Source: Marivita lacus
Lineage (GTDB): Bacteria > Pseudomonadota > Alphaproteobacteria > Rhodobacterales > Rhodobacteraceae
Assembly: GCF_014637725.1 (NCBI RefSeq)
Contig: NZ_BMFC01000007.1
Coordinates: forward strand, 124,001-188,000
Length of the DNA stretch: 64,000 bases
Reading direction: 5' to 3'
Of the stretch, positions 1-64,000 are shown one piece after another (the stretch's first letter is position 1; every line of letters starts with the position of its first letter). A program made the position numbers and the translations under genes. The notes beneath the pieces were generated by a model. The model searched no databases. It was not told the DNA's origin and saw only the letters and a program-made list of their open reading frames with translations.

Positions 1-327
1 CTGCCCGAAGGCATCGAGAACACGACCGAGCCAGCTTTGGTCCGGGTAGAGGTCACCATCCGCCCCGATCAAACGCACCTCGTCATCCAGCGCGACACCC
101 TCCCATGTGCCGAAGGGCAGAACGGTCGCCACACCGCGATCAACCGCGACGATCTCGCCGCGAATCCTGTCCGCCACTTTGACATGTGCGCCCATCCGCG
201 CCGCGGCACCCAGCCCCCCAACCTCGAGCTGAAGCCCCCCCAACGACAGGACCGTCCCGAAGACCTCGCTTTCGGGAATCCGGCGGGTCTGAGCCCTGAG
301 CAAGGAGAAAATCGTACGCTCGTTCAT
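1..327 (-). CDS. fliI: Flagellum-specific ATPase FliI, N-terminal part (cut by window edge)
   Basis: Reading the minus strand from the ATG at 327 gives 109 residues running off the left edge. The protein begins MNERTIFSLL and contains the beta-barrel stretch typical of FliI/F1-type ATPases, ending in SWLGRVLDAFGQ, which matches the linker before the ATPase core. FliI energises flagellar type III export at the base of the basal body. The Walker motifs lie outside the window. It is divergent from flgB across a 72-bp gap that holds one copy of the TTTTTCGCAA element. An overlapping GTG-started frame at 331 is a shadow and does not give FliI sequence. Confidence 0.85.
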   Translation of the reverse strand, partial: MNERTIFSLLRAQTRRIPESEVFGTVLSLGGLQLEVGGLGAAARMGAHVKVADRIRGEIVAVDRGVATVLPFGTWEGVALDDEVRLIGADGDLYPDQSWLGRVLDAFGQ

Positions 328-374
328 TCACGCTTCCTTTGAAGATATTTCTGTGCTTAAAGCACTGAGTATCG

Positions 375-384
375 TTTTTCGCAA
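375..384 (+). promoter_or_regulatory. Flagellar element TTTTTCGCAA, copy 1 (fliI/flgB)
   Basis: An exact TTTTTCGCAA lies in the gap between divergent fliI and flgB. It ends 15 bases before the flgB GTG start and 47 bases from the fliI start. The same element recurs upstream of most other flagellar units here. Confidence 0.65.
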
Positions 385-399
385 GAGTGAGACATCACC

Positions 400-741
400 G
401 TGAACAAGATCTCCATGTTCCAGATGGCGAGCCAGCGGCTGGAGTGGCTTTCAGCCCGCCAAAAGGTCGTCGCCGAGAATATCGCGAACGCCAACACACC
501 AAGCTACGTTGGGCGCGACGTGCAGAAGTTCGAGGATTTCCTGACAGGAAATCGCTTCGGAACCGAGTCCGTCAAGGTCGAGGATACAGCCAGTAGCTGG
601 GGCGGCAGCAAGGATGGCAATACCGTGGTTCTTGAAGAACAGACGATTCTCGCAAGCCAGATCAACGGGCAGTTCCACCTCGCCTCTCGCCTCTACAGAA
701 AAGGTCATGACCTGATTGGCCTCGCATCCGGACGGAGATGA
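400..741 (+). CDS. flgB: Flagellar proximal rod protein FlgB
   Basis: The 113-residue protein carries the N-terminal rod/hook signature ENIANANTPSY at about residues 26-36, typical of FlgB. FlgB forms the proximal rod in the periplasm after export through the flagellar type III apparatus. The GTG at 400 is chosen because it gives the canonical N-terminus MNKISMFQMA. It is the first gene of a plus-strand run flgB-flgC-fliE-fliQ-SLT-flhA-fliR-flhB. Its TGA overlaps the flgC ATG by four bases, so the two are probably translationally coupled. Its length is slightly short for the family but complete. Confidence 0.92.
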   Translation: MNKISMFQMASQRLEWLSARQKVVAENIANANTPSYVGRDVQKFEDFLTGNRFGTESVKVEDTASSWGGSKDGNTVVLEEQTILASQINGQFHLASRLYRKGHDLIGLASGRR

Positions 742-1157
742 ACACCATGGATATCCTGAGCGCACTTGGCCGCACGGCCTCTTCCGGCCTGACCGCGCAA
801 TCCCAGCGGCTGCAGATCATTGCCGAAAACATGGCGAACGCGGATTCGACGGGGTCGACCGCAGGGTCAGACCCCTATCGGCGCCGGGTTGTGACCTTTG
901 GCGACATGATCGACGACTCCTCGGGCGCATCGCTTGTGTCGGTCCGGTCTGTCATCGAGGATCAAACACCCTTCAGGATGCGCCACGATCCGTTCCACCC
1001 CGCCGCGGATGCCGAGGGCTATGTGAAGACGCCCAATGTCGATCCGCTGCTTGAACTGGCCAACATGCGCGAGGCGGCCAGATCCTATGAGGCCAACCTC
1101 AACATGATGGAAACCGGCCGAAAGATGCGCGGCCAGCTGCTTGACATGTTGGGATAA
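738..1157 (+). CDS. flgC: Flagellar rod protein FlgC
   Basis: This 139-residue protein has the rod N-terminal motif ENMANADSTGS near residue 30 and the matching C-terminal helix EAARSYEANLNMMETGRKM, both diagnostic of FlgC. It polymerises in the proximal rod with FlgB and FlgF. The start overlaps the flgB stop by four bases, and fliE follows five bases later. Order and spacing match the flgBC-fliE arrangement common in proteobacteria. Nothing in the sequence suggests damage. Confidence 0.93.
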   Translation: MNTMDILSALGRTASSGLTAQSQRLQIIAENMANADSTGSTAGSDPYRRRVVTFGDMIDDSSGASLVSVRSVIEDQTPFRMRHDPFHPAADAEGYVKTPNVDPLLELANMREAARSYEANLNMMETGRKMRGQLLDMLG

Positions 1158-1162
1158 CAGAC

Positions 1163-1486
1163 ATGATCGAAAGCACGAGCGGCTTTGTCACCGGCGCGGT
1201 TTCACGCGCTTACAAGACAAGCCAGGCCTTGCCCGCCGCCGCACCCGCCCAGAGTGAAAACGCGACGCGGCCAAGCTTTGGCGATGTGATGGAACGGACC
1301 GCGCTCCAGACACTCGAAACCGTGCGGCAGGGCGATCAGGCCGCCGTTGCCGGGCTTGCCGGTTCACTGCCCATGCAACAGGTGGTCGAGGCGACCATGG
1401 CGATGGAATCGGCGGTCAAGGTTACGGTCGCCGTGCGGGATCGGATGGTCGAAGCCTATCAGGAAATCCTGAGGATGGCGGTCTGA
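1163..1486 (+). CDS. fliE: Flagellar hook-basal body protein FliE
   Basis: The protein is 107 residues, about the usual FliE length. The C-terminal half (VVEATMAMESAVKVTVAVRD and the following MVEAYQEILRMAV) matches the conserved helical FliE domain. FliE links the MS ring to the proximal rod. It sits five bases after flgC and two before fliQ, inside the same transcription unit. The first 40 residues are Ala- and Ser-rich and poorly conserved, as expected for the family. Confidence 0.9.
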   Translation: MIESTSGFVTGAVSRAYKTSQALPAAAPAQSENATRPSFGDVMERTALQTLETVRQGDQAAVAGLAGSLPMQQVVEATMAMESAVKVTVAVRDRMVEAYQEILRMAV

Positions 1487-1487
1487 C

Positions 1488-1757
1488 ATGTCACCGGCCG
1501 ATGTCAGCGAGATCGTGGTCGAGTCGATCTGGGTGATCCTGATCGCTTCCGGCCCAACCCTGTTCGTTGCAATGGCGGTGGGCTTGGGAATTGCGCTTCT
1601 CCAGGCGCTGACCTCGGTGCAGGAGATGACGCTCACCTTCGTACCAAAGCTTGCGGCCATCTTCGTCTGCGTTGCGCTCACCTTGCCGCTGATCTACACG
1701 ACGCTCTTTGGCCTCAGCGAACGGATATTCGACCTGATCCAGTCGGGCACGATCTGA
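1488..1757 (+). CDS. fliQ: Flagellar export gate protein FliQ
   Basis: This 89-residue protein has two hydrophobic segments (about 15-38 and 52-75). It also has the FliQ-type stretch GLGIALLQALTSVQEMTLTFVPK. FliQ is a small inner-membrane component of the FliPQR export gate. Its partners are split in this window: fliR is downstream in the same operon and fliP lies at 31.8 kb next to fliN and fliG. Its last base overlaps the first base of the next gene. Confidence 0.93.
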   Translation: MSPADVSEIVVESIWVILIASGPTLFVAMAVGLGIALLQALTSVQEMTLTFVPKLAAIFVCVALTLPLIYTTLFGLSERIFDLIQSGTI

Positions 1758-2725
1758 TGCGGCGCGCGTGCCTGATCCTGGTCTTCCACCTTGCTCTGCC
1801 ATCAGCTTCGGATGCTGGCATTTTTGACGGTCTGTTCAACTTTCCGAGCAAGAGCGCCTCGGAGGCTGCGGTGGAGACCGAGATTGACCAACGTACCATG
1901 ACAACAGGGCCGGATCAGGCGATCTGCATTCAAGCGATCCGCGAGGCTGAACGCGCGCATGGCATTCCCCACGACCTGTTGATGGCTTTGGGATTGCAGG
2001 AAGCTGGCATGACCTTTCAGGGCGCACGCACGATCTGGCCCTGGTCGGTGAATGTCGAAGGACGTGGCCATCGTTTTGACACCCGCGCCGAGGCCGAAGC
2101 GTTTGTGCAAGGCCAACTGGCGCAGGGAATTCGCTCGATCGATGTCGGCTGTCTTCAGATCAATCTGCGTTGGCATCCTGACGCCTTTCCAACTCCCGGC
2201 GCAGGGTTTGAACCTGCCCTGAATGCCGACTACGCCGCGCGTTTCCTGGGCGATCTCAAGACGCAGACCGGCGATTGGTGGCAGGCGGCCGGCCATTATC
2301 ATTCTGCCACGCCGGAGCGAAAGGCGATCTACCTCGCAGGTCTGTCTCGGCACGTCGCGGCGCTCGAGAAAGGTAGCGTGAAGCTTGATGCGCTGGCCGG
2401 GCAGATGCGCGCCACGCCACTGTCCCCGAACATTCCCAGGACCACCAACAAAACAGCAGGCGTAAGCGTTGCAGCAATGGCGCCGCGGCGGATGCGCCCG
2501 CTGAAAGCACAGATCCGGCACGTGCAACCTCGGGACCCGAGCTATGTGCGGGTTCTGGAGCCACTTCCGACCTTGGTCTCGAACCGAGATGCCTCCCCCA
2601 CGCCTGCCGAGCAACAGATCAGTGCCGGGTGGTCAGCAACGCTGTCGGACGACCTCGGCGGTGCTGCATCGCTATTCGGCGGTGCGGCGCGCCCTCTGTT
2701 CTCATCTTCTCCACCGGCGAACTGA
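1757..2725 (+). CDS. Lytic transglycosylase-like SLT protein
   Basis: The 322-residue protein has an N-terminal hydrophobic signal-like segment (about 1-20), then an SLT-type domain at about 50-200. LMALGLQEAG supplies the likely catalytic Glu, IDVGCLQIN corresponds to the GxMQIN motif, and AAGHYHSATP corresponds to the AxxYNxG motif. The C-terminal third is low complexity and Pro/Ala-rich. Such enzymes cut peptidoglycan locally so that the rod can pass. FlgJ in this cluster (7371-7658) has only the rod-binding part, so this neighbour probably provides the hydrolase activity (inference). It is tightly packed between fliQ and flhA. Confidence 0.8.
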   Translation: MRRACLILVFHLALPSASDAGIFDGLFNFPSKSASEAAVETEIDQRTMTTGPDQAICIQAIREAERAHGIPHDLLMALGLQEAGMTFQGARTIWPWSVNVEGRGHRFDTRAEAEAFVQGQLAQGIRSIDVGCLQINLRWHPDAFPTPGAGFEPALNADYAARFLGDLKTQTGDWWQAAGHYHSATPERKAIYLAGLSRHVAALEKGSVKLDALAGQMRATPLSPNIPRTTNKTAGVSVAAMAPRRMRPLKAQIRHVQPRDPSYVRVLEPLPTLVSNRDASPTPAEQQISAGWSATLSDDLGGAASLFGGAARPLFSSSPPAN

Positions 2726-2728
2726 TCC

Positions 2729-4831
2729 ATGACCCGCACAGTCCGACAGAAGTCGTCTCTGCCCCTCGACATGGTCCTCGACTTTGTCGCACCGCTTCTG
2801 CGCAACCGCGACGTGTCATTCGCGGTGGGCATCTCGGTGATCCTCGCGGTGCTCTTTGTGCCGCTGCCCTCGGTCCTGCTCGACCTCGGGCTGGCGCTGT
2901 CCATCGCGCTGTCGATCCTCGTGTTGATGGTGGCGCTATGGGTGAACAAACCCCTTGAATTCAGCAGCTTTCCGACGCTGCTTCTGGTGGTGACCATGCT
3001 CCGGCTGGCGCTGAACGTGGCATCGTCCCGGCTGATCCTGTCGGAAGGGCAATCAGGAACCGATGCGGCAGGGCATGTCATCGAAGGCATCGCAAGCTTT
3101 GTCGTGGGCGGCGATTTCGTGATCGGCGCGGTCATTTTTTGCATCCTGATCGTCATCAACTTCATGGTGATCACCAAAGGCTCCAGCCGGATCGCAGAGG
3201 TCTCCGCGCGGTTCTCGCTTGATGCGATGCCGGGCAAACAGATGGCGATTGACGCCGACCTCGGCGCGGGTGTCATCGACGAAGACGAAGCCCGGCGGCG
3301 GCGCAAGGAAGTCGAAGGCGAGAGCAACTTCTTCGGTGCCATGGACGGCGCGGCAAAGTTCGTCCGCGGTGATGCGGTGGCGGGCATCATCATCACGATA
3401 GTCAACATCCTTGGCGGTGTTCTGATCGGTATCCTGCGCCACGACATGCCCATCGGCGAGGCGATGCACAACTTCACCGTCCTGACCATCGGTGACGGGC
3501 TGGTCACCCAAATCCCGGCGCTCATCGTCTCCATCGCCGCGGGCATGATCGTGACGAAGGGCTCCAATGAAGGCATGGCAAGCGAGGCGGTGACCGCACA
3601 GCTTGGTGCAAGTCCGAAAGCCCTGCATCTTGCGGCGGTGCTGGTTGGGGGTCTTGGTCTGCTTCCGGGCTTCCCGCACCTGATGTTCCTGACGCTCGCA
3701 GGTGGCCTCGCACTGATCGGGTTCACGGTTCAACGCAACATCGACCGTCAACGCGCGGACGAGGAGGCCGAGGCCCGCCGTCCGCAAACCGAAAACGCCG
3801 AGGATCAGGCCGATCCGCTCAGGATCGACGCCATCTGCCTCGATCTTGGAACAGCGCTCATGGTGCTGGTCAACGACATCGACGCCTCGCTGCCCGGCAA
3901 GGTGCGCAGCCTGCGCAACTTCTTCATGACGGAGTACGGTTTCATACTGCCACCCGTACGGATCAAGGATGACGCGCGGCTCAAACCCCATGGCTACCGC
4001 ATCAGCATCCAGGGTCTCGATGTTGCCACTGACGAACTGCGTCCTGGCGGGCGTCTGCTCATTGATCCAAGCGATGCGGCCACCTCCATTCCGGGCGAAC
4101 GGGTCCGGGAGCCGACCTTCGGCCTCAACGCGGTCTGGATCGATGCGTCCGTCGAGCACGAGGCAGAAGCGGCCGGATTTACCGTGGTCGACCCCGAAAG
4201 CGTGGCCATCACCCATATGACCGAGGTCATAAGAGAGCATCTTCCCGACCTTCTGACATTCGGGGCCACACAGGACCTGATCAAGCGGCTGGATCGGGAC
4301 TACCAGAAGCTGGTCAGCGAAATTCCGAACCAATCCCCGGTGATCCTGCTGCAGCATGTGCTGCAGAACCTGCTGGCCGAGCGTCTCTCCATCCGCAATC
4401 TTCCGATGATCGTCGAAGCGGTGGTCGAGGTTGCCGCGGTCACCAAGAACGTCACGCTGATCGGCGAACATGTCCGCCGACGGCTGGCCGTGCAGATCTG
4501 CCATGGCCTCGAGGATACCGAAGGGTACGTGCCTGTGATCGTGCTCGGCCCCAAGTGGGACACCGAGTTTGCAGCAAACATCCGGACGCAAGGCGACGAG
4601 ACCATCTGCACGATGTCGCCTGCCAAGGTGCAGGAATTCATCCTCGCGGCACGGGTAGAAATCCAGAAATTCGCAACCCGCGACGAATGGCCGGGGCTTC
4701 TGGTAAACCCCGATATCCGGCCCATCGTGCGCTCCATGCTGGAGCGGGTCAGCGGTCAGACGCAGGTCCTCTCACACTCTGAAGTGCATCGCAAAGCTCG
4801 CCTCAAGACCGTCGCCACGATCGGGACGTGA
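2729..4831 (+). CDS. flhA: Flagellar export protein FlhA
   Basis: The 700-residue length is typical of FlhA. The N-terminal half has about eight hydrophobic segments, and the FHIPEP-family signature region reads DAMPGKQMAIDADL, followed by the charged DEDEARRRRKEVEGES loop. The C-terminal cytosolic domain (about 350-700) is the docking platform for chaperone-substrate complexes. FlhA forms the nonameric ring of the flagellar export gate in the MS-ring pore. It starts three bases after the SLT gene and fliR follows within four bases. A 394-residue and a 512-residue reading on the opposite strand are GC-driven shadows. Confidence 0.96.
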   Translation: MTRTVRQKSSLPLDMVLDFVAPLLRNRDVSFAVGISVILAVLFVPLPSVLLDLGLALSIALSILVLMVALWVNKPLEFSSFPTLLLVVTMLRLALNVASSRLILSEGQSGTDAAGHVIEGIASFVVGGDFVIGAVIFCILIVINFMVITKGSSRIAEVSARFSLDAMPGKQMAIDADLGAGVIDEDEARRRRKEVEGESNFFGAMDGAAKFVRGDAVAGIIITIVNILGGVLIGILRHDMPIGEAMHNFTVLTIGDGLVTQIPALIVSIAAGMIVTKGSNEGMASEAVTAQLGASPKALHLAAVLVGGLGLLPGFPHLMFLTLAGGLALIGFTVQRNIDRQRADEEAEARRPQTENAEDQADPLRIDAICLDLGTALMVLVNDIDASLPGKVRSLRNFFMTEYGFILPPVRIKDDARLKPHGYRISIQGLDVATDELRPGGRLLIDPSDAATSIPGERVREPTFGLNAVWIDASVEHEAEAAGFTVVDPESVAITHMTEVIREHLPDLLTFGATQDLIKRLDRDYQKLVSEIPNQSPVILLQHVLQNLLAERLSIRNLPMIVEAVVEVAAVTKNVTLIGEHVRRRLAVQICHGLEDTEGYVPVIVLGPKWDTEFAANIRTQGDETICTMSPAKVQEFILAARVEIQKFATRDEWPGLLVNPDIRPIVRSMLERVSGQTQVLSHSEVHRKARLKTVATIGT

Positions 4832-4834
4832 CAG

Positions 4835-5596
4835 GTGGACCCGAGCCTCGCCCCCGAGATCGTCAACAGCTGGATTCAGCTTGCCGCTGTCGCCTTCGCG
4901 CGCGTCGGAACGGCCATACTCCTTTTGCCCGGCTTTGGCGAAGCGCAGATTCCGCCACGGATCCGCATCGCCCTTGGCCTTGTGCTGACACTGTCGCTTC
5001 TGCCGATCCTGCCTCTCCCCGAGCCTCCGCAGCAGGTGACTGCGTTCGCGCTCCTGATTGGCGCTGAAGCCGCAATCGGGATCTTCATCGGTGCCGGCGC
5101 GCGCATCCTCATCGCCGCGCTTCACCTGCTGGGCGCGCTCGTGGGCATGGTCTCGGGTCTCAGCAATGCGTTCGCTCCCAGCCAGGCCAATACCGAAGGC
5201 GCCACGGCGCTCGCGGCGCTCCTGTCGGTGGCAGCCATCGCGATGATCTTTGCGACCGACCTGCACCATTTGATGATCTCCGCGATCCTGAGGTCCTACG
5301 CGATCCTGCCGCCCGGACGGCTGCCCGTCGGCGACATGACAGACCAGATCGCCCGGCTGGGCGCGGGCGCGTTCCACATTGCGACCAGCATGGCGACGCC
5401 GTTTCTTGTTATTGCAGTGGTTCTCAACCTCGCGCTTGGCCTCGCGAACCGGATCATGCCGACCATGCAGGTCTTCTTCGTGGCCGCCCCCGGCCTCATC
5501 CTCGCTGGCCTGACGATCTTCGTCATCACTCTGCCCGCCGTGCTGGATCACATGATGGTGGTCCTGTCCGACTGGCTCCTCGCACTGAGCATGTAA
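4835..5596 (+). CDS. fliR: Flagellar export gate protein FliR
   Basis: The 253-residue membrane protein has about six hydrophobic segments, and the family pattern FARVGTAILLLPGFGEAQIPPRIRI near the start. FliR assembles with FliP and FliQ into the export gate. The GTG at 4835, three bases after the flhA stop, gives MDPSLAPEIVNSW, a normal FliR N-terminus. flhB begins three bases after its stop, so flhA-fliR-flhB form one tight operon. Confidence 0.94.
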   Translation: MDPSLAPEIVNSWIQLAAVAFARVGTAILLLPGFGEAQIPPRIRIALGLVLTLSLLPILPLPEPPQQVTAFALLIGAEAAIGIFIGAGARILIAALHLLGALVGMVSGLSNAFAPSQANTEGATALAALLSVAAIAMIFATDLHHLMISAILRSYAILPPGRLPVGDMTDQIARLGAGAFHIATSMATPFLVIAVVLNLALGLANRIMPTMQVFFVAAPGLILAGLTIFVITLPAVLDHMMVVLSDWLLALSM

Positions 5597-5599
5597 ACG

Positions 5600-6739
5600 A
5601 TGTCCGAAAATGATGACGACAGCTCCAAGACCGAAGCGCCATCCGACCGGAAACTCCGCAAGGCGCGCGACAAGGGAGATGTCCCGATCAGCCGCGATGT
5701 CGGGCACCTCATGGGCTTCGCCGGACTGCTTGGCATCGTGTTCCTGCTGTCGATCGGGCCGGGTCTCAAGGCGACGCAGGCGCTTGGCGAACTTTTGACA
5801 CAGGCAACGATGATCGAGATCGGCAGCGGGGAAGCGGGCATCGGCGATCTGGGAGGCCTGATCCTCGATCCGCTGCGGCCAGCGGCTCTGATGACGGCCG
5901 GGGCGCTGGGTGTCCTCGGTCTGTGCGGGCTTCTGGCCGGTCTCCTGCAAGGCCCGTTCGCTGTCTCGGGCGAAAGGATCCAGCCGAAGCCTGACAAGAT
6001 CTCACCGATGAAGGGCGCGAAGAAACTGGCCTCCGCCGAGCATCTTGTCGAATTCTTCAAGAGCCTTCTCAAGCTGATGATGATTGGTGCGGTGGGATTT
6101 TATGTCGTCTGGTCGATGATGCAGGCGCTGCTGCCGGGTGCTGTGGCCGGACCTGAGTGGATTCCGGGCATGCTTGCCACCAGCACGCTGCGGATGCTTG
6201 GCCTCATCTGCGCCTTGATGGTGCCGGTCGTGATCTTTGACCTGCTGTGGAAGCGGTACAGCCACAACAAGAAGCAGCGCATGACCATCAAGGAGGTACG
6301 CGACGAGCACAAGGAGACCGAGGGCGATCCGCAGATTGCAGCGCGGCGCATGCAGATCCGCCGCCAGCGCAGTCAACAACGGATTTCGCAAGCCGTTCCG
6401 ACGGCGACACTCGTGATCGCCAACCCCACACATTATGCCGTTGCACTGCGGTATGTGCGCGGCGTCGATCTCGCGCCGGTCTGCGTTGCGAAAGGAACCG
6501 ATCTCGTGGCAGCGCGCATTCGCCAGTTGGCGCATGACAGTGAGGTTCCGGTGATCGAAAGCCCGGATCTGGCCCGTGCGTTGCACGCGACGACGGAGGT
6601 GGGGCACACCATCCCCGAACGGCACTGGCAGGCGGTTGCACAACTCGTGAACTATGTTCTCGACCTGCGTCGGCGTATTCGGCGCAAGCCCCCCGAGGGG
6701 GCGCGGCTGCGCCAACCGGAGGACGAAGATACGGTCTAG
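5600..6739 (+). CDS. flhB: Flagellar export switch protein FlhB
   Basis: The 379-residue protein has four membrane segments in the first 220 residues. A charged linker follows, then the cytosolic domain with the self-cleavage motif NPTH at residues 275-278. The N-terminus SSKTEAPSDRKLRKARDKGDVP is typical of FlhB. Cleavage at NPTH switches export specificity from rod/hook to filament substrates. FliK, the ruler that triggers this, is encoded at 18.9 kb. It is the last gene of the plus-strand operon and converges on the FlgN-like gene across about 120 bp, where I see no strong terminator. Confidence 0.95.
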   Translation: MSENDDDSSKTEAPSDRKLRKARDKGDVPISRDVGHLMGFAGLLGIVFLLSIGPGLKATQALGELLTQATMIEIGSGEAGIGDLGGLILDPLRPAALMTAGALGVLGLCGLLAGLLQGPFAVSGERIQPKPDKISPMKGAKKLASAEHLVEFFKSLLKLMMIGAVGFYVVWSMMQALLPGAVAGPEWIPGMLATSTLRMLGLICALMVPVVIFDLLWKRYSHNKKQRMTIKEVRDEHKETEGDPQIAARRMQIRRQRSQQRISQAVPTATLVIANPTHYAVALRYVRGVDLAPVCVAKGTDLVAARIRQLAHDSEVPVIESPDLARALHATTEVGHTIPERHWQAVAQLVNYVLDLRRRIRRKPPEGARLRQPEDEDTV

Positions 6740-6861
6740 ATCCGTCAATGCGCGCTGAGAGCCTGCACCGTGAACGGCTGATGCGTCTGCAGTTCCAGCA
6801 AGATATCGAGCCGGAATCGCCCTGCATGACCGAGGCGTTGGTTATCAATGCTGCCTTGAGA

Positions 6862-7374
6862 TCAGAGCGTCTTTTTCGTGCCCGCAGACCCACGACCCGC
6901 TTCGTCGCGCAACTGCCCGGTCTTGTCGTACAGACCCCGAAGGCTCTCGCGGCTTCGCGTCCGCTCCACCTCGAGAAGGATCGCCTGCGAGGCCTCTGCC
7001 ATGCCCTTGAGCAGTCGCCCGTTCACCTGCAACTGCTCGGCCAGCGCGCGGATCAGCTCCCGAAGGGTGCCGGTGGCGTCAGAGCCATCGCGCAGGAACG
7101 GTTCGATCACTGGCTGGCGCAGTTCGAGCGCCTTCAGAAGATGCGCCTTGTCTTCGTAGAAGCCCGCCACCGCGCCGATGTCACCGGCAACCAGCGCTTC
7201 ATTCTCGGAAGTAAGAAGCGTGAGCGTTCGGGACAGGATTTCCTCGAAGCTCTCGATATTGCCGCGATCCTCGGCTGTCATCGCCGGATCGCCTTCCTCG
7301 GTCTCGGTCTGGCGGCGCTCGCGCAGACGCATCGCCAAGCGCGACAGCATCGCGGGTGGGCGAACCAGCGTCAC
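6862..7374 (-). CDS. FlgN-like flagellar chaperone candidate
   Basis: The predicted protein is 170 residues, mostly helical and charged. A heptad-like stretch from ESFEEILSRTLTLLTSENEALVAGD to about residue 140 resembles FlgN, the export chaperone of hook-associated proteins FlgK and FlgL. Both clients are encoded just upstream in this minus-strand block. The GTG start at 7374 overlaps the flgJ stop by four bases, giving translational coupling. An internal ATG 31 codons in would also give a FlgN-sized protein. The FlgN assignment rests on size, helical character and position, not on a strong motif. Confidence 0.6.
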   Translation of the reverse strand: MTLVRPPAMLSRLAMRLRERRQTETEEGDPAMTAEDRGNIESFEEILSRTLTLLTSENEALVAGDIGAVAGFYEDKAHLLKALELRQPVIEPFLRDGSDATGTLRELIRALAEQLQVNGRLLKGMAEASQAILLEVERTRSRESLRGLYDKTGQLRDEAGRGSAGTKKTL

Positions 7375-7658
7375 CGGCGGTAGGCCTCGAGCTGCGCCTC
7401 GACGCTCCGGGCCAGACCCACACCGCCGCTCCGGACGATCTCCTTGGCAATCTCAGCGCCCATGAGGCTCACGAACATCTGCTCACCGGAACCGCCCCCC
7501 ATCGTCTTTGGCCGGGCGGACTCCAACATGCCTTCGAGCATGGTTGCAAGGAAGACCGCTTCGAACTCTTCGGCAAGCTTGGCGCTCTGACCATCAGAGA
7601 GAGGGGCACTGCCCGCATCGGGCATCGTCATCACGGGCAAGGAGCGCAACGGGTCCAT
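7371..7658 (-). CDS. flgJ: Rod-binding protein FlgJ (rod domain only)
   Basis: The 95-residue protein matches the N-terminal rod-binding domain of FlgJ: LAEEFEAVFLATMLEGML followed by EQMFVSLMGAEIAKEI. The C-terminal muramidase domain of enterobacterial FlgJ is missing, which is usual in alphaproteobacteria. The protein probably caps the growing rod in the periplasm. Hydrolase activity may come from the SLT protein at 1757-2725. It overlaps flgI by one base at its start and the FlgN-like gene by four bases at its end. Confidence 0.88.
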   Translation of the reverse strand: MDPLRSLPVMTMPDAGSAPLSDGQSAKLAEEFEAVFLATMLEGMLESARPKTMGGGSGEQMFVSLMGAEIAKEIVRSGGVGLARSVEAQLEAYRR

Positions 7659-8752
7659 CAGATCACCTTCAGGTCTGCATGCAGCGCACCCGCCGCCTTG
7701 ATCGCCTGCAGGATCGAGATGATTTCGCGGGCGCTCACACCAATCGCGTTCAACCCGTCCACAAGCTCTTGCAGGCTGACTTGCCCTCCCACGACGGCAA
7801 AACCGGACTCGCGCTGCATCACCGCGATATCAGTCTGCGGGATGATCACTGTCTCGCCAATGGAAAACGGCTCGGGCTGGCTGACGCTGGCGCTCTCGCT
7901 GATACTGACCGTCAAGCCGCCCTGGCTGATCGCCACCTCGTCGATCCGGACATCGGCACCGATCACGATGGTGCCCGACTTCGAATCCACCACGACCCGC
8001 GCGCTCGCGGCCGGGCTGACCATCAGGTTCTCGATCTGCGCCAACACATCCGGCATGCGCGACTTTTCCGAGAACGCGATTTCGACGGTTCCAGGATCGA
8101 GCATCTGCGCCGAGGCGGGAAGCGACGCTTCATTGATCACGGTGGCGATCCGGTACGCCGTGGTGAGATCGGGGTTGCGCAGCGCGAGGCGGATCGACCC
8201 GAGCGAGGACAGCGCAAAATCAATCTCACGCTCGACGATCGCTCCGTTGTCGATCCGCGCAACGGTGGGCACACCCGAAACGATCTGCGCCGCCGCGCCT
8301 TCCGCGGCAAAGCCTCCGACCGCAAGCGGGCCCTGGCCGACAGCGTAAACCTCGCCATCCGCGCCAACAAGCGGCGTCACGATGAGGACGCCGCCGTGCA
8401 GAGACCGGGCATCACCAAGCGACGAGACGACGATGTCCACTGGCATGCCGCGACGCGCGAAGGGCGGCAGGTCCGCCGTGACCATCACTGCAGCGGTGTT
8501 CCGCGTGCGCAGTTCCTCGTCCGAAAGGTTGCCGACGCCGAGGCGGCCCAGCATCCCTTCGATCGAGCTTCGGGTAAATGGCGAGTTTCGCAGCGAATCC
8601 CCCGAGCCATCCAGACCAACCACGAGACCGTAGCCAACCAACTGGTTGGCCCGCACGCCCTCGAAAGTGACGATGTCCTTGATGCGCACCTCCGCCGTCG
8701 CGAACCCCGCGCCCAGAATGAATGCAATCGTGAGAAGAAGCCGCCCGACCAT
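7658..8752 (-). CDS. flgI: Flagellar P-ring protein FlgI
   Basis: FlgI forms the P ring in the peptidoglycan layer around the rod. The conserved core IKDIVTFEGVRANQLVGYGLVVGLDGSGD begins shortly after a signal peptide. I place the start at the ATG at 8752 because it gives a clean signal peptide (MVGRLLLTIAFILGAGFATA) and a 364-residue protein. The open frame extends to a TTG at 8809, but those bases coincide with a TTGCGAAAAA element, which argues that the extension is regulatory DNA. flgJ follows directly. Confidence 0.93.
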   Translation of the reverse strand: MVGRLLLTIAFILGAGFATAEVRIKDIVTFEGVRANQLVGYGLVVGLDGSGDSLRNSPFTRSSIEGMLGRLGVGNLSDEELRTRNTAAVMVTADLPPFARRGMPVDIVVSSLGDARSLHGGVLIVTPLVGADGEVYAVGQGPLAVGGFAAEGAAAQIVSGVPTVARIDNGAIVEREIDFALSSLGSIRLALRNPDLTTAYRIATVINEASLPASAQMLDPGTVEIAFSEKSRMPDVLAQIENLMVSPAASARVVVDSKSGTIVIGADVRIDEVAISQGGLTVSISESASVSQPEPFSIGETVIIPQTDIAVMQRESGFAVVGGQVSLQELVDGLNAIGVSAREIISILQAIKAAGALHADLKVI

Positions 8753-8799
8753 GTGCCTGAAATCCCGAACCTGTCCCTGCTCCATCACAGGAAATTTCA

Positions 8800-8809
8800 T
8801 TTTTCGCAA
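8800..8809 (-). promoter_or_regulatory. Flagellar element, copy 2 (flgI)
   Basis: Read toward flgI this is TTGCGAAAAA followed by TGAAA. The longer string TTGCGAAAAATGAAA also precedes the flagellin gene, and a one-mismatch version precedes flgG. It ends 47 bases before the chosen flgI start. Confidence 0.6.
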
Positions 8810-8855
8810 GTGCTGAAGTGCAAGTTGAGGCGATGTCGTTCGCCTGCGCCTGCCA

Positions 8856-9764
8856 TCAAAGATAATCGAGCAATGTCATCCGACCCAACCGTGCCGTCAC
8901 CTCGAACGTTGCGCGCAACTGGACCTGCATCGACTGCAGACGCACCGCGGTCTCCTCGACATTGACACCCTCGATCCCGGTTACCGTCTTCGTGTAAAGT
9001 TGATCCAGCGCATATTGCGCGTCGATCTTGTCTTGCAACTGCTGTTGATTGTTGCCAAGCGCCGCCTGCCGCGACGTGAGAAACTGCAGACCTTCGGAAA
9101 GCGTCGTTGCAACCGTCTCGCGCAATGTGTCGAAGGCAGCGGGTGTCATCGCTCCGACATCGGCGTTCAGGACCGAGGTGAGCGTGTCGAAGATCCGCGT
9201 AAAGGCGGGATCTGTGGCGCTGAGCCCATAGGCCATGTTCGTCCCATCGTCGATCTGCGCGGACAATTGCCCTGGACCACCCAGATAGTTGACGGCCAAT
9301 CCGGGGGGCGGCGCGGCATTCAGCTCGACCGTTTTGCGATCGGTGCCCAGCCCCGAGAAGACGTGATCCCCGCCATGGGTCGTATTGGTGAAGTTGACGA
9401 TCTGCTCGAGCGTGTGTTCGGCCTGCAAACGGTAAATCTCGCGGCTGCTGCCTCTCATTGCGTCCGACAGGGTCAGTGCCTCGAAGCTGCGCGCCTGCTC
9501 GGAAATCGCTGCCAGCGCGTTCGACATCGTCTGAAGGCGCCCCTGCAGAACCTCGTTGGCCTCCATGTAGGCGCCGTTCGCTGCCATATGTGATCTCAGT
9601 GAAAGCGACCGGGTCCCGGCTGCGGGACCGTCGGAAAAGACGTCCTTCTTCATGCCGGTCGCCACTTCCTGCGTCAGTTTCGCGGACTCGGCGGTCTGTT
9701 GTGCAACGATCTGGCGCAGCCCCATGGACTGCTGCAATGTCGCGATCTTGATGAGCGTGGTCAT
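8856..9764 (-). CDS. flgL: Hook-filament junction protein FlgL
   Basis: The 302-residue protein has the flagellin-like N-terminal helix (QQTAESAKLTQEVATGMKKDVFSD) and a C-terminal helix ending VTARLGRMTLLDYL, the arrangement of FlgL/HAP3. It joins the hook-associated protein FlgK to the filament. It lies 13 bases downstream of flgK and about 100 bases upstream of flgI, so flgE-flgK-flgL probably form one unit with flgI possibly having its own promoter. It is longer than a rod protein and shorter than FlgK, as expected. Confidence 0.9.
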   Translation of the reverse strand: MTTLIKIATLQQSMGLRQIVAQQTAESAKLTQEVATGMKKDVFSDGPAAGTRSLSLRSHMAANGAYMEANEVLQGRLQTMSNALAAISEQARSFEALTLSDAMRGSSREIYRLQAEHTLEQIVNFTNTTHGGDHVFSGLGTDRKTVELNAAPPPGLAVNYLGGPGQLSAQIDDGTNMAYGLSATDPAFTRIFDTLTSVLNADVGAMTPAAFDTLRETVATTLSEGLQFLTSRQAALGNNQQQLQDKIDAQYALDQLYTKTVTGIEGVNVEETAVRLQSMQVQLRATFEVTARLGRMTLLDYL

Positions 9765-9777
9765 GAAAAGCCTCCTG

Positions 9778-11172
9778 TCAAACCGCTGCGAGCAGGGTGT
9801 CGAGCATGTTGGTCACGGTGGTGAGCACCTTGGCGTTGGCCGCGTAGCTCTGCTGGACGAGAAGCAGCTTCTGCATCTCGTCGTCGATGTTCACGCCTTC
9901 GAAATTCCCCCGCGCGGCCGAGACCGTGTCGGACGCTGTGCGGGAGGTCGTGGCTGCAGCTTCGGCATTTGCACGCACCCTCTGCTGGTTGCCAACCAGG
10001 GTTGGCGCGAGATCGGCAAGCGTCAGAGTGGTGCCCAGCCCGCCCGTGTCGACGGTGACAACCTGCGAGAAAACCTGGGTCATTGCATCGATGCGTGAGG
10101 CATCGCTGGCCGGAACTCCGGGAAGACCGCCCGATTGGAGCAGCGACGGGTTACCGCCAAAATCCGGATCAAGCGCAGCGTTTACCGTGAGGCGCCCGGC
10201 GAGACCGGGCTGGAGCGCTGCCGAAAAGACCCCACCTGCGTCAGTGAACAGGCCGCGCCCACCTGGGGCAATCGGGTTGGCGGCCTCGAACCCCTGGACA
10301 AGCGCGGCAGCCATCCCGTCAAGCTGGTCGCGGAAGGCCGGGACCATGCGATTGTTCAACTCGATAAGCCCCGCCAGCGTCCCACCCGTCAATGCCCGCC
10401 CCGGCACACCGAGCGTGATATCGACCGTGCCGGCCCGAAGCGTGCCCGAGGTGCCGTCATAGGACACGTCAAAAACCTTGTCCCGCACGACAAGTTCGAC
10501 ACCGCTCGCGGTGTAGAGATTCACAACCCCCTGCCCGGTCGTGACGGTTTGAATGTCCATGTACTCTGAAACGATATCCACGAGTTCGCCCATCCGGTCG
10601 GCGCGTCGGGTTTCGTCCAGCGGTTCGGTGGGGGTGCCGACACGACGATTGAGCTGCGCGAGTTCCTGCATCGCGTCGTTCACCGCCGTCACGTCGTAGC
10701 GCAGGTTCAAATCGACCTCGCGTGCGACCGAATCCAGCGTTCCGGAGAGATCACGCAGATTGCTCGCTGCGGCCTTGGCCATGGAGACGACCTGCAGCTG
10801 TGCGGCCTCCTGATCGGGAAACCCCGCCAGTGTCGCAAGCGCGGCGCGAAGCTTTTCGACATGCGCCGCCGGTGAGGTTGCATCCGACGGCTGGCCAAGA
10901 TGGCTTGTATAGGCGCTGATGCCCTCGGCCACGGTTGCATGTGCGGCCAGTTTCGACTTTCCCGCGCGGTCAAGTCGGGTGAGCATGGCATCAACGCTTC
11001 GGTCGATGGACCCCGCTCTCACCTGTCCCGAGGCGGTGGTGATTGTCGATACGGATTTGCGGGTAAAGCCCGGTCGATCCGCATTCGCGATGTTCTGCGA
11101 CGTAACGCCTGTCTTGAGCGCCGCAGCGCCCAGCCCGGAGGATGCAATGTTAAGCGCTGTACTGAGTGACAT
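9778..11172 (-). CDS. flgK: Hook-associated protein FlgK
   Basis: The 464-residue protein starts MSLSTALNIASSGLGAAALKTGVTSQNIANADRPGF, the typical FlgK/FlgE-family N-terminal motif. It ends with the coiled-coil C-terminus (MQKLLLVQQSYAANAKVLTTVTNML) that places it in FlgK. FlgK is the first hook-filament junction protein. It lies 12 bases after flgE and 13 before flgL on the minus strand. Its likely chaperone, the FlgN-like protein, is three genes downstream. Confidence 0.93.
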   Translation of the reverse strand: MSLSTALNIASSGLGAAALKTGVTSQNIANADRPGFTRKSVSTITTASGQVRAGSIDRSVDAMLTRLDRAGKSKLAAHATVAEGISAYTSHLGQPSDATSPAAHVEKLRAALATLAGFPDQEAAQLQVVSMAKAAASNLRDLSGTLDSVAREVDLNLRYDVTAVNDAMQELAQLNRRVGTPTEPLDETRRADRMGELVDIVSEYMDIQTVTTGQGVVNLYTASGVELVVRDKVFDVSYDGTSGTLRAGTVDITLGVPGRALTGGTLAGLIELNNRMVPAFRDQLDGMAAALVQGFEAANPIAPGGRGLFTDAGGVFSAALQPGLAGRLTVNAALDPDFGGNPSLLQSGGLPGVPASDASRIDAMTQVFSQVVTVDTGGLGTTLTLADLAPTLVGNQQRVRANAEAAATTSRTASDTVSAARGNFEGVNIDDEMQKLLLVQQSYAANAKVLTTVTNMLDTLLAAV

Positions 11173-11184
11173 GCGAAGCTACCT

Positions 11185-12459
11185 TCAGCGCTTGAGGTTG
11201 TTGGCTTCCTGGAGAAGCTCGTCTGCGGTGGTCACGATCTTCGAGTTCGACTGGTAGGCCCGCTGAACCATGATGAGGTCGGTCATTTCCTGCGCCAGGT
11301 CGACATTCGAGTTCTCGAGCGTGTTCGACAGGATACTGCCCGCAGGCTGGTTGCCCGCCACGTTCAGCAACACGTCGCCCGATTCGGATGTAAGCTGGTA
11401 TGCGTTTCCGGTCACTGCCTGAAGTCCCTCGACATTGGCGACATTGGCGACGGGAATCTCGTAGAGCGCCTTTCGAACGCCGTTCTCGAACAGCGCCCAG
11501 ACGATGCCGCTTTCATCGATCTCGGTCGAGGCCATGTCCGAGACTTCCGATCCGTCGATCGTCACCCGTTGCGGTTCGTAGTCACCGGCGAATTGGGTGA
11601 TCCCGTCGTAGGTGTCCGGCGCACCCAATGCGATGGTCAGGACTTGAGGAATTAAGGCGTTGTTGATGGTGATGGTCATCTCTCCGGTGGCCGCGTCCAG
11701 CGCCAGTGGCGGGGCGCCCGGGCCGGTATAGAGCAGCGGCGCTGCCGGGGTCGCGCCCGAATCGTGGAAGTCCACTTCCACCGTGCCGTATGCAGTACCG
11801 CCCCCGGCGACATCGAGCGTCCAGCGGTTCTCGATTGCCGGATCAGGAGTCCAAGTCAGGGTCAGCTGCTCTTCCGCGCCAAGGTCGTTGTAATAGCCGA
11901 CTGTCGATACGAATGAACCTGCTGCAGCACCTGTACCCGTTGCATCTGCCGGGAGGTTGCCGCTGATGGTGGCCGTGGTGGAGGCCGCGGCAGTCAGTTC
12001 GACATCGCCAAGGTTGATCGTCTCCAGCGAACCATAGCTGCGGCGGTCGACCGCGCCGATTGTTCCAGTATCGTCGTATTTGAAGCCGGACAGATAGTAC
12101 CCGGCCGCGTTCTTGAGGTTGCCGTCTGCGTCGACGGAGAACGATCCGGCCCGGGTCAGCATGTAGTTGGCAAGCACCGGATCATTGGGCTGTTTCGAGA
12201 CCACGAAAAAGCCCTGACCGCCGATCGCCAGGTCCGTTGCGCTTCTTGTCATGATGTTGGTGCCTGCGGCACTGACCTCGGACGCGCGCTGTGCACGCAC
12301 ACCTGCGGCATCTCCCGAGTTGATCGTGACCATCTGCGCGAAGGAGCGTTTGAAACCGACAGTTCCCGTATTGGCGATGTTCTCACCGATCAGAGAGACG
12401 GCCTTGGCGTTGGCGCTGAGACCGCTTACCCCGGCCTGCATTGCGTTGAGGATCGACAT
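11185..12459 (-). CDS. flgE: Flagellar hook protein FlgE
   Basis: This 424-residue protein carries the hook N-terminus (MSILNAMQAGVSGLSANAKA, then IGENIANTGTVGFKRSFAQM) and the C-terminal ENSNVDLAQEMTDLIMVQRAYQSNSKIVTTADELLQ. These ends pack as the inner core of the hook. The central region is Ala-, Thr- and Gly-rich and variable, as in other FlgE proteins. It heads the minus block flgE-flgK-flgL-flgI-flgJ-flgN-like. The gap to the upstream gene is only 62 bases and contains no clear TTTTTCGCAA copy. Confidence 0.94.
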   Translation of the reverse strand: MSILNAMQAGVSGLSANAKAVSLIGENIANTGTVGFKRSFAQMVTINSGDAAGVRAQRASEVSAAGTNIMTRSATDLAIGGQGFFVVSKQPNDPVLANYMLTRAGSFSVDADGNLKNAAGYYLSGFKYDDTGTIGAVDRRSYGSLETINLGDVELTAAASTTATISGNLPADATGTGAAAGSFVSTVGYYNDLGAEEQLTLTWTPDPAIENRWTLDVAGGGTAYGTVEVDFHDSGATPAAPLLYTGPGAPPLALDAATGEMTITINNALIPQVLTIALGAPDTYDGITQFAGDYEPQRVTIDGSEVSDMASTEIDESGIVWALFENGVRKALYEIPVANVANVEGLQAVTGNAYQLTSESGDVLLNVAGNQPAGSILSNTLENSNVDLAQEMTDLIMVQRAYQSNSKIVTTADELLQEANNLKR

Positions 12460-12521
12460 GGTTGTTTCCCTTCAGAATTGCTGGGTGAAACTGAAATTGC
12501 GGAGGATATGGCGAACCATGA

Positions 12522-14600
12522 TCAGTCCCCCTGCCCCAAGAGGGCGGTGATAGCGGTTCCGGCTTCTTGTGCACCGGCGATGATCGATTCTGCGGTGCTG
12601 ACTGACAGCGGACCGTCGATTGGCTCTTCGGCCACAAGTCCCGTCACCAAAGCGCCCTGGCGCTGGCCGCGCTCCCCGGAAAGGAGCTCGACATAGCGTC
12701 CTGCGCGGTCCTTGTCTTTCGCCTCGCCCGCAAGGCGCGCAGCATCGACGCGTTCAGGCAGGCTCGCGATGTTGATGGATCGGTCGTAAGCCGCAAGTGC
12801 GGTGGCGACATCGCCGATCTGTTGCGCGGATTTGGCAAGACCGATCTGCACCGATGGATCGGTGATATCTGCAGGGTCCCCGACGTCCAGCGCCGCCAAG
12901 AACGGAGCCGGAAAATCGCCGGTTCCGTTCGCGGCAACACGCAGACCTGCTGCCGGAATGAGCAGGTCCGCAGACCCCGGAATCAGACGTCGGTCAAGCA
13001 CGGCCAGCGCGCCTGTCGGATCGCCATTCGCCAGCAAAAGGCCCGCCTGCCGATGCACCGCCTCGTCAAGAACCTGGGCATCCGCCTTTTTCAGGGTTGT
13101 CGCAGGCAAAGCAGCGATGTCCCCGTGTTCCGCCAGCGCCGCCTTCATCAGCCCTGCATCTTGGAACCTTTCTGCAAGGCGCACCCGCACCGAGACCCAA
13201 TCGCCACGCCCCGCCATCAGCGGATCGAGCCGCCGGACCATCGCCAACGCTTCGTCGAGAGGCATCTCACCGCTGTTGAGTTGGTCGTCGACACGATCAA
13301 GAAGGACGCCAAGACGCTCGTCGGCAAGATTTGCTTCGGGGGTGCCCGGATGTTCCCGGAAGATCATCGCCATGACCTCGATCGCGGTCGCATCATCGCC
13401 GATTTCTTCTGCCACACGGGCAAGCTGCACCCGGAGCCGCAGCGCAATGTCGTCTCCGCGCCAGTTGGACAAGCCTGCGCGCAGCAGGTCGCGCACTTGG
13501 GGCAAGAGCGTCGGGTCATCCCGAGACAGAGCCATGTCCGCAAGCGCAAGTCGGGCATATGCGGCGACCTCGCCATGTCCCTCCGACACGCGCGCGAAGA
13601 TATCGAAGGCCATCTCTTCTCCGCCCTGCGCAAGCGCAAGGCGACCGCGCATGAATTCAAGAACGTCCCAACCATCAAGATCGGTACCCGCCGGTGCAGC
13701 GGCAAGGATCTCGGCCGCCACGTCCACATCGCCGCGAAGCAGAGCATGGTCGAACAGGTCGGGCAGAACTGCAGTCGCAACGCGTCGGCTCTGACGCGAC
13801 AGCGCCGTCAGTGCTGCGCGCAGGTCAGCGCCACCCGGTTCCCAGGCGTCCTGGGGCGCGGCAAGCAAGAGCGACCAGAGCGGATCGTCGTTCCAGATCG
13901 GAGGCACCGGGGCTGCCGGAGGTTGGCCCGCCAGTCGGGAAAGGATCGCCGCGTAGCCAAGCGCGCGGTCGCGGTTGACGGCATCGAGATTGGGTTCGTC
14001 CAACGGGAGCGATGCAAGGATGCTTTGCGCTTCGGCCACCATCATGTGCGCAATGAGGAACTGAACGTAATCGAGCCGCAATGCAGCTTCCGCACGCGGA
14101 TCCGGAGCCTGCAGGGCGGCAAGCAGAGCATCGCGCTCCTCGACATAAGGCAGAATGAACTGCGACGTGGTGCCAAACGCGGCCACGTTCGGCCGAGCGG
14201 AGACATGGGCCGAAAAAGGGAGCGGCGTGTCGTCAGGTGCCGTCGCGTTCGAGACAGCAGGTGGTTGCGCGACGACAAAAGACGCGACGTCCACCAAGGA
14301 ATCAGCTTTCGCAATTTCCGTGGATGGCTCTGGCTGTGGTCCGACTCCAATCAGATCGGACACTGGCGCAGATGAGTCTCCGGCGTCGGGCAGGACTTGG
14401 ATTTGGTCTGCAGCAATCTCCACAGGCCGCGGGACAGGTCGCAAGCTGCTTTCCGGAGGGCTTGCGGCCAAAAGGGTTGGCGCAAGAAACGCGACTGAAG
14501 TGGTCATTGCCCAAAGAGGAAGACGACGGACGGACGCCGTGAGGCGACCTTTTCGGTCCGCTTGCCCATCTGCGCTGCACCCGATCAACATGCCATCCAC
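12522..14600 (-). CDS. Large exported helical-repeat protein, MotC-like candidate
   Basis: This 692-residue protein is not recognised with confidence. A charged N-terminus precedes a hydrophobic segment (about 27-45, RRLPLWAMTTSVAFLAPTLLAA) consistent with a signal peptide or anchor. A Pro-rich linker follows to about residue 140. The remainder is almost entirely Ala/Leu/Asp-rich helices in TPR-like pairs, for example ATAIEVMAMIFREHPGTPEANLADERLG. The cluster also encodes a MotE-like protein (26398-27051), and in rhizobia MotE is the chaperone of the periplasmic motor protein MotC. By size, location and helical content this may fill the MotC role (inference). Its GTG at 14600 or ATG at 14591 lies only 7-16 bases from a TTTTTCGCAA copy. 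Confidence 0.6.
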   Translation of the reverse strand: MDGMLIGCSADGQADRKGRLTASVRRLPLWAMTTSVAFLAPTLLAASPPESSLRPVPRPVEIAADQIQVLPDAGDSSAPVSDLIGVGPQPEPSTEIAKADSLVDVASFVVAQPPAVSNATAPDDTPLPFSAHVSARPNVAAFGTTSQFILPYVEERDALLAALQAPDPRAEAALRLDYVQFLIAHMMVAEAQSILASLPLDEPNLDAVNRDRALGYAAILSRLAGQPPAAPVPPIWNDDPLWSLLLAAPQDAWEPGGADLRAALTALSRQSRRVATAVLPDLFDHALLRGDVDVAAEILAAAPAGTDLDGWDVLEFMRGRLALAQGGEEMAFDIFARVSEGHGEVAAYARLALADMALSRDDPTLLPQVRDLLRAGLSNWRGDDIALRLRVQLARVAEEIGDDATAIEVMAMIFREHPGTPEANLADERLGVLLDRVDDQLNSGEMPLDEALAMVRRLDPLMAGRGDWVSVRVRLAERFQDAGLMKAALAEHGDIAALPATTLKKADAQVLDEAVHRQAGLLLANGDPTGALAVLDRRLIPGSADLLIPAAGLRVAANGTGDFPAPFLAALDVGDPADITDPSVQIGLAKSAQQIGDVATALAAYDRSINIASLPERVDAARLAGEAKDKDRAGRYVELLSGERGQRQGALVTGLVAEEPIDGPLSVSTAESIIAGAQEAGTAITALLGQGD

Positions 14601-14607
14601 TTTCAGT

Positions 14608-14617
14608 TTGCGAAAAA
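14608..14617 (-). promoter_or_regulatory. Flagellar element, copy 3 (helical-repeat gene side)
   Basis: TTGCGAAAAA on the plus strand, so TTTTTCGCAA toward the minus-strand gene at 12522-14600. It pairs with an inverted copy 19 bases away on the flgF side, giving an inverted-repeat arrangement in this divergent gap. Confidence 0.6.
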
Positions 14618-14636
14618 CTAAATAGCCGTATAATGA

Positions 14637-14645
14637 TTTTCGCAG
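14637..14645 (+). promoter_or_regulatory. Flagellar element, copy 4 (flgF side)
   Basis: TTTTCGCAG (nine bases, one mismatch from the core) lies 36 bases before the flgF ATG, oriented opposite to copy 3. Confidence 0.5.
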
Positions 14646-14681
14646 ATCAGATCAATAGCTCAGTTCGAACGGAGGCAGGCG

Positions 14682-15425
14682 ATGGAGAATACCGGATACG
14701 TGGCGCTCTCACGGGCAGCAATGCTGGAACGCGCAACCGACGTGACCGCAAACAATATCGCCAATGCCAACACGATAGGCTTCCGCGCTGCTGCACCGCT
14801 CTTCGAAAGTCTGATGGTCCGCGGCGGGATGGACGGCGACCTCAAGTCGATGGCCTATTCCATAGAGACCGCGACCGTGTCGAATCTTTCACCGGGCGGT
14901 GTTTTTCGCACGGATAATCCGCTCGACGTCGCTTTGCCCGGTGACGGCTGGCTTGCCTACCTGACGCCCGAAGGTCAGACCGCCCTTGGCCGCGACGGGC
15001 AACTCGCGCTCAGCGACCAAGGCGATCTTGTCACTGCCGGCGGGGATCTGGTGCTCGATCTCGGGGGAGCACCCATCACCCTTCCGCCGGATGAAGCGGG
15101 TCTGACCATCGCCAAGGATGGCACGATCACTGCGGATGATGGTGCAGTGCTGGCCCAGATCGGTATTTTTGAACAACCTGGAATCGCCGGATGGCAACAC
15201 TTGCGCGGCTCTCTCCTTGTCCCTCGAGACGAGAATGTAGAGCTGATGCCCGCGCTGGAGCCGAACCTCCTGCAAGGACATCTCGAGCAGTCGAACGTCA
15301 ATCCCATCGAACAGATGACCCTGCTGATCAGTCAGCAGCGCGCTTACGAGCGCTCCATGAACATGGCGACGATCAGCGATGACCTGCGCAAGCAGACGCT
15401 GAGCCGGCTTGGCCCCAATACCTGA
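14682..15425 (+). CDS. flgF: Flagellar rod protein FlgF
   Basis: The 247-residue protein starts MENTGYVALSRAAMLERATDVTANNIANANTIGF and ends in the rod-type EQSNVNPIEQMTLLISQQRAYERSM pattern. It lies just before flgG, which identifies it as FlgF rather than a second FlgG. FlgF is part of the proximal rod. It heads the unit flgF-flgG-flgA-flgH-fliL-like. The gap on its 5' side carries the inverted pair of flagellar elements. Confidence 0.92.
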   Translation: MENTGYVALSRAAMLERATDVTANNIANANTIGFRAAAPLFESLMVRGGMDGDLKSMAYSIETATVSNLSPGGVFRTDNPLDVALPGDGWLAYLTPEGQTALGRDGQLALSDQGDLVTAGGDLVLDLGGAPITLPPDEAGLTIAKDGTITADDGAVLAQIGIFEQPGIAGWQHLRGSLLVPRDENVELMPALEPNLLQGHLEQSNVNPIEQMTLLISQQRAYERSMNMATISDDLRKQTLSRLGPNT

Positions 15426-15430
15426 CAATT

Positions 15431-15440
15431 TTGCGAATAA
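15431..15440 (+). promoter_or_regulatory. Flagellar element, weak copy 5 (flgG)
   Basis: TTGCGAATAA, followed by TGAAA, sits in the 33-base flgF-flgG gap. It differs by one base from TTGCGAAAAATGAAA, the string before flgI and flagellin, and has the same orientation relative to the gene. Confidence 0.35.
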
Positions 15441-15458
15441 TGAAAAGGACGCCATGAA

Positions 15459-16244
15459 ATGAACGCTCTCGGCATCGCCGCAACCGGAATGCTCGCCCAG
15501 CAGACGCAAGTCGACGTGGTTGCCCACAACATCGCAAACGCCAACACGACCGGCTTCAAGGCTGGTCGGGCCGCGTTCCAGGACCTGATCTACCAGACCC
15601 AGAAGCGCGAAGGCGCACTCACCGGTGAGGACGGGACAGCCCGGCCCGTGGGTGTCGATATCGGGCTTGGCGTGCAGACCGCGGGGATCATCCGCCTCAA
15701 CACTCAGGGCGGACTGCTCGAAACCGGCAACCAGCTCGACCTCGCCATCGACGGGCGCGGCTATTTCGTGGTCACCCGCCCGGACGGCTCGGCCGCCTAC
15801 ACACGCTCCGGTGCCTTCAACCTTTCGGCCGAGGGCGAGGTTGTCTCGCTTCAGGGTGACCGCCTCGAGCCGCCGATCGTCATTCCCGAGAACACCACGC
15901 GCGTCGAGGTTTCTGTTGACGGTCAGGTGATGGCCTATGTCAGCAACGAGGCTGCACCACAGCTTATCGGCCAGATCGGGCTCGCCACCTTTGTCAACGA
16001 GGCTGGCCTGAAGCCCATCGGCGACAACCTCCTCCTTGAAAGCGCGGCCTCCGGCACGCCGATCGACGTGGAGCCGGGCGTCGAAGGCATGGGTGTGCTG
16101 CGCCAAGGGTATCTTGAACGATCGAATGTCGATGTTATCAAGCAGATCACAGACCTCATCACAGCACAGCGCGCCTATGAGATGAACTCCAAGACGCTGA
16201 CCACAGCCGACCAGATGCTGCAAACCGCGAATCAGATCAGATGA
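15459..16244 (+). CDS. flgG: Flagellar distal rod protein FlgG
   Basis: The 261-residue length and the ends MNALGIAATGMLAQQTQVDVVAHNIANANTTGFK and ERSNVDVIKQITDLITAQRAYEMNSKTL are those of FlgG. FlgG builds the distal rod that crosses the P and L rings. The start at 15459 is eight bases from an AAAAGGAC ribosome-binding site. An ATG five bases earlier opens only a two-codon frame and is not the start. Its end overlaps flgA by four bases. Confidence 0.95.
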   Translation: MNALGIAATGMLAQQTQVDVVAHNIANANTTGFKAGRAAFQDLIYQTQKREGALTGEDGTARPVGVDIGLGVQTAGIIRLNTQGGLLETGNQLDLAIDGRGYFVVTRPDGSAAYTRSGAFNLSAEGEVVSLQGDRLEPPIVIPENTTRVEVSVDGQVMAYVSNEAAPQLIGQIGLATFVNEAGLKPIGDNLLLESAASGTPIDVEPGVEGMGVLRQGYLERSNVDVIKQITDLITAQRAYEMNSKTLTTADQMLQTANQIR

Positions 16245-16927
16245 TACGCCAATTCCGTATCCTCCTCGCGGCGCTGGTCGTTCTGGCCACTTCCGGTTCC
16301 GGTCCCGTTCAGACGATGGCCGGGCAAGGTGTATCCAGTCTTGTGCTGATCGAGGAAGCAGTGCTGTCAGACGGTGCGCTCAGCATTCCCGCCGATGGAG
16401 AGGTCCAGATCTTTCTTCCGTCCGGCGTACCCGACACGGCGCTTGCGATCGAGGCCTTCAGCTTTGATCCGCGCGCCGGGATCTTCGCTGTGAGGATGCT
16501 CCTGACGGATGGGCAGTCGCTGGGATTCCGGGGACAGGCAAGCGTCACTGTTCCCGCTTCTGTTCCGGTGCGCCGCCTTCAACCCGGCGAGATCCTGACC
16601 GACGCGGATCTCGCACCTGCCAGTGTCCTTCTCGCCACGCTGCCCTCATCGACGCTGCGCCTGACCGAAGACCTCGTCGGCAAGGAGGTGCGCCGCACCC
16701 TCCTCGCCGGCCGTCCTGTGCCCGGCGGATCGATACAGGAGCCGCGCGCCGTCCTGCGGGGCGAAAAGGTCACGATTTCCTACAGTCACAAAGGTCTCGA
16801 TCTCTCCGCCACAGGGCGCGCTCTCGAAGACGGCGCGCTTGGAGACGTGGTGCGGGTCGTAAACCTATCCTCCAACCGGACCATATCGGCGGCCGTAGCC
16901 GGCCCCGGCCTTGTCAAAGTCCAATGA
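16241..16927 (+). CDS. flgA: Flagella basal body P-ring formation protein FlgA
   Basis: The 228-residue protein begins with a hydrophobic signal peptide (IRQFRILLAALVVLATSG). It contains an SAF-type region (VRRLQPGEILTDADLAPASV) and a C-terminal GEKVTISYSHKGLDLSATGRALEDGALGDVVRVVN stretch typical of FlgA. FlgA is a periplasmic chaperone for P-ring assembly by FlgI, encoded at 7658-8752. It overlaps flgG by four bases and flgH by four bases, so these three are probably translationally coupled. Confidence 0.9.
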   Translation: MIRQFRILLAALVVLATSGSGPVQTMAGQGVSSLVLIEEAVLSDGALSIPADGEVQIFLPSGVPDTALAIEAFSFDPRAGIFAVRMLLTDGQSLGFRGQASVTVPASVPVRRLQPGEILTDADLAPASVLLATLPSSTLRLTEDLVGKEVRRTLLAGRPVPGGSIQEPRAVLRGEKVTISYSHKGLDLSATGRALEDGALGDVVRVVNLSSNRTISAAVAGPGLVKVQ

Positions 16928-17709
16928 CCCGCGAGAGACACATGCACGGACCACACTCTCCTCTTTGCCTAACGGTGCTCTTCGCGGTCGCCAGCCTTGC
17001 AGGCTGCGCGCAGATTGCCGAACACCGCGACCCACAGCTGACGGGCATGGTGCTTGATCAAGGGACCATACCCGAAGCCTTGTCGGTTCGTGTGCCGCAA
17101 AGGGCGCAGCCGCTTCGCAATCCACCAGTCAGGGCCGAAGCCGCGTCGCTTTGGAGTAATGGCGCGCCCAGCTTCTTCGCCGACAGACGTGCCGCGCAAG
17201 TCGGCGATATTCTCACCGTGGTGATCGAAATCGACGACGAAGCTCAGCTTGAGAACGAATCTCGACGGTCACGGACAGCCAGCAATGATCTCGGGAAACC
17301 CACCTTCCTTGGATACGAGACCAAACTTGATCGGTTCCTTCCGGGCCTCGATGAGGAGGATCTGCCAAGCGGGTCGCTGATCAACCTGTCGTCCAACAGC
17401 GGCGCTCGTGGCAGCGGGTCGATCGGGCGAAACGAACGCATCAGTCTGCGCGTCGCGGCCATGGTCCTTCAGGAACTTCAAGGCGACAACCTCGTCATCG
17501 CCGGGCGGCAAGAGGTCCGCGTCAACAACGAACTGCGCGAACTGCGCATCGCAGGCATCATCAGAAAGGTGGACGTCGACATGTCAAATGCCATTCCCTA
17601 CGACAAGATCGCAGAAGCCCGCATCTCCTATGGCGGGATCGGACAGATTTCGCAGGTCCAGCAACCCCGCTACGGACAGGATGCCCTCGATGTCATCCTT
17701 CCCTACTGA
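16924..17709 (+). CDS. flgH: Flagellar L-ring lipoprotein FlgH
   Basis: The 261-residue protein has a lipoprotein signal with lipobox LAGC (Cys28). The FlgH core follows: SLWSNGAPSFFADRRAAQVGDILTVVIEIDDEAQLEN, then LVIAGRQEVRVNNELRELRIAGIIR and the C-terminal ISYGGIGQISQVQQPRYGQ. FlgH forms the L ring in the outer membrane. Start at 16924 overlaps flgA by four bases. An internal ATG at 16942 would also leave the lipobox intact. Confidence 0.95.
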   Translation: MTRERHMHGPHSPLCLTVLFAVASLAGCAQIAEHRDPQLTGMVLDQGTIPEALSVRVPQRAQPLRNPPVRAEAASLWSNGAPSFFADRRAAQVGDILTVVIEIDDEAQLENESRRSRTASNDLGKPTFLGYETKLDRFLPGLDEEDLPSGSLINLSSNSGARGSGSIGRNERISLRVAAMVLQELQGDNLVIAGRQEVRVNNELRELRIAGIIRKVDVDMSNAIPYDKIAEARISYGGIGQISQVQQPRYGQDALDVILPY

Positions 17710-17710
17710 G

Positions 17711-18175
17711 ATGGAAATGGACCAGGAGATGCCCGTGGCCGACGACACTCCGGCGCCGGCGCCAGTTCCGCGCAAACTCAAGCCGAAACTCCTTGTGCCC
17801 TTGATCGTCACGGTCGCCGCAATCGGTTTCGGGGTGGGGCACCTGAGCGTGGCAGGGATCGCACCCGCGTCTCAAAAGCAGGCAGTGAATGCTGCACCTG
17901 AAGCTTACAACACGGGGCGCTTCGCCATCGTGGTTCACGACCCAAAGCTCACATTCCTTGAGGCCACGGTATTGGTCGAACCCGGAACCGCGAGCCCGCA
18001 AAACCCGGCGCAGCTGCGCGATGCGATCCTTGGACTGCTGACCGAAGCGGCGTCTCTTCCGCTCGTGCAACAGGCCGACGACACGATAGCAATGCTCGAA
18101 CGTTCGACAATGGCCATGGCATCCGAAACCGCGCCATGGCTCGCAGGCCTCGATCTCTCTGCTGTCACGGAATAA
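17711..18175 (+). CDS. FliL-like single-pass membrane protein
   Basis: This 154-residue protein has a short Pro-rich cytosolic tail and one membrane segment (about residues 28-46). Its periplasmic part resembles FliL: FAIVVHDPKLTFLEATVLVE followed by the helix AQLRDAILGLLTEAASLPL. FliL proteins sit around the stator and basal body. A second FliL-like gene, next to fliM at 28.4 kb, is the better positional match to FliL, so this is probably a paralogue. The ATG at 17711 is one base after flgH. GTG 17735, with AGGAG seven bases upstream, is an alternative start. Confidence 0.55.
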   Translation: MEMDQEMPVADDTPAPAPVPRKLKPKLLVPLIVTVAAIGFGVGHLSVAGIAPASQKQAVNAAPEAYNTGRFAIVVHDPKLTFLEATVLVEPGTASPQNPAQLRDAILGLLTEAASLPLVQQADDTIAMLERSTMAMASETAPWLAGLDLSAVTE

Positions 18176-18184
18176 AGGCTGAAA

Positions 18185-18213
18185 CCCGGTCGGCATGGAT
18201 CAGGCCGACCGGG
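18185..18213. terminator. Bidirectional hairpin between convergent genes
   Basis: CCCGGTCGGC (18185-18194) and GCCGACCGGG (18204-18213) form a 10-bp perfect stem with a 9-base loop, in the gap between the convergent FliL-like gene and flgD. There is no T-run, so termination strength is uncertain. Confidence 0.55.
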
Positions 18214-18230
18214 CTTCACCAAGAATGCCC

Positions 18231-18878
18231 TTATTCGATGCGGACGATCTGAGTGCTCATGGCGCTGCCGCCACCCGACAGATCAAGCCGCTGCTCGCCA
18301 TTTTCAAAGCTAAGCGAGATGACCTCGAAACTGGCATAGGTATTGTAGCCTCCTGTCGCGTCCGCCGTGGCAAGCGCGACCTGGTACCGACCCGGGGGCA
18401 ATGGAACGCCATTGGCATCCGCCCCGTCCCACGCAACATTGACCAAGCCCCGATCCGTCGCCGGCAGCCCGGCGATCTCGCGCACGGGAACCCCCGCAGC
18501 ATCGCGGATGATTGCGGTAACGCTTGTCGCCGTTCCCTGCAATTCATAGCTGAAATCGGCACCGTCCGGGCCAAGCTCGATTTCCTCGGACGGCACGGTG
18601 ACGGTCCGCCCGATCAGCGACGATTCAGAAAGCGCCGCGCTGAGCGCGAGCTGCGTCCGCAGGGATTGCATCTGATCGTTGAGCTTCACCGATTGTTCGA
18701 CCCCGGTGAGCGTCGCAAGTTGCGAGACGAACTCGGTCCCGTCAATCGGCTTCAGCGGGTCTTGGTGGCTTACCTGCGCAACGAGAAGGCTGAGAAAGCT
18801 TTCATAGTCATTCGACATGGTCGGGGGCGTGTCCATGGACGGTGTGGCGGGGGCGGTGGCGATCGGGGTCAGGTTCAT
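18231..18878 (-). CDS. flgD: Flagellar hook cap protein FlgD
   Basis: The 215-residue protein has the FlgD N-terminal block SNDYESFLSLLVAQVSHQDPLKPIDGTEFVSQLATLTGVEQSVKLN. A FlgD-type Ig/tudor region follows, with the pattern VNVAWDGADANGVPLPPGRYQVAL. FlgD caps the growing hook and is shed afterwards. It lies 11 bases downstream of fliK, and the order sigma factor-fliK-flgD suggests one transcript covering hook assembly and its length control. Confidence 0.94.
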   Translation of the reverse strand: MNLTPIATAPATPSMDTPPTMSNDYESFLSLLVAQVSHQDPLKPIDGTEFVSQLATLTGVEQSVKLNDQMQSLRTQLALSAALSESSLIGRTVTVPSEEIELGPDGADFSYELQGTATSVTAIIRDAAGVPVREIAGLPATDRGLVNVAWDGADANGVPLPPGRYQVALATADATGGYNTYASFEVISLSFENGEQRLDLSGGGSAMSTQIVRIE

Positions 18879-18889
18879 GCTCGGGGTCC

Positions 18890-20620
18890 TCAGGTGATGA
18901 TGTTGACGCGGTCGGACTGGATGATCTGACGGGTCACGGCCTGATCTGCGGCAGTGTCCAGCGTCTCTTCGGTGGTGGGTAAGGAGCCGGATCGCGACGT
19001 GGCGCCAGAGCCATCGCCTTGCGCGCCGCGCTGCCCGCTACCGGATTGGAAAAGGTCCATCGTCAGCGACCCAGACGCGGCACTCCCCTGCCCCCCAATC
19101 GCTTGCGCAACGGCTTGCCGTTCGGCTTGCATCGCCTCGAGCACCATGGGGTTCTGTATCCGCAGCACGATGTCGAGACCACCGTCACGCGCCTGCTGGA
19201 TGCTGACCTCGATCAGCCCCATCCCGTGGGGTTTGAGATGGATGACAGTCTCGCCCACCTCGCGAGGAAGCGCCGCCACACGCTCCACCACGTTCGGCAC
19301 GATTGCCGAGCGTGGTCTTACCGGATCGGTGGGCCGGTCTGAGGCTACCTCTGCTGTCTGGGGCTCGGCTTCGACGAGAGCAGAGGGAGGCGACTGATCA
19401 ATGGTCCATTGGACCTGCTTGTCATTGGCGTCACCGGAGAGTGGCAGACCTTCCAAAGGCTGCGTTTCAGCAAGGGCGCCGTTGGTTGTCACAGGACCAA
19501 GAGGCGCCAGATTTTTTGGGACATCACTTGTGGAAGGAACTTCAGGATTGTCGAATGGGATAGCCGTTTGCACGCTCTCTACGGAGATCGGAACCCCGTC
19601 AGTCTGCTTTGCGGTGATGGTTCCAGTTTTGGTCAAACCTGCATCGGGCTTTGCCGCAGCTGAGCCGGCATTGGGCGCAGCCGCGACCATTGACGCGATT
19701 GTCTCGGAGCCCATCGAAGCTTCGCTTGGCACAGCATGCGTGTTCGCGGGCATAGCGTCCTTGACCGGATCGACCGCTGTTTCCGAAGGTGATGCAGACA
19801 ATTTGGATGTGAAGAGCACCGAGGCGTCGTCGGATTCTGTCGGCAATCTGGCAGCAAGCATGTCCGCGGGCATTCGGTCCTTGACCGGATCGACCGCTGT
19901 TTCCGAAGGTGATGCAGGCAATTTGGATGTGAAGAGCACCGAGGCATCGTCGGATTCTGTCGGCAATCTGCTCGGATCGGTCGTCCCCTGCCCGTCCTCA
20001 ACAGCATTGTCCGTCTGGACAGGTAGTTCATGTAAGCGGGATATTGGCGCGTTTCCGATCTTGCTAGGGTCGCTTTCAACACCAATTTTGTCTAAGGAAA
20101 TTTTGGATGCGTCACTGAAAGAACCATTTTTCCCATTATGCACCGGCACCTGGTTGGTAGCGGTCAAATCATCGCCTAGCTCAACAGGCACGACGTCCCG
20201 CGCAGAGACCACTGGCGGGGTGGCGAAGGCGGACGGGATCGGCTTCGTCTCACCACCACCGGGCATCAAGCCATCCGAAGACCCAAACTCCGTCGTTGAA
20301 TCTTGATCACCCAATTGCTGGGCAAGTTCCGTGGGTTGAAGAATGTCCATAGGAACGGGCACATCCTCCACAGTCACTGGCAGATCAGATGAATCAAGCA
20401 CATCCTGCTCTGCCAAATCACCGTCTTCGGCGTCACTCGGCACGGCAGCCGCTTCCAGATCCTCCTCCGACAGCGGATCTGGTAAAATCCCCGACACCTC
20501 CACGGCTTCAGCCTCACCGATAAGCCCATCGAACGTCATCTGGGCATCCGTGACGTTGCCGGCTCCGCGAGATGGCATGCTGACACCCATCGCCGACAGC
20601 AAGACGACCGCCTGCATCAT
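18890..20620 (-). CDS. fliK: Hook-length control protein FliK
   Basis: The 576-residue protein has a long, Ser/Pro/Asp-rich low-complexity body. Its C-terminal domain at about 440-540 (ETVIHLKPHGMGLIEVSIQQ, then LRIQNPMVLEAMQAERQAVAQ) is the conserved FliK domain that contacts FlhB. FliK measures hook length and triggers the export switch. Two near-identical 40-residue repeats, SRLPTESDDASVLFTSKL and ARLPTESDDASVLFTSKL, lie back to back in the body. The ATG at 20620 overlaps the stop of the sigma-factor gene by four bases. Confidence 0.88.
   Translation of the reverse strand: MMQAVVLLSAMGVSMPSRGAGNVTDAQMTFDGLIGEAEAVEVSGILPDPLSEEDLEAAAVPSDAEDGDLAEQDVLDSSDLPVTVEDVPVPMDILQPTELAQQLGDQDSTTEFGSSDGLMPGGGETKPIPSAFATPPVVSARDVVPVELGDDLTATNQVPVHNGKNGSFSDASKISLDKIGVESDPSKIGNAPISRLHELPVQTDNAVEDGQGTTDPSRLPTESDDASVLFTSKLPASPSETAVDPVKDRMPADMLAARLPTESDDASVLFTSKLSASPSETAVDPVKDAMPANTHAVPSEASMGSETIASMVAAAPNAGSAAAKPDAGLTKTGTITAKQTDGVPISVESVQTAIPFDNPEVPSTSDVPKNLAPLGPVTTNGALAETQPLEGLPLSGDANDKQVQWTIDQSPPSALVEAEPQTAEVASDRPTDPVRPRSAIVPNVVERVAALPREVGETVIHLKPHGMGLIEVSIQQARDGGLDIVLRIQNPMVLEAMQAERQAVAQAIGGQGSAASGSLTMDLFQSGSGQRGAQGDGSGATSRSGSLPTTEETLDTAADQAVTRQIIQSDRVNIIT
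19743..19970. repeat. 120-bp tandem duplication inside fliK
   Basis: Bases 19743-19850 and 19863-19970 are nearly identical with a 120-base period (for example TTGACCGGATCGACCGCTG at 19761 and 19881). Only a few mismatches separate the copies, pointing to a recent in-frame duplication of 40 codons. Confidence 0.85.
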
Positions 20621-21366
20621 GGCTCATCTCCAACCTGGGCCGAGGTGACGCCACTCCGGATGAACTGTGCTTTCATGCGCGAGAAAGCACGTGCTTCCAT
20701 CTGGCGGATCCTGGCCACACTGGTGCCCACACTGGCCGCGACAGCCGCAAGCGGCAGGTCACTTTCGCTCCGGCATCGTTCGACAAGCAGGCGTTCCGTA
20801 TTGCTCAGGCGCGACAAAGCCGCATCAATGATCCGCTGTCGTGCAAAGGCCTCTTCGGTGCGGATCATGGTCAGTTCTGCCGGGTCTTCGGGTGCGCAAA
20901 GCTCCCATGTTTCTGCATCGCCCATTCTGTGCGGGTGCGCGGCACCGCGCAAAGTGGCCAGTTCTCGATCTCCGAGCCGACCCTCGCGGGCAGCACGTCG
21001 ATGCTGCAAGGGTATGGCGACAACAGCGGCGTTCTTGAAAACCTCCCGGCGCATGGCAGCACGCACAAAGGGACGGGCATAGGCAAAGAACGGCACGCCC
21101 TCGCGCGGCACATAACCGTCGATACAGCAGATGAGTGCCAGATTGCCTTCCGAGATCAGATCGTCCCACTGGTGGGCTTGCGTTGTCCAGGCACGGGCCA
21201 TCGAACGAATCACGGACGCATGGGCCCGGAGCAAACTGTCGAGGGCGGCAGGCTCTCTATCCGCCTGCCAACGTGAAATCCATTTTCGCTGATCCGCCCG
21301 ATCTTGTGACAATGTCTCCGCAACTGGAGTGGCACCATCGCAATCCGTGTTCTGCATGTGTTTCAT
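20617..21366 (-). CDS. Sigma-70 family factor of RpoH-like class in the flagellar cluster
   Basis: From the ATG at 21366 the protein has 249 residues. Region 2 reads DDLISEGNLALICCIDGYVPREGVPFFAYARPFVRAAMRREV (about 75-115). Region 4 with its helix-turn-helix reads RLSNTERLLVERCRSESDLPLAAVAASVGTSVARIRQMEARAFSRMK (about 190-235). This domain set and size fit RpoH-like alternative sigma factors more than FliA, which I cannot match. Its stop overlaps the fliK start, so it is co-expressed with fliK and flgD. The open frame extends to 21609, but that would run through two flagellar elements and into motB, so the shorter start is preferred. Its promoter targets are unknown. Confidence 0.8.
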   Translation of the reverse strand: MKHMQNTDCDGATPVAETLSQDRADQRKWISRWQADREPAALDSLLRAHASVIRSMARAWTTQAHQWDDLISEGNLALICCIDGYVPREGVPFFAYARPFVRAAMRREVFKNAAVVAIPLQHRRAAREGRLGDRELATLRGAAHPHRMGDAETWELCAPEDPAELTMIRTEEAFARQRIIDAALSRLSNTERLLVERCRSESDLPLAAVAASVGTSVARIRQMEARAFSRMKAQFIRSGVTSAQVGDEP

Positions 21367-21432
21367 CGTGCTGCATCGTCTCCGCACTTTGCTCAGGCAA
21401 TTGAATGGCACTTCGAAATCACAAACACAACA

Positions 21433-21442
21433 TTTTTCGCAA
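21433..21442 (+). promoter_or_regulatory. Flagellar element, copy 6 (sigma factor/motB)
   Basis: Exact TTTTTCGCAA in the gap between the sigma-factor gene (66 bases away) and motB (96 bases away). Confidence 0.65.
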
Positions 21443-21488
21443 ATTATGTTGTGAAAGGGATATACCTGAATGCGAATTTCTGTATTTG

Positions 21489-21498
21489 TTTTCGCACA
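21489..21498 (+). promoter_or_regulatory. Flagellar element, weaker copy 7 (motB)
   Basis: TTTTCGCACA, 40 bases before the motB ATG and in the same orientation as copy 6. Confidence 0.45.
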
Positions 21499-21538
21499 AC
21501 GTGCTTGAACGCTACTGGCACCCTGCGGAGACGAGAAA

Positions 21539-22477
21539 ATGGCAGACCCAACCAACGTTCCGAACACCCCAACCATTGTCATCATCAAGCGACCCAAGAA
21601 GGTGATCAAAGGCCATCACGGCGGGAACTGGAAGGTGGCCTATGCCGATTTCATGACGGCCTTGATGGCGTTCTTCCTCATGCTTTGGATTCTTTCGCTC
21701 AGCGAACCGGAAAAGCTTGAGGGGATCGCGGATTACTTCACGCCTGCGAGCATCCCGCTTGTCGATATCCTCGGCTACGATCCGGAAGCGGCCAAGGTGC
21801 GGGACAAGAACGACATGGTTCCGATGCCTGAAAGCGCGCTATGGGAGGACCCGCCCGCCGAGTTTCCTCTCGATTCGGAGGCTGAAACTGCGGACGAAGC
21901 GCCTACGAATCCTTGGACCGCTTTGGAGCAAACCACACAGACCTTATCCGAAAATTCGGCAGAGACACGGGACTCGCAGGATCCGGTTGACGCCATGCTG
22001 TCTGCGCTCAAGGACACGATGGCAAAAGGCAACCCGCTTGAAAGTCTTGCGGGCAACCTGATGGTTTCGAGATCAGCCGATGGTGTGATTGTCGAGATCC
22101 TGGATCTCGGCGAACGCCCGATGTTTCAGTCGGGCAGCGCCGAATTGACCGCGGTTGTGCGTCAGGTCCTGAGCGAGGTGGCCAACGTGATCGCGGCGGT
22201 TCCCATGAACATCAAAATCATAGGCCATACGGATGCGACCCCTTTCCGCGGGAGCAGTGGCTATGGCAATTGGGAACTCTCGGCTGATCGTGCCAACGCA
22301 GCGCGCCGAGCACTGGAAACGTTCGGGGTTTCGCCCGAAAGATTCACCCGGGTCAGCGGGCGCGCCGCAGTCACGCCGCTCATTCCCGAAGACCCGAGCG
22401 ATGCCCGCAACAGGCGCATCACCATTGAACTGGTGACGGTGGAAACCCCTTCGAAAGCGGCCGCATCGAATGACTGA
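21539..22477 (+). CDS. motB: Stator protein MotB
   Basis: The 312-residue protein has the MotB N-terminal helix GNWKVAYADFMTALMAFFLMLWILS, with the proton-path Asp in YADFMTALMAF. An acidic linker follows, then a C-terminal OmpA-like peptidoglycan-binding domain (IKIIGHTDATPF, NWELSADRANAARRAL, DARNRRITIELV). MotB anchors the stator to the cell wall. No motA is present in the window, so its partner must be encoded elsewhere. Two flagellar elements lie upstream. Confidence 0.93.
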   Translation: MADPTNVPNTPTIVIIKRPKKVIKGHHGGNWKVAYADFMTALMAFFLMLWILSLSEPEKLEGIADYFTPASIPLVDILGYDPEAAKVRDKNDMVPMPESALWEDPPAEFPLDSEAETADEAPTNPWTALEQTTQTLSENSAETRDSQDPVDAMLSALKDTMAKGNPLESLAGNLMVSRSADGVIVEILDLGERPMFQSGSAELTAVVRQVLSEVANVIAAVPMNIKIIGHTDATPFRGSSGYGNWELSADRANAARRALETFGVSPERFTRVSGRAAVTPLIPEDPSDARNRRITIELVTVETPSKAAASND

Positions 22478-22561
22478 TCTCATGCGAGGCTTGACTTGTC
22501 ACTCCTATCCGAAACGATTGTCGCTCGCGCTGAAGGCTTTCAAAACATTGAGGAAACACAT

Positions 22562-23296
22562 CTATCCGGAAAAGGAATAGCCGACGCCGTGGACGGTGCG
22601 AATGTAATGCGCGCGACCGGGAGCGACCGGAAGTTTCTTTCGCAACCGGCTCACAAGCCCATCCACAGCCCGGTCATAGGCATCCCAGTCACGACCCTTG
22701 ATCGCATTCATCAGTTGATCCCGGTTCACCACGCGTCCCCGCCGCTCGATCAGCGCACAGAGCAACTCGAACTCTGCTGTGGTGAGCGGAATTTCTGCGC
22801 CGTCGGCGTTCCAGACCAATCGGGCGGACGTGCTGACCGTGTAATCGCCGAAGCGATAATCGGTCTCTATCTCGGGCATCGATTCCGGTTTGCTGACAAC
22901 TGGGCTTGACGGAGAACTCCTGTACCGGCGCATGACCGCATTCACGCGCGCCGCCAGTTCACGGGGTCGGAACGGCTTGGTCACGTAGTCATCAGCGCCC
23001 AGTTCAAGACCCACAACGTTGTCGGTCTCTTCGCCTCGTCCCGAGAGAATGATGATGCCGCTCTCGCCTCTTTCCCGCAAAGATCGCACAAGGCTCAAGC
23101 CACTGCCATCGGGAAGAGTCAGGTCGATCAGATAGACATCTGCTGTGGCCGATTCTGCCATTTTCTCGAATTCGGCGATAGAGCACGCGCAGCGTATTTC
23201 CATGCCCTCCCGTTCCAACGAAGCTCGCAGGAGATCACGGATGGCTGGCTCATCGTCTACCGCAAGAATCCGGGGTTGGGACAAAAATCTCTCCAT
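22562..23296 (-). CDS. OmpR-family response regulator, orphan
   Basis: The 244-residue protein has a complete receiver: acidic pair in RILAVDDEPA, phospho-acceptor Asp58 in VYLIDLTLPDG, the S in IILSGRGEE and Lys in DDYVTKPF. A C-terminal winged helix follows (LTTAEFELLCALIERRGRVVNRDQL, then IRTVHGVGYSF). It is phosphorylation-competent, unlike the second OmpR-fold regulator at 36.8 kb. No histidine kinase lies beside it. The ATG at 23296 is preferred to the TTG at 23302, which falls in a TTGCGAATGG string. Its targets are unknown; location suggests flagellar control. Confidence 0.85.
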   Translation of the reverse strand: MERFLSQPRILAVDDEPAIRDLLRASLEREGMEIRCACSIAEFEKMAESATADVYLIDLTLPDGSGLSLVRSLRERGESGIIILSGRGEETDNVVGLELGADDYVTKPFRPRELAARVNAVMRRYRSSPSSPVVSKPESMPEIETDYRFGDYTVSTSARLVWNADGAEIPLTTAEFELLCALIERRGRVVNRDQLMNAIKGRDWDAYDRAVDGLVSRLRKKLPVAPGRAHYIRTVHGVGYSFSG

Positions 23297-23302
23297 TCGC
23301 AA

Positions 23303-23639
23303 AGAGCTCCTAACTCAAAACTTCCCTTCTTACAAAATGGTCAAACTATTTAATGAGACAATTACGCCGGAAAGCCTGATCCGCCGCACGGCAGAGCGTT
23401 CCTTGTGTCAAAAGATCCCGAACGCTGCACCTAATCGACCCTTTTGGGTCGCCAATGCAACCTAAAAAGCATCCTTTCTGAGTTAATTCAATACTTCGGC
23501 ATGATCAACGCGGAGGTGTGTTTTTTTCGCCATTGCAATGCAAAGGTTGAAACGGGCGACCGGAGTCTTCCTTCAAACCCTAGCGCGCCTGATCGAGCAT
23601 GACCGGGTCACACTCTCGACAAACGGTGGAATCGGCCTG
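23303..23639. other. Intergenic gap between the two minus-strand genes at 22.6 and 23.6 kb
   Basis: About 340 bases with no convincing gene. It holds a perfect hairpin (CGACCC/GGGTCG with a TTTT loop, 23438-23453) and a CtrA-like near match (TTAA, seven bases, ATTA at 23350-23364). A T-rich partial flagellar motif, TTTTTTTCGCC, lies near 23522-23532. None of these is strong enough to assign. Confidence 0.4.
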
Positions 23640-25511
23640 TCAGTCTGCAACATTAGGTGCGGGGATGCTGTTGGCGCGATACTCCCGATAGCCCTCCCAA
23701 GCCTCCAGCAAAAGCGACAGCACCTGCCGACGCGAGCCGCGTTTTTCTCCCTCGAGATTTCTGGTGCGCCGAATACGTTCGCGAAGAGCGAGCACCGGGT
23801 TTTCCTTGGTCAGGTTCTCGCCGGTGAAGAGATCCTTAAAAAAGTCCTCAGCTGCCTCGGGATCTTCCCGCCGCAGGTGATACAGCACAAACGTCATGAC
23901 CCCCGACGATCCGAACTCGGCCACTTGCCGCTTGCGCGACTCGGGGAACCAGTCGGCAAGACCCGGATGCCGCTCCAGCGTTTCCTTCAACTCGGAGGCA
24001 GAGGGCACGGCTCGGTCATTCGGGTTGAGCCCTTCGTCCAAGCGCCACTGGAAACGTGCCGCTCCAGCGAGAACACGGAGATCCGACTGCGGTCCCCCGG
24101 ACGAGAACACTGCCCTGCGGGAATGCGTATCGTAGGTCGCAAAGGCGCTTTCGGCGATGCCACTCGCCACCGGGACTTCGATGGACATATCGGCCTCGAT
24201 GACACCGTAAAGCCGGTGCTGACCATTCAAGAGCCGCGTGTCGCCGCGCCGGGCTCCGGGAGCAAAGGGATCGGCGGTAAAGCAGATCGGCTGGGCGTTG
24301 ACCATCCAACGACCCGCCTTGATGTCGCGCGCGATGGCGTCAACCTGGGTTGGCTGCGTCCGCCGGTTGCCATCGTTGAATTCTCGCAACCAATGTCGCG
24401 CAATTTCGGGTGTGACCTCTACCATCCGGACCTGCACACCATCCTGCGCATGTGCCGCGGTTTCACGCAACTCGGCAACAAGACGGCTGTCGGTCTGATC
24501 GCCGCGCAATGGGTCACCCACGTGACCTTCGCGCAGACCGGGATACTCCTTCATCGTCGGCAAGCCGAGATTGGGCAGAAACCGCTGCTTGCCCTTGGTC
24601 ACCGCATGCGCGTCATCCTCCGTGCCAGCCTCCACATCTTCAGCCCCGTCATCGCTGAGCGGTCTCCTGTCCGGTGACCATTTGTAGACCTTCCGACGAC
24701 GCCCCTCTTCGATCCAGTCGTTGAAGGCAAGAATGCCAAGCGCGATCATCTGGTCGGTGTCGACATCGCCCACCGCACGCATCGCTTCGATCGTGGACAG
24801 GAGGTTCGTTGCACCGTCAAAGCCCGACCCGCCGTCTTCATCATCGGTGTCGAGCGCCACGAGAAAATCGCGGAAGGCTTTCCCGTGCCCCGCGCGCAAG
24901 GCCATGAACGCGAGCACCGCGACCGGTTGCGAATGCAGCTTCAGACCGCGGTACCGGTCTGCAAGATCGACAGCCTGAATGAGTTCAGGATTGGCTTCGA
25001 GAACGCGGTCATAGCGCGACCAGCTGATCGGGATCGCCGAAAGCCCGAGCATTCCGTTTTCGACGCGGATCAGTTTTCCCATCAACCGTACAAGAGAGGC
25101 AGGCCGACGGTACGTTCCACGCGCTTCGAGCACTGCCACATAGGACCGGGCGCGATGCTGGTCGATCGTGTGGAGCGTGTCACCCTTGACGTTGCGCGCC
25201 ACGATTGTGGAAAACGGCACCCCCGCTTCGATGCAGGCCGACAGGCGCTGGATGCCGTCGATCAGGTGGCCATTGTTGTCAAAAATGACGGGCTGACCAT
25301 TCACAACCCATGCCTTGGCCTTCATCGTGCGTGCGTAATTGCCAACCGCCCGAGCATCGGGGCGGCGCCCTGCCTCTGCGGCGGCAAGGTAGATTTTGGC
25401 TTGTTTCGGCGCAATGGTCTCAAGCGCGAAGGAGAGACCTCCGGCCTCTGGGCGAGAGTCGGGCGTTCCCAGCTTGTTTTTTTCGCTTTTCGCGGAGGTT
25501 AGCACTGACAT
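23640..25511 (-). CDS. Protein with two ParB-like DGQHRL domains, function unknown
   Basis: This 623-residue protein has no assignable flagellar function. It contains two related halves. The first (about 55-130) reads YARTMKAKAWVVNGQPVIF, then LIDGIQRLSACIEAG and TIDQHRARS. The second (about 385-475) reads IARDIKAGRWMVNAQPICF, then LLNGQHRLYGVIEAD and TYDTHSRRA. The DGQHRL-like motif is that of the ParB N-terminal/sulfiredoxin fold, known as a CTPase and DNA-partition domain or, in phages, as unknown. No classical ParB DNA-binding domain is evident. A charged, acidic linker separates the halves. It is divergent from the 25855 gene across a gap holding two flagellar elements, which suggests co-regulation with motility. 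Confidence 0.7.
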   Translation of the reverse strand: MSVLTSAKSEKNKLGTPDSRPEAGGLSFALETIAPKQAKIYLAAAEAGRRPDARAVGNYARTMKAKAWVVNGQPVIFDNNGHLIDGIQRLSACIEAGVPFSTIVARNVKGDTLHTIDQHRARSYVAVLEARGTYRRPASLVRLMGKLIRVENGMLGLSAIPISWSRYDRVLEANPELIQAVDLADRYRGLKLHSQPVAVLAFMALRAGHGKAFRDFLVALDTDDEDGGSGFDGATNLLSTIEAMRAVGDVDTDQMIALGILAFNDWIEEGRRRKVYKWSPDRRPLSDDGAEDVEAGTEDDAHAVTKGKQRFLPNLGLPTMKEYPGLREGHVGDPLRGDQTDSRLVAELRETAAHAQDGVQVRMVEVTPEIARHWLREFNDGNRRTQPTQVDAIARDIKAGRWMVNAQPICFTADPFAPGARRGDTRLLNGQHRLYGVIEADMSIEVPVASGIAESAFATYDTHSRRAVFSSGGPQSDLRVLAGAARFQWRLDEGLNPNDRAVPSASELKETLERHPGLADWFPESRKRQVAEFGSSGVMTFVLYHLRREDPEAAEDFFKDLFTGENLTKENPVLALRERIRRTRNLEGEKRGSRRQVLSLLLEAWEGYREYRANSIPAPNVAD

Positions 25512-25645
25512 CTGCTCTTTTCTCTTTCTGCCTTGGAGCCTATCAGGCTACGGTCGCTGAACGGTATCAACGCGACCAATGGCCATGTCCCGGCAACACA
25601 TACAGGATGATGGTTTACCTGCTTCTTGCATCAACATGTACATCT

Positions 25646-25655
25646 TTGCGAAAAA
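25646..25655 (-). promoter_or_regulatory. Flagellar element, copy 8 (twin ParB-like gene)
   Basis: TTGCGAAAAA on the plus strand, half of an inverted pair with copy 9. It is 134 bases upstream of the ParB-like start. Confidence 0.6.
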
Positions 25656-25664
25656 TATCAACAA

Positions 25665-25674
25665 TTTTTCGCAG
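25665..25674 (+). promoter_or_regulatory. Flagellar element, copy 9 (25855 gene)
   Basis: TTTTTCGCAG, inverted relative to copy 8 with nine bases between them, in the divergent gap between the ParB-like gene and the gene at 25855. Confidence 0.55.
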
Positions 25675-25854
25675 ATTAATCTCTATCTTTTACACATCCT
25701 GAACTGCCAATGTTGACAGAGCGCTTCATCGAAAGCAGAAAACCCCGCAAAAATCGGCAAATGCTCCGAAATTTCTTGGACCTCTTGGTGAAAACCAACA
25801 GCTCTGTTGACACAGATACTGGCCGTTCATGTTCCATCCCTGTAGGTTTTTCTA

Positions 25855-26301
25855 ATGCAGAGCAGAAGCTCCCCCCTCGACGCCCAGCTGTCCCGGAACC
25901 TGTTGATCTGCAGCGGCTTCAATCGAGGGGATGCGACTCACATTTTCAGCGTCCTTCAGCAGCTCGGGCTTTTCCTTGATGATGAAGGCGGGATCGGGAC
26001 GGTCACCCAAGACGCGGACGGCAGCTTGCGTCTCGAAGCGCGGGGCGACGCGGTCAGAGGCTATCTTTTGGCGGATGACGGCGAAGAGGCGGAATTACAG
26101 GACATCAAGAGACTGGTTCTGGCTTGCGCCCTCCCCACGAGCGAAGTCCATTTTACCGGCAGTTGCCGGCTTGACCCGGAAAAGCTTCTTGTGATCTCGA
26201 GCCGGGCACAGCACGACGGAAATGTGGTCAAGTGGAAGTCGACCCGAACCGTGATCGGCCCGTCAGGCAAGGCCAAGACGGTGCGCGACAACGATTATTG
26301 A
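25855..26301 (+). CDS. Hypothetical protein between flagellar units
   Basis: The 148-residue protein is not recognised. It has no signal peptide or membrane segment. The middle is acidic (LLADDGEEAELQDIKRLVL) and the C-terminus ends GPSGKAKTVRDNDY. Codon choice and GC look like the neighbours, so it is probably a real gene. It is divergent from the twin ParB-like gene and shares its regulatory gap with the inverted motif pair. It converges on the motE unit across about 96 bases. Confidence 0.6.
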   Translation: MQSRSSPLDAQLSRNLLICSGFNRGDATHIFSVLQQLGLFLDDEGGIGTVTQDADGSLRLEARGDAVRGYLLADDGEEAELQDIKRLVLACALPTSEVHFTGSCRLDPEKLLVISSRAQHDGNVVKWKSTRTVIGPSGKAKTVRDNDY

Positions 26302-26397
26302 TCAGACCGGTTTCGACGCTCCTCGATATCCGATAACGATCCCTGATGATTTTCCCGATACACAGCCCGTGTTCAGAATCCCGAACGACCTCTTTGA

Positions 26398-27051
26398 TCA
26401 GTCAAGTTGGACAATGACCGGCATGCGGTCTCCGGGCAGGCGGGAGCGTTCCAAGATGACCCGTGAAATCGCGTTGGCGCGGTTCGGTGCCATTTCGGCC
26501 ATGATCGGTCCGGAGTTGCGCTCGGACATCGCAGAAATGACCAGCACGGCAAGCTCAAGGTCCGCTTGCTGCATGATCGCCGCCGCTTCTGCCGGTTTCA
26601 TGGCACCATAAATGTTGACCAGCCGCGTGACGTCGGCTCCGTTCTTGTCCTGTGCCTGCTCCAGAAGGTGGCTCAACTCTTCTCGCAAGGTGTCGAGTTG
26701 CCGGTTCTGCGCCAGAACAGCCGACCGCGCCAGTTCGATCTCGGCTTCGCGCAGGTCAAGCTCGGCCGCACGCGCGGCCAGCGCATCGTGTTCGGTCGCG
26801 ATCGCGACCAGAAGTTCGGGCAGCGCATCCCCTGGTCCGGCCTCCGGGCCGGCGGGTTCACCAAGAAGCGACCGCCGTATCGTGCCTGTCCCGTCCCACA
26901 CGACGTCCACATCCGGGCGCATTCCAGCGTCCGACACGGCGGCGTCAGCCGGCTTTATCAGCGCAAGCGCATCTTCAGGCAGCAATGAGGCCGCCTTGGC
27001 ACCGACAAGCCCGACAAAGGCAACGGCACCGATCTTGATGATCTTCAACAT
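26398..27051 (-). CDS. motE: MotE-like motility chaperone/structural protein
   Basis: The 217-residue protein has an N-terminal hydrophobic segment (VAFVGLVGAKAA) and a central coiled coil (about 85-140, LAARAAELDLREAEIELARSAV). The C-terminal MgtE/FliG-N-like segment VNIYGAMKPAEAAAIMQQ is characteristic of MotE-type proteins. In rhizobia MotE is the periplasmic chaperone of MotC; that function is not proven here. It is the last gene of the fliL-fliM-DUF6468-motE unit and overlaps the DUF6468 gene by seven bases. Confidence 0.75.
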   Translation of the reverse strand: MLKIIKIGAVAFVGLVGAKAASLLPEDALALIKPADAAVSDAGMRPDVDVVWDGTGTIRRSLLGEPAGPEAGPGDALPELLVAIATEHDALAARAAELDLREAEIELARSAVLAQNRQLDTLREELSHLLEQAQDKNGADVTRLVNIYGAMKPAEAAAIMQQADLELAVLVISAMSERNSGPIMAEMAPNRANAISRVILERSRLPGDRMPVIVQLD

Positions 27052-27383
27052 TCCCGACGCCTCCCCCGAACGATCTCCAGAAGTGAATTGATCAGAATTT
27101 CCCGGTCTTCGTTCGGTGTCGCGCCCTTGGCGCTCTTCTCGGCACCCACGGACCGGTTGGCGTTGGCTGCAACCGACTTGAGGCGAACACTTTCTTCGCG
27201 CATGTCGTTCACCGACTGTTCCGACCGGTCAACGGCCGCGGAAAAAGCCGCAAGTGCCGGGCCAAATTCGACAAGGGCGCGGCTCAGCTTTTCCAGCCGC
27301 CGCGACAGGACAAAGCCGTAAGCGATTCCACCCAGCAGGAGGGCAAGGATAGCGACCTCAACAAGGTCCATGTCTGATGTCAT
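27045..27383 (-). CDS. DUF6468-like flagellar membrane protein
   Basis: The 112-residue protein has one N-terminal membrane segment (about 6-25, VEVAILALLLGGIAYGFVL). A helical soluble part follows. Proteins of this type (DUF6468) sit next to fliM or motE in alphaproteobacterial flagellar loci, and their role is unknown. The gene overlaps fliM by four bases and motE by seven, so it belongs to the fliL operon. The family assignment is from memory of architecture and position. Confidence 0.6.
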   Translation of the reverse strand: MTSDMDLVEVAILALLLGGIAYGFVLSRRLEKLSRALVEFGPALAAFSAAVDRSEQSVNDMREESVRLKSVAANANRSVGAEKSAKGATPNEDREILINSLLEIVRGRRREC

Positions 27384-28348
27384 AACGCCTCCAACGTTTC
27401 AGGGGAAATGGGCTCTACCGGATCGCCTGCCTCGCGCTCGACCCGCAGCGCGATGTTGCCGCTCTTGAGACGGCCAGCCTTCCCAAAGAGTATCGGAATG
27501 CCGGAACACATCACGGTCACCTCCTGATCAGGCAGAATTCCAAAATCGATCTGCGTGCCGCGTTTCCAGTTCAGGATTTGGGCGAGTGGGATCTGTTTCT
27601 CGTGAATCCGCGCCGTAACAACGACGCTGGAGCCGGTGATCCGGTTCTCGATGTGGTCCCGCCAAGACGTGTCACCACCCAGCTTGTCGCCGAGAAACAT
27701 GGTGGACAGCCGCTCCTGCACCGGATCGAGTGTCCGCAACGGGATGATGACGCTGAAGCTTCCCTCGCATTCGTCGAGCCGGACCTCCATTCGCCCAACA
27801 GCGCAGGGCGTGTTGACCCCGTGGATCGCGCCGATTTCCTTTGGAGACTCGACGGCTTCGAGGTTGAGCCGCACCTCGGCGATCCGCGACATGTTCGTGC
27901 CAAGGTCTTCAAGGATCAGACGGAAGAGATGGCGCATCGTCTCGCGCTCGATCCCTGTTGGTGCCCGGGCGGGCGCGCCACCGGGAACCGGCATCCCCCC
28001 TGTCAGCTTTTCCATCGCTGCGAAAACGAATTCGCTGTCCATGGAAAGCGCAATTGCCCCGTTCCATTCCGGCGCCTCTGCTGTCGCGCAGATTGCATGC
28101 GGGTCCATACCGTTCACGATTTCACCCCAACAGGCATAGGTCGTGCGGTCGAACCGAATGTCGGTCAGAAGGTTCGCCCGGGCACGGAACGAGGCTGCAG
28201 TTGCGGGGGCCATACGGGAAAAGATGACGTCCAGCATCGGCAGCGGCTGAAAACCGGCCGAGGCCTTCGCGATGATCTCTTCCTCGACAAGCCGGGTCTG
28301 AGGCACAATCAGGCCGATTTCGATCTCTTGCGGGGCAGCGTCTTCCAT
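27380..28348 (-). CDS. fliM: Flagellar motor switch protein FliM, divergent
   Basis: The 322-residue protein is recognised by the middle CheC-like domain (about 60-210) and the C-terminal SpoA/FliN-like domain (about 235-310, VTARIHEKQIPLAQILNWKRGTQIDF). Location between fliL and the MotE unit supports it. It is divergent: the N-terminus MEDAAPQEIEIGLIVPQ lacks the usual LSQxEIDALL CheY-binding motif, and the FliG-binding GGxG region is only partly recognisable (KLTGGMPVPGG). FliM would form the C ring with FliG and FliN, encoded in the divergent unit. Confidence 0.8.
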   Translation of the reverse strand: MEDAAPQEIEIGLIVPQTRLVEEEIIAKASAGFQPLPMLDVIFSRMAPATAASFRARANLLTDIRFDRTTYACWGEIVNGMDPHAICATAEAPEWNGAIALSMDSEFVFAAMEKLTGGMPVPGGAPARAPTGIERETMRHLFRLILEDLGTNMSRIAEVRLNLEAVESPKEIGAIHGVNTPCAVGRMEVRLDECEGSFSVIIPLRTLDPVQERLSTMFLGDKLGGDTSWRDHIENRITGSSVVVTARIHEKQIPLAQILNWKRGTQIDFGILPDQEVTVMCSGIPILFGKAGRLKSGNIALRVEREAGDPVEPISPETLEAL

Positions 28349-28361
28349 CCGGGTTTCTCCC

Positions 28362-28880
28362 TCACTGGATAACCAGGTCCTGGATCAGGACCATCTTCGC
28401 GTTCAGATCCGGTGCAACGGCGCGGGCCCGGCGCAAAAGCTCTTCTCGCAGCAAGGCAAACCCTGCGCTGCCCCGCACGTCGCTTTCCCTGAGTTGCGAA
28501 AGATATTCGATGAAGGCATCGCGCAACTCGGCAGTCGGCATCGTCGCCGTCCCTTCCTTGTCGGAATCTCCGGCTGCCGACTCGGGATAGGCAACCACGA
28601 GAGGCGCAATCAGCAGATGGAGCTTTCCGCCACCTGCCCGGTCTGCCGGGATGACGACAGTGATCCGTCCGATGTCGATCTCCTGCCGATTGCCCTCGCT
28701 TCTTTCCTCCTTTGGCATATCCGCGCCAGGCGCATATTCCGGCACGGCCTCGTCTTTCAGGAAGGTGCCGAGGCCGATGCCGGCACCGGCACCAACGATG
28801 AAAACCGCTGCGACAACGGCGACGAGGATAATCCTGCTTCGAGAAACGGGGGCTTCGGGAATCGCCGTGGCGCTGGACAT
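28362..28880 (-). CDS. fliL: Flagellar basal body-associated protein FliL
   Basis: The 172-residue protein has one membrane segment (about 15-40, SRIILVAVVAAVFIVGAGAGIGLG) and a periplasmic C-terminal part ending ARAVAPDLNAKMVLIQDLVIQ. This resembles the FliL architecture, and the gene precedes fliM as in many flagellar loci. It is one of two FliL-like genes in the window. Its start lies 26 bases from a TTTTCGCAA element. Similarity is moderate, so the symbol is assigned mainly on architecture and position. Confidence 0.7.
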   Translation of the reverse strand: MSSATAIPEAPVSRSRIILVAVVAAVFIVGAGAGIGLGTFLKDEAVPEYAPGADMPKEERSEGNRQEIDIGRITVVIPADRAGGGKLHLLIAPLVVAYPESAAGDSDKEGTATMPTAELRDAFIEYLSQLRESDVRGSAGFALLREELLRRARAVAPDLNAKMVLIQDLVIQ

Positions 28881-28906
28881 GATACGCGAACTCCGGGTTA
28901 GTGTGA

Positions 28907-28915
28907 TTTTCGCAA
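28907..28915 (-). promoter_or_regulatory. Flagellar element, copy 10 (fliL)
   Basis: TTTTCGCAA on the plus strand, so TTGCGAAAA toward fliL, 26 bases before its ATG. Confidence 0.55.
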
Positions 28916-29088
28916 AATACTAACCTGTCGATATCATCTTGGGAAGCCCTGCCATCAAACTTTCGACAGTCAAAGCCCGTTTTAGCCAATATATCATGAT
29001 CCTTAGGACGTGAAGCGTTGCAGAAAGGCTTCAAAAAACCCCTTGCAACACGATTGTCTTGAGATCGCCCAAAATCCGTTATACATCG

Positions 29089-29098
29089 TTTTTCGCAA
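29089..29098 (+). promoter_or_regulatory. Flagellar element, copy 11 (fliF)
   Basis: Exact TTTTTCGCAA, 48 bases before the fliF GTG. The preceding ATCG is shared with the flgB copy. Confidence 0.65.
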
Positions 29099-29146
29099 GA
29101 CCCTCTCGATGATTCCGTCGGCAGGTAGGTCAGATTCCGAGGGCCC

Positions 29147-30781
29147 GTGAAAAACGTCATCGAAAATCTAGCAGCACTCGGCCGCCGCCGTCTGATCATT
29201 CTGGCGCTGACCGGTCTTGGCGTGCTCCTCTCCATCGGAGTGGGCCTGAGCGTGGTCATGGCACCGACTTACCGCCCTTTGGTGACCGATGCGACTGCAG
29301 CGACAAGCTCACAGATCTTCGCCGAACTCGAGCGCGCAGGCCTTGCGCCGCGCATTTCATCCGACGGCACGGTGATCAGCCTTCCCGAGGCGGACATCCC
29401 CCGGGCCCGCATGGCACTGGCCGAAGCAGGCCTGCCGCCCGCAGATACAGCGGGATGGGCGCTCTTCGACAATGTTTCCGCCATCGGGATGAACAGCTTT
29501 TTGCAACGGGTGAACCGGCTACGCGCGCTTGAAGGCGAACTCACCCGGTCGATCAAGAGTCTCGACATTGTTGAGGATGCCCGTGTCCACCTTGTTCTGC
29601 CAGAGCGTGAAACCTTTTCTCAGGAAAGACCGGAAGCTTCGGCTTCCGTGATCGTGCGCACCCGTCCCGGGCGCGTCCTGGAGCGCCGCCAGGCACTGGC
29701 GATCCGAAGCCTCGTCGCAGCTGCAGTGCCAGATCTTGCTCCCGGCCGCGTGACCGTGCTTACGGCAAGCGGTCAGACCATTCTTGCCGAGGAAGGCACC
29801 GAGATCGGGATCGGTGACGCCCAGCTTGAGATCGAGGAACGCCTGCGGCGCAACATCGAGAGCATCCTCGGGGCCCATGTCGGCGCCGAAAATGTGCGGG
29901 TGCGCGTCACGGCCGAACTGGAGTCCACGCGTCGTGTCGTTGTCCAGGAAAGCTTCGATCCGGAAACGTCGGTCCCGCGCACAATCACCTCGACCAGTGA
30001 AGAATCCCAGTCAAAAGACGCAGATTCCGGAGCCATAGATGTCGCCAACAACCTCGCCACCGTCAATCCGGTGGGAGGCGGCGGCGGCAGTTCAGAGAGC
30101 CGGTCTCGGCAATCAGAGGAACGCCAGTTCTCCATAGGCTCGGTCCGGTCCGAACAAGTCACCGAAGCTGGCGGCATCAAGCGGCTGACCGTTGCGGCGG
30201 TCATCAACGGCATCTGGGACGGAACCACCTACCAGGAGCGCAGCCCGCAAGAGCTTGAACGGCTTGCATCCCTCGTGACGACCGCTGCCGGGATTGATCA
30301 GGCGCGCGGCGATCTTGTCACAGTCGAAAGCTTTCGCTTCGCCGAAAACCTGGCCCTTCTCGACGGCGAAAGCGGCGGCCTGTCCGAACTGCTCGCGCTG
30401 CATCTCGGAACCATCCTGCGGGCGCTCATCGGCTTGATCGCCGTCTCGCTGGTCCTGCTCCTCGCGGTTCGACCCGCGCTGAAGCAACTCTCCGCACCGC
30501 GCGAGGCAGGGGCAAGCAGTGGATTGCCGGCGCTTGGTGGCTTTGGGGATGAACCGATGACTATGGCCGTCGCGGGCCCCATGGCGATGGGCAGCGCTTT
30601 TTCTGTCCCGAACAGCACAGGATTTGCCGATGGCGCGCCAAATGAAGGTGACTTCGTGTCCTTCTCGTCCTTCTCGGGAAACGTGATGCGACAGTATGTC
30701 GATGACTTCAGCCACTTGGTCGAAACCGAACCAGAAGCCTCCATGCGCACGATCCGCGCCTGGATCAACCAGAAGGGCTGA
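29147..30781 (+). CDS. fliF: Flagellar MS-ring protein FliF
   Basis: The 544-residue protein has the FliF plan: a membrane segment at about 19-39 and ring-building motifs. RPLVTDATAATSSQIFAELE, DGTVISLPEADIPRARMALAEAGLP and LQRVNRLRALEGELTRSIKS fall in the first third, and a second membrane segment lies at about 422-444. It has a short cytosolic C-terminal tail that binds FliG. It heads the plus-strand unit fliF-fliH-fliN-fliP-fliG. The GTG start fits the conserved N-terminus. Confidence 0.95.
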   Translation: MKNVIENLAALGRRRLIILALTGLGVLLSIGVGLSVVMAPTYRPLVTDATAATSSQIFAELERAGLAPRISSDGTVISLPEADIPRARMALAEAGLPPADTAGWALFDNVSAIGMNSFLQRVNRLRALEGELTRSIKSLDIVEDARVHLVLPERETFSQERPEASASVIVRTRPGRVLERRQALAIRSLVAAAVPDLAPGRVTVLTASGQTILAEEGTEIGIGDAQLEIEERLRRNIESILGAHVGAENVRVRVTAELESTRRVVVQESFDPETSVPRTITSTSEESQSKDADSGAIDVANNLATVNPVGGGGGSSESRSRQSEERQFSIGSVRSEQVTEAGGIKRLTVAAVINGIWDGTTYQERSPQELERLASLVTTAAGIDQARGDLVTVESFRFAENLALLDGESGGLSELLALHLGTILRALIGLIAVSLVLLLAVRPALKQLSAPREAGASSGLPALGGFGDEPMTMAVAGPMAMGSAFSVPNSTGFADGAPNEGDFVSFSSFSGNVMRQYVDDFSHLVETEPEASMRTIRAWINQKG

Positions 30782-30786
30782 CGCTG

Positions 30787-31455
30787 ATGACGATGGCTAA
30801 TCTGCTGTTCACCCGCGACTTCGATGCAGAGATCGACGCAGAGCGCCACATCGCTGAATGCGTGGTCCCGGTCTATGGCCCGGACGAGCTTGCGGCGGCG
30901 GTCGAGGCGGCGCGACAGGAAGGGTTTGCGCAAGGCCTCGCACAAGGCATCGAGGATGGGCGCGCGGAAGTTGGCGCAGCACTCGAGGCGCGACGCGCGG
31001 AAGCGCTTGAACACCTCCTCCCCGAGATCGCGGCCCTGATCGCAGATCGGGCGACACACCGTGCCTGTCTTGAAGCCGAGATGGCAGCCTACATGCGGGA
31101 CGTGTCCGAAACGATCCTGCCGGAGGTCCTCCGCTCACTTGGGCACCAACGGATCGACGCAGAGATCGCCCGCATCGTCAAACGCGCCGTGGGCAGCCCG
31201 GCGCTCGAGATCCGCGTGTCTACGATTTTCGCAGACAGCTTTGCCGCCGACCTTGCATCCCCGAGCGATCGCGAGGGGCCAGCCATTCGGGTCGTGCCCG
31301 ACGCCGCGCTCGAACCGTCAGAGGTCAGGGCAAGCTGGCGCAACGGTCGCTCGCGCTATTCCTTCCCGGCACTGTGTCGATCGATACTTGCTCTCGTCGC
31401 CGATGTCGCGATCTCCCCCACCCCCAAAGCAGTAGCAGGTCCCAACGATGCCTAA
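30787..31455 (+). CDS. fliH: FliH-like export ATPase regulator
   Basis: The 222-residue protein has the Glu/Ala/Gln-rich middle (VEAARQEGFAQGLAQGIEDGRAEVG) typical of FliH and type III stator proteins, and a C-terminal globular half. FliH inhibits and docks the ATPase FliI, encoded at the left edge. It lies five bases after fliF and overlaps fliN by eight bases. An ATG six bases further in is equally usable as start. C-terminal sequence identity is low, as usual for FliH. Confidence 0.75.
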   Translation: MTMANLLFTRDFDAEIDAERHIAECVVPVYGPDELAAAVEAARQEGFAQGLAQGIEDGRAEVGAALEARRAEALEHLLPEIAALIADRATHRACLEAEMAAYMRDVSETILPEVLRSLGHQRIDAEIARIVKRAVGSPALEIRVSTIFADSFAADLASPSDREGPAIRVVPDAALEPSEVRASWRNGRSRYSFPALCRSILALVADVAISPTPKAVAGPNDA

Positions 31456-31777
31456 CCCAACAGAGTCCAACCTTCTTGACGACCTCACCAAGGTCAGCCC
31501 CGCCCAAGAGGGCTCCGACGGTCACAACATCAATTCGATGCTGAACGTGTCGCTGAACGTGCAGGTGGTCCTTGGCCAGGCGCGCATGTCCATTTCGCAG
31601 CTTCTTTCACTCGCCCGTGGGTCGGTGATCGAGATCGACCGCAAGATCGGCGAACCTCTGGACGTGATGATCAACGATCGCCTCGTCGCGCGCGGTGACC
31701 TGGTCAAGGTCGGTGAGGACGGGATCGGCATCACGCTGACCGAGATCGTCAAGGATTATGTGTCGGTGATTGGCTGA
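31448..31777 (+). CDS. fliN: Flagellar motor switch protein FliN
   Basis: The 109-residue protein carries the SpoA domain of FliN: LNVQVVLGQARMSISQLLSLARGSVIEIDRKIGEPLDVMINDRLVARGDLVKVGEDGIGITLTEIV. FliN forms the lower C ring with FliM. It overlaps the FliH-like gene by eight bases and fliP starts three bases after it. The acidic N-terminal leader is variable. Confidence 0.94.
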   Translation: MPNPTESNLLDDLTKVSPAQEGSDGHNINSMLNVSLNVQVVLGQARMSISQLLSLARGSVIEIDRKIGEPLDVMINDRLVARGDLVKVGEDGIGITLTEIVKDYVSVIG

Positions 31778-31780
31778 CAC

Positions 31781-32611
31781 ATGCGCGGGACACTCCCTCT
31801 TGCCTGTCTGATCGGTCTTTGCGCGGGTCCCGTCGTGGCCCAGAGCACGCCGATGGAGTCGATCGGCCCGCTGCTCCGCGACCTGTCTCAGAGCATGGGC
31901 GATGAGGGGGGAGGCGAATTGTCCGGACGGCTTGTCCAGCTGATCGGTCTCCTGACGGTTCTGTCGATTGCGCCAGGATTGATGATCGTCATGACCTGCT
32001 TCACGCGCTTCGTGATCGTGTTGTCGATGCTGCGCATGGCGCTCGGCCTCAACCAGTCGCCACCGAACCTCGTCATCACCTCGCTCGCACTGTTTCTGAC
32101 CTTCTTCGTCATGCAGCCCGTTTTCCAGACCAGCTGGGATGAGGGCCTCGCGCCATTGCTCGAAGGCTCGATCACCGAGGAACAGGCCGTATCGCGGATC
32201 GCCATGCCCTTCCACCGCTTCATGGCCGCCAACACGCGCGAAATCGACATCGCGCTTTTCGAACGGTACGCTTCCGAGGGTGGGCGCAGCGAGGCACTTG
32301 TCACACCTCCGTTCTCCGCAATGGCAGCCGAACCGCCCGAAGGCCCCCGCGACCGGGCTGATGTTTCATGGTCGGTCCTTGTTCCTGCCTTCATGATCTC
32401 CGAATTGCGACGGGCTTTCACCATTGGTTTCCTGATCTACCTGCCTTTCGTCGCCATCGACCTCATCGTCGCGTCGATCCTCATGGGGGCGGGCATGATG
32501 ATGCTGTCCCCTGTCATGATCTCCCTGCCCTTCAAGGTCATCTTCTTTGTTCTCATCGACGGCTGGTACATGCTGGCCGGCTCGCTCATCCAGTCTTACG
32601 CGTCCTATTGA
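31781..32611 (+). CDS. fliP: Flagellar export gate protein FliP
   Basis: The 276-residue protein starts with a signal-like segment. It has the family motif MTCFTRFVIVLSMLRMALGLNQSPPN, then AFMISELRRAFTIGFLIYLPFVAIDL and the C-terminal MMLSPVMISLPFKVIFFVLIDGW. FliP is the core of the FliPQR export gate. Length and the number of membrane segments are normal. It sits between fliN and fliG on the same transcript. Confidence 0.96.
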   Translation: MRGTLPLACLIGLCAGPVVAQSTPMESIGPLLRDLSQSMGDEGGGELSGRLVQLIGLLTVLSIAPGLMIVMTCFTRFVIVLSMLRMALGLNQSPPNLVITSLALFLTFFVMQPVFQTSWDEGLAPLLEGSITEEQAVSRIAMPFHRFMAANTREIDIALFERYASEGGRSEALVTPPFSAMAAEPPEGPRDRADVSWSVLVPAFMISELRRAFTIGFLIYLPFVAIDLIVASILMGAGMMMLSPVMISLPFKVIFFVLIDGWYMLAGSLIQSYASY

Positions 32612-32633
32612 ACCCGAACACGCAGGCCATCCC

Positions 32634-33647
32634 ATGAAACTCCCCCCTGACGACATTCGCCTGCGCGGCATCGAAAAGGCCGCAATCCTGTTCATATGCC
32701 TCGGCGAGTCGCGCGGATCGGACCTGATGCGCCAATTGTCGACGCCCGAGATTCAGGCGCTGGTCTCTGCGATGTCGACGCTTGGCACGATCCCGGCGGC
32801 CACGGTGGAGACAGTGCTGAAAGAGTTCTCCGAAAACGTTTCGGGCTCCGCCGGTGTTCAGGGATCGATCGAGATGGCCGAGCGGCTTCTTCTGAACTTC
32901 ATGACCGAAGATCAGGTGGCCGAGATCATGGGAGAGTTGAAGGGTCCGGCGAGTGGCCGCAATGTCTGGGAAGCGCTGTCCACCCTCAACGAACAGACCA
33001 TCGCAAGCTGGCTCAAGGGGGAACACGACCAGACGATCGCCGCGATCATGACAAAGGTCAAACCCGACGTCGCCGCGCGTGTCGTGCCTCTTTTCGGACC
33101 CGAGAGGATGGCCGACATCACGACGCGGATGATCCGGATCGACATGCTGCCGCGTCACGTGACAGAGACGCTCGAGAACGTGGTGCGCAACGAGCTTCTT
33201 GCCGCCGCCTCGCGCAAGACCAGCCACGATTCAAAGCAGCGGATGGCCGACATGTTCAACAAGATGGACGGTGCTGTCTTTGACCGGCTGTCCGAAGAAC
33301 TCGAAGTTCGCGCACCCACGGATTTCGTCGCCATCAAGCAAAAGATGTTCACCTTCGACGATCTTATCCGGCTCGACGCAAACGCGCTGCAACGGATCAT
33401 CCGGATGGCCGATGGCAAACTCCTCGCACTTGCGTTGCGCGGCGCAAAAAAGAACATCCGCGACGGTATCATGGAAACGCTGACGCTGCGCATGCAGGAA
33501 ATGCTGCGCACCGAGATGCAGGAAATGGGACCCGTACGCGCCCGCGACACGCGCGAGGCGCAATCGGCGCTGATCGACATCGCGAACGATCTGGCCCGTC
33601 AGGAAATCATCCGCCTGCCCACTCAGGAAGACGAACTTCTGGAGTGA
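32634..33647 (+). CDS. fliG: Flagellar motor switch protein FliG
   Basis: From the ATG at 32634 the protein has 337 residues, about the normal FliG length. The N-terminal FliF-binding domain reads GIEKAAILFICLGESRGSDLMRQLSTPEIQALVSAMSTLG. The C-terminal torque domain reads MFTFDDLIRLDANALQRIIR and LALALRGAKKNIRDGIMETLTLRMQEMLR. The open frame extends upstream to 32547 inside fliP, but the protein without that extension is the canonical FliG. It is the last gene of the fliF unit. Confidence 0.95.
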   Translation: MKLPPDDIRLRGIEKAAILFICLGESRGSDLMRQLSTPEIQALVSAMSTLGTIPAATVETVLKEFSENVSGSAGVQGSIEMAERLLLNFMTEDQVAEIMGELKGPASGRNVWEALSTLNEQTIASWLKGEHDQTIAAIMTKVKPDVAARVVPLFGPERMADITTRMIRIDMLPRHVTETLENVVRNELLAAASRKTSHDSKQRMADMFNKMDGAVFDRLSEELEVRAPTDFVAIKQKMFTFDDLIRLDANALQRIIRMADGKLLALALRGAKKNIRDGIMETLTLRMQEMLRTEMQEMGPVRARDTREAQSALIDIANDLARQEIIRLPTQEDELLE

Positions 33648-33648
33648 T

Positions 33649-33663
33649 CACCCCTCGGGGGTG
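33649..33663. terminator. Short hairpin between convergent fliG and DUF1217 gene
   Basis: CACCCC and GGGGTG form a 6-bp stem with a 3-base loop in the 21-base gap between the two convergent genes. No T-run follows. Confidence 0.4.
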
Positions 33664-33668
33664 CTGCC

Positions 33669-34490
33669 TCAGAGTCCGCGGCGATAGCTTGAGGCCGAGA
33701 ACTGGCTGATCGCCTCGAGATTGATCGTGATGGGTGTCCAGGCTCCGCCGGTATTCGAAAAGAGATCGAGAATGCCAGCTTGCCTTGGGCCGGGATCGAG
33801 AGCGCCAGCGATGGCCGCATATTGGCGGACAAGCTTCTGCTGCACGGCGGGGTCTTGCAGTTCTTCGATCTTCATCCGCTTCTCGAACAATCGCACTTGT
33901 GAGTCGACATCTCCTTGACCGACAGACGCGGGCAAGCCAAAGGCGGTGCGGAAAAACTGGCCCATCGACTTGTCCGCGAGCACCTTGTACCAGCTTGTCA
34001 GCGTCGGCACCTTGCGTTCGAAATCCAGCGCAATACCAACGCTGGGGTTGGCGTCCATCTGCCCGTCGATCAGCCGCTGGTCGACATACCGCTCCACAAG
34101 CGCATCGGTCCAGGCGGCGGAGCCGAAATCAACGCGGGCGACAGTGCCGTCAGTGTCAAAACCCATGACCTTGTTGATCTCCCGGTAACGGCTGTCGGAA
34201 AGCTTGTTCACCAGTGAGGTCTTGTCGAGAGGATCAGAGGTCATGATCTTCTTCATCATGGCCTTTGCAAAGATCTCGCTTTCCAGCCCGAAGGCCTTCA
34301 TCACGAAGCCAAAAACCTGGCCATCCTTCAAAAGCTCATCGACAGAACCGATGCTGCCGATCCGCTCCTTGAAAGCCTCGATCTCGCGCTTCGCGACGGG
34401 CTCGTTGCGAAGCGACGTCTCGAACTGATCGCGATTCCTCGCGATCAGTCCAATGGCAAGGATTGGCGACAGACCACCCGTGGAAATCAT
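33669..34490 (-). CDS. DUF1217 flagellar-associated protein
   Basis: The 273-residue protein resembles the DUF1217 family of alphaproteobacterial flagellar loci. Motifs include FGFVMKAFGLESEIFAKAMMKKIMTSDPLDKTSLVNKLSDSRYREI, and WYKVLADKSMGQFFRTAFGLP. Its role is not established; family members are linked to flagellar assembly or export. It overlaps the flbT stop by four bases, so flaF-flbT-DUF1217 is one coupled unit downstream of flagellin. Confidence 0.8.
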   Translation of the reverse strand: MISTGGLSPILAIGLIARNRDQFETSLRNEPVAKREIEAFKERIGSIGSVDELLKDGQVFGFVMKAFGLESEIFAKAMMKKIMTSDPLDKTSLVNKLSDSRYREINKVMGFDTDGTVARVDFGSAAWTDALVERYVDQRLIDGQMDANPSVGIALDFERKVPTLTSWYKVLADKSMGQFFRTAFGLPASVGQGDVDSQVRLFEKRMKIEELQDPAVQQKLVRQYAAIAGALDPGPRQAGILDLFSNTGGAWTPITINLEAISQFSASSYRRGL

Positions 34491-34915
34491 GCCGCGACCC
34501 CCGGTGCTGCCCCCGACGGGGCTGCAAGCCTCAGAAGCTGCGCCTCTCTGGCAAGCAAAGGCCCGAGGGATTTCAACGCGCCGTAATAGTCTTCCTTGTT
34601 GATGCAGTCGCGCACAGCCTCAATCGCAGGCGCAACCACCGGATTCAGCACAGCCTCGATTGCGTTCAGGCTGCTGGAGATATGCGGCAGAAGCTCTTCG
34701 CGATGGTCCCGGCTCGCAAGGGCATGCTGGATCGCGTGGGCGATACCCCGAACCGGAGTACACGCGTCTTTCTTGGAGATGATTTCGTCGCCCCGCAGGA
34801 CGTCGGAACGGTTCTCCACCTCGATGTCCATGCGGCTGCCTCCGACATTGCGGATGACGCAGCCATTCAGGATGACCCGCTCGCCGGATTTCAGTCTGAT
34901 GCGCAGTCCCATCAC
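34487..34915 (-). CDS. flbT: Flagellin mRNA regulator FlbT
   Basis: The 142-residue protein has the FlbT N-terminus GLRIRLKSGERVILNGCVIRN and the conserved NKEDYYGALKSLGPLLARE. FlbT acts on the 5' untranslated region of flagellin mRNA in Caulobacter and Brucella. It lies between flaF and the DUF1217 gene with four-base overlaps on both sides, and the target flagellin gene is just upstream at 35.4-36.4 kb. Confidence 0.9.
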   Translation of the reverse strand: MMGLRIRLKSGERVILNGCVIRNVGGSRMDIEVENRSDVLRGDEIISKKDACTPVRGIAHAIQHALASRDHREELLPHISSSLNAIEAVLNPVVAPAIEAVRDCINKEDYYGALKSLGPLLAREAQLLRLAAPSGAAPGVAA

Positions 34916-35307
34916 GCGGCCTCCGCGACTTGGCCGGAAAGACCGGCGACGATGGGACGATTGACCTCGAGAAGCGCGGTGACCCGCCCCTCTCCACCAA
35001 GGACGGCGGCGGTATGCCGTTCGACGAAGGTGGCCAGATTGGCGAGGCTGCCACGAAGATCGTTTGGCAACTGGTTGCCAGGGCTCAGGACATCGGTCTT
35101 GAGCGTGGACCAGAGGCGGACATTGTCGAAAAGCGCATCGCGCAATCCATCAGCGAGCACGCCAAGGCGCTCGGACCGGGTTTCTGCTGCGTCGTAGCGG
35201 TCGGCATAAGTGGCGATGTCTGACGTAATGCGAACCAGGATGCGCCGTTCGATCTGGCGGGGGGTTTCGGTATCCTTGAGGGTGCGTTTATATGCGGACA
35301 GGCTCAT
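34912..35307 (-). CDS. flaF: Flagellin secretion/assembly factor FlaF
   Basis: The 131-residue protein resembles FlaF: YKRTLKDTETPRQIERRILVRITSDIATYAD, and later LWSTLKTDVLSPGNQLPNDLRGSLANLATFVERHT. FlaF works with FlbT to balance flagellin synthesis with export in alphaproteobacteria. It overlaps flbT by four bases. The 92-base gap to the flagellin gene upstream holds two hairpins that probably reduce flaF transcription relative to flagellin. Confidence 0.9.
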   Translation of the reverse strand: MSLSAYKRTLKDTETPRQIERRILVRITSDIATYADRYDAAETRSERLGVLADGLRDALFDNVRLWSTLKTDVLSPGNQLPNDLRGSLANLATFVERHTAAVLGGEGRVTALLEVNRPIVAGLSGQVAEAA

Positions 35308-35341
35308 GTGCTTTCACCTTCTGGCGATGCATGATGGGAGG

Positions 35342-35366
35342 CAGGCCCCGGGGGATCCGGGGCCTG
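35342..35366 (-). terminator. Hairpin between flagellin and flaF (distal)
   Basis: CAGGCCCCGG (35342-35351) pairs with CCGGGGCCTG (35357-35366), a perfect 10-bp stem with a 5-base loop. It has no T-run in either direction, so it may be a partial terminator or an RNA stability element. Confidence 0.6.
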
Positions 35367-35376
35367 ATGCGATGGT

Positions 35377-35393
35377 GGCGGGCTTGGCCCGCC
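35377..35393 (-). terminator. Hairpin just after the flagellin stop
   Basis: GGCGGGC (35377-35383) pairs with GCCCGCC (35387-35393), a 7-bp GC stem with a 3-base loop, beginning seven bases after the flagellin stop codon. Confidence 0.5.
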
Positions 35394-35399
35394 GGTTCA

Positions 35400-36380
35400 T
35401 CAGCGGAAGAGCGCCATGATGCTCGACGGGCCCTGGTTGGCGATCGAGAGCGCCTGGGTCGCAAGCTGCTGCTGGGTCTGCAGCGCCTGCAGGCGGGCAG
35501 CTTCCTCTTCCATGTTCGCGTCGATCATCGAGCCGACGCCCGTGTCGATGTTGTCGGACAGTCGGGTGAGGAAGTCCTGCTGCACCTCGATGGTCTTCTC
35601 CGACAGACCGAGGGAAGTGGCCGCTTCGGTAGCTCTGTTGAGCAGGGCTTCGGCGCTCTTCAGGTTGCCCGCGAGATAATCTGCGCCCTGTGTCGAGTTG
35701 TCGCCGAGTGTGAGGACGTCGGCATCGGCGCCGCCGGTTACAGTCGCATCGACTGCGCGGGTTGAAAATGCGTTTGCCAGACCCTTGAAGTCGCCCAGCA
35801 TGGCCGACAGGTCCACGGTGGCCACGGCAGTCGTCGTCACCGAGATGCCAGTTGAGTCGCGGCTGATTCCGGTAACGACGTTACGATTCGAAGTCGTCTC
35901 GACGGTTGGCGTCGCAATTGAGCCGTCCGTGGCATCCACGGTGAGGTTGGCGGCGACCGTACCTGCGGTGGCGGCATTGACCATGTCGTCGCCGTTGAAT
36001 GTCGACTGCTTGATGGTGACTTCCATCTGCTTGACGATCTCGCCTAGGTCTTTCTCGATCTCGGCATAACCGCCCTTTGCGCCCTGCGCGAAGGCCACAC
36101 GCTCGACGAATTGGTTCGCGAGGTCCTGGAAGGTTTCTGCACCAAGGCGGGCCGTGGCGATGGAGTTCTTGGTCAGCGTCAGGCCTTCGTTGATCGCCGA
36201 GATCGAGCCGGAATCGCCCTTCATGGTCTCGGAAATCTGGAAGTAGGCGGCGTTGTCCTTGGCCGAGGTGATCTGCAGGCCCGAGGAGATTCGGCCCTGG
36301 ACCTGCGAAAGGTTGTTGTTGACCTGACGCAGTGCGCTCAGGGCGTTCATGGCGGAGGAGTTGGTGATGAGTGATGTCAT
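35400..36380 (-). CDS. Flagellin
   Basis: From the ATG at 36380 the protein has 326 residues, starting MTSLITNSSAMNALSALRQVNNNLSQVQGRISSGLQI. It ends in the flagellin C-terminal helix (LQALQTQQQLATQALSIANQGPSSIMALFR). Both ends form the conserved filament core, and the middle is short and Thr/Ala-rich. The open frame reaches 36431 but the start with the conserved N-terminus is preferred. It is the only filament gene in the window. A flagellar element (36486-36495) lies 105 bases upstream, leaving room for the 5' leader on which FlbT could act. Confidence 0.93.
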   Translation of the reverse strand: MTSLITNSSAMNALSALRQVNNNLSQVQGRISSGLQITSAKDNAAYFQISETMKGDSGSISAINEGLTLTKNSIATARLGAETFQDLANQFVERVAFAQGAKGGYAEIEKDLGEIVKQMEVTIKQSTFNGDDMVNAATAGTVAANLTVDATDGSIATPTVETTSNRNVVTGISRDSTGISVTTTAVATVDLSAMLGDFKGLANAFSTRAVDATVTGGADADVLTLGDNSTQGADYLAGNLKSAEALLNRATEAATSLGLSEKTIEVQQDFLTRLSDNIDTGVGSMIDANMEEEAARLQALQTQQQLATQALSIANQGPSSIMALFR

Positions 36381-36485
36381 TGGATCAGTTCCTACGTTCT
36401 TAGGTTCAACCCGGTTTCTCCGGGCCAGCAATGCCTAGGCGGTGCTGACATGAAGAAGGGTGACTGACGTTTCAGGAAGGTTTCA

Positions 36486-36495
36486 TTTTTCGCAA
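36486..36495 (-). promoter_or_regulatory. Flagellar element, copy 12 (flagellin)
   Basis: Toward flagellin this reads TTGCGAAAAA followed by TGAAA, the same extended string as upstream of flgI. It is 105 bases before the flagellin ATG. Confidence 0.65.
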
Positions 36496-36675
36496 ATTGC
36501 GATCGGAGGCTTGATTTTGTCCCCGCCGATGATCGCCCCGCTTCGCAGCAAATCTGCCCCGGCCTGTCCTGGCGGCCCAAAAGGCATTGGCCAATTGGCA
36601 CGAAAACCTGAGGAGAAGCCGCCCGACGAGGCGGCAGATCTTCGAACTTTCTTCAGTTTACCTTGAAGCATTCTG

Positions 36676-36684
36676 TTTTCGCAA
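36676..36684 (+). promoter_or_regulatory. Flagellar element, copy 13 (flagellin/regulator gap)
   Basis: TTTTCGCAA, 123 bases before the regulator start, between the flagellin-side copy and the regulator-side copy. Confidence 0.45.
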
Positions 36685-36772
36685 GGAGCCAAGCGCATCT
36701 CATCCTGAACTCGACAGACGCGAATTAACCCTGTTGATCCGATCTCGTTCAGATGTATACGTGGAAAAATTG

Positions 36773-36782
36773 TTTTTCGCAA
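36773..36782 (+). promoter_or_regulatory. Flagellar element, copy 14 (FtcR-like regulator)
   Basis: Exact TTTTTCGCAA, 25 bases before the ATG of the OmpR-fold regulator at 36808, suggesting that the regulator gene belongs to its own regulon. Confidence 0.65.
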
Positions 36783-36807
36783 ATCCGCTTCAGGAGACGG
36801 CAGGTCG

Positions 36808-37533
36808 ATGAAGATATTCATGCATGATCCAGATGCGGTTCGGCAGCAAAGATTCGTCACCGCTCTGTCGAGCGGCGCGATCCAACACGAACTGATCCCG
36901 TCGACCGCAGCCTTGCGGGGACTGGCGGGCCTGAGCACGGAGGCCGCGCGGTCCATACCCCTTGTGTTGGGGCAGCAGGACAGCACGCTCGATCAGGTGA
37001 TCGCGCTGCGTCGGTCAGGATGCGAGAACCCCATCCTCATCCTCGTTGACCATCGCGCACCCGAAAGGGATGCAGCCCTGCTCGACGCCGGTGCCTGTGA
37101 CATCCTCGCAGCCCCGTTTCACGACCGCGAGATCGCCGCCCGTTTGAGAACCACGTTCAGGCGCCGCAACAATCTGGCCCGCAACGACATCACGATCGGT
37201 GACCTGGTGGTGTATCTCGACGGGCGCGATCCAGAGTTTCAGTCACTGCCGGTCAAGCTGTCAGCCAAGGAAAACGCGGTGCTCTGCCTTCTCGCCTCCA
37301 ACCAGGGGCGTGTTATGCCGCGCACCGCCATCTTCGAATTGCTCTACGGCCTGTCGGAGTACCAGCCGTTCGACAAGGCGGTCGACATCCATATCTGCCG
37401 CATCCGGAGCAAGTTCGCCCGCGTCACCCCGGAAGCCAGCAACATGATCGAGACATTTCCCCGTCGCGGCTATGCCCTGCGCGCCAGCCAAGGCGCCGCT
37501 ATCGAACGTGCCTGCGCCCAACGCCAGCGATAG
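36808..37533 (+). CDS. Atypical OmpR-fold flagellar regulator (FtcR/Rem-like)
   Basis: The 241-residue protein has a receiver-like N-terminal domain (about 1-118) and an OmpR-type winged helix (about 130-235: LPVKLSAKENAVLCLLASNQGRVMPRTAIFELLYG, then IRSKFARVTPEASNMIETFPRRGYALRA). The receiver is degenerate. The strand that should end in the phospho-Asp reads SIPLVLGQQDS (no Asp), and the conserved Lys region reads LAAPFHDRE. This matches phosphorylation-independent flagellar activators such as Rem of Sinorhizobium and FtcR of Brucella. It lies divergent from flagellin and has a flagellar element 25 bases before its start. It is the best candidate to bind that element, but the assignment is inference. 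Confidence 0.8.
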   Translation: MKIFMHDPDAVRQQRFVTALSSGAIQHELIPSTAALRGLAGLSTEAARSIPLVLGQQDSTLDQVIALRRSGCENPILILVDHRAPERDAALLDAGACDILAAPFHDREIAARLRTTFRRRNNLARNDITIGDLVVYLDGRDPEFQSLPVKLSAKENAVLCLLASNQGRVMPRTAIFELLYGLSEYQPFDKAVDIHICRIRSKFARVTPEASNMIETFPRRGYALRASQGAAIERACAQRQR

Positions 37534-37997
37534 ACCCCTAACCTGAGCCGCTCCGCGCCCTGACTTCTTCTCGTATCGCGCGTGACACGGTGAAAACCGC
37601 AACGAGCGGAATTTGAGTCTTCTGCCATCGCCCAGCACAATCTCACGTGAGATCAGGCGCAACACGGCGAGGGACCCAGGCAAAGCCGTGTGCGGCGTTT
37701 TAACCCATAAAGCTCACAGCGGTCCTCAAGCCATTTGTTCAGTTCGGCCGAGCCTCTCAAGACAGGGACGATGTGCCAAAGACGATTGCGCGCATGGCTC
37801 ATATATCCGTCTGTTTGACCCTTGGCTTGTGTCGTTCTGCAACTGGACGCACACGACGCAAAAAACGTGCAGCCGAAAAAGGTGTCTCTCCTCTTGTTAC
37901 AAAACTGTCACAAATCTGTTGCATAAGGATCATGGAATCGGACTAGCGAGCACACAAGGTCGAATGCTCCGGCCGAATTCATGAATCAGGAGTTCTC
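37534..37997. other. Gap between the flagellar regulator and pstS
   Basis: A 464-base gap with no convincing gene. The left 350 bases show no motif I recognise, and the right end holds the Pho box before pstS. A phoR gene, often next to pstS in relatives, is not here. Confidence 0.6.
37894..37922 (+). promoter_or_regulatory. Pho box, three direct repeats
   Basis: TTGTTAC, CTGTCAC and CTGTTGC are spaced every 11 bases with AT-rich four-base spacers (AAAA, AAAT). This matches the PhoB box pattern of 7-bp repeats. It lies 75 bases before pstS. Confidence 0.75.
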
Positions 37998-39026
37998 ATG
38001 ACGTTCACCAAACTTTCCGTTTCCGCACTGGCGATCGCCGCCGTGTCCGCAACAGCCGCAGCTGCACGTGACGAAATCCGCGTCGTCGGTTCGTCGACCG
38101 TGTTCCCGTACTCGCAGGCCGCGGCCGAGCAGTTCGGCAACGTGTCCGACTTCCCGGCCCCGATCGTCGAATCCACCGGCACCGGTGGCGGCATGCAGAT
38201 TTTCTGCGGTGGCATCGGCGAAGCCCATGCTGACATTACCGGCGCGTCGCGCGCCATGAAGACATCCGAATACGAACTGTGCGCCGGGAATGGCGTGACC
38301 GACATCACCGAAGTCCAGATCGGATCCGACGGTCTGTCGATCGCCGTGTCTCGCGACAGTGCATTCGAGTGGGACCTGACCAAAACGCAAGTCTATCTCG
38401 CCCTTGCTGCCGAAGTGCCGGTCGATGGCGCAATGGTCGCCAACCCCTACATGAAATGGTCCGACATCGACGCCAGCCTGCCTGACGCGGACATCCTCGC
38501 CTACGGCCCCCCGCCGACATCCGGCACGCGCGACGCGTTTGTCGAACTGGCCATCGTCGAAGGCTGCATGGAAATCCCGATGATCGAAGCCATGGGCGGA
38601 GATTGGGCCGAAGACAACTGCGCGCGCCTGCGTTCGGACGGACCGTTCATCGAAGCCGGTGAAAACGACAACCTGATCGTGCAGCGCCTGCAGTCCGATG
38701 CCAACGCAGTCGGTATCTTCGGCTATTCGTTCCTGTTCGAGAACAGCGACACGCTGAAGGCTGTGGACATCGAAGGCGTCACACCCAGCTTCGACACCAT
38801 TGAGTCCGGTGAATACGGCATCTCGCGCCCGCTGTTCTTCTACGTCAAGAACGCACACCGTGGCGTGATCCCCGGCCTGCAGGAATTCGTCGAAGAGTAC
38901 ACCTCGGAAGAGTCGATGGGCCCGGGCGGCTACCTTGCCGAACGCGGCATGGTTCCGCTTGGTGACTCGAAGCGTACCGAAGAGCGTGAAGAAGCGGCGA
39001 ATGCCGTGAACATGCCTGCGAAGTAA
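37998..39026 (+). CDS. pstS: Phosphate ABC transporter substrate-binding protein PstS
   Basis: The 342-residue protein has a signal peptide (MTFTKLSVSALAIAAVSATAAAA). The mature start EIRVVGSSTVFPYSQAAAEQF holds the phosphate-loop Ser/Thr residues, and PTSGTRDAFVELA is a second ligand-binding motif. It binds inorganic phosphate in the periplasm and delivers it to PstCA. A Pho box upstream and the order pstS-pstC-pstA-pstB-phoU-phoB mark a PhoB-controlled operon. A strong hairpin follows the stop and probably limits readthrough, so PstS is made in excess. Confidence 0.95.
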   Translation: MTFTKLSVSALAIAAVSATAAAARDEIRVVGSSTVFPYSQAAAEQFGNVSDFPAPIVESTGTGGGMQIFCGGIGEAHADITGASRAMKTSEYELCAGNGVTDITEVQIGSDGLSIAVSRDSAFEWDLTKTQVYLALAAEVPVDGAMVANPYMKWSDIDASLPDADILAYGPPPTSGTRDAFVELAIVEGCMEIPMIEAMGGDWAEDNCARLRSDGPFIEAGENDNLIVQRLQSDANAVGIFGYSFLFENSDTLKAVDIEGVTPSFDTIESGEYGISRPLFFYVKNAHRGVIPGLQEFVEEYTSEESMGPGGYLAERGMVPLGDSKRTEEREEAANAVNMPAK

Positions 39027-39044
39027 GCGCGAGCTGTTGAACCC

Positions 39045-39076
39045 ATCCCGCCCGGAATCAGTCCGGGCGGGATTTT
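39045..39076 (+). terminator. Hairpin between pstS and pstC
   Basis: ATCCCGCCCGGA (39045-39056) and TCCGGGCGGGAT (39062-39073) make a 12-bp perfect stem with a 5-base loop, followed by TTT. It is likely a partial terminator giving more pstS than downstream transcript. Confidence 0.75.
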
Positions 39077-39100
39077 GCACTTCTGTCTGATGGTCCCGTC

Positions 39101-40477
39101 ATGGTCTTATTCGCCTTTCTGCTCCTGTTTGGCGCTACAATGCTGGCTTACTTCGTGAACAGGCGGGCCGCTCTCTCGATGCGCGCGGGTGGCGCGCGGC
39201 TCCATTCGCTTGAATCCTTTCACGGACTTTTCGCAGCCTTATCAGTCCTTGTTCCTGTGTTTGTGGGGATCCTGTTTTGGCTCGTGCTGGAAGGCGCAGT
39301 TGTCGACTTGTTCATGCTCAGGGGCCTTCCAGCAGGGACATTCGACGGTCTCGACAGCGGAGCGTCGCAACTTATCGTCGCCGAAATCAAGTCCATCGCG
39401 GGTGGCAGGGTGTTCGGCACGCCCGAGGCATGGAAGATCGAGGCAGCAGAACGGCTGGTACGATATCACCGGATCGCAGACTGGCTCCTAGTGGCGCTCG
39501 TGGCGATCACGGCCGCGATCCTGCTTTGGGTCGCACGGCGCAGTGTCGTGGAACAGTTTCGTGCACGTCAGGGTGCGGAACGCATCGTGCTGGGTCTGAT
39601 GATCTTCTGCGCCACCGTCGCAATTTTCGTCACCATCGGCATCGTGTTTGCCCTGACATTTGAGACCATCAAGTTCTTCCAGATCGTACCGATCACCGAA
39701 TTCCTGTTCGGAACAAGCTGGGAGCCACAAATTCCGATCCGCGAAGATCAGGTGGCCGCGGAGGGCGCATTCGGCGCTATTCCGGTGTTCCTCGGCACGA
39801 TCGTCATCTCGGCCGTGGCACTTTTCGTCGCGGTTCCTGTCGGCCTGATGACAGCGATCTACCTCAACGAATTCGCTCCGCAGCGTGTCCGAAAATCGGT
39901 GAAGCCGGTTCTGGAGATTCTCGCCGGCGTGCCCACGGTCGTCTATGGCTTCTTCGCGGTTCTCACGGTTGCGCCTGCCATTCGACAATTCGCAGCATCG
40001 ATTGGTGTCGACGTTGCTCCGAACACGGCGCTTGCTGCTGGTGGGGTCATGGGGATCATGTTGATACCTTTCATCTCGTCTTTTGCCGACGATGCGCTTT
40101 CGGCCGTGCCGCGTAGCCTGCGCGATGGTGCGCTGGCTCTTGGCGCGACGCGGGGTGAGATGATGCTGAACGTTCTCTTTCCCGCAGCAATCCCCGGCAT
40201 CGTGGGCGGAGTACTGCTCGCTGTCAGCCGCGCCATCGGTGAAACGATGATCGTGGTCATGGCGGCAGGTCTGATCGCCAAGATGACAATCAACCCACTC
40301 GACAGCGTCACCGCAGTAACAGTTCAGATCGTCACGCTTCTGATCGGGGACACGGCATTCGACAACCCCAAGACCCTGTCCGCTTTCGCTCTTGGCATGA
40401 TGCTGTTTCTTGCCACGCTGATCATCAACATCTTCGCGCTGCGGATCGTCCGCAAATACCGCGAAATCTACGACTGA
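39101..40477 (+). CDS. pstC: Phosphate ABC transporter permease PstC
   Basis: The 458-residue permease has an extended N-terminal half with three membrane segments. The binding-protein-dependent permease domain follows (GAIPVFLGTIVISAVALFVAVPVGLMTAIYLNEF), with the EAA-type loop FADDALSAVPRSLRDGALALGATRGE. It pairs with PstA in the inner membrane. The long form is typical of alphaproteobacteria. It starts 74 bases after pstS and is followed by pstA after eight bases. Confidence 0.93.
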   Translation: MVLFAFLLLFGATMLAYFVNRRAALSMRAGGARLHSLESFHGLFAALSVLVPVFVGILFWLVLEGAVVDLFMLRGLPAGTFDGLDSGASQLIVAEIKSIAGGRVFGTPEAWKIEAAERLVRYHRIADWLLVALVAITAAILLWVARRSVVEQFRARQGAERIVLGLMIFCATVAIFVTIGIVFALTFETIKFFQIVPITEFLFGTSWEPQIPIREDQVAAEGAFGAIPVFLGTIVISAVALFVAVPVGLMTAIYLNEFAPQRVRKSVKPVLEILAGVPTVVYGFFAVLTVAPAIRQFAASIGVDVAPNTALAAGGVMGIMLIPFISSFADDALSAVPRSLRDGALALGATRGEMMLNVLFPAAIPGIVGGVLLAVSRAIGETMIVVMAAGLIAKMTINPLDSVTAVTVQIVTLLIGDTAFDNPKTLSAFALGMMLFLATLIINIFALRIVRKYREIYD

Positions 40478-40485
40478 GGGCCAAG

Positions 40486-41790
40486 ATGACCGATATCACA
40501 CCAGAACAAACTGGGTCCAACCGTTCCCGGTCCTCTACAGAACTCGTTCGCCAGAGCCTTGCCCGACGCAATCGCAAACAGAAAGTTCTGCAGGGCTTTG
40601 GCATCGCAGCGATCTTCTTTGCCTTGTCCATGCTGGTCATTCTTGTTGGATCGCTGATCAGCACTGGCTATCCGGCTTTCACGCAGACCCATGTCGAGCT
40701 GGAAGTGTTCGTTGACCCTGAAGAAGTCGACACGGAGAATCTGTCGCGTGGCAACTACGACGACATGATTGCTGCTTCTCTCGGCGCGTATTTCCCTGAC
40801 GTCGACATGTCCAGCCGCATCGCCTCACGAGAGGTGACGCAGGTCTTGTCCAGCGGTGCCCAGCTTAAGTTGCGCGATCGCGTGTTGGCTGACCCGTCTT
40901 TGATTGGCGAAACCATCACCATCAAGGTTCCTGCATCCGATAATTTCGATCAACTCAACAAAGGGCTTATCAAGCGCGATACACCAGAAGAGAATCGTCG
41001 TCTTAACGATGCAGCAATCGCAAATTTCGACACGCTTGACGCAGCCGGTGTAATATCTGCCCCCCTCAACACCACGCTCATCACCAGTGCTGACTCGCGC
41101 TTTCCCGAACTTGCAGGCCTCAAAGGCGCGTTGGTCGGATCGTTCTGGGCACTTCTGGTTTGCTTTGTGATCTCGTTCCCGCTCGGTATCGGTGCAGCGA
41201 TCTACCTCGAAGAATTTGCGCCGAAAAACCGTCTGAGCGATATTATCGAAATCAATATCAACAACCTGGCTGCCGTCCCTTCAGTTGTCTTCGGCCTGTT
41301 GGCTCTGGCTGTTTTCCTGAACTGGTTCGGCATGCCCCGATCGGCTCCGATCGTGGGTGGACTGACACTCGCGCTCATGACCTTGCCAACGATTATTATT
41401 GCCACGCGCGCCGCGCTCAAGGCCGTACCCCCGTCAATCCGCGAAGCGGCTCTGGGGGTTGGCGCCTCAAAACAGCAGGTCGTTTTCCATCATGTTCTGC
41501 CACTGGCAATGCCAGGCATCCTGACGGGTACGATCATTGGTATGGCACAGGCACTCGGAGAAACTGCCCCGCTTCTGCTGATCGGGATGAATGCCTTCAT
41601 AACATCTGCTCCGTCTGGGCCCTTTGACAGCGCAACCGCCCTGCCCACCCAGATTTTCATCTGGGCCGACAGTCCAGAACGTGGATTTGTCAGCCGGACG
41701 TCCGCGGCCATACTCGTGCTGCTGACATTCCTGATCTTCATGAATGCCATTGCGATCTACCTGCGCAGCAGGTTCGAGCGGAAGTGGTGA
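40486..41790 (+). CDS. pstA: Phosphate ABC transporter permease PstA
   Basis: The 434-residue protein has an N-terminal membrane segment (about 40-60), a large loop of about 150 residues, then the permease core [32 protein letters not shown]. The EAA-type loop reads [22 protein letters not shown]. It is the second channel subunit of Pst. The large loop is typical of alphaproteobacterial PstA. pstB starts 14 bases after its stop. Confidence 0.93.
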
Positions 41791-41804
41791 AAAAGGTGAA
41801 TACC

Positions 41805-42602
41805 ATGTACGACGTACCCCACGGAAGAAACGAGGTAGCTGTGACAGATGTCAAGATCACCGCGCGCAATGTGCAGGTTTATTACGGTGACACGCACGCC
41901 ATCAAGGACGTGAATGTCGAGATCGAAAGCAACACCGTCACCGCTTTCATTGGCCCGTCGGGCTGCGGCAAGTCCACGTTCCTGCGCTGCATCAACCGGA
42001 TGAACGACACGATCGACATCTGCCGCGTCGAAGGCGATATCCGCATCGACGGCGACGACATCTATGACAAGCGCGTCGATCCGGTGCAGTTGCGCGCCAA
42101 GGTCGGCATGGTGTTCCAGAAGCCGAACCCGTTTCCCAAGTCGATCTACGACAATGTCGCTTACGGGCCCAAGATCCACGGCATGGCCAGAAACAAAGCC
42201 GAACTGGATGACATCGTCGAACGCGCCCTGCGCCGCGGTGCCATCTGGGACGAGGTCAAGGACCGTCTGCAATCGCCGGGCACCGGCCTGTCGGGTGGCC
42301 AGCAACAGCGCCTGTGCATCGCGCGCGCCGTGGCGACCGAACCCGAAGTGCTTCTGATGGACGAGCCCTGCTCGGCGCTTGACCCCATCGCGACCGCCCA
42401 GGTCGAGGAACTGATCGACGAACTGCGCCAGAACTACGCAGTTGTGATCGTGACCCACTCGATGCAACAGGCCGCACGGGTCAGCCAGAAGACCGCGTTC
42501 TTCCACTTGGGCAACCTTGTCGAATACGACGACACCACCAAGATTTTCACGAACCCCGAAGACAGCCGCACCGAAAGCTACATCACCGGACGGATTGGAT
42601 AA
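41805..42602 (+). CDS. pstB: Phosphate ABC transporter ATPase PstB
   Basis: The protein has 265 residues from the ATG at 41805, which follows AAAGGTG by a normal distance. Walker A is GPSGCGKST (about 50-58), the signature is [16 protein letters not shown], and Walker B is [15 protein letters not shown]. It powers phosphate uptake through PstCA. The open frame reaches 41784, overlapping pstA, but has no ribosome-binding site there. phoU follows at once. Confidence 0.96.
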
Positions 42603-42606
42603 TATC

Positions 42607-43344
42607 GTGCCCCCCATGCAAGACCATATCTCAAGCGCGTTCGACCGCGATCTTGAAGGCATCCAGGCCCGCATCATGAAGATGGGTGGCCTGGTGGAAC
42701 AGGCGATCCTCGATGCCGCCCAGGCGCTTGAAACACGCGATCAGGAACTGGCCGATCAGGTCAGGGCAAATGACCGCGTGATCGACGACCTTGAGGAGCT
42801 TCTGAACGAGGAAGCCGCCCGCGTCATCGCCCTGCGCGCACCCACCGCCGTCGACCTGCGGGTCATCCTGTCGGTGATGCGCATGAGTGCCAATCTCGAA
42901 CGGATCGGTGACCTGGCCAAGAACCTGGCCAAGCGCAATGCCGTTCTGATGTCCATGCCCGCGATCAGCGGCTCCACTTCGCAATTGCGGCGCATGTCCC
43001 GCGATGTTCAGATCATGCTCAAGGATGCGCTTGATGCGTATATCCAGCGTGACGAGGCGCTGGCTCGCGACGTGATCGAACGCGACGTAGACATCGACCA
43101 GATGTATAATACGCTGTTCCGCGAATTCCTGACCTTCATGCTGGAAGACCCGCGCAACATCACCCCCTGCATGCATCTGCATTTCATCGCCAAGAACATC
43201 GAACGCATGGGCGATCATGTGACCTCGATCGCTGAACAGGTGGTGTTCCTCGTCACCGGCGAAAAGCCCGAGGAGCCGCGCCAGAAAGAGGACAACACTT
43301 CGACTGATCTTGGTCTGTCTTCGATGCAAGGCCGAGGGGTCTAA
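42607..43344 (+). CDS. phoU: Phosphate signalling protein PhoU
   Basis: From GTG 42607 the protein has 245 residues (ATG 42616 is an alternative). Two PhoU repeats are visible (MGGLVEQAILDAAQALETRDQELADQV and the second near IAKNIERMGDHVTSIAEQVV), including the metal-binding RIGD/RMGDH motifs. PhoU represses the Pho response when phosphate is plentiful by acting on PstB and PhoR. An in-frame extension upstream overlaps pstB heavily and is rejected. Confidence 0.93.
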   Translation: MPPMQDHISSAFDRDLEGIQARIMKMGGLVEQAILDAAQALETRDQELADQVRANDRVIDDLEELLNEEAARVIALRAPTAVDLRVILSVMRMSANLERIGDLAKNLAKRNAVLMSMPAISGSTSQLRRMSRDVQIMLKDALDAYIQRDEALARDVIERDVDIDQMYNTLFREFLTFMLEDPRNITPCMHLHFIAKNIERMGDHVTSIAEQVVFLVTGEKPEEPRQKEDNTSTDLGLSSMQGRGV

Positions 43345-43347
43345 CAT

Positions 43348-44037
43348 ATGAGCAGCGTCCAGCCCACAGTTCTGGTCGTCGAAGACGAACCTGCGCAACG
43401 CGAAGTTCTGGGCTACAACCTCGAGGCCGAGGGCTTTCGCGTCGCCAAGGCCGAGAACGGCGAAGAGGCGTTGCTCCTCGTCGACGAGGAGCAGCCCGAC
43501 ATCATCGTGCTGGACTGGATGCTGCCCAACGTGTCCGGGATCGAGGTTTGTCGTCAACTCAAGACGCGCGCCGACACGCGCAATGTGCCGATCATCATGC
43601 TCTCGGCCCGCTCCGAAGAGGTGGACCGCGTGCGCGGACTGGAAACCGGCGCGGATGATTACGTGATCAAGCCCTATTCGGTGGTCGAGTTGATGGCGCG
43701 GGTGCGCGCTCAATTGCGGCGCACACGTCCCGGCGCGGCAGGTCTGCGCCTCGAATTTGATGATATCATTCTGGATTCAGAGACCCACCGTGTTACCCGC
43801 AACGGGGCCGAGGTCAAGTTGGGCCCGACCGAGTTCCGGCTGCTGTCCACGCTTATGGAAAAACCGGGCCGCGTCTGGTCGCGCGAGCAGCTTCTGGACC
43901 GCGTCTGGGGCCGTGACATCTATGTCGATACGCGGACGGTGGACGTGCATATCGGCCGCCTGCGCAAATCGCTGACCATGGCCGGGGGCATCGATCCTCT
44001 GCGCACCGTGCGCGGTGCCGGGTATGCTTTGGGATAG
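43348..44037 (+). CDS. phoB: Phosphate regulon response regulator PhoB
   Basis: The 229-residue protein has a full receiver (Asp56 in IIVLDWMLPN, acidic pocket VVEDEP, Lys in DDYVIKPYS). A winged-helix domain follows, with the PhoB-like LGPTEFRLLSTLMEKPGRVWSREQLLDRVWG and VRGAGYAL. It activates pst through the Pho box at 37.9 kb. It starts three bases after phoU. The sensor PhoR is not adjacent and must be elsewhere. Confidence 0.95.
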   Translation: MSSVQPTVLVVEDEPAQREVLGYNLEAEGFRVAKAENGEEALLLVDEEQPDIIVLDWMLPNVSGIEVCRQLKTRADTRNVPIIMLSARSEEVDRVRGLETGADDYVIKPYSVVELMARVRAQLRRTRPGAAGLRLEFDDIILDSETHRVTRNGAEVKLGPTEFRLLSTLMEKPGRVWSREQLLDRVWGRDIYVDTRTVDVHIGRLRKSLTMAGGIDPLRTVRGAGYALG

Positions 44038-44153
44038 CCCTGATCTGCACCTTGTTTCTCTGCTGTCGGAAACGCGTGGTCTTGCGCTCGTTCTGACAGC
44101 ACCTCAAACATCTACAACTTGCCGCACCGTCATCCCAATTTATAGAAATCAAG

Positions 44154-44165
44154 GCGCATATGCGC
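44154..44165. promoter_or_regulatory. Palindrome GCGCATATGCGC upstream of the broken arsR
   Basis: A perfect 12-base palindrome, 21 bases before the first ATG of the arsR remnant. It could be the old operator of that regulator. Confidence 0.4.
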
Positions 44166-44186
44166 GACGGAGCCTAGACGACCGTC

Positions 44187-44478
44187 ATGCAAGAGTGACT
44201 GACAGCGGTTTCCGATACGACGCGCCGTGCCGCCCGTGGTCTACTTTGCGAACTGATGGTGAGCCTTGGAGCCAGCCAGAGCCGGATGTCGCGGCACATG
44301 AAGGTTCTGCGCGAAACCTGTCTCGTGTTTGACAGCCCGCACGCGCAATGGCTCCGATGGCGGCGACATTATGGCTGCACCGCAAGTAGGTCAGTCCGGT
44401 TTCGCCTATCTCGAGCAGTTCGAGGCACTGGCAGGCCGCAACGCGCAGGCAGCCTTTCAGCAAATGGAATGGGAATAG
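44187..44478 (+). pseudogene. Broken ArsR-family regulator
   Basis: From the ATG at 44187 the reading is MQE, a stop at 44196-44198, then LTAVSDTTRRAARGLLCELMVSLGASQSRMSRHMKVLRE. This is clearly the ArsR helix-turn-helix (LGASQSRMSRHMKVLRE). Besides the early stop, the segment between TTRRAAR and LLCELM is shorter than in intact family members, and the C-terminal part is lost. It lies between phoB and an intact ArsR gene, in a 560-base gap with no other gene. Confidence 0.65.
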
Positions 44479-44577
44479 CGACAGGACGCGCGGTGCCTTT
44501 GTGCCGTTTCGAAAGGAATCTGCAGGGCATGCTGCGGCCTGCAAAGATTTTCCTCTCATCGAATCCTTTACAAAACT

Positions 44578-44594
44578 AGAATTGTGGTTATTTT
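44578..44594 (+). promoter_or_regulatory. Candidate ArsR operator, copy A
   Basis: AGAATTGTGGTTATTTT just before the arsR start. Its reverse complement matches 13 of 17 bases of the site before the permease gene. Confidence 0.45.
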
Positions 44595-44600
44595 AACTGC

Positions 44601-44918
44601 ATGACAATGACCAGCCCCAACGCCCGCGCCCTTGCCGCACTTGGCCACGATGCCCGTTTGTCGATCTTTCGCCTTCTGGTGAAGGCAGGCGACGAAGGCC
44701 TTCGGGTCGGTGACATTGGTGACCACCTTCGGCTCGCTCCGTCGACGCTTGCACACCATCTGTCTACGCTCGTAGATGCCGGACTTGTCCTTCAAGACAA
44801 ACAGGGCCGCGAAGTGTTCAACCGGGTCGATTTTCCGGCGATGCATCGGGTTGTGGGTTTTCTGACCTCTGAATGCTGCTCCGGTGTTTCGGTGCTGTCT
44901 TCGGAGGACGCGGCGTGA
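44601..44918 (+). CDS. arsR: ArsR-family metalloregulator
   Basis: The 105-residue protein is a winged-helix ArsR-type repressor. The recognition helix is HLRLAPSTLAHHLSTLVDAGLVLQDKQGREVFNRVD. A Cys pair near the C-terminus (residues in ECCSGV) could bind As(III) or another soft metal. It is followed by an ArsP-type permease after a 55-base gap. It is intact, unlike the arsR remnant upstream. A second ATG two codons in is possible as start. Confidence 0.85.
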   Translation: MTMTSPNARALAALGHDARLSIFRLLVKAGDEGLRVGDIGDHLRLAPSTLAHHLSTLVDAGLVLQDKQGREVFNRVDFPAMHRVVGFLTSECCSGVSVLSSEDAA

Positions 44919-44944
44919 TCTTGATCCGATCTTTTTCTTTTCCA

Positions 44945-44961
44945 AAAACAACCGTAATTCC
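44945..44961 (+). promoter_or_regulatory. Candidate ArsR operator, copy B
   Basis: AAAACAACCGTAATTCC upstream of the permease, inverted relative to copy A with 13 of 17 matches. It overlaps the permease ribosome-binding site region, as expected for a repressor site. Confidence 0.45.
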
Positions 44962-44973
44962 GGAGATTTAGTG

Positions 44974-46023
44974 ATGGCAGATACAACCCTCATAACGCCA
45001 GGCTTAAGGTCAGCCCTGCGCCACCTTTGGCAGGATCAGCGGGTCTGGCTGGCTTCTGCAATAATCCTCGCAGCCCTTGCATTTTTTGACGCCCCTCAAG
45101 CGAAAGACAGTGCAGTTTTTGCCGGGACAGCGCTGATGAATACTGCGCCGTTTCTTATCCTGTCCATCGCGATCGCCGCTTGGGCCAACGCGACAGGGGC
45201 CGACAACCTTATTGCAAAAGCCTTCACCGGCGCGCCGGTTCTCATGATCGGGTTAGGTGCGTTGGCTGGCGGCATCTCGCCCTTCTGCTCCTGCGGTGTG
45301 ATACCGCTCATTGCGGCGCTGCTCGCCATGGGGGTGCCGCTCTCTGCTGTCATGGCCTTCTGGCTTGCCTCACCAATCATGGACCCATCGATGTTTGTGC
45401 TGACAGCCGGGGTGCTTGACCTTGAATTTGCCGTGGCAAAGACGATGGCTGCGATCGGACTGGGTGTGTTCGGTGGCTCAGTGGTTCATCTGATGATGAA
45501 GGGCGGTGCCTTTACTGATCCGCTGCGCGAAGGGATTGGCAATGGCGGCTGCGGCGGTGCGAAGATCCGCGCTCCCAAGCCTGTAATCTGGCGCTTCTGG
45601 CAAGATGCCGAACGCCGCGCTAAGTTCGGCAAGACTGCACTCACCACCACGCTTTTCCTCGCAAAATGGCTGACACTGGCGTTCATCCTTGAAAGCCTGA
45701 TGCTGGCATGGATCCCGGCGGAAACCGTCACCGGGGCGCTCGGGGGCGAAGGGCTCATGCCCATCGTGATCGCCACGCTTGTGGGTGTGCCCGCCTATCT
45801 CAATGGCTACGCGGCGCTTCCACTGGTCGGCGGACTGATCGAACAAGGCATGGCACCCGGCGCGGGTATGGCCTTCCTCGTGGCAGGCGGAGTGACATCG
45901 ATCCCGGCAGCGATGGCGGTTTGGGCACTCGCGAAACCGCAGGTCTTTGCGCTCTATATCGGTTTGTCGCTGACCGGAGCTTTCGCATCCGGACTGCTGT
46001 TCCAATTCTGGGTGATGGTATGA
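44974..46023 (+). CDS. arsP: ArsP-type permease (organoarsenical or metal efflux)
   Basis: From the ATG at 44974, preceded by CGGAG, the protein has 349 residues and about eight membrane segments. It has the family motif GGISPFCSCGVIPLIAALLAMGVPLS (two Cys in CSCGV) and a second half GVPAYLNGYAALPLVGGLIEQGM. This places it in the DUF318/ArsP permease family. ArsP exports trivalent organoarsenicals, and other members handle different substrates. It follows arsR and overlaps the transglutaminase gene by four bases. The longer open frame upstream lies inside arsR and is not used. Confidence 0.75.
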   Translation: MADTTLITPGLRSALRHLWQDQRVWLASAIILAALAFFDAPQAKDSAVFAGTALMNTAPFLILSIAIAAWANATGADNLIAKAFTGAPVLMIGLGALAGGISPFCSCGVIPLIAALLAMGVPLSAVMAFWLASPIMDPSMFVLTAGVLDLEFAVAKTMAAIGLGVFGGSVVHLMMKGGAFTDPLREGIGNGGCGGAKIRAPKPVIWRFWQDAERRAKFGKTALTTTLFLAKWLTLAFILESLMLAWIPAETVTGALGGEGLMPIVIATLVGVPAYLNGYAALPLVGGLIEQGMAPGAGMAFLVAGGVTSIPAAMAVWALAKPQVFALYIGLSLTGAFASGLLFQFWVMV

Positions 46024-46895
46024 GAACGCTTGAATTTGATATCACAGAGCCGGTCGATGAGTTGATCCTTGCCCCCACGGGCACGTCGACCCGATATCAG
46101 GCGGTCACGCAGTTGACGGTGACCGGCGGGCAAATCACGGCAGTGGCAACAGAAGCTGATCTCGGCTTGGGTGCGGTTTTGATCGCACCCGATGGACACG
46201 GACCAGTCCGGCTGCACTATGCCGTCGCGGATAGTGCCCATGCCTATGGGTATCCCGAAGCCGCCTTTCGCCCTCGCGACACTCGCCATACCCGTGCGGC
46301 GGTGGCGCTGACCAATGCGAGCCGCGCGATCATGCAGGAGGCGGGCGGAGGTCGCGCGGGGATCGAAGCGCTGGTTGCCGAGGCCGAAGCCCGTTTCGAA
46401 TACGGGCACCCAAAGAACAGGTTTACCGACGGTTTGGACGCCGTCCCGTATTTGTCCTGCGGACTGACCCCCGGTTCCTGCGTCGACATCAACACGTATC
46501 TTGTCGCCAGCCTCCGGGCGGCCGGGTACGAGGCGGCATATCTTTATGGTTACTTCTTCCCCCAGGAACGAGGCGGCATGACCGACGACGGACATTGCTG
46601 GGTTGCGACCAGATATCAGGGTGAGATTCTGGAGTGGGACATCGCACACCACATCAAGGCGGGCCTTGGCCCAACACGGCCTGGACTGAACCCCCGCCCT
46701 GGTGAGCGCGTAGCAGTGACGCACTCGATGGGACATCACTACGAACTCGGTGATCGAAATGCATGTCTCAAGTTGCTGGGTGGACCTATGCGAATACCCA
46801 AGGAGGGAGAACCGCAGCGGCTGAAGCTCAAAGCACGTGTGTCCGCAGTGTCCGAAAAGAGTCAAACTTCCCGTACCATGATACCTGTCGACTGA
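46020..46895 (+). CDS. Transglutaminase-like protein
   Basis: The 291-residue protein has a transglutaminase-type core. The likely Cys-His-Asp triad is in CGLTPGSCVDINTYL, DDGHCWVATRY and LEWDIAHH. The N-terminal part (EPVDELILAPTGTSTRYQAV) is a beta-rich leader. Such domains usually act as proteases or cross-linking enzymes; the substrate is unknown. It overlaps arsP by four bases, so it is probably translated from the arsR-arsP transcript, although its link to metal handling is unclear. Confidence 0.75.
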   Translation: MRTLEFDITEPVDELILAPTGTSTRYQAVTQLTVTGGQITAVATEADLGLGAVLIAPDGHGPVRLHYAVADSAHAYGYPEAAFRPRDTRHTRAAVALTNASRAIMQEAGGGRAGIEALVAEAEARFEYGHPKNRFTDGLDAVPYLSCGLTPGSCVDINTYLVASLRAAGYEAAYLYGYFFPQERGGMTDDGHCWVATRYQGEILEWDIAHHIKAGLGPTRPGLNPRPGERVAVTHSMGHHYELGDRNACLKLLGGPMRIPKEGEPQRLKLKARVSAVSEKSQTSRTMIPVD

Positions 46896-47055
46896 ACGGT
46901 CGGATGCGATTGGAAAAACACGTGCATCCAAACGAGATCAAGCAATGGCGCGATCAGCTGCTTGGGGTGCGACGGAGGTGTTCGGCGAGGCATTGCTGAA
47001 CCCTTCAGCTTCAACAAATGTTGTAATGTGGGACATGATCGACTATCCTTTTGGC

Positions 47056-47322
47056 ATGCCCAGACTCTCGATCGACATCTCGCCGGAAGACCACCAGAAG
47101 CTCAAAGCCATCGCTGCTCTCAAGGGGCAGAGCATCAAGGACTATGTTTTGGGCCGAGCGCTTGGCGACGCCCCTGCCCTCGACGGCAAGAGCGAGGACC
47201 AGGCTTTCATGGCACTGGCCAACTTCCTGGAGCCGAGGATCGAGCAGGCGCGGCGCGGCCAGCTTTCAGGTAAGTCCCTTGACGAGATCCGCCGCGAAGA
47301 GCGCAGTCGCGCAGGGGTTTAG
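47056..47322 (+). CDS. parD: ParD-type ribbon-helix-helix antitoxin
   Basis: From the ATG at 47056 the protein has 88 residues and starts MPRLSIDISPEDHQKLKAIAALKGQSIKDYVLGRAL, a ribbon-helix-helix domain. The helical tail SGKSLDEIRREERSR would embrace the toxin. It is followed at once by a broken ParE, so the antitoxin is an orphan. The frame extends to 46945 but that leader has no typical sequence. Confidence 0.75.
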   Translation: MPRLSIDISPEDHQKLKAIAALKGQSIKDYVLGRALGDAPALDGKSEDQAFMALANFLEPRIEQARRGQLSGKSLDEIRREERSRAGV

Positions 47323-47555
47323 AAACCTGGGGACCCGAACAAGCGGACAAGTACCTGGATCAGCTCGGGGACTGCTTCGACGCGATCGCGAGCAGACGAG
47401 CGGCGTGAAGATCATTGCCGCAATTGCCTGACGAGGTCTGCATCCATCGGTGCCAACATCACTACATCTTCTGGATGATCATTGACCTCCCGATTATCAT
47501 CGCCGTCCTGCACGAGAAAATGGATGCCCTGCAGAGGCTCAAGGACAGGTTTTAA
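47319..47555 (+). pseudogene. Broken ParE/RelE-type toxin
   Basis: Two pieces of a ParE toxin are visible in different frames. The first is LETWGPEQADKYLDQLGDCFDAIASRR, beginning at the antitoxin stop. The second is CQHHYIFWMIIDLPIIIAVLHEKMDALQRLKDRF, ending at 47555. The normal first 20 or so residues are missing, and a frameshift lies near 47395-47440. The toxin is therefore inactive. Confidence 0.7.
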
Positions 47556-47619
47556 CGTCCTTCCCGAGTTCCCATCGAAGGCCTGCTTTCGACAAGTTCC
47601 CCAAAGTTGAAAGAAGTCG

Positions 47620-47775
47620 ACACAGACGAGCCACCGGAACACCGCCTTCGGCTTGACGCAGGATCGCGATGATCTGCGCTTCAGTGTATCTGCTTGTCTT
47701 CATTCGAAATCTCCTCGTTCATCTTGCCGAGAAAATTCTACTTTTGCAGCCCCTTACTTTCGGGGGAGATTACCC
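47620..47775 (-). mobile_element. IS3-family transposase (orfA) fragment
   Basis: On the minus strand from the ATG at 47703 the reading MKTSRYTEAQIIAILRQAEGGVPVARLCR matches the start of IS3-family OrfA. Similarity stops after about 30 codons, and no OrfB follows. The upstream bases (CCCCTTACTTTCGGGGGAG near 47750) look like the end of such an element. It is a small relic next to the broken toxin. Confidence 0.65.
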
Positions 47776-47848
47776 GTCAATGATCCCGCGCCCACCGAAG
47801 TCGCACCAGTTTAAAGCGAACCCTGAACCCTGGGTGTCCTTCTCAAAC

Positions 47849-48448
47849 TCAATGCGCGTGGGGATTATGCCCGGACGCCAAGGCAAGGTGATGAGCTTGG
47901 TGATGCATCCCAACCGTCAATACGCCGATGAACCCGAGGGCCCTGATGCGGTCAGGGTCGGTGCCTGTCACGACCAAGGCCGCGCCACCTGGGATCTCCG
48001 ACGCCTGCATTGTCCAGCCCTCGGCACCATCCATGGTCTCTGCGTGGGCCGGAACCATGGCGCGGATCGAACTGGTGACGGCCGCGTCCTCCGACGTGGC
48101 CTCGAAGCGGGCACCGCCTTCGATCTCCTCGACGTTGACGCGGGCGCGGAGCGTCACGTTGTCCATGTCGATCAGATGCTGACGTAGCGCTTCGATATCG
48201 ACGCGGCCCCAGTCCGTCGTCGGATCCGACATCAGCTGCGCGACAATCTCCTGAATGGCGGCGAAGGCAGATTGGCCACCCTCCATGAGCTCTGCGGGAA
48301 CAGCGTCCGTGTTCATCCCATGACCCTCGTGGGACATGCCTGTCATGTGCTGCCCGTGCTGCATGCCCCCATGTTGTGCGGTCGCACTCTGCGCCAACGC
48401 CACGCCGGGAACGGAAAGAAAAGCGACGACAAAAATAAGACGGATCAT
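47849..48448 (-). CDS. His/Met-rich periplasmic protein
   Basis: The 199-residue protein has a signal peptide (MIRLIFVVAFLSVPGVALAQ). A His/Met-rich stretch follows (HGGMQHGQHMTGMSHEGHGM), then a folded part and a His-rich C-terminus (HHQAHHLALASGHNPHAH). I recognise no named family. Such composition suits copper or other metal binding in the periplasm, in line with the oxidase and P-type ATPase downstream (inference). It is divergent from the Crp/Fnr gene, with a palindrome TGATCATGATCA in between. Confidence 0.65.
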   Translation of the reverse strand: MIRLIFVVAFLSVPGVALAQSATAQHGGMQHGQHMTGMSHEGHGMNTDAVPAELMEGGQSAFAAIQEIVAQLMSDPTTDWGRVDIEALRQHLIDMDNVTLRARVNVEEIEGGARFEATSEDAAVTSSIRAMVPAHAETMDGAEGWTMQASEIPGGAALVVTGTDPDRIRALGFIGVLTVGMHHQAHHLALASGHNPHAH

Positions 48449-48501
48449 GGAGCCTCCATTGGGTGCATAACCCCTTGTTGCAGAGGAATGCCACCAGCCA
48501 T

Positions 48502-49053
48502 ATGATCATGATCATGCAGCCGTCGATTTCCTTGCTTTTTCAAGATGCACGCGACACCAGGCTTGCCTCTGGTCAGGTGCTGTTTGCAGCGGGCAAATCC
48601 GTCACTGACATTTACATGGTGCGCTCTGGCAGGGTGCATCTGCAACGTCACACGACGCATGGTGCGCAGATGGTCCTGCAGAACGCCCTCCCGGGCGCGG
48701 TGATCGCCGAAGCATCCGCCTATTCGACCCGGTACCACTGCGATGCCGTCGCCGCTGAGGAAAGCGTGGTCGCAGGTCTGCCGAAGGCGCGCTTCTTGTC
48801 CGCGCTCGCCGACGAGCCAGCACTGGCGGAAAGCTGGTCCGCGCTACTGGCCCGCAGCGTTCAGGCTGCACGGCTCAGGTCGGAGATACGGTCGTTGCCA
48901 AGGGTTGCGGACCGTCTTGACGCATGGCTCGCAGAAGGGAACGCCCTGCCTGAGAAAGGCCGTTGGCAGGAGATGGCCGCGGAATTGGGTGTCACTCGGG
49001 AGGCGCTCTATCGCGAGCTTTCGCGCCGCCGAACAAATAATCAATCGCTGTAG
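48502..49053 (+). CDS. Crp/Fnr-family regulator
   Basis: The protein has about 183 residues (start uncertain among ATGs at 48502, 48508 and 48514). The cyclic-nucleotide-type beta barrel runs over about 10-105 (VLFAAGKSVTDIYMVRSGRVHLQRH). The C-terminal helix-turn-helix is WQEMAAELGVTREALYRELSRRR. No Cys cluster like that of FNR is visible, so it is not an iron-sulfur oxygen sensor of the classical type. It probably controls the divergent His-rich gene and perhaps the metal cassette. Confidence 0.8.
   Translation: MIMIMQPSISLLFQDARDTRLASGQVLFAAGKSVTDIYMVRSGRVHLQRHTTHGAQMVLQNALPGAVIAEASAYSTRYHCDAVAAEESVVAGLPKARFLSALADEPALAESWSALLARSVQAARLRSEIRSLPRVADRLDAWLAEGNALPEKGRWQEMAAELGVTREALYRELSRRRTNNQSL
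48503..48514. promoter_or_regulatory. FNR-like palindrome TGATCATGATCA
   Basis: A perfect 12-base palindrome of the form ATGAT-N4-ATCAT, close to the Crp/Fnr consensus TTGAT-N4-ATCAA. Its centre is 60 bases upstream of the divergent His-rich gene, and it overlaps the start region of the regulator gene. Confidence 0.5.
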
Positions 49054-49238
49054 CAATCCAGGAATGAACTGGCTTGAATCGCGGGCTTCAGCCACCCCAC
49101 GCAATGGATGACGTGACGTGTGTGTCGCGGCGCGCCCGCCTGGCAGTGAACGGCCTCTCTGCCGGTGCTGTTGAAACCGCCCTGATGAAACCAGATGACA
49201 AGGATACCGTTTGTGGTCTCCGTTTCGTGGGGAGGCCC

Positions 49239-49510
49239 TCATTTGGAGCGCGAGACCTCCAACTGATAGCTGCGCTCGCGCTCCGGCCATGTGGTCTTGA
49301 TATAGTCAAGCACGACACGGATCTCCGCATCGCTCAGTACGTCTGCGAAGCCGGACATGTCGCTCTCGTATCCGCCAGCGACGACGGCGGCGGTGCGGCA
49401 CTCGGCCGGATGCAAGCAGCGTGCGCCAGTCGGGCAGGCTCTGGAGATCCGCACCGTGGCAGGCGGCGCAGTGATCTGCATGGGCCTGGCGTCCTTTGGC
49501 GATGACGTCC
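49239..49510 (-). pseudogene. Cytochrome c fragment, frameshifted
   Basis: One minus-strand frame reads HADHCAACHGADLQSLPDWRTLLASGR, with the haem motif CAACH. Another frame picks up after a break as TAAVVAGGYESDMSGFADVLSDAEIRVVLDYIK, with the axial Met and the C-terminal helix. The two belong to one c-type cytochrome that has lost the segment in between and a frame. The bases 49054-49238 and 49511-49696 on either side hold no gene that I can support. Confidence 0.65.
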
Positions 49511-49696
49511 TCCGACGATCAGACCGATCCCGTCAGTATTTCGAAGAGTTTCTTCCAAGACGTCCGTCCCGGATCGCTGAAAAATATCATTCGCGTTTGG
49601 CAGCGCCCAAATTCTGCCAGCGGCGAGGCGCCTACGACAATGGACATTCTCGTGAGGATTACCTATTTCTAAAGAATATGCGCACGTCTCGTCACC

Positions 49697-50038
49697 ATGC
49701 TGGCCATACTCGCGATCACCGTGGTGACGACGGTGACCACCGCGCATGCGGCGCGCATGGGCATGAATTCCGGTGCGGATCACGCGATGCATGTCGCCGA
49801 CATGACGCACGCGCCGGTGATCGCGGACGTCGGCTGTGACGCTGGAGAGCACTGTGGACCGGTCGATGCCGAGATGTGCGAATTCGTCTGCGCAGGCCTC
49901 GCGCCCTTCCTGACGTCGGCAGGCGGCGAAGCCGGGCACGTCCACGGCACTACCAGTCATGATGCACCGTCCGAGGCAATCCACGTCAGCCGCGCGCCAG
50001 GAATGAACGAACGACCTCCCAAACTCCGTCTCCTCTGA
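49697..50038 (+). CDS. Small exported protein upstream of the copper oxidase
   Basis: The 113-residue protein has a signal-like segment (MLAILAITVVTTVTTAHAA). A mature part follows with paired Cys (VGCDAGEHCGPVDAEMCEFVCAG) and several His and Met residues. I do not recognise a family. It sits directly before the multicopper oxidase, so a copper-related periplasmic role is plausible but unproven. Confidence 0.55.
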   Translation: MLAILAITVVTTVTTAHAARMGMNSGADHAMHVADMTHAPVIADVGCDAGEHCGPVDAEMCEFVCAGLAPFLTSAGGEAGHVHGTTSHDAPSEAIHVSRAPGMNERPPKLRLL

Positions 50039-50112
50039 ACGCGCATGGGCCAAGGTCCGCAGCGCATCCACCGGGATTTATGAACGGGACGGGATGTCCC
50101 GAGGAGACAACC

Positions 50113-51666
50113 ATGAACACGCTTTCACGACGCGGCTTTCTTGCCGCAAGTGCCGCCGCCATTGGCGCGGCACAGATGCCCCATGTTGCCTTGGCGCAGA
50201 CAATGGCACCGATCAGCCTTAAGGCTGCAACCCGGACGCTCGATATCGACGGGCGCGCGGCAACGGTCTTTGGCCTTGTCGGCCCCGGCGGTCAGGGACT
50301 GATCCTCGACCCCGGCCAGAGGTTCCGGGTCGACCTGACGAACGATCTCGATGTCGGCACCATCATCCACTGGCACGGTCAGGTCCCGCCCAATGTGCAG
50401 GACGGCGTGCCGGACATGCCGATGCCCCTTCTCGCCCCGGGCGAGACCCGCTCCTACGACTTCGAGGCGCAGCCAGGCACCCACTGGATGCACAGCCATG
50501 TGCCGGTGCAGGAGATGCAACTGCTCGCCGCGCCGCTGATCGTGCGCTCGCAGGAAGATTTGACCGCCGACCGGCAGGAGGTCGTGATGTTCCTGCATGA
50601 TTTCTCCTTCAAGACCCCCGAGGAGGTTCTGGCGGAGATCAGTGGCGGCCATGGCGGCGGACACGGCGCAGGCCATGGCGCGGATTTCGGTGCGCCGACC
50701 GCGCAAGGCATGCCAATGGAAGGCATGGGTGGAATTCAGGGCATGGATCACGGGGCCATGGGCCATGGCGCCACGGACGGCATGCAGATGCGCAACATGC
50801 CCGGAATGGGCGGGATGATGGGCATGGGCGGCCAGATGAGCGGCATGGCCATGGACCTGAACGATTACGACTGGGATGCTTATCTTGCCAACGACCGGAC
50901 CCTGTCGGACCCCGAATTGGTGCAGGTTGAGCGTGGCGGGCGCATCCGGCTGCGGGTCATCAATGCCGCGGCTGCCACGGTGTTCTGGATCGACACCGGC
51001 GGTGCCGAGGCGCGACTTGTCGCGACGGACGGACATGCCGTCCAGCCTGTCGCGGGCACACGGTTCGGGCTGGCGATGGGGCAGCGGCTGGATCTCGACA
51101 TCGACCTGCCGAACGAAGGCGGCGCCTGGCCGATCCTTGCGCTGCGCGAAGGCGCGCGAGAGCGCACCGGGCTGATCCTTGCCACACAGGGTGCCGAGGT
51201 CCGGCGCATCGATGCCATGGCGGAAGCCGAGGCTTCCGCGTTCGACACCGATCTGGCGCAGGAGTCGCGCCTCATTGCCCGCGATGCCCTGCCTGAACGC
51301 CCGGTCGGCCGCAGACATATGCTGATGCTTGGCGGTTCGATGCAGCCCTATGTCTGGACGATCAACGGGGCCGTCTGGGGCCAGCACCAGCCGATCACCG
51401 CGCGCAGCGGCGAACGGGTCGTGCTGTCGTTCCACAACATGTCGATGATGGCTCACCCGATGCATCTTCACGGTCATGTGTTTCAGGTCGTCGGCCTGAA
51501 CGGGCGGCGTATTGCCGGTGCACTGCGCGACACGGTTCACGTTCCACCGATGTCCATGGTTGATGTCGCCCTCTATGCGGGCGAGGCCGCCCGTTGGATG
51601 CTGCATTGTCACCACATGCCGCACCTCGCGACCGGCATGATGACCGAGTTCGCCGTCACGGCATAG
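50113..51666 (+). CDS. Multicopper oxidase (CopA/CueO-like)
   Basis: From the ATG at 50113 (preceded by GAGGAGAC) the protein has 517 residues with a Tat signal (SRRGFLAASAAAIGAA). Copper motifs are HWHGQ and HWMHSH near the start, and HPMHLHGH and HCHHMPHLATGM near the end, giving the type 1/2/3 copper set. A Met/Gly/His-rich insert (about 185-250) is typical of copper-tolerance oxidases. It would oxidise Cu(I) in the periplasm. It is part of the copper cassette with the P-type ATPase downstream. Confidence 0.9.
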   Translation: MNTLSRRGFLAASAAAIGAAQMPHVALAQTMAPISLKAATRTLDIDGRAATVFGLVGPGGQGLILDPGQRFRVDLTNDLDVGTIIHWHGQVPPNVQDGVPDMPMPLLAPGETRSYDFEAQPGTHWMHSHVPVQEMQLLAAPLIVRSQEDLTADRQEVVMFLHDFSFKTPEEVLAEISGGHGGGHGAGHGADFGAPTAQGMPMEGMGGIQGMDHGAMGHGATDGMQMRNMPGMGGMMGMGGQMSGMAMDLNDYDWDAYLANDRTLSDPELVQVERGGRIRLRVINAAAATVFWIDTGGAEARLVATDGHAVQPVAGTRFGLAMGQRLDLDIDLPNEGGAWPILALREGARERTGLILATQGAEVRRIDAMAEAEASAFDTDLAQESRLIARDALPERPVGRRHMLMLGGSMQPYVWTINGAVWGQHQPITARSGERVVLSFHNMSMMAHPMHLHGHVFQVVGLNGRRIAGALRDTVHVPPMSMVDVALYAGEAARWMLHCHHMPHLATGMMTEFAVTA

Positions 51667-51794
51667 GCATGATCCGGGCCGGAGCGCCCGGATAGGGCGA
51701 CCCTCCCGGCAGCAATCCTATGCTGTCCTGCCCCATGTTGTCGTGAGTGCCAGCAAAAAGGCGCAAACCTACAGATGAAACCAAGGAGCACAAG

Positions 51795-51909
51795 ATGATG
51801 AACTGGAACGGAATGGGTTTCGGAATGGGGTGGCTGGCTCTTCGACCTGCTGATCATCATGCTGGTGGTTTTGGCCATAGCGGCGCTGCTCAAATATCTT
51901 CGAAAGTGA
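51795..51909 (+). pseudogene. Tiny membrane protein gene with a frameshift
   Basis: After an AAGGAG site the frame starts MMNWNGMGFGMG. A one-base shift then gives GWLFDLLIIMLVVLAIAALLKYLRK and a stop at 51909. Joined, the two would make a single-pass membrane protein of about 38 residues. The 115-base length is not a multiple of three, so the frame is broken here (real mutation or sequence error). Confidence 0.55.
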
Positions 51910-51925
51910 GAGAAAGGACGTCTCA

Positions 51926-52312
51926 ATGACTTACACGATCAATCGCATGATCCCGGACACCGGTATCGATGATGTCGACACCCGCTCCCGCAAGGCGCTG
52001 GCGGATCATGGCTTCGGTGTCCTGACCGAGATCGACGTCAAGGCGACCATGAAGAAGAAACTCGATGTCGAGATGCCGGCCTACCGCATCCTTGGCGCCT
52101 GCAATCCAAAGATGGCGCATCAGGCCATCGGGATTGAGCCGCGTGTTGGTGCGATGCTCCCCTGCAACGTCATCCTGCGCGAAGTCGAGGACGGCATTGA
52201 GGTCAGCGCCATCGACCCGGTGGCGTCGATGCAGGCGATCGAGAACGCCGAACTGACAGCCGTGGCGAGCGACGTCCGCGACCTTCTGGCCAAGGCGATC
52301 GAGGCGATCTGA
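51926..52312 (+). CDS. DUF302 protein
   Basis: The 128-residue protein matches the DUF302 family: DDVDTRSRKALADHGFGVLTEIDVKATMKKKLDVEMPAYRILGACNPKMAHQAI, then MLPCNVILREVEDGIEVSAIDPVASM. The family is common beside metal and redox genes, and its function is unknown. No signal peptide is visible, so it is probably cytosolic. It lies one base before the next gene. Confidence 0.85.
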   Translation: MTYTINRMIPDTGIDDVDTRSRKALADHGFGVLTEIDVKATMKKKLDVEMPAYRILGACNPKMAHQAIGIEPRVGAMLPCNVILREVEDGIEVSAIDPVASMQAIENAELTAVASDVRDLLAKAIEAI

Positions 52313-52313
52313 G

Positions 52314-52997
52314 ATGAGCCTGCGCGCCACCATTCTCGCGGGCCTTGCGATCCTCGGGATCGGACTGCTCGCTGTCTGGGTATTCGCGCCTTCGGTGTTC
52401 ACCGAGGCGCGCGACCTTCTGGAGCCAGAGCGCGTGAAAATACTGGTGGCGCGCGCGGGTCTCTGGGGGCCCGTTGTTATCGTCACGCTCATGACACTCG
52501 CGGTCGTGGCCAGTCCAATCCCGAGCGCGCCCATCGCGCTGGCGGCGGGGGCTGCCTACGGGCACGTCTGGGGCACTGTGATGGTTGTGATCGGCGCGGA
52601 ACTTGGGGCTCTGATCGCCTTTGGTCTTGCACGGATTCTGGGGCATGATGCCCTTCGGCGGGTTTTCGGAAACAAGGTTGATGCGGGCCTCCTCGGCTCG
52701 CAGAACGCGTTGACGGCGATGGTTTTCGCCAGCCGCCTGATGCCCTTTTTGTCCTTCGACATGATCAGCTACGCCGCCGGGCTGAGCCGATTGCACGCCT
52801 GGCGTTTCGCCATCGCAACACTGGCGGGGATCATACCGGCAAGCTTCCTGCTCGCTCATTTCGGCGGTGAGGCGGTGAGCGGAGACCTCGGGCGCGCGAC
52901 ATGGGCGGTGTTCGGACTTGGGCTTGTGACAGGCTTACCGCTTCTCTGGGTGGCGCTGCGGAGAAGGCCCGAAAAAGCTGCGCACCACCGACCTTGA
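52314..52997 (+). CDS. TVP38/TMEM64-type membrane protein
   Basis: The 227-residue protein has about five hydrophobic segments. It has the VTT-domain pattern PIPSAPIALAAGAAYGHVWGTVMVVIGAELGALIAFGLAR, and FASRLMPFLSFDMISYAAGLSRLHAWRFAIATLAGIIP. Family members are membrane proteins of uncertain transport or lipid-related role. It starts one base after the DUF302 gene and is followed by the P-type ATPase 63 bases later. Confidence 0.85.
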   Translation: MSLRATILAGLAILGIGLLAVWVFAPSVFTEARDLLEPERVKILVARAGLWGPVVIVTLMTLAVVASPIPSAPIALAAGAAYGHVWGTVMVVIGAELGALIAFGLARILGHDALRRVFGNKVDAGLLGSQNALTAMVFASRLMPFLSFDMISYAAGLSRLHAWRFAIATLAGIIPASFLLAHFGGEAVSGDLGRATWAVFGLGLVTGLPLLWVALRRRPEKAAHHRP

Positions 52998-53060
52998 AAA
53001 GGGCTTGAGCTTCCAACGGCTGGACGCGGCAAGCAAAAACCATCGAAAGGCTGGCAGACC

Positions 53061-55250
53061 ATGGAGCATGACCATCATCACGCGGCGCCCGACATCCCGG
53101 CTGGGTCCGAAACGGCAAAGGACCCGGTCTGCGGGATGACGGTCACGGTCAAGCCTGACGGGCGTCACGCCGAGTTCCAGGGCGAGACCTTCCATTTCTG
53201 CTCGGAGAAGTGCCAGTCGAAGTTCAAGGCGGATCCGTGGTTCTACGCCTCGGGCCGGGCGTCCGGGCAGAAAAAGGCGGCACCGGCCAACGTCCAGTAC
53301 ACCTGTCCGATGCATCCGGAGATCGTCCGCGATGCGCCCGGGTCCTGCCCGATCTGCGGCATGGCGCTGGAGCCCATGGTGCCGTCGGACGAGCCCAGCG
53401 AGGAATTGACCGACTTCACGCGGCGGATGTGGATTTCCGCCGCCGCGGCGGTGCCGCTTGTCATCCTGACAATGGGCGAACTCGTCGCCTTGCCGGTACG
53501 AGACTGGATCGGGCACCAGACCGCGAGCTATCTCGAATTCGTGTTGGCCACGCCGATCATCCTCTGGGCCGCCTTGCCGTTCTTCCGGCGTGGCTGGGAC
53601 TCGGTTGTGAACCGATCCCCCAACATGTGGACGCTGATCAGCCTCGGCGTGGCGGCGGCGTACCTGTATTCGATCGTCGCCACTTTCCTTCCGGGCGTTT
53701 TCCCCGAACAGTACCGGATGGGCGCGGGCGTCGGCACCTATTTCGAGGCGGCCGTGGTGATCGTCACTTTGGTCTTCGTGGGCCAGGTTCTTGAACTGCG
53801 CGCGCGCGAACGCACAGGCGACGCGATCCGTGCGCTCCTGGATCTGGCACCCAAGACCGCGCGGCGCATCCTGCCGGACGGCAGCGAATATGACGCGCCG
53901 CTTGAAAACATCATGGAAGGCGACCGGCTGAGGGTGCGCCCGGGCGATGCGGTGCCGGTGGACGGAGTTGTAATCGAGGGCCGGTCTTCGCTCGATGAAA
54001 GCATGCTGACTGGCGAGTCGATGCCGGTGGAGAAGGGCCCGGGCGATGCGGTGACCGGGGCCACGATCAACAAGAACGGCAGTCTCGTCATCGAGGCGGG
54101 CAAGGTTGGCGCGGATACGGTGCTTGCACAGATCGTGGTCATGGTGTCGAACGCCCGCCGCTCCCGCGCGCCGATCCAGGGGCTGGCGGACCGGGTGTCG
54201 GCAGTCTTCGTGCCGACGGTCGTCGCCATCGCCATTGTCGCCTTCATCGTCTGGCTGATCTTCGGCCCAGAGCCCGCGCTGGTCTTCGCCATCGCCTCTG
54301 CTGTGTCGGTGTTGATCATCGCCTGTCCGTGCGCGCTGGGTCTAGCCACGCCAATCTCGATTACCACGGCGGCGGGACGTGGCGCGCAGGCGGGCGTGCT
54401 GATCAAGGACGCCGAGGCGCTGGAGCGCATGGCAGGTGTCGATACGCTGATCGTGGACAAGACCGGCACGCTGACCTTGGGCAAGCCGAAACTGACCGAT
54501 ACGATCGCACTCGGCGATCTGGCAGAAACGGATCTGTTGTCGCTCGCCGCAGCCCTGGAGCGCGGGTCGGAACACCCGCTGGCCGAAGCTATCGTCGAAG
54601 GCGCCGAGGCGCAGGCCGACACCCTGCGCGCCGAAGGCAAGACGGCCATGTTCGTCGCCGTCGATGGTGTGCTATCCGGTATCGTTGCAGTAGCGGACCC
54701 GATCAAGGACAGCACCGGACAGGCGATCAAGGAACTTCATGCACAAGGGCTGCGCGTCATCATGGCGACGGGCGACAACGAACGCACGGCGCAGGCGGTG
54801 GCGCGCAAGCTGGGGATCGACGAAGTGCGTGCGGGTATCCTGCCCGAGGGTAAGAAGGACCTGATCGAGCAGCTGCGCCGCGACGGACACAAGATCGCGA
54901 TGGCAGGCGACAGTGTGAACGATGCGCCGGCACTGGCCGCCGCCGATGTGGGTATCGCCATGGGAACGGGCGCGGATGTGGCGATGGAAAGCGCTGGGAT
55001 CACACTGCTGGGCGGCGACCTCATGGGTATCGTGCGCGCGCGCAAGCTCGCGCGCGCCACACTGCGCAACATCAAGCAGAACCTGTTCTTCGCCTTCGCC
55101 TACAACACCCTTGGCGTCCCCATCGCGGCAGGACTGCTTTACCCTGTTACCGGCCTTCTGCTCTCGCCTATGATCGCGGCGGCGGCCATGAGCCTGTCCT
55201 CGGTCTCGGTGATTTCCAACGCTCTGCGGCTGAGGCGGGTCGATCTCTGA
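53061..55250 (+). CDS. Copper-type P-type ATPase with YHS and metal-binding domains
   Basis: The 729-residue protein starts with a His-rich leader, a YHS domain ([31 protein letters not shown]) and a YTCPMHPEI...[10 protein letters not shown] metal-binding domain. The P-type ATPase core follows: the actuator LTGES, the metal site [10 protein letters not shown], the phosphorylation motif [16 protein letters not shown], and the hinge [20 protein letters not shown]. The CPC motif indicates transport of Cu(I)/Ag(I) or a similar soft metal, most likely export. It anchors the copper cassette. Confidence 0.93.
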
Positions 55251-55288
55251 CCTGCCGGCACACCACACCAATCAGAAAGGAAAACCAT

Positions 55289-55768
55289 ATGACCCATGAA
55301 ATGATTTCTCGCCGCGCGATCCTGGTCGGAGCGACCTCGCTCGTGGCCACCTTGCCCCTTCGGACGTTGGCGCAAGGCGTGGGTCCGTCGATCCACGTGA
55401 TGAAGGACCCAAACTGTGGCTGCTGCTCGGCCTGGATCGATATCCTCGCGAATGACGGCTTCGCAGTCACGACCGAGGCGAGCGCCGGAACGCTTCTGAT
55501 GCGCTACAAGCTGGACAACGGCATCCCGCGGGAGATGGTCTCCTGCCATACGGGTCGCGTGGACGGCTACATGATAGAGGGCCACGTCCCTGTTGCCGAC
55601 ATTCACCGTCTGCTGGTGGAACGCCCCGACGCGGTTGGCCTCGCAGTGCCCGGCATGCCCTACGGATCGCCCGGCATGGGGCCGGAAAGCGCGCGCGACG
55701 CCTATGACGTGTTCCTCATGCGGCGCGACGGATCGATCGAAGTTTTCACCAGCTACGCTGCCGCATGA
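55289..55768 (+). CDS. DUF411 periplasmic metal-binding protein
   Basis: The 159-residue protein has an N-terminal SRRAILVGATSL export signal and the DUF411 core: VMKDPNCGCCSAWIDILANDGFAV with a CGCC metal site, then YKLDNGIPREMVSCHTGRVDGYMIEGHVPVADIHRLL and PGMPYGSPGM. DUF411 proteins are typical of copper and silver cassettes. It lies 38 bases after the ATPase and ends the intact cassette. Confidence 0.88.
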   Translation: MTHEMISRRAILVGATSLVATLPLRTLAQGVGPSIHVMKDPNCGCCSAWIDILANDGFAVTTEASAGTLLMRYKLDNGIPREMVSCHTGRVDGYMIEGHVPVADIHRLLVERPDAVGLAVPGMPYGSPGMGPESARDAYDVFLMRRDGSIEVFTSYAAA

Positions 55769-55859
55769 CCTTGAAGCTGGGACTCCGCTTCTGATCAGGG
55801 GACAAGAACACAGGCGCGCCTGTTGCAGCATCACGGTGTAGTCGCTTAGCATACCCTCG

Positions 55860-56099
55860 ATGCCGGTCCCTCGGGCAGCGGGGGGGGAGCAGGTTATGCT
55901 TCTTGTCGTGGCCAACAATCTCATCGGGAGCTTCAACTGGTTCCAGACCGGCAACAGCCAACGTGGCGGCGGCGAACCGCTCTCTATTCGGCAGATGATC
56001 ACACGGGTCGTTGACGATCACGCCATCGACCCGTCGCAAGCCTTCCTCTCGCCGGAGCCTTCAGCGCGCGTGCCCAAATCAGGCGTATCGTTGATCTGA
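55860..56099 (+). pseudogene. Possible fragment of a PHB-depolymerase-like esterase
   Basis: The frame contains FNWFQTGNSQRGGGEPLSIRQMITRVVDDHAIDPSQAFL. This resembles the segment before the nucleophile elbow of PHB depolymerase-type esterases (CWNWFxxxDQxRGxGEP, then a helix and DPxRVY). The GLSAG elbow itself is absent. The rest of the 690-base gap to 56453 has only unsupported short frames. Confidence 0.4.
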
Positions 56100-56452
56100 T
56101 AATTGTCCAGTCTGGCGCAAAGCAGGTGTCTGCGGCCTTTACCCTGCAATTTCCCAACGGGATGATCCTGCCTGATCCGGGGCGTCTCATCGGCGCGATC
56201 GGGGCCACCGTACACAAATTGCCGGCATCGCCGCCTTGGCACCGATGGCACCCAGCGAAGCGTCAAGCGCCATCACGAGCAGGCCATCAGTGTCCGGCAA
56301 GAACGCCAATCGGAAATTGACCGAACTTAAGATGGCCGTCAGAACCGGCAGGATTGCGACATGGTGTTCACGGCTGCCCGCTTTCAAAAAAGACCAGGTG
56401 GCTTCGGCGGACGACGTCGACCGTCACGTGACCACAGGCATCCATCCGCACA

Positions 56453-56845
56453 TCAGTCGACACCATATTTCAGCATCTTTTCCAGACCTTCGGTGAGGTA
56501 CTCTCCCACCATTGGCCTGCCGAGGAGATAACGGCTCACCAGCCCATCGTGCTGTTGTCGCGCGAGGGCTTTGGTCTGCTCCCAGGCCGCGGGTTCCGCA
56601 TCGCCGCGGCCGATCCAGAACAGCGCGACGAGCGCGTCCTGCTGTTCGTCGTTCATGCTTTCGATTTCTTGGGTGATCTCGTTGCGGCTCAGATCGCCCT
56701 CGGTTTCCTGCAGGGTCGCGGTCACCTCGTCGTCCGTGGCATTCCCGCCAAGGTCGGAGATATCCGTCCCTTCCTTCGCCATGACGGCGTTGAACCGCAG
56801 TACCAGTTCTTCGATCCGGGTATCGTTAAAGGGCAGCGCGGCCAT
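56453..56845 (-). CDS. DUF3775 protein
   Basis: The 130-residue protein matches the DUF3775 family: a helical cytosolic protein with EGDLSRNEITQEIESMNDEQQDALVALFWIGRGDAEPAAWEQTKALARQ and GRPMVGEYLTEGLEKML. The function is unknown. It stands alone on the minus strand between the metal cassette and the ALDH genes. The 318-base stretch downstream of it (56846-57163) shows no gene that I can support. Confidence 0.8.
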   Translation of the reverse strand: MAALPFNDTRIEELVLRFNAVMAKEGTDISDLGGNATDDEVTATLQETEGDLSRNEITQEIESMNDEQQDALVALFWIGRGDAEPAAWEQTKALARQQHDGLVSRYLLGRPMVGEYLTEGLEKMLKYGVD

Positions 56846-57163
56846 AGGTATCTCCTGTTCGGTGCACTCTCAGGGTAGCACGTGGCGGAGGCGTGACACT
56901 GATTTCGATCATGACGCCTTGCGCGCATTCGCTCCGGCAGCGTTCTCGACGAGGGTCGAACCGGCCGCAGGGCCGCCTCAGACCCGGCGCATTGCCGAAA
57001 CAGAACCTCATCCATGATGAAGCCCAGCCTGCTGATCTGGATTAGCACACCGGCGGCCCGGCTGACTTAGACTTCATGTGGCGCCTGACTGCATCACTGC
57101 CGTCACGGGGAAGGAACGCGTGGCGACGCCAAGCGTTGCCTATGGAATTGTAAAGGGGCCCGC

Positions 57164-58540
57164 ATGACGACAATTTCCACAATCAATCCCGCGACCGAGC
57201 AAGAAATCCAGAGCTACACCCTCATGACCGAACAGGAGGCGACGGGCCGGATCGAGGCCTGCCACGCCGGGTTTCAGGAGTGGCGCAAACTGACGCATCA
57301 CGAACGCGCGCCGTACCTGACCAAGATCGGCCAGACGCTGCGCGAGCACGCCGACGAACTGGCCGCCTTGATGACGGCCGAGACTGGTAAGCTTCTGAAA
57401 GACGGCCAAGCCGAAGTCGAGATCTGCGCGGCGATCTGTGACTACACCGCCCAGTACGGTCCCGAGGTGCTGGCCGATGAAGACCGCACGCACGGTGCTG
57501 ATCAGAAGCGCGGCGTCGTCAGCTACCAGCCGATCGGCGTCATCTATTCGATCCAGCCGTGGAACTTTCCCCTCTACCAGCCGATCCGCGTGCTGGCCGC
57601 CAACCTGATGGCGGGCAACGGCTGCGTGCTGAAGCACGCCAGCATCTGCACCGGGTCTGGTCTGCGTCTGCGCGAGCTGTGCATCGAGGCGGGCTTGCCC
57701 AAGGATCTGTTTCAGGTCGTCATCATCGATCACGACACCAGCGACAAATTGATCGCGCACCCAAAAGTCCGCGGCGTCACGCTCACCGGCAGTGACGGGG
57801 CCGGGCGCCACGTGGGTGCCGTCGCCGCCAAAGCGCTGAAGAAAACCGTGCTCGAACTGGGATCGAACGATGCCTACCTCGTGCTCGAGGACGCCGACAT
57901 CGAGACGGCGGTCAAGTTCTCGGTCATGGGGCGGCTCTACAACAACGGCGAGACCTGCATCTCGGCCAAGCGTTTCATCGTAACCGACAAGGTTTACGAC
58001 GTATTCGTCGATGCGTTCGTGGCGGAGATGAAGGGTATCCGTCTGGGCGATCCCACGGATGCGGACAGCCAGCTTGGCCCGCTGTCGAGCCAGGACCAGT
58101 TCGACACGGTCAAGACGCAAGTCGACGACAGCGTTGCCAAGGGCGCAACGGTTCTGTGCGGCGGAGAGGCACCAGATCGCATCGGAGCCTACTATCCATC
58201 CACGGTGCTGGCCGATCTTGCGCCCGGCATGCCCGCCTATGATGATGAGATTTTCGGTCCTGTAGCGTCGGTCATCCGCGCCAAGGATGACGCCGACGCC
58301 ATGCGTCTGGCCAATGAAAGCCGATATGGTCTGGGCGGCGGGATCTTTTCCAAGGACGAGGACCGCGCCCTCAAGCTCGCCCGCGATCACTTCGACACTG
58401 GCATGATCCGCATCAACTCGTTCGGGGCCGCCGATCCGAACATGCCCTTTGGTGGGGTCAAGGATTCCGGCTACGGACGCGAGCATGGCGGCTTCGGCAT
58501 GAAGGAATTCGTCAACGTGAAATCGATCTTTCTGCCGTGA
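57164..58540 (+). CDS. Aldehyde dehydrogenase, succinate-semialdehyde type
   Basis: The 458-residue protein has the ALDH superfamily layout: PWNFPLYQPIRVLAANLMAGNGCVLKHAS, the Glu motif ELGSNDAYLVLE and the nucleophile Cys in NNGETCISAKRF. The C-terminal part reads DSGYGREHGGFGMKEFVNVKSI. The best guess is an NAD(P)-dependent succinate-semialdehyde dehydrogenase or close relative. It overlaps the next open frame by four bases. Confidence 0.85.
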   Translation: MTTISTINPATEQEIQSYTLMTEQEATGRIEACHAGFQEWRKLTHHERAPYLTKIGQTLREHADELAALMTAETGKLLKDGQAEVEICAAICDYTAQYGPEVLADEDRTHGADQKRGVVSYQPIGVIYSIQPWNFPLYQPIRVLAANLMAGNGCVLKHASICTGSGLRLRELCIEAGLPKDLFQVVIIDHDTSDKLIAHPKVRGVTLTGSDGAGRHVGAVAAKALKKTVLELGSNDAYLVLEDADIETAVKFSVMGRLYNNGETCISAKRFIVTDKVYDVFVDAFVAEMKGIRLGDPTDADSQLGPLSSQDQFDTVKTQVDDSVAKGATVLCGGEAPDRIGAYYPSTVLADLAPGMPAYDDEIFGPVASVIRAKDDADAMRLANESRYGLGGGIFSKDEDRALKLARDHFDTGMIRINSFGAADPNMPFGGVKDSGYGREHGGFGMKEFVNVKSIFLP

Positions 58541-58593
58541 TCACGCCTGATCCAAGGCTTTCACTCAACTCAATATCCACGAAGGACCAGCCA

Positions 58594-59217
58594 ATGAACA
58601 TGAACATCCTCGTCGCCGGCGCAACCGGCAAAACCGGCCTGCATCTTGTTCAGGAGTTAGTCGATCAGGGCCACAAGCCGACAGCGCTGGTCCGCGAAAG
58701 CTCCGACACCAGCGCGCTTCCACAAGGCGTTGACCTGCGCAAAGGCGATCTGACAAACTTGCAAGATGGCGTCTGCGACGGGATGGACGCCGTGATCTTC
58801 GCGGCAGGCTCCGGCGGGTCTACCGGCCCGGAGATGACCGATAAGGTGGATCGGGACGGCGCCAAACGCCTGATCGATCTGGCCGCTGACGCAGGGGTGA
58901 AACGCTTCGTGATGCTCAGCTCGGTCGGGGCGGACCAGTCAGACCCCACGGGCGAAATGGCGCATTACCTGAAGGCCAAGCACGAAGCAGATGAACACCT
59001 CAAGGCCTCTGGCATGACCTATTTTATCCTTCGCCCTGTGGCGTTGAACAACGACGGCCGCAGTGTCAGGGTGACCCTCGGCGACGAGGTGGACATCTCG
59101 GCACAAGCCTCGCGTGCGGACGTGGCTCACGTTCTGGCCGAGGCCGCGATGTCAGGCAGTTTAGACGGAATGGTGCACCTTATGCAGTCCGCCGGACGTT
59201 CCCTGCAACATGTCTAG
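58594..59217 (+). CDS. NAD(P)-binding SDR-like protein
   Basis: The 207-residue protein has the Rossmann start NILVAGATGKTGLHLVQELVDQG, then VKRFVMLSSVGADQ and YLKAKHEADEHLKASGMTYFILRP, an atypical short-chain dehydrogenase of the NAD(P)H-binding NmrA/YwnB kind. The ATG at 58594 has a GAAGGA site. The frame reaches 58537, overlapping the ALDH stop. Substrate unknown. Together with the ALDH and MDR genes it forms a small oxidoreductase group. Confidence 0.8.
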   Translation: MNMNILVAGATGKTGLHLVQELVDQGHKPTALVRESSDTSALPQGVDLRKGDLTNLQDGVCDGMDAVIFAAGSGGSTGPEMTDKVDRDGAKRLIDLAADAGVKRFVMLSSVGADQSDPTGEMAHYLKAKHEADEHLKASGMTYFILRPVALNNDGRSVRVTLGDEVDISAQASRADVAHVLAEAAMSGSLDGMVHLMQSAGRSLQHV

Positions 59218-59274
59218 GCTTTCGAACATCCTAAAATTTTCGGCAACGCGGTTTTCCAGACGAGGTATCGAACC

Positions 59275-60306
59275 ATGACGCAATCCGACAGCGTGAACCG
59301 CAAGTTTGTCCTTGCCAAGCGTCCCAAGGGCGCGCCGGACGACAGCACCCTAAGGCTGGAAACCGATGAGGTGCCGAGCCCCGGCAAGGGTCAGATGCTG
59401 CTGCGCAACGCATATCTCTCGCTGGACCCTTACATGCGGGGCCGGATGAGCGATGCGCCCTCCTATGCCGCCCCGGTCGAGATCGGCGCGGTCATGGTCG
59501 GCGGCACCGTCGCGCAGGTCGTGTCATCCGGCGTGGCGGGCTTTGTGGCGGGCGACTGGGTACAGGCATTCGGCGGCTGGCAGGATTATGCCCTGTCCGA
59601 CGGCACCGGCGTCATCAATATGGGCACATCGCCCGAAAACCCCTCTTGGGCGCTCGGTGTGCTGGGGATGCCGGGTTTGACCGCCTGGGCGGGCCTGACA
59701 CAGATCGGCCAGCCGAAAAAGGGCGAGACACTGGTCGTCGCCGGGGCCAGCGGTCCGGTGGGGGCCACCGTCGGTCAGGTTGGCAAGATCCTGGGACTGC
59801 ATGTTGTCGGGATCGCGGGCGGGGCTGCGAAATGCGCCCATGTGGTCGACACTCTGGGATTCGATGCGTGCATCGACTACAAGGCTGACGGTTTTCCGAC
59901 CGCGCTAAAAGCGGCGGTGCCGGACGGCATCGACATCTATTTCGAGAATGTCGGCGGCGCGGTCTTCGATGCGGTTCTGCCGCTGCTGAACCCAAAAGCC
60001 CGCATCCCGGTTTGCGGCCTGATCTCGCAATACAACGCGACCGCACTGCCGGATGGCCCGGACCGGCTGAACCTGTTGCTGGGCACGATCCTGCGCAAGC
60101 GGATGACCCTGCGCGGTTTCATCGTCTTTGACGACTTCGGTCACCTTTATCCCGAATTCGCCAAGCAGATGGGCACGTGGGTCAAGGCTGGAAAGGTCCA
60201 ATACCGTGAGGAAATGATCGAGGGGCTGGAACGCGCCCCAGCGGCCTTTGTCGGATTGCTCAATGGCGAGGCTTTCGGCAAGCGCGTCATCAAGCTGACC
60301 GCTTGA
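59275..60306 (+). CDS. NADP-dependent MDR-family oxidoreductase
   Basis: The 343-residue protein is a zinc-free medium-chain reductase of the prostaglandin reductase/CurA type. Motifs are NAYLSLDPYMRGRM, the cofactor loop TLVVAGASGPVGATVGQVGKILG, and DIYFENVGGAVFDAVLPLLN. Such enzymes reduce activated double bonds of enones and quinones with NADPH. It is downstream of the SDR gene by 57 bases on the same strand. Confidence 0.88.
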   Translation: MTQSDSVNRKFVLAKRPKGAPDDSTLRLETDEVPSPGKGQMLLRNAYLSLDPYMRGRMSDAPSYAAPVEIGAVMVGGTVAQVVSSGVAGFVAGDWVQAFGGWQDYALSDGTGVINMGTSPENPSWALGVLGMPGLTAWAGLTQIGQPKKGETLVVAGASGPVGATVGQVGKILGLHVVGIAGGAAKCAHVVDTLGFDACIDYKADGFPTALKAAVPDGIDIYFENVGGAVFDAVLPLLNPKARIPVCGLISQYNATALPDGPDRLNLLLGTILRKRMTLRGFIVFDDFGHLYPEFAKQMGTWVKAGKVQYREEMIEGLERAPAAFVGLLNGEAFGKRVIKLTA

Positions 60307-60554
60307 AACAGAAACAGATCGAAAGGCACCATCCGGAGAGGCCGCGCGCAAATTGCTCGAGATGCTTTGATACGGGCAGTCACAGACCGTAACGGAGATA
60401 AACACCCACCCAAGCGGGGCGAGGCAAGGCTCGGGCGGCAAGACCCCGGATAGCGCATCGACCGTGATATTCAGCCCGATTTACTACTACATTTGGATTT
60501 TTCTCGTATGTCTGATTCCTTTCCAACGACAGTATGTTGCGGGGATTGGTCATC
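60307..60554. other. Gap with no supported gene
   Basis: About 250 bases between the MDR gene and the transposase relic. I see no gene, hairpin with a T-run, or motif that I can support. Confidence 0.5.
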
Positions 60555-60909
60555 ATGTCTGTAGCAGATTGGACGGGAACGCTTGTCGATTGGCGGGTCG
60601 CCCTTGAGGAGCTGAAAGAGTTTATCGGCCCGGCATTTTCAAGGAGCAGATGCTGATCCGGACCGATCCGTACACGCTTTTTGCAGAACTTGATGCCGAA
60701 GCCTGGCAGTCCTGTGCCGCCGGGGAAGGCGCAAAGGGGCCGCGCCTCTATGATTGGGCTTGCCTGCCATTGGGGACATCACAAGAAAACGGGTTCGACC
60801 GTTGGGTGCTGACCCGCAGGAGTCGCCACGACCCACGGGCCATTGCCTATTATCCGGGCTGGTGGACGAAACCGGAGTTGGGAAGAACCGCCTTGGCAGG
60901 TGCCAAGGG
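60555..60909 (+). mobile_element. IS701-family transposase remnant
   Basis: From the ATG at 60555, VADWTGTLVDWRVALEELKEFIGPAFS matches the start of IS701-type transposases. In another frame, starting near 60680, DAEAWQSCAAGEGAKGPRLYDWACLPL, then RWVLTRRSRHDPRAIAYY, match the region downstream of the catalytic core. The middle of the enzyme and its C-terminus are gone. It is an inactive relic that abuts tctA. Confidence 0.7.
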
Positions 60910-62415
60910 TCAGCGCCCGGTACCCACCCCGGCCCGCAGTGCATCGCGCCTGCGCCGCACCGCCGCAAACACCGGCAGCAGAAGTGCGGCAATCACCGCC
61001 GTCAGCAGGATCAAAGAGATCGGCCGCTCGACAAAGATCATCGGGCTGCCGAAGGACAACAAAAGCGCCTGGCGAAGCGACATCTCCATCAGTGATGCCA
61101 GAACCAGCGCCAGAACCAGCGGTGGGCGCGGGACGTCGAACTTGATCATCAGATAACCCAGCACACCAAAGAACAGCGACATCCAGACTGTGGTGATGTC
61201 CAAAGTCGCGGCATAGGCTCCGACCAGTGAAACACCCAAGATCGCCGGTGCCAGATAGACGTAAGGGATGCGCAAAAGTGCCGCAAACACTGGGGCCAGT
61301 GGCAAGTTCAGAATCAGCAGGAACAGGTTGCCGACAAACATGCTGGCGATCAGGCCCCAGACCAGCACTGATTCCTGCATCATAAGCTGAGGGCCGGGCC
61401 GGATTCCATGTAGGATCAGCGCGGCCAGCAAAATCGCGGTCGAGGCCGAGCCGGGAATGCCCAGCGACAGCATCGGGATGGCAGCACCGTGTGACGCCGC
61501 ATTGTTAGCCGCTTCGGCAGCCGCAACACCGTCGATTGCACCTTTGCCAAAATCCTCGGGTGTACTGCTGAACTTGCGCTCGGTCAGATAGGCCAGCAAC
61601 GACGCGATCGACGCACCCGCCCCCGGCATGATGCCCACGAAAAGCCCGATGGCCCCGCCCCGCACGATCGAGAACCGGCATTTCATCCAATCGGCCTTTG
61701 TCAGCCACATGTCGCGCAGACGGGTGCGAATGGGTTGAACCGACTCGATCCGTTCAAGCGAGGCCAGCACTTCAGCGATACCAAAAACCCCGATCACCAC
61801 CGGGATGAAATCAATGCCCTTCATGAGAGTTGGCTGATCGAAACTCAACCGGGGCGTACCGGTCAGCGGATCAACCCCGATCAGCGCGATCATCAGACCA
61901 ATCAGCGCCGCTCCCAAGGATTTGAGTGGCGAGCCACCCAGGCTGCCGATGGCGAGAATTCCCAAAAGCGCCAACAGGAAGTATTCCGGCGCATTGAATT
62001 TCAGTCCAAAACTGGCCAAGGGCGGGGCCAAAAGGGCCACCGCCATAACCGACCCGATCCCCGCAATGAACGACCCGATGGCCGAAATCGACAGCGCCGC
62101 GCCCGCCCTGCCCTTGCGCGCCATGGCGTTGCCATCCACGGCAGTCATCACCCCAGACGCTTCTCCCGGAACCGCGATCAGCACCGAAGTCAGTGTGCCG
62201 CCGTATTGCGCACCGTACATGATCCCGGCCAGCATCATCACCGCCGTCACAGGTTCCAGCCCAAAGGTCAACGGCAGCAGCAACGCCATGCCCGCCGAAG
62301 GGCCAAGCCCGGGTAACGCCCCCACGATCTGGCCGATCAGGACGCCCAGAAAGATGAACAGCAGATTGTTCGGCTCAAGCGCCGTGGCAAATCCGATGAA
62401 TAGCTGGTCGAGCAT
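60910..62415 (-). CDS. tctA: Tripartite tricarboxylate transporter large permease TctA
   Basis: The 501-residue protein has about 11 hydrophobic segments and the TctA-family signatures GQIVGALPGLGPSAGMALLLPLTFGLEPVTAVMMLAGIMYGAQYGGTLTSVLIAVPGEASG and GLFVGIMPGAGASIASLLAYLTE. It is the large inner-membrane subunit of a secondary uptake system driven by TctC. It is the last gene of a minus-strand operon with tctB and tctC upstream. Confidence 0.94.
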   Translation of the reverse strand: MLDQLFIGFATALEPNNLLFIFLGVLIGQIVGALPGLGPSAGMALLLPLTFGLEPVTAVMMLAGIMYGAQYGGTLTSVLIAVPGEASGVMTAVDGNAMARKGRAGAALSISAIGSFIAGIGSVMAVALLAPPLASFGLKFNAPEYFLLALLGILAIGSLGGSPLKSLGAALIGLMIALIGVDPLTGTPRLSFDQPTLMKGIDFIPVVIGVFGIAEVLASLERIESVQPIRTRLRDMWLTKADWMKCRFSIVRGGAIGLFVGIMPGAGASIASLLAYLTERKFSSTPEDFGKGAIDGVAAAEAANNAASHGAAIPMLSLGIPGSASTAILLAALILHGIRPGPQLMMQESVLVWGLIASMFVGNLFLLILNLPLAPVFAALLRIPYVYLAPAILGVSLVGAYAATLDITTVWMSLFFGVLGYLMIKFDVPRPPLVLALVLASLMEMSLRQALLLSFGSPMIFVERPISLILLTAVIAALLLPVFAAVRRRRDALRAGVGTGR

Positions 62416-62437
62416 TTTCTAGTCCCTCCCGAAGCGA

Positions 62438-62887
62438 TCAGATGCCGAACGGCATCGGCAAAGGCACCGACAGCCAGCGGACAAAGACAAAGTGGATGAA
62501 ACCCGCGACAATCGCGGTGGCCATCAGCGAAATTGCGATGCGCTGTCGTAGAACCAAGATCAGCATGAGCGCCACGAATGCCGCGACCATTGGCACAAAG
62601 CCAACCAAGGGTATACCGGCCGCAAGTGCGATCAACGCCAATATCGTGGCCCCGACGCGGGCCGCGCCAAGCCGGGTTGGGAAATCCAACTCGACCTTCT
62701 CGAACCCGCGCCATTGTGCAAACAGCAAGGCAAGCGCCACCGCCGTTGCGGCGATGGCAAGGATAATGGGAAAGAACCGCGCGCCCGGCGTCGGGCCATC
62801 CCATAGGTTCAGGCCACTTGTCCCGATGGCTATGCCACAGGCCAGAACCAGCATGAATGCTGCCGGCACACACTCGACCAGGCGCAT
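62438..62887 (-). CDS. tctB: Tripartite tricarboxylate transporter small permease TctB
   Basis: The 149-residue protein has four hydrophobic segments and the TctB-family start IAIGTSGLNLWDGPTPGARFFPIILAIAATAVALALLF. It is the small membrane subunit that works with TctA. It lies 22 bases upstream of tctA and 46 bases downstream of tctC. Confidence 0.88.
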   Translation of the reverse strand: MRLVECVPAAFMLVLACGIAIGTSGLNLWDGPTPGARFFPIILAIAATAVALALLFAQWRGFEKVELDFPTRLGAARVGATILALIALAAGIPLVGFVPMVAAFVALMLILVLRQRIAISLMATAIVAGFIHFVFVRWLSVPLPMPFGI

Positions 62888-62933
62888 GATATCCCCTCCC
62901 TATCTCTTTCGTATTCCGCAGAACGACTTGGCC

Positions 62934-63911
62934 TTACTTGGCCAGGCCGATCTGGGTCAGCACATCGCGGAACGTCTGTTGACCTTCGGCGAAATATGCC
63001 CCTGCATCGGCCAGCGTCAGGGGGTTGGCCCGGTACAGGTTTTCCCCAAGCCAGGTCTGGAACTGCGCAGTTTCCGTTGCGGCCTTGAACTTTTCGGCCC
63101 ACCAGGCTGCGACTGCGGGGTCCAGGTTCGCCGGACCGCCGACACCCCAGAACTGGGTGTAGACAACATCAACGCCCTGCTCTTGAGCTGTGGCCACATT
63201 CGCAAAGACCTCTTCGGGGCGACGCTCAGCCGAAAAAATGGCCAACGGCTTGCCCGAGCCCGACTGGACCAGTTCCAGCGCCTCGGACAGCGTGGCAAAG
63301 TGCAGCTCGACATTGCCACCCAGGAAGGTCGCGCGCCCGGCGCTGCCACTTTCATGAGGGATGTACGTGATCGTCGTTCCGGTCGCGGTTTCCAACAGAC
63401 CGGTCAGAATGTGATCGTTGCCGCCCGACGACCCGCCCGCAACACGAACGCGGCCCGGTGCTTCGGTGGCCGCTGCCACGACATCCTGCAATGAGTTGAA
63501 GGCGCTGTCCGGTGTTGTCAGCACGATCAGTTCGGATTCAGCCAGCAAGGCGATAGGCGTGATCTGGTCGATCACCGATGGCGTGCCCTGAACGATGGGC
63601 GTGGTGAACACCGGTGAGGCCAGAGTGAGAAGCGTGTTCTCATCACCCGACAGGCCCAGAACGTGGTTATAGGCGTTGGAATGACCGGCGCCCGAGCGGT
63701 TTTGCACCACGATGGGGTTCTCGACGAGGCCCTGCTCGCTCAGGATCTGCGCGAAGGTGCGCATGATGACATCGGGCGAACCGCCTGCGCCCGAGCCCAC
63801 GGTGAATTCAATAGGCCCCGTAGGCGCGCGCATGTCTTGGGCAGCAGCCAGCCCGGCGTACAGGCTCGCGCACAGCGCTGCGGATCCAAGGGTAAAGGTT
63901 CGTCTAAACAT
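62934..63911 (-). CDS. tctC: Tripartite tricarboxylate transporter binding protein TctC (Bug family)
   Basis: The 325-residue protein has a signal peptide (TLGSAALCASLYAGLAAA). The Bug-family core follows: IEFTVGSGAGGSPDVIMRTFAQILSEQGLVENPIVVQNRSGAGHSNAYNHV, then RVAGGSSGGNDHILTGLLETATG. It binds a carboxylate solute in the periplasm; the exact ligand cannot be told from sequence. It heads the tctCBA operon on the minus strand. About 50 bases separate it from a gene tail at the right edge. Confidence 0.92.
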   Translation of the reverse strand: MFRRTFTLGSAALCASLYAGLAAAQDMRAPTGPIEFTVGSGAGGSPDVIMRTFAQILSEQGLVENPIVVQNRSGAGHSNAYNHVLGLSGDENTLLTLASPVFTTPIVQGTPSVIDQITPIALLAESELIVLTTPDSAFNSLQDVVAAATEAPGRVRVAGGSSGGNDHILTGLLETATGTTITYIPHESGSAGRATFLGGNVELHFATLSEALELVQSGSGKPLAIFSAERRPEEVFANVATAQEQGVDVVYTQFWGVGGPANLDPAVAAWWAEKFKAATETAQFQTWLGENLYRANPLTLADAGAYFAEGQQTFRDVLTQIGLAK

Positions 63912-63961
63912 TGCAGTCCTCCCGTTGAAGTTATGGTCAGTTGGCGATCCCTGTTCTGCCC

Positions 63962-64000
63962 TCAGGTCTTGAGCAGGGACGTCTCGAAAAGCTCTTCTGG
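63962..64000 (-). CDS. C-terminal tail of a gene cut by the right edge
   Basis: The minus strand reads PEELFETSLLKT and a stop at 63962-63964, 50 bases upstream of tctC. Only 12 residues are visible, so the product cannot be named. The reading may be a gene co-transcribed with tctCBA. Confidence 0.3.
   Translation of the reverse strand, partial: PEELFETSLLKT

Follow-up and report, generated by a model that had tools for sequence, protein, structure and literature searches.

CtrA is an OmpR-family regulator that acts at flagellar promoters, and its box is written TTAA-N7-TTAA; the sigma-54 promoter is written TGGCAC-N5-TTGCW, and many OmpR-family proteins need tandem half-sites. Control of flagellar genes by FtcR, Rem, and LafR is also already known. 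According to the available sections of the respective reports, Brucella FtcR, of the OmpR family, is the master regulator of flagellar genes and binds in front of fliF as well as of ftcR itself (PMC9456535), and flagellar genes are activated by Rem (Sinorhizobium, Agrobacterium, and Rhizobium) and LafR (Bradyrhizobium), OmpR-type proteins for which no partner kinase is known, LafR working without phosphorylation (PMC4018554, PMC8429497); these sections of the latter two papers give no binding motif for Rem or LafR. In Rhodobacterales, fla2-type flagellar clusters are often plasmid-borne, with Marinovum pMaD5 as the fla2 reference, and the available sections of the corresponding study describe no fla2 regulator or operator (PMC12363192).

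The window (the whole stretch of 64,000 nucleotides of Marivita lacus DNA that was analyzed) contains ORFs matching flgB, flgC, fliE, flhA, fliR, flhB, flgI, flgL, flgK, flgE, a weak TPR protein, flgF, flgG, flgA, flgH, a sigma factor, motB, two OmpR-family regulators, fliM, fliL, fliF, fliN, fliP, fliG, a DUF1217 protein, and flagellin, several of these matches scoring under the NCBIfam cut-off. To its left lie a run of CheY-like, cheA, cheR, MCP, and cheB genes, motA, and fliI. The FlhA encoded in the window is 59% identical to that of Marinovum pMaD5 and 60% identical to several other fla2 FlhA, compared with 39% and 38% for the two further FlhA that this genome encodes, and its nearest relatives belong to plasmid-borne Rhodobacterales clusters, Marinovum pMaD5 included. 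As judged by FlhA identity and shared gene order, the locus is a fla2-type Rhodobacterales flagellar cluster, and its gene order and regulators are similar to those of other fla2-type clusters. On the other hand, fla2-type clusters carry the word TATYCTTG, whereas the Marivita cluster carries TTTTCGCAA instead. The genes that bear on the control of the cluster are the following:

36808..37533, plus strand, FtcR-like orphan OmpR-family regulator, candidate reader of the element (Trans_reg_C match)
22562..23302, minus strand, second OmpR-family regulator, rival reader (Response_reg and Trans_reg_C)
20617..21366, minus strand, sigma-70-family factor, rival reader (Sigma70_r2 and r4; start by eye)

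The first of these resembles Rem and LafR, which the sections cited above present as OmpR-type regulators of flagellar genes: it is of the same type and is encoded amid flagellar genes.

The initial annotation had reported a 10-bp element, TTTTTCGCAA, in front of nearly every flagellar transcription unit, at 13 places plus a weaker one. Eight of these are exact and four have one mismatch (two of the latter had been placed one base off). The remaining two, given as exact or one-mismatch copies at 14637 and 21489, carry two mismatches each to the 10-mer, at 14636 (ATTTTCGCAG) and 21488 (GTTTTCGCAC), and the site at 21488 is not kept in the Marivita relative described below. All places but 21488 are listed here, with gene starts that are mechanical or set by eye:

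375..384, plus strand, element TTTTTCGCAA in the gap between fliI (ATG 327, minus strand) and flgB (GTG 400); exact, and exact in the relative
8800..8809, plus strand, element upstream of flgI (minus strand; start about 8752 by eye); exact, and exact in the relative
14608..14617, minus strand, element, left half of an outward-facing pair in the gap between the TPR-protein gene (minus strand) and flgF; exact, and exact in the relative
14636..14645, plus strand, ATTTTCGCAG, right half of the TPR/flgF pair, 36 bp before flgF; two mismatches, identical in the relative
15431..15440, minus strand, doubtful weak copy TTATTCGCAA within an operon, 18 bp before flgG; one mismatch in each genome, 8/10 bases identical in the relative
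21433..21442, plus strand, element in the gap between the sigma-factor gene (minus strand) and motB; exact, and exact in the relative
25646..25655, minus strand, element, left half of a pair in the gap between ORFs 23640-25511 (minus strand) and 25855-26301 (plus strand); exact, and exact in the relative
25665..25674, plus strand, TTTTTCGCAG, right half of the 25646 pair; one mismatch, exact 10-mer in the relative
28906..28915, plus strand, ATTTTCGCAA, 25 bp before fliL (minus strand); one mismatch, CTTTTCGCAA in the relative
29089..29098, plus strand, element 48 bp before fliF; exact, and exact in the relative
36486..36495, plus strand, element 54 bp before the flagellin gene (minus strand); exact, not kept in the relative (8/10)
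36675..36684, plus strand, GTTTTCGCAA, 123 bp before ftcR; one mismatch
36773..36782, plus strand, element 25 bp before ftcR; exact, and exact in the relative

Further one-mismatch matches, absent from the initial list, lie at 14902, 22636, 23523, and 28494, and three of the four fall within ORFs (flgF, the second regulator, and fliL).

The element continues to the left of the window, up to the chemotaxis genes and motA (coordinates of contig C7):

C7:110159, 110285, and 110309, 9-mer TTTTCGCAA before chemotaxis genes
C7:121582, 121610, and 121651, 9-mer TTTTCGCAA before motA
C7:108740 (position -15260 relative to the window), exact copy in a convergent gap, to which no place in the relative is orthologous

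Allowing up to one mismatch, the 10-mer matches the window 16 times over both strands, compared with 3.77 +/- 1.98 in 100 dinucleotide shuffles (largest value 10, with 0/100 reaching 16). The 4.77-Mb genome contains 17 exact copies of TTTTTCGCAA and 5 of the reversed-pattern control. Twelve of the 17 lie in the 52 kb of flagellar and chemotaxis genes at C7:108740-160782, eight of them inside the window; 0.19 would be expected in this span, which was picked after the hits were seen (P ~2e-20), and the five copies outside the cluster equal the genome-wide control. The 9-mer core, TTTTCGCAA, occurs 40 times in the genome (control 20), with 17 copies in the same span and 23 elsewhere. With 12/17 exact copies in 52 kb, the 10-mer is real and regional. 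That it is simply a common AT-rich 10-mer of this genome could be argued from the genome-wide one-mismatch counts, where the signal is diluted to merely 1.4 times control (250 versus 177); this explanation is contradicted by the regional clustering, by the conservation of the element amid diverged flanks, and by the 15 congeners without a close FtcR orthologue, in which exact copies average 9.5 against 9.3 for the control, and it appears extremely improbable.

In an unbiased 8-mer count of the window, based on intergenic stretches defined by a longest-ORF rule, TTTTCGCA ranks first, tied with TTTTTCGC. Among 32 Marivita instances picked for TTTTCGCA, the following base is A in 29 and a preceding T is favored (23/32), with no other strong position. 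The element is best written as TTTTCGCAA, with a loose T in front and usually A or G after it.

The element had also been described as unlike the CtrA box and the sigma-54 promoter, and neither pattern is enriched in the window: the CtrA box has 2 matches at up to one mismatch (1.46 expected), although an OmpR-family regulator acts at flagellar promoters in the CtrA system as well, and the sigma-54 pattern has 23 at up to two mismatches (34.8 expected). Both places bound by Brucella FtcR, before fliF and ftcR, carry the element in Marivita, whereas the Brucella ChIP motif, given as TGTGGGCA in the available part of PMC9456535, is not enriched in the Marivita window (2 matches, 2.46 expected).

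A close FtcR orthologue (82%) is present in just one of 60 relatives, the congener G014, and a scan of genome contigs gave a single locus, that of this congener, a Marivita sp. MAG, which is the sole relative found with the cluster; the Marivita form of the element is known from two genomes only. Nine of the 12 exact cluster copies are exact there, one (-13715) has one mismatch, and two (flagellin 36486 and -15260) are not kept. When 15 places are aligned between the two genomes, identity is 96% over positions 2-10 of the element, compared with 65% in the flanks; this comparison omits -15260 (no orthologous place), 21488, 36675, -13691, -2390, and -2349. Two sites precede ftcR in the relative as well, one near and one about 100 bp further. 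The essential claim, that most flagellar transcription units carry near their start codons a conserved site which is over-represented, is therefore supported. Conservation at orthologous flagellar genes was found in the Marivita relative and did not extend to other fla2 clusters, which mostly hold TATYCTTG or near relatives in the corresponding gaps.

In 225 kb of annotated fla2 stretches, TATYCTTG (CAAGRATA) has 66 copies against one of the reversed control (68 in an earlier count, less a Marinovum overlap), and TTTTCGCAA has a single copy, in Marinovum, against four reversed. Elsewhere in the same annotated fla2 loci, CAAGRATA occurs 5 times (control 2), and the window holds 4 copies of TATYCTTG (0.84 expected). 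The gaps corresponding to those of Marivita mostly carry TATYCTTG or near relatives in Sulfitobacter, Roseivivax, Marinovum, Alloyangia, Salipiger, and Loktanella, including the fliI/flgB, fliL/fliF, flgI/regulator, and motA gaps; the pattern was not matched in the Roseivivax fliI/flgB, Marinovum TPR/flgF, and Marinovum motA gaps. In the intergenic stretches (longest-ORF rule) of 16 further loci around FtcR, CAAGRATA has 51 copies (control 7), with at most one copy in 7/16 loci. An unbiased 8-mer count by the same rule places CAAGAATA or CAAGGATA at the top in S. mediterraneus, Roseivivax, S. pontiacus, L100, L101, and L106, and a shifted form first in L099 and L103 and second in L108; in Marinovum, Alloyangia, Loktanella, and about eight other loci, the word does not rank high.

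Protein binding is the easiest reading of the element, as had been suggested by its description as a double-stranded protein site. Of the options originally named (core promoter, promoter-overlapping site, or operator), the operator is favored, and the core promoter is less supported given the absence of a fixed partner and the mixed orientation. Sites lie close to start codons (flgB 15 bp, fliL and ftcR 25, flgF 36, fliF 48, and flagellin 54), and outward-facing pairs, 19-28 bp apart, occur in four gaps. Short distances, outward-facing pairs, and the lack of a companion hexamer would fit a regulator whose binding site coincides with or overlaps the promoter. Alternatively, the element could be the core promoter element of the cluster's sigma-70-family factor, each outward-facing pair representing two divergent promoters. 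Such a factor is encoded in this cluster, as it is in the majority of the annotated fla2 clusters inspected. In addition, the word frequently points toward a gene that starts 20-120 bp further on, and the site orientation at several fla2 genes is the same across species, making a directional role possible. However, no -35/-10-like partner at a fixed distance was found among 32 Marivita and 63 fla2 instances (the latter from longest-ORF intergenic stretches); single sites at flgI, fliL, and flagellin point away from the nearest start, and the Loktanella cluster has no annotated sigma factor in its incomplete gene table and yet keeps TATYCTTG. A sigma core element is thus disfavored and seems rather improbable.

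With regard to the protein that reads the operator, a draw of 394 genomes from the family, in which only a few candidates were scored per genome, yielded FtcR homologues from 16 other genera: FtcR matches at E < 1e-35 occur in 17 genomes (own included), all 17 with a fla2-type FlhA, which is found in 22 of the 394. In a profile search of the five fla2-FlhA genomes without FtcR, the best scores were 100-140 bits, compared with 379 for a positive control that had not been used to build the profile. FtcR was found neither on the Loktanella plasmid, by a search without positive control, nor in genome G022, and both keep TATYCTTG at flagellar gaps. As a test of the reader, FtcR-less fla2 clusters gave mixed TATYCTTG counts in longest-ORF intergenic stretches within 40 kb around FlhA (G147 0, G217 3, G302 4, G210 3, and G022 10 with a control of 2).

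The persistence of TATYCTTG in Loktanella and G022 favors an operator of another protein, such as the second OmpR-family regulator, a chromosomal regulator, or a MucR-type protein, and a second winged-helix regulator is indeed present in several fla2 clusters. Against this, a MucR match is absent from the Marivita stretches searched, and in the matched part the second regulator of Marivita shares only about one residue in four with its fla2 counterparts, leaving its orthology unsure; overall, another reader is unlikely, if the most serious of the alternatives.

The preferred candidate is the FtcR-like regulator, which is 31-39% identical to FtcR of other fla2 clusters. When the identity of Marivita to the other clusters is divided by the identity of those clusters to one another, the resulting ratio is 0.62 (FtcR), 0.63 (sigma factor), and 0.79-0.90 (FlhA, FliF, FlgG, FlgK, and MotA). 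FtcR has therefore diverged faster than structural proteins, and the sigma factor, in agreement with its candidacy, as much as FtcR. The recognition helix reads DKAVDIHICRIRSK in Marivita and DKVIDVYICK(I/L)RKK in most relatives. Among columns conserved in 22 relatives, those changed in both Marivita amount to 5/11 in the helix, 2/7 in the wing, and 12/29 in the rest of the domain, indicating a broad change that does not single out the recognition helix. The protein has no Pfam receiver match, and valine (V53) stands in the column of the phospho-acceptor aspartate, which is missing.

Taken together, it appears somewhat more probable than its converse that the element is a flagellar operator read by the orphan OmpR-type regulator of the cluster (FtcR/Rem/LafR-like), with a specificity switched in the Marivita lineage. 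Under this proposal, TTTTCGCAA would serve as operator in a regulon of flagellar and chemotaxis genes, and the FtcR-like protein would act without receiver phosphorylation. It would bind on or next to the core promoters of most units for the flagellum, its motor, and chemotaxis, and likewise at ftcR; the two sites before ftcR would therefore imply autoregulation. Activation is assumed by analogy with FtcR, Rem, and LafR, and the nearness of the sites to start codons would also fit repression. In the Marivita lineage, the regulator would have changed in step with its sites. The assignment to FtcR is weakened by the broad domain change, the equal divergence of the sigma factor, the FtcR-less carriers of TATYCTTG, the 7/16 poor loci, the flagellin copy that the relative does not keep, and the missing half-site, since a tandem half-site was not seen at the element among the 32 Marivita instances.

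In the literature searched, where string matches were judged by title and most subscription papers lay outside, neither TTTTTCGCAA/TTTTCGCAA nor TATYCTTG (CAAGAATA) is described as a flagellar operator. The element gives fla2-type flagellar clusters a concrete operator candidate, and the two operator words with their matching regulators form a natural pair in which co-divergence over a whole regulon is directly testable. A broader interpretation, tentative and just short of an even chance, is that the operator at more than 10 promoters of a mobile fla2-type cluster was recoded from TATYCTTG to TTTTCGCAA in the Marivita lineage together with its orphan regulator. How the expression of two flagellar clusters is coordinated in one cell is an open question according to the available sections of PMC12363192. 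If true, the recoded operator and regulator would insulate the acquired flagellum from regulators that serve other flagellar systems of the cell.

In the Marivita relative G014, flgI and the gene for the orphan OmpR-family regulator FtcR are adjacent and divergent (C8:79500-82075), a layout also found in other fla2-type clusters. In the window, the two genes (with the stretches 8740-8860 at flgI and 36430-36808 before ftcR) are separated by 28 kb, which indicates, judging from gene order, that this fla2-type cluster has undergone rearrangement. Copies of the element are present at both ends of the rearrangement. The flagellar part of the window also carries two TATCCTTG words (27344-27351 and 35271-35278), which have the form that other fla2 clusters employ, and 4 such words were observed in the whole window versus 0.84 expected. 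The two flagellar words may be either relics or chance occurrences.

Among the TATYCTTG words of those other clusters, inverted pairs a few bases apart are frequent (loci L068, L074, L100, and L108; for example, around L068:35600 and L074:1327). The fla2 cluster of Loktanella salsilacus (NZ_CP072995.1; L076, L155) contains a MucR gene. FtcR was not found for this cluster in a search of plasmid NZ_CP072995.1 run without a positive control, and its incomplete gene table annotates no sigma factor. Nevertheless, TATYCTTG is kept there at flgB/fliI and flgE.

Three FlhA genes were identified in the M. lacus genome:

window 2729-4831, FlhA gene 1
G000:C1:779706-781760, FlhA gene 2
G000:C19:38994-41051, FlhA gene 3

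The 9-mer of the element was absent from the scanned stretches of the C1 and C19 FlhA regions. The best plasmid match of the C19 flagellar system reached 48%, which does not fix its type. The authors of PMC12363192 encountered no genome combining all three Rhodobacterales flagellar types. With its three FlhA genes, M. lacus probably possesses three flagellar export systems.
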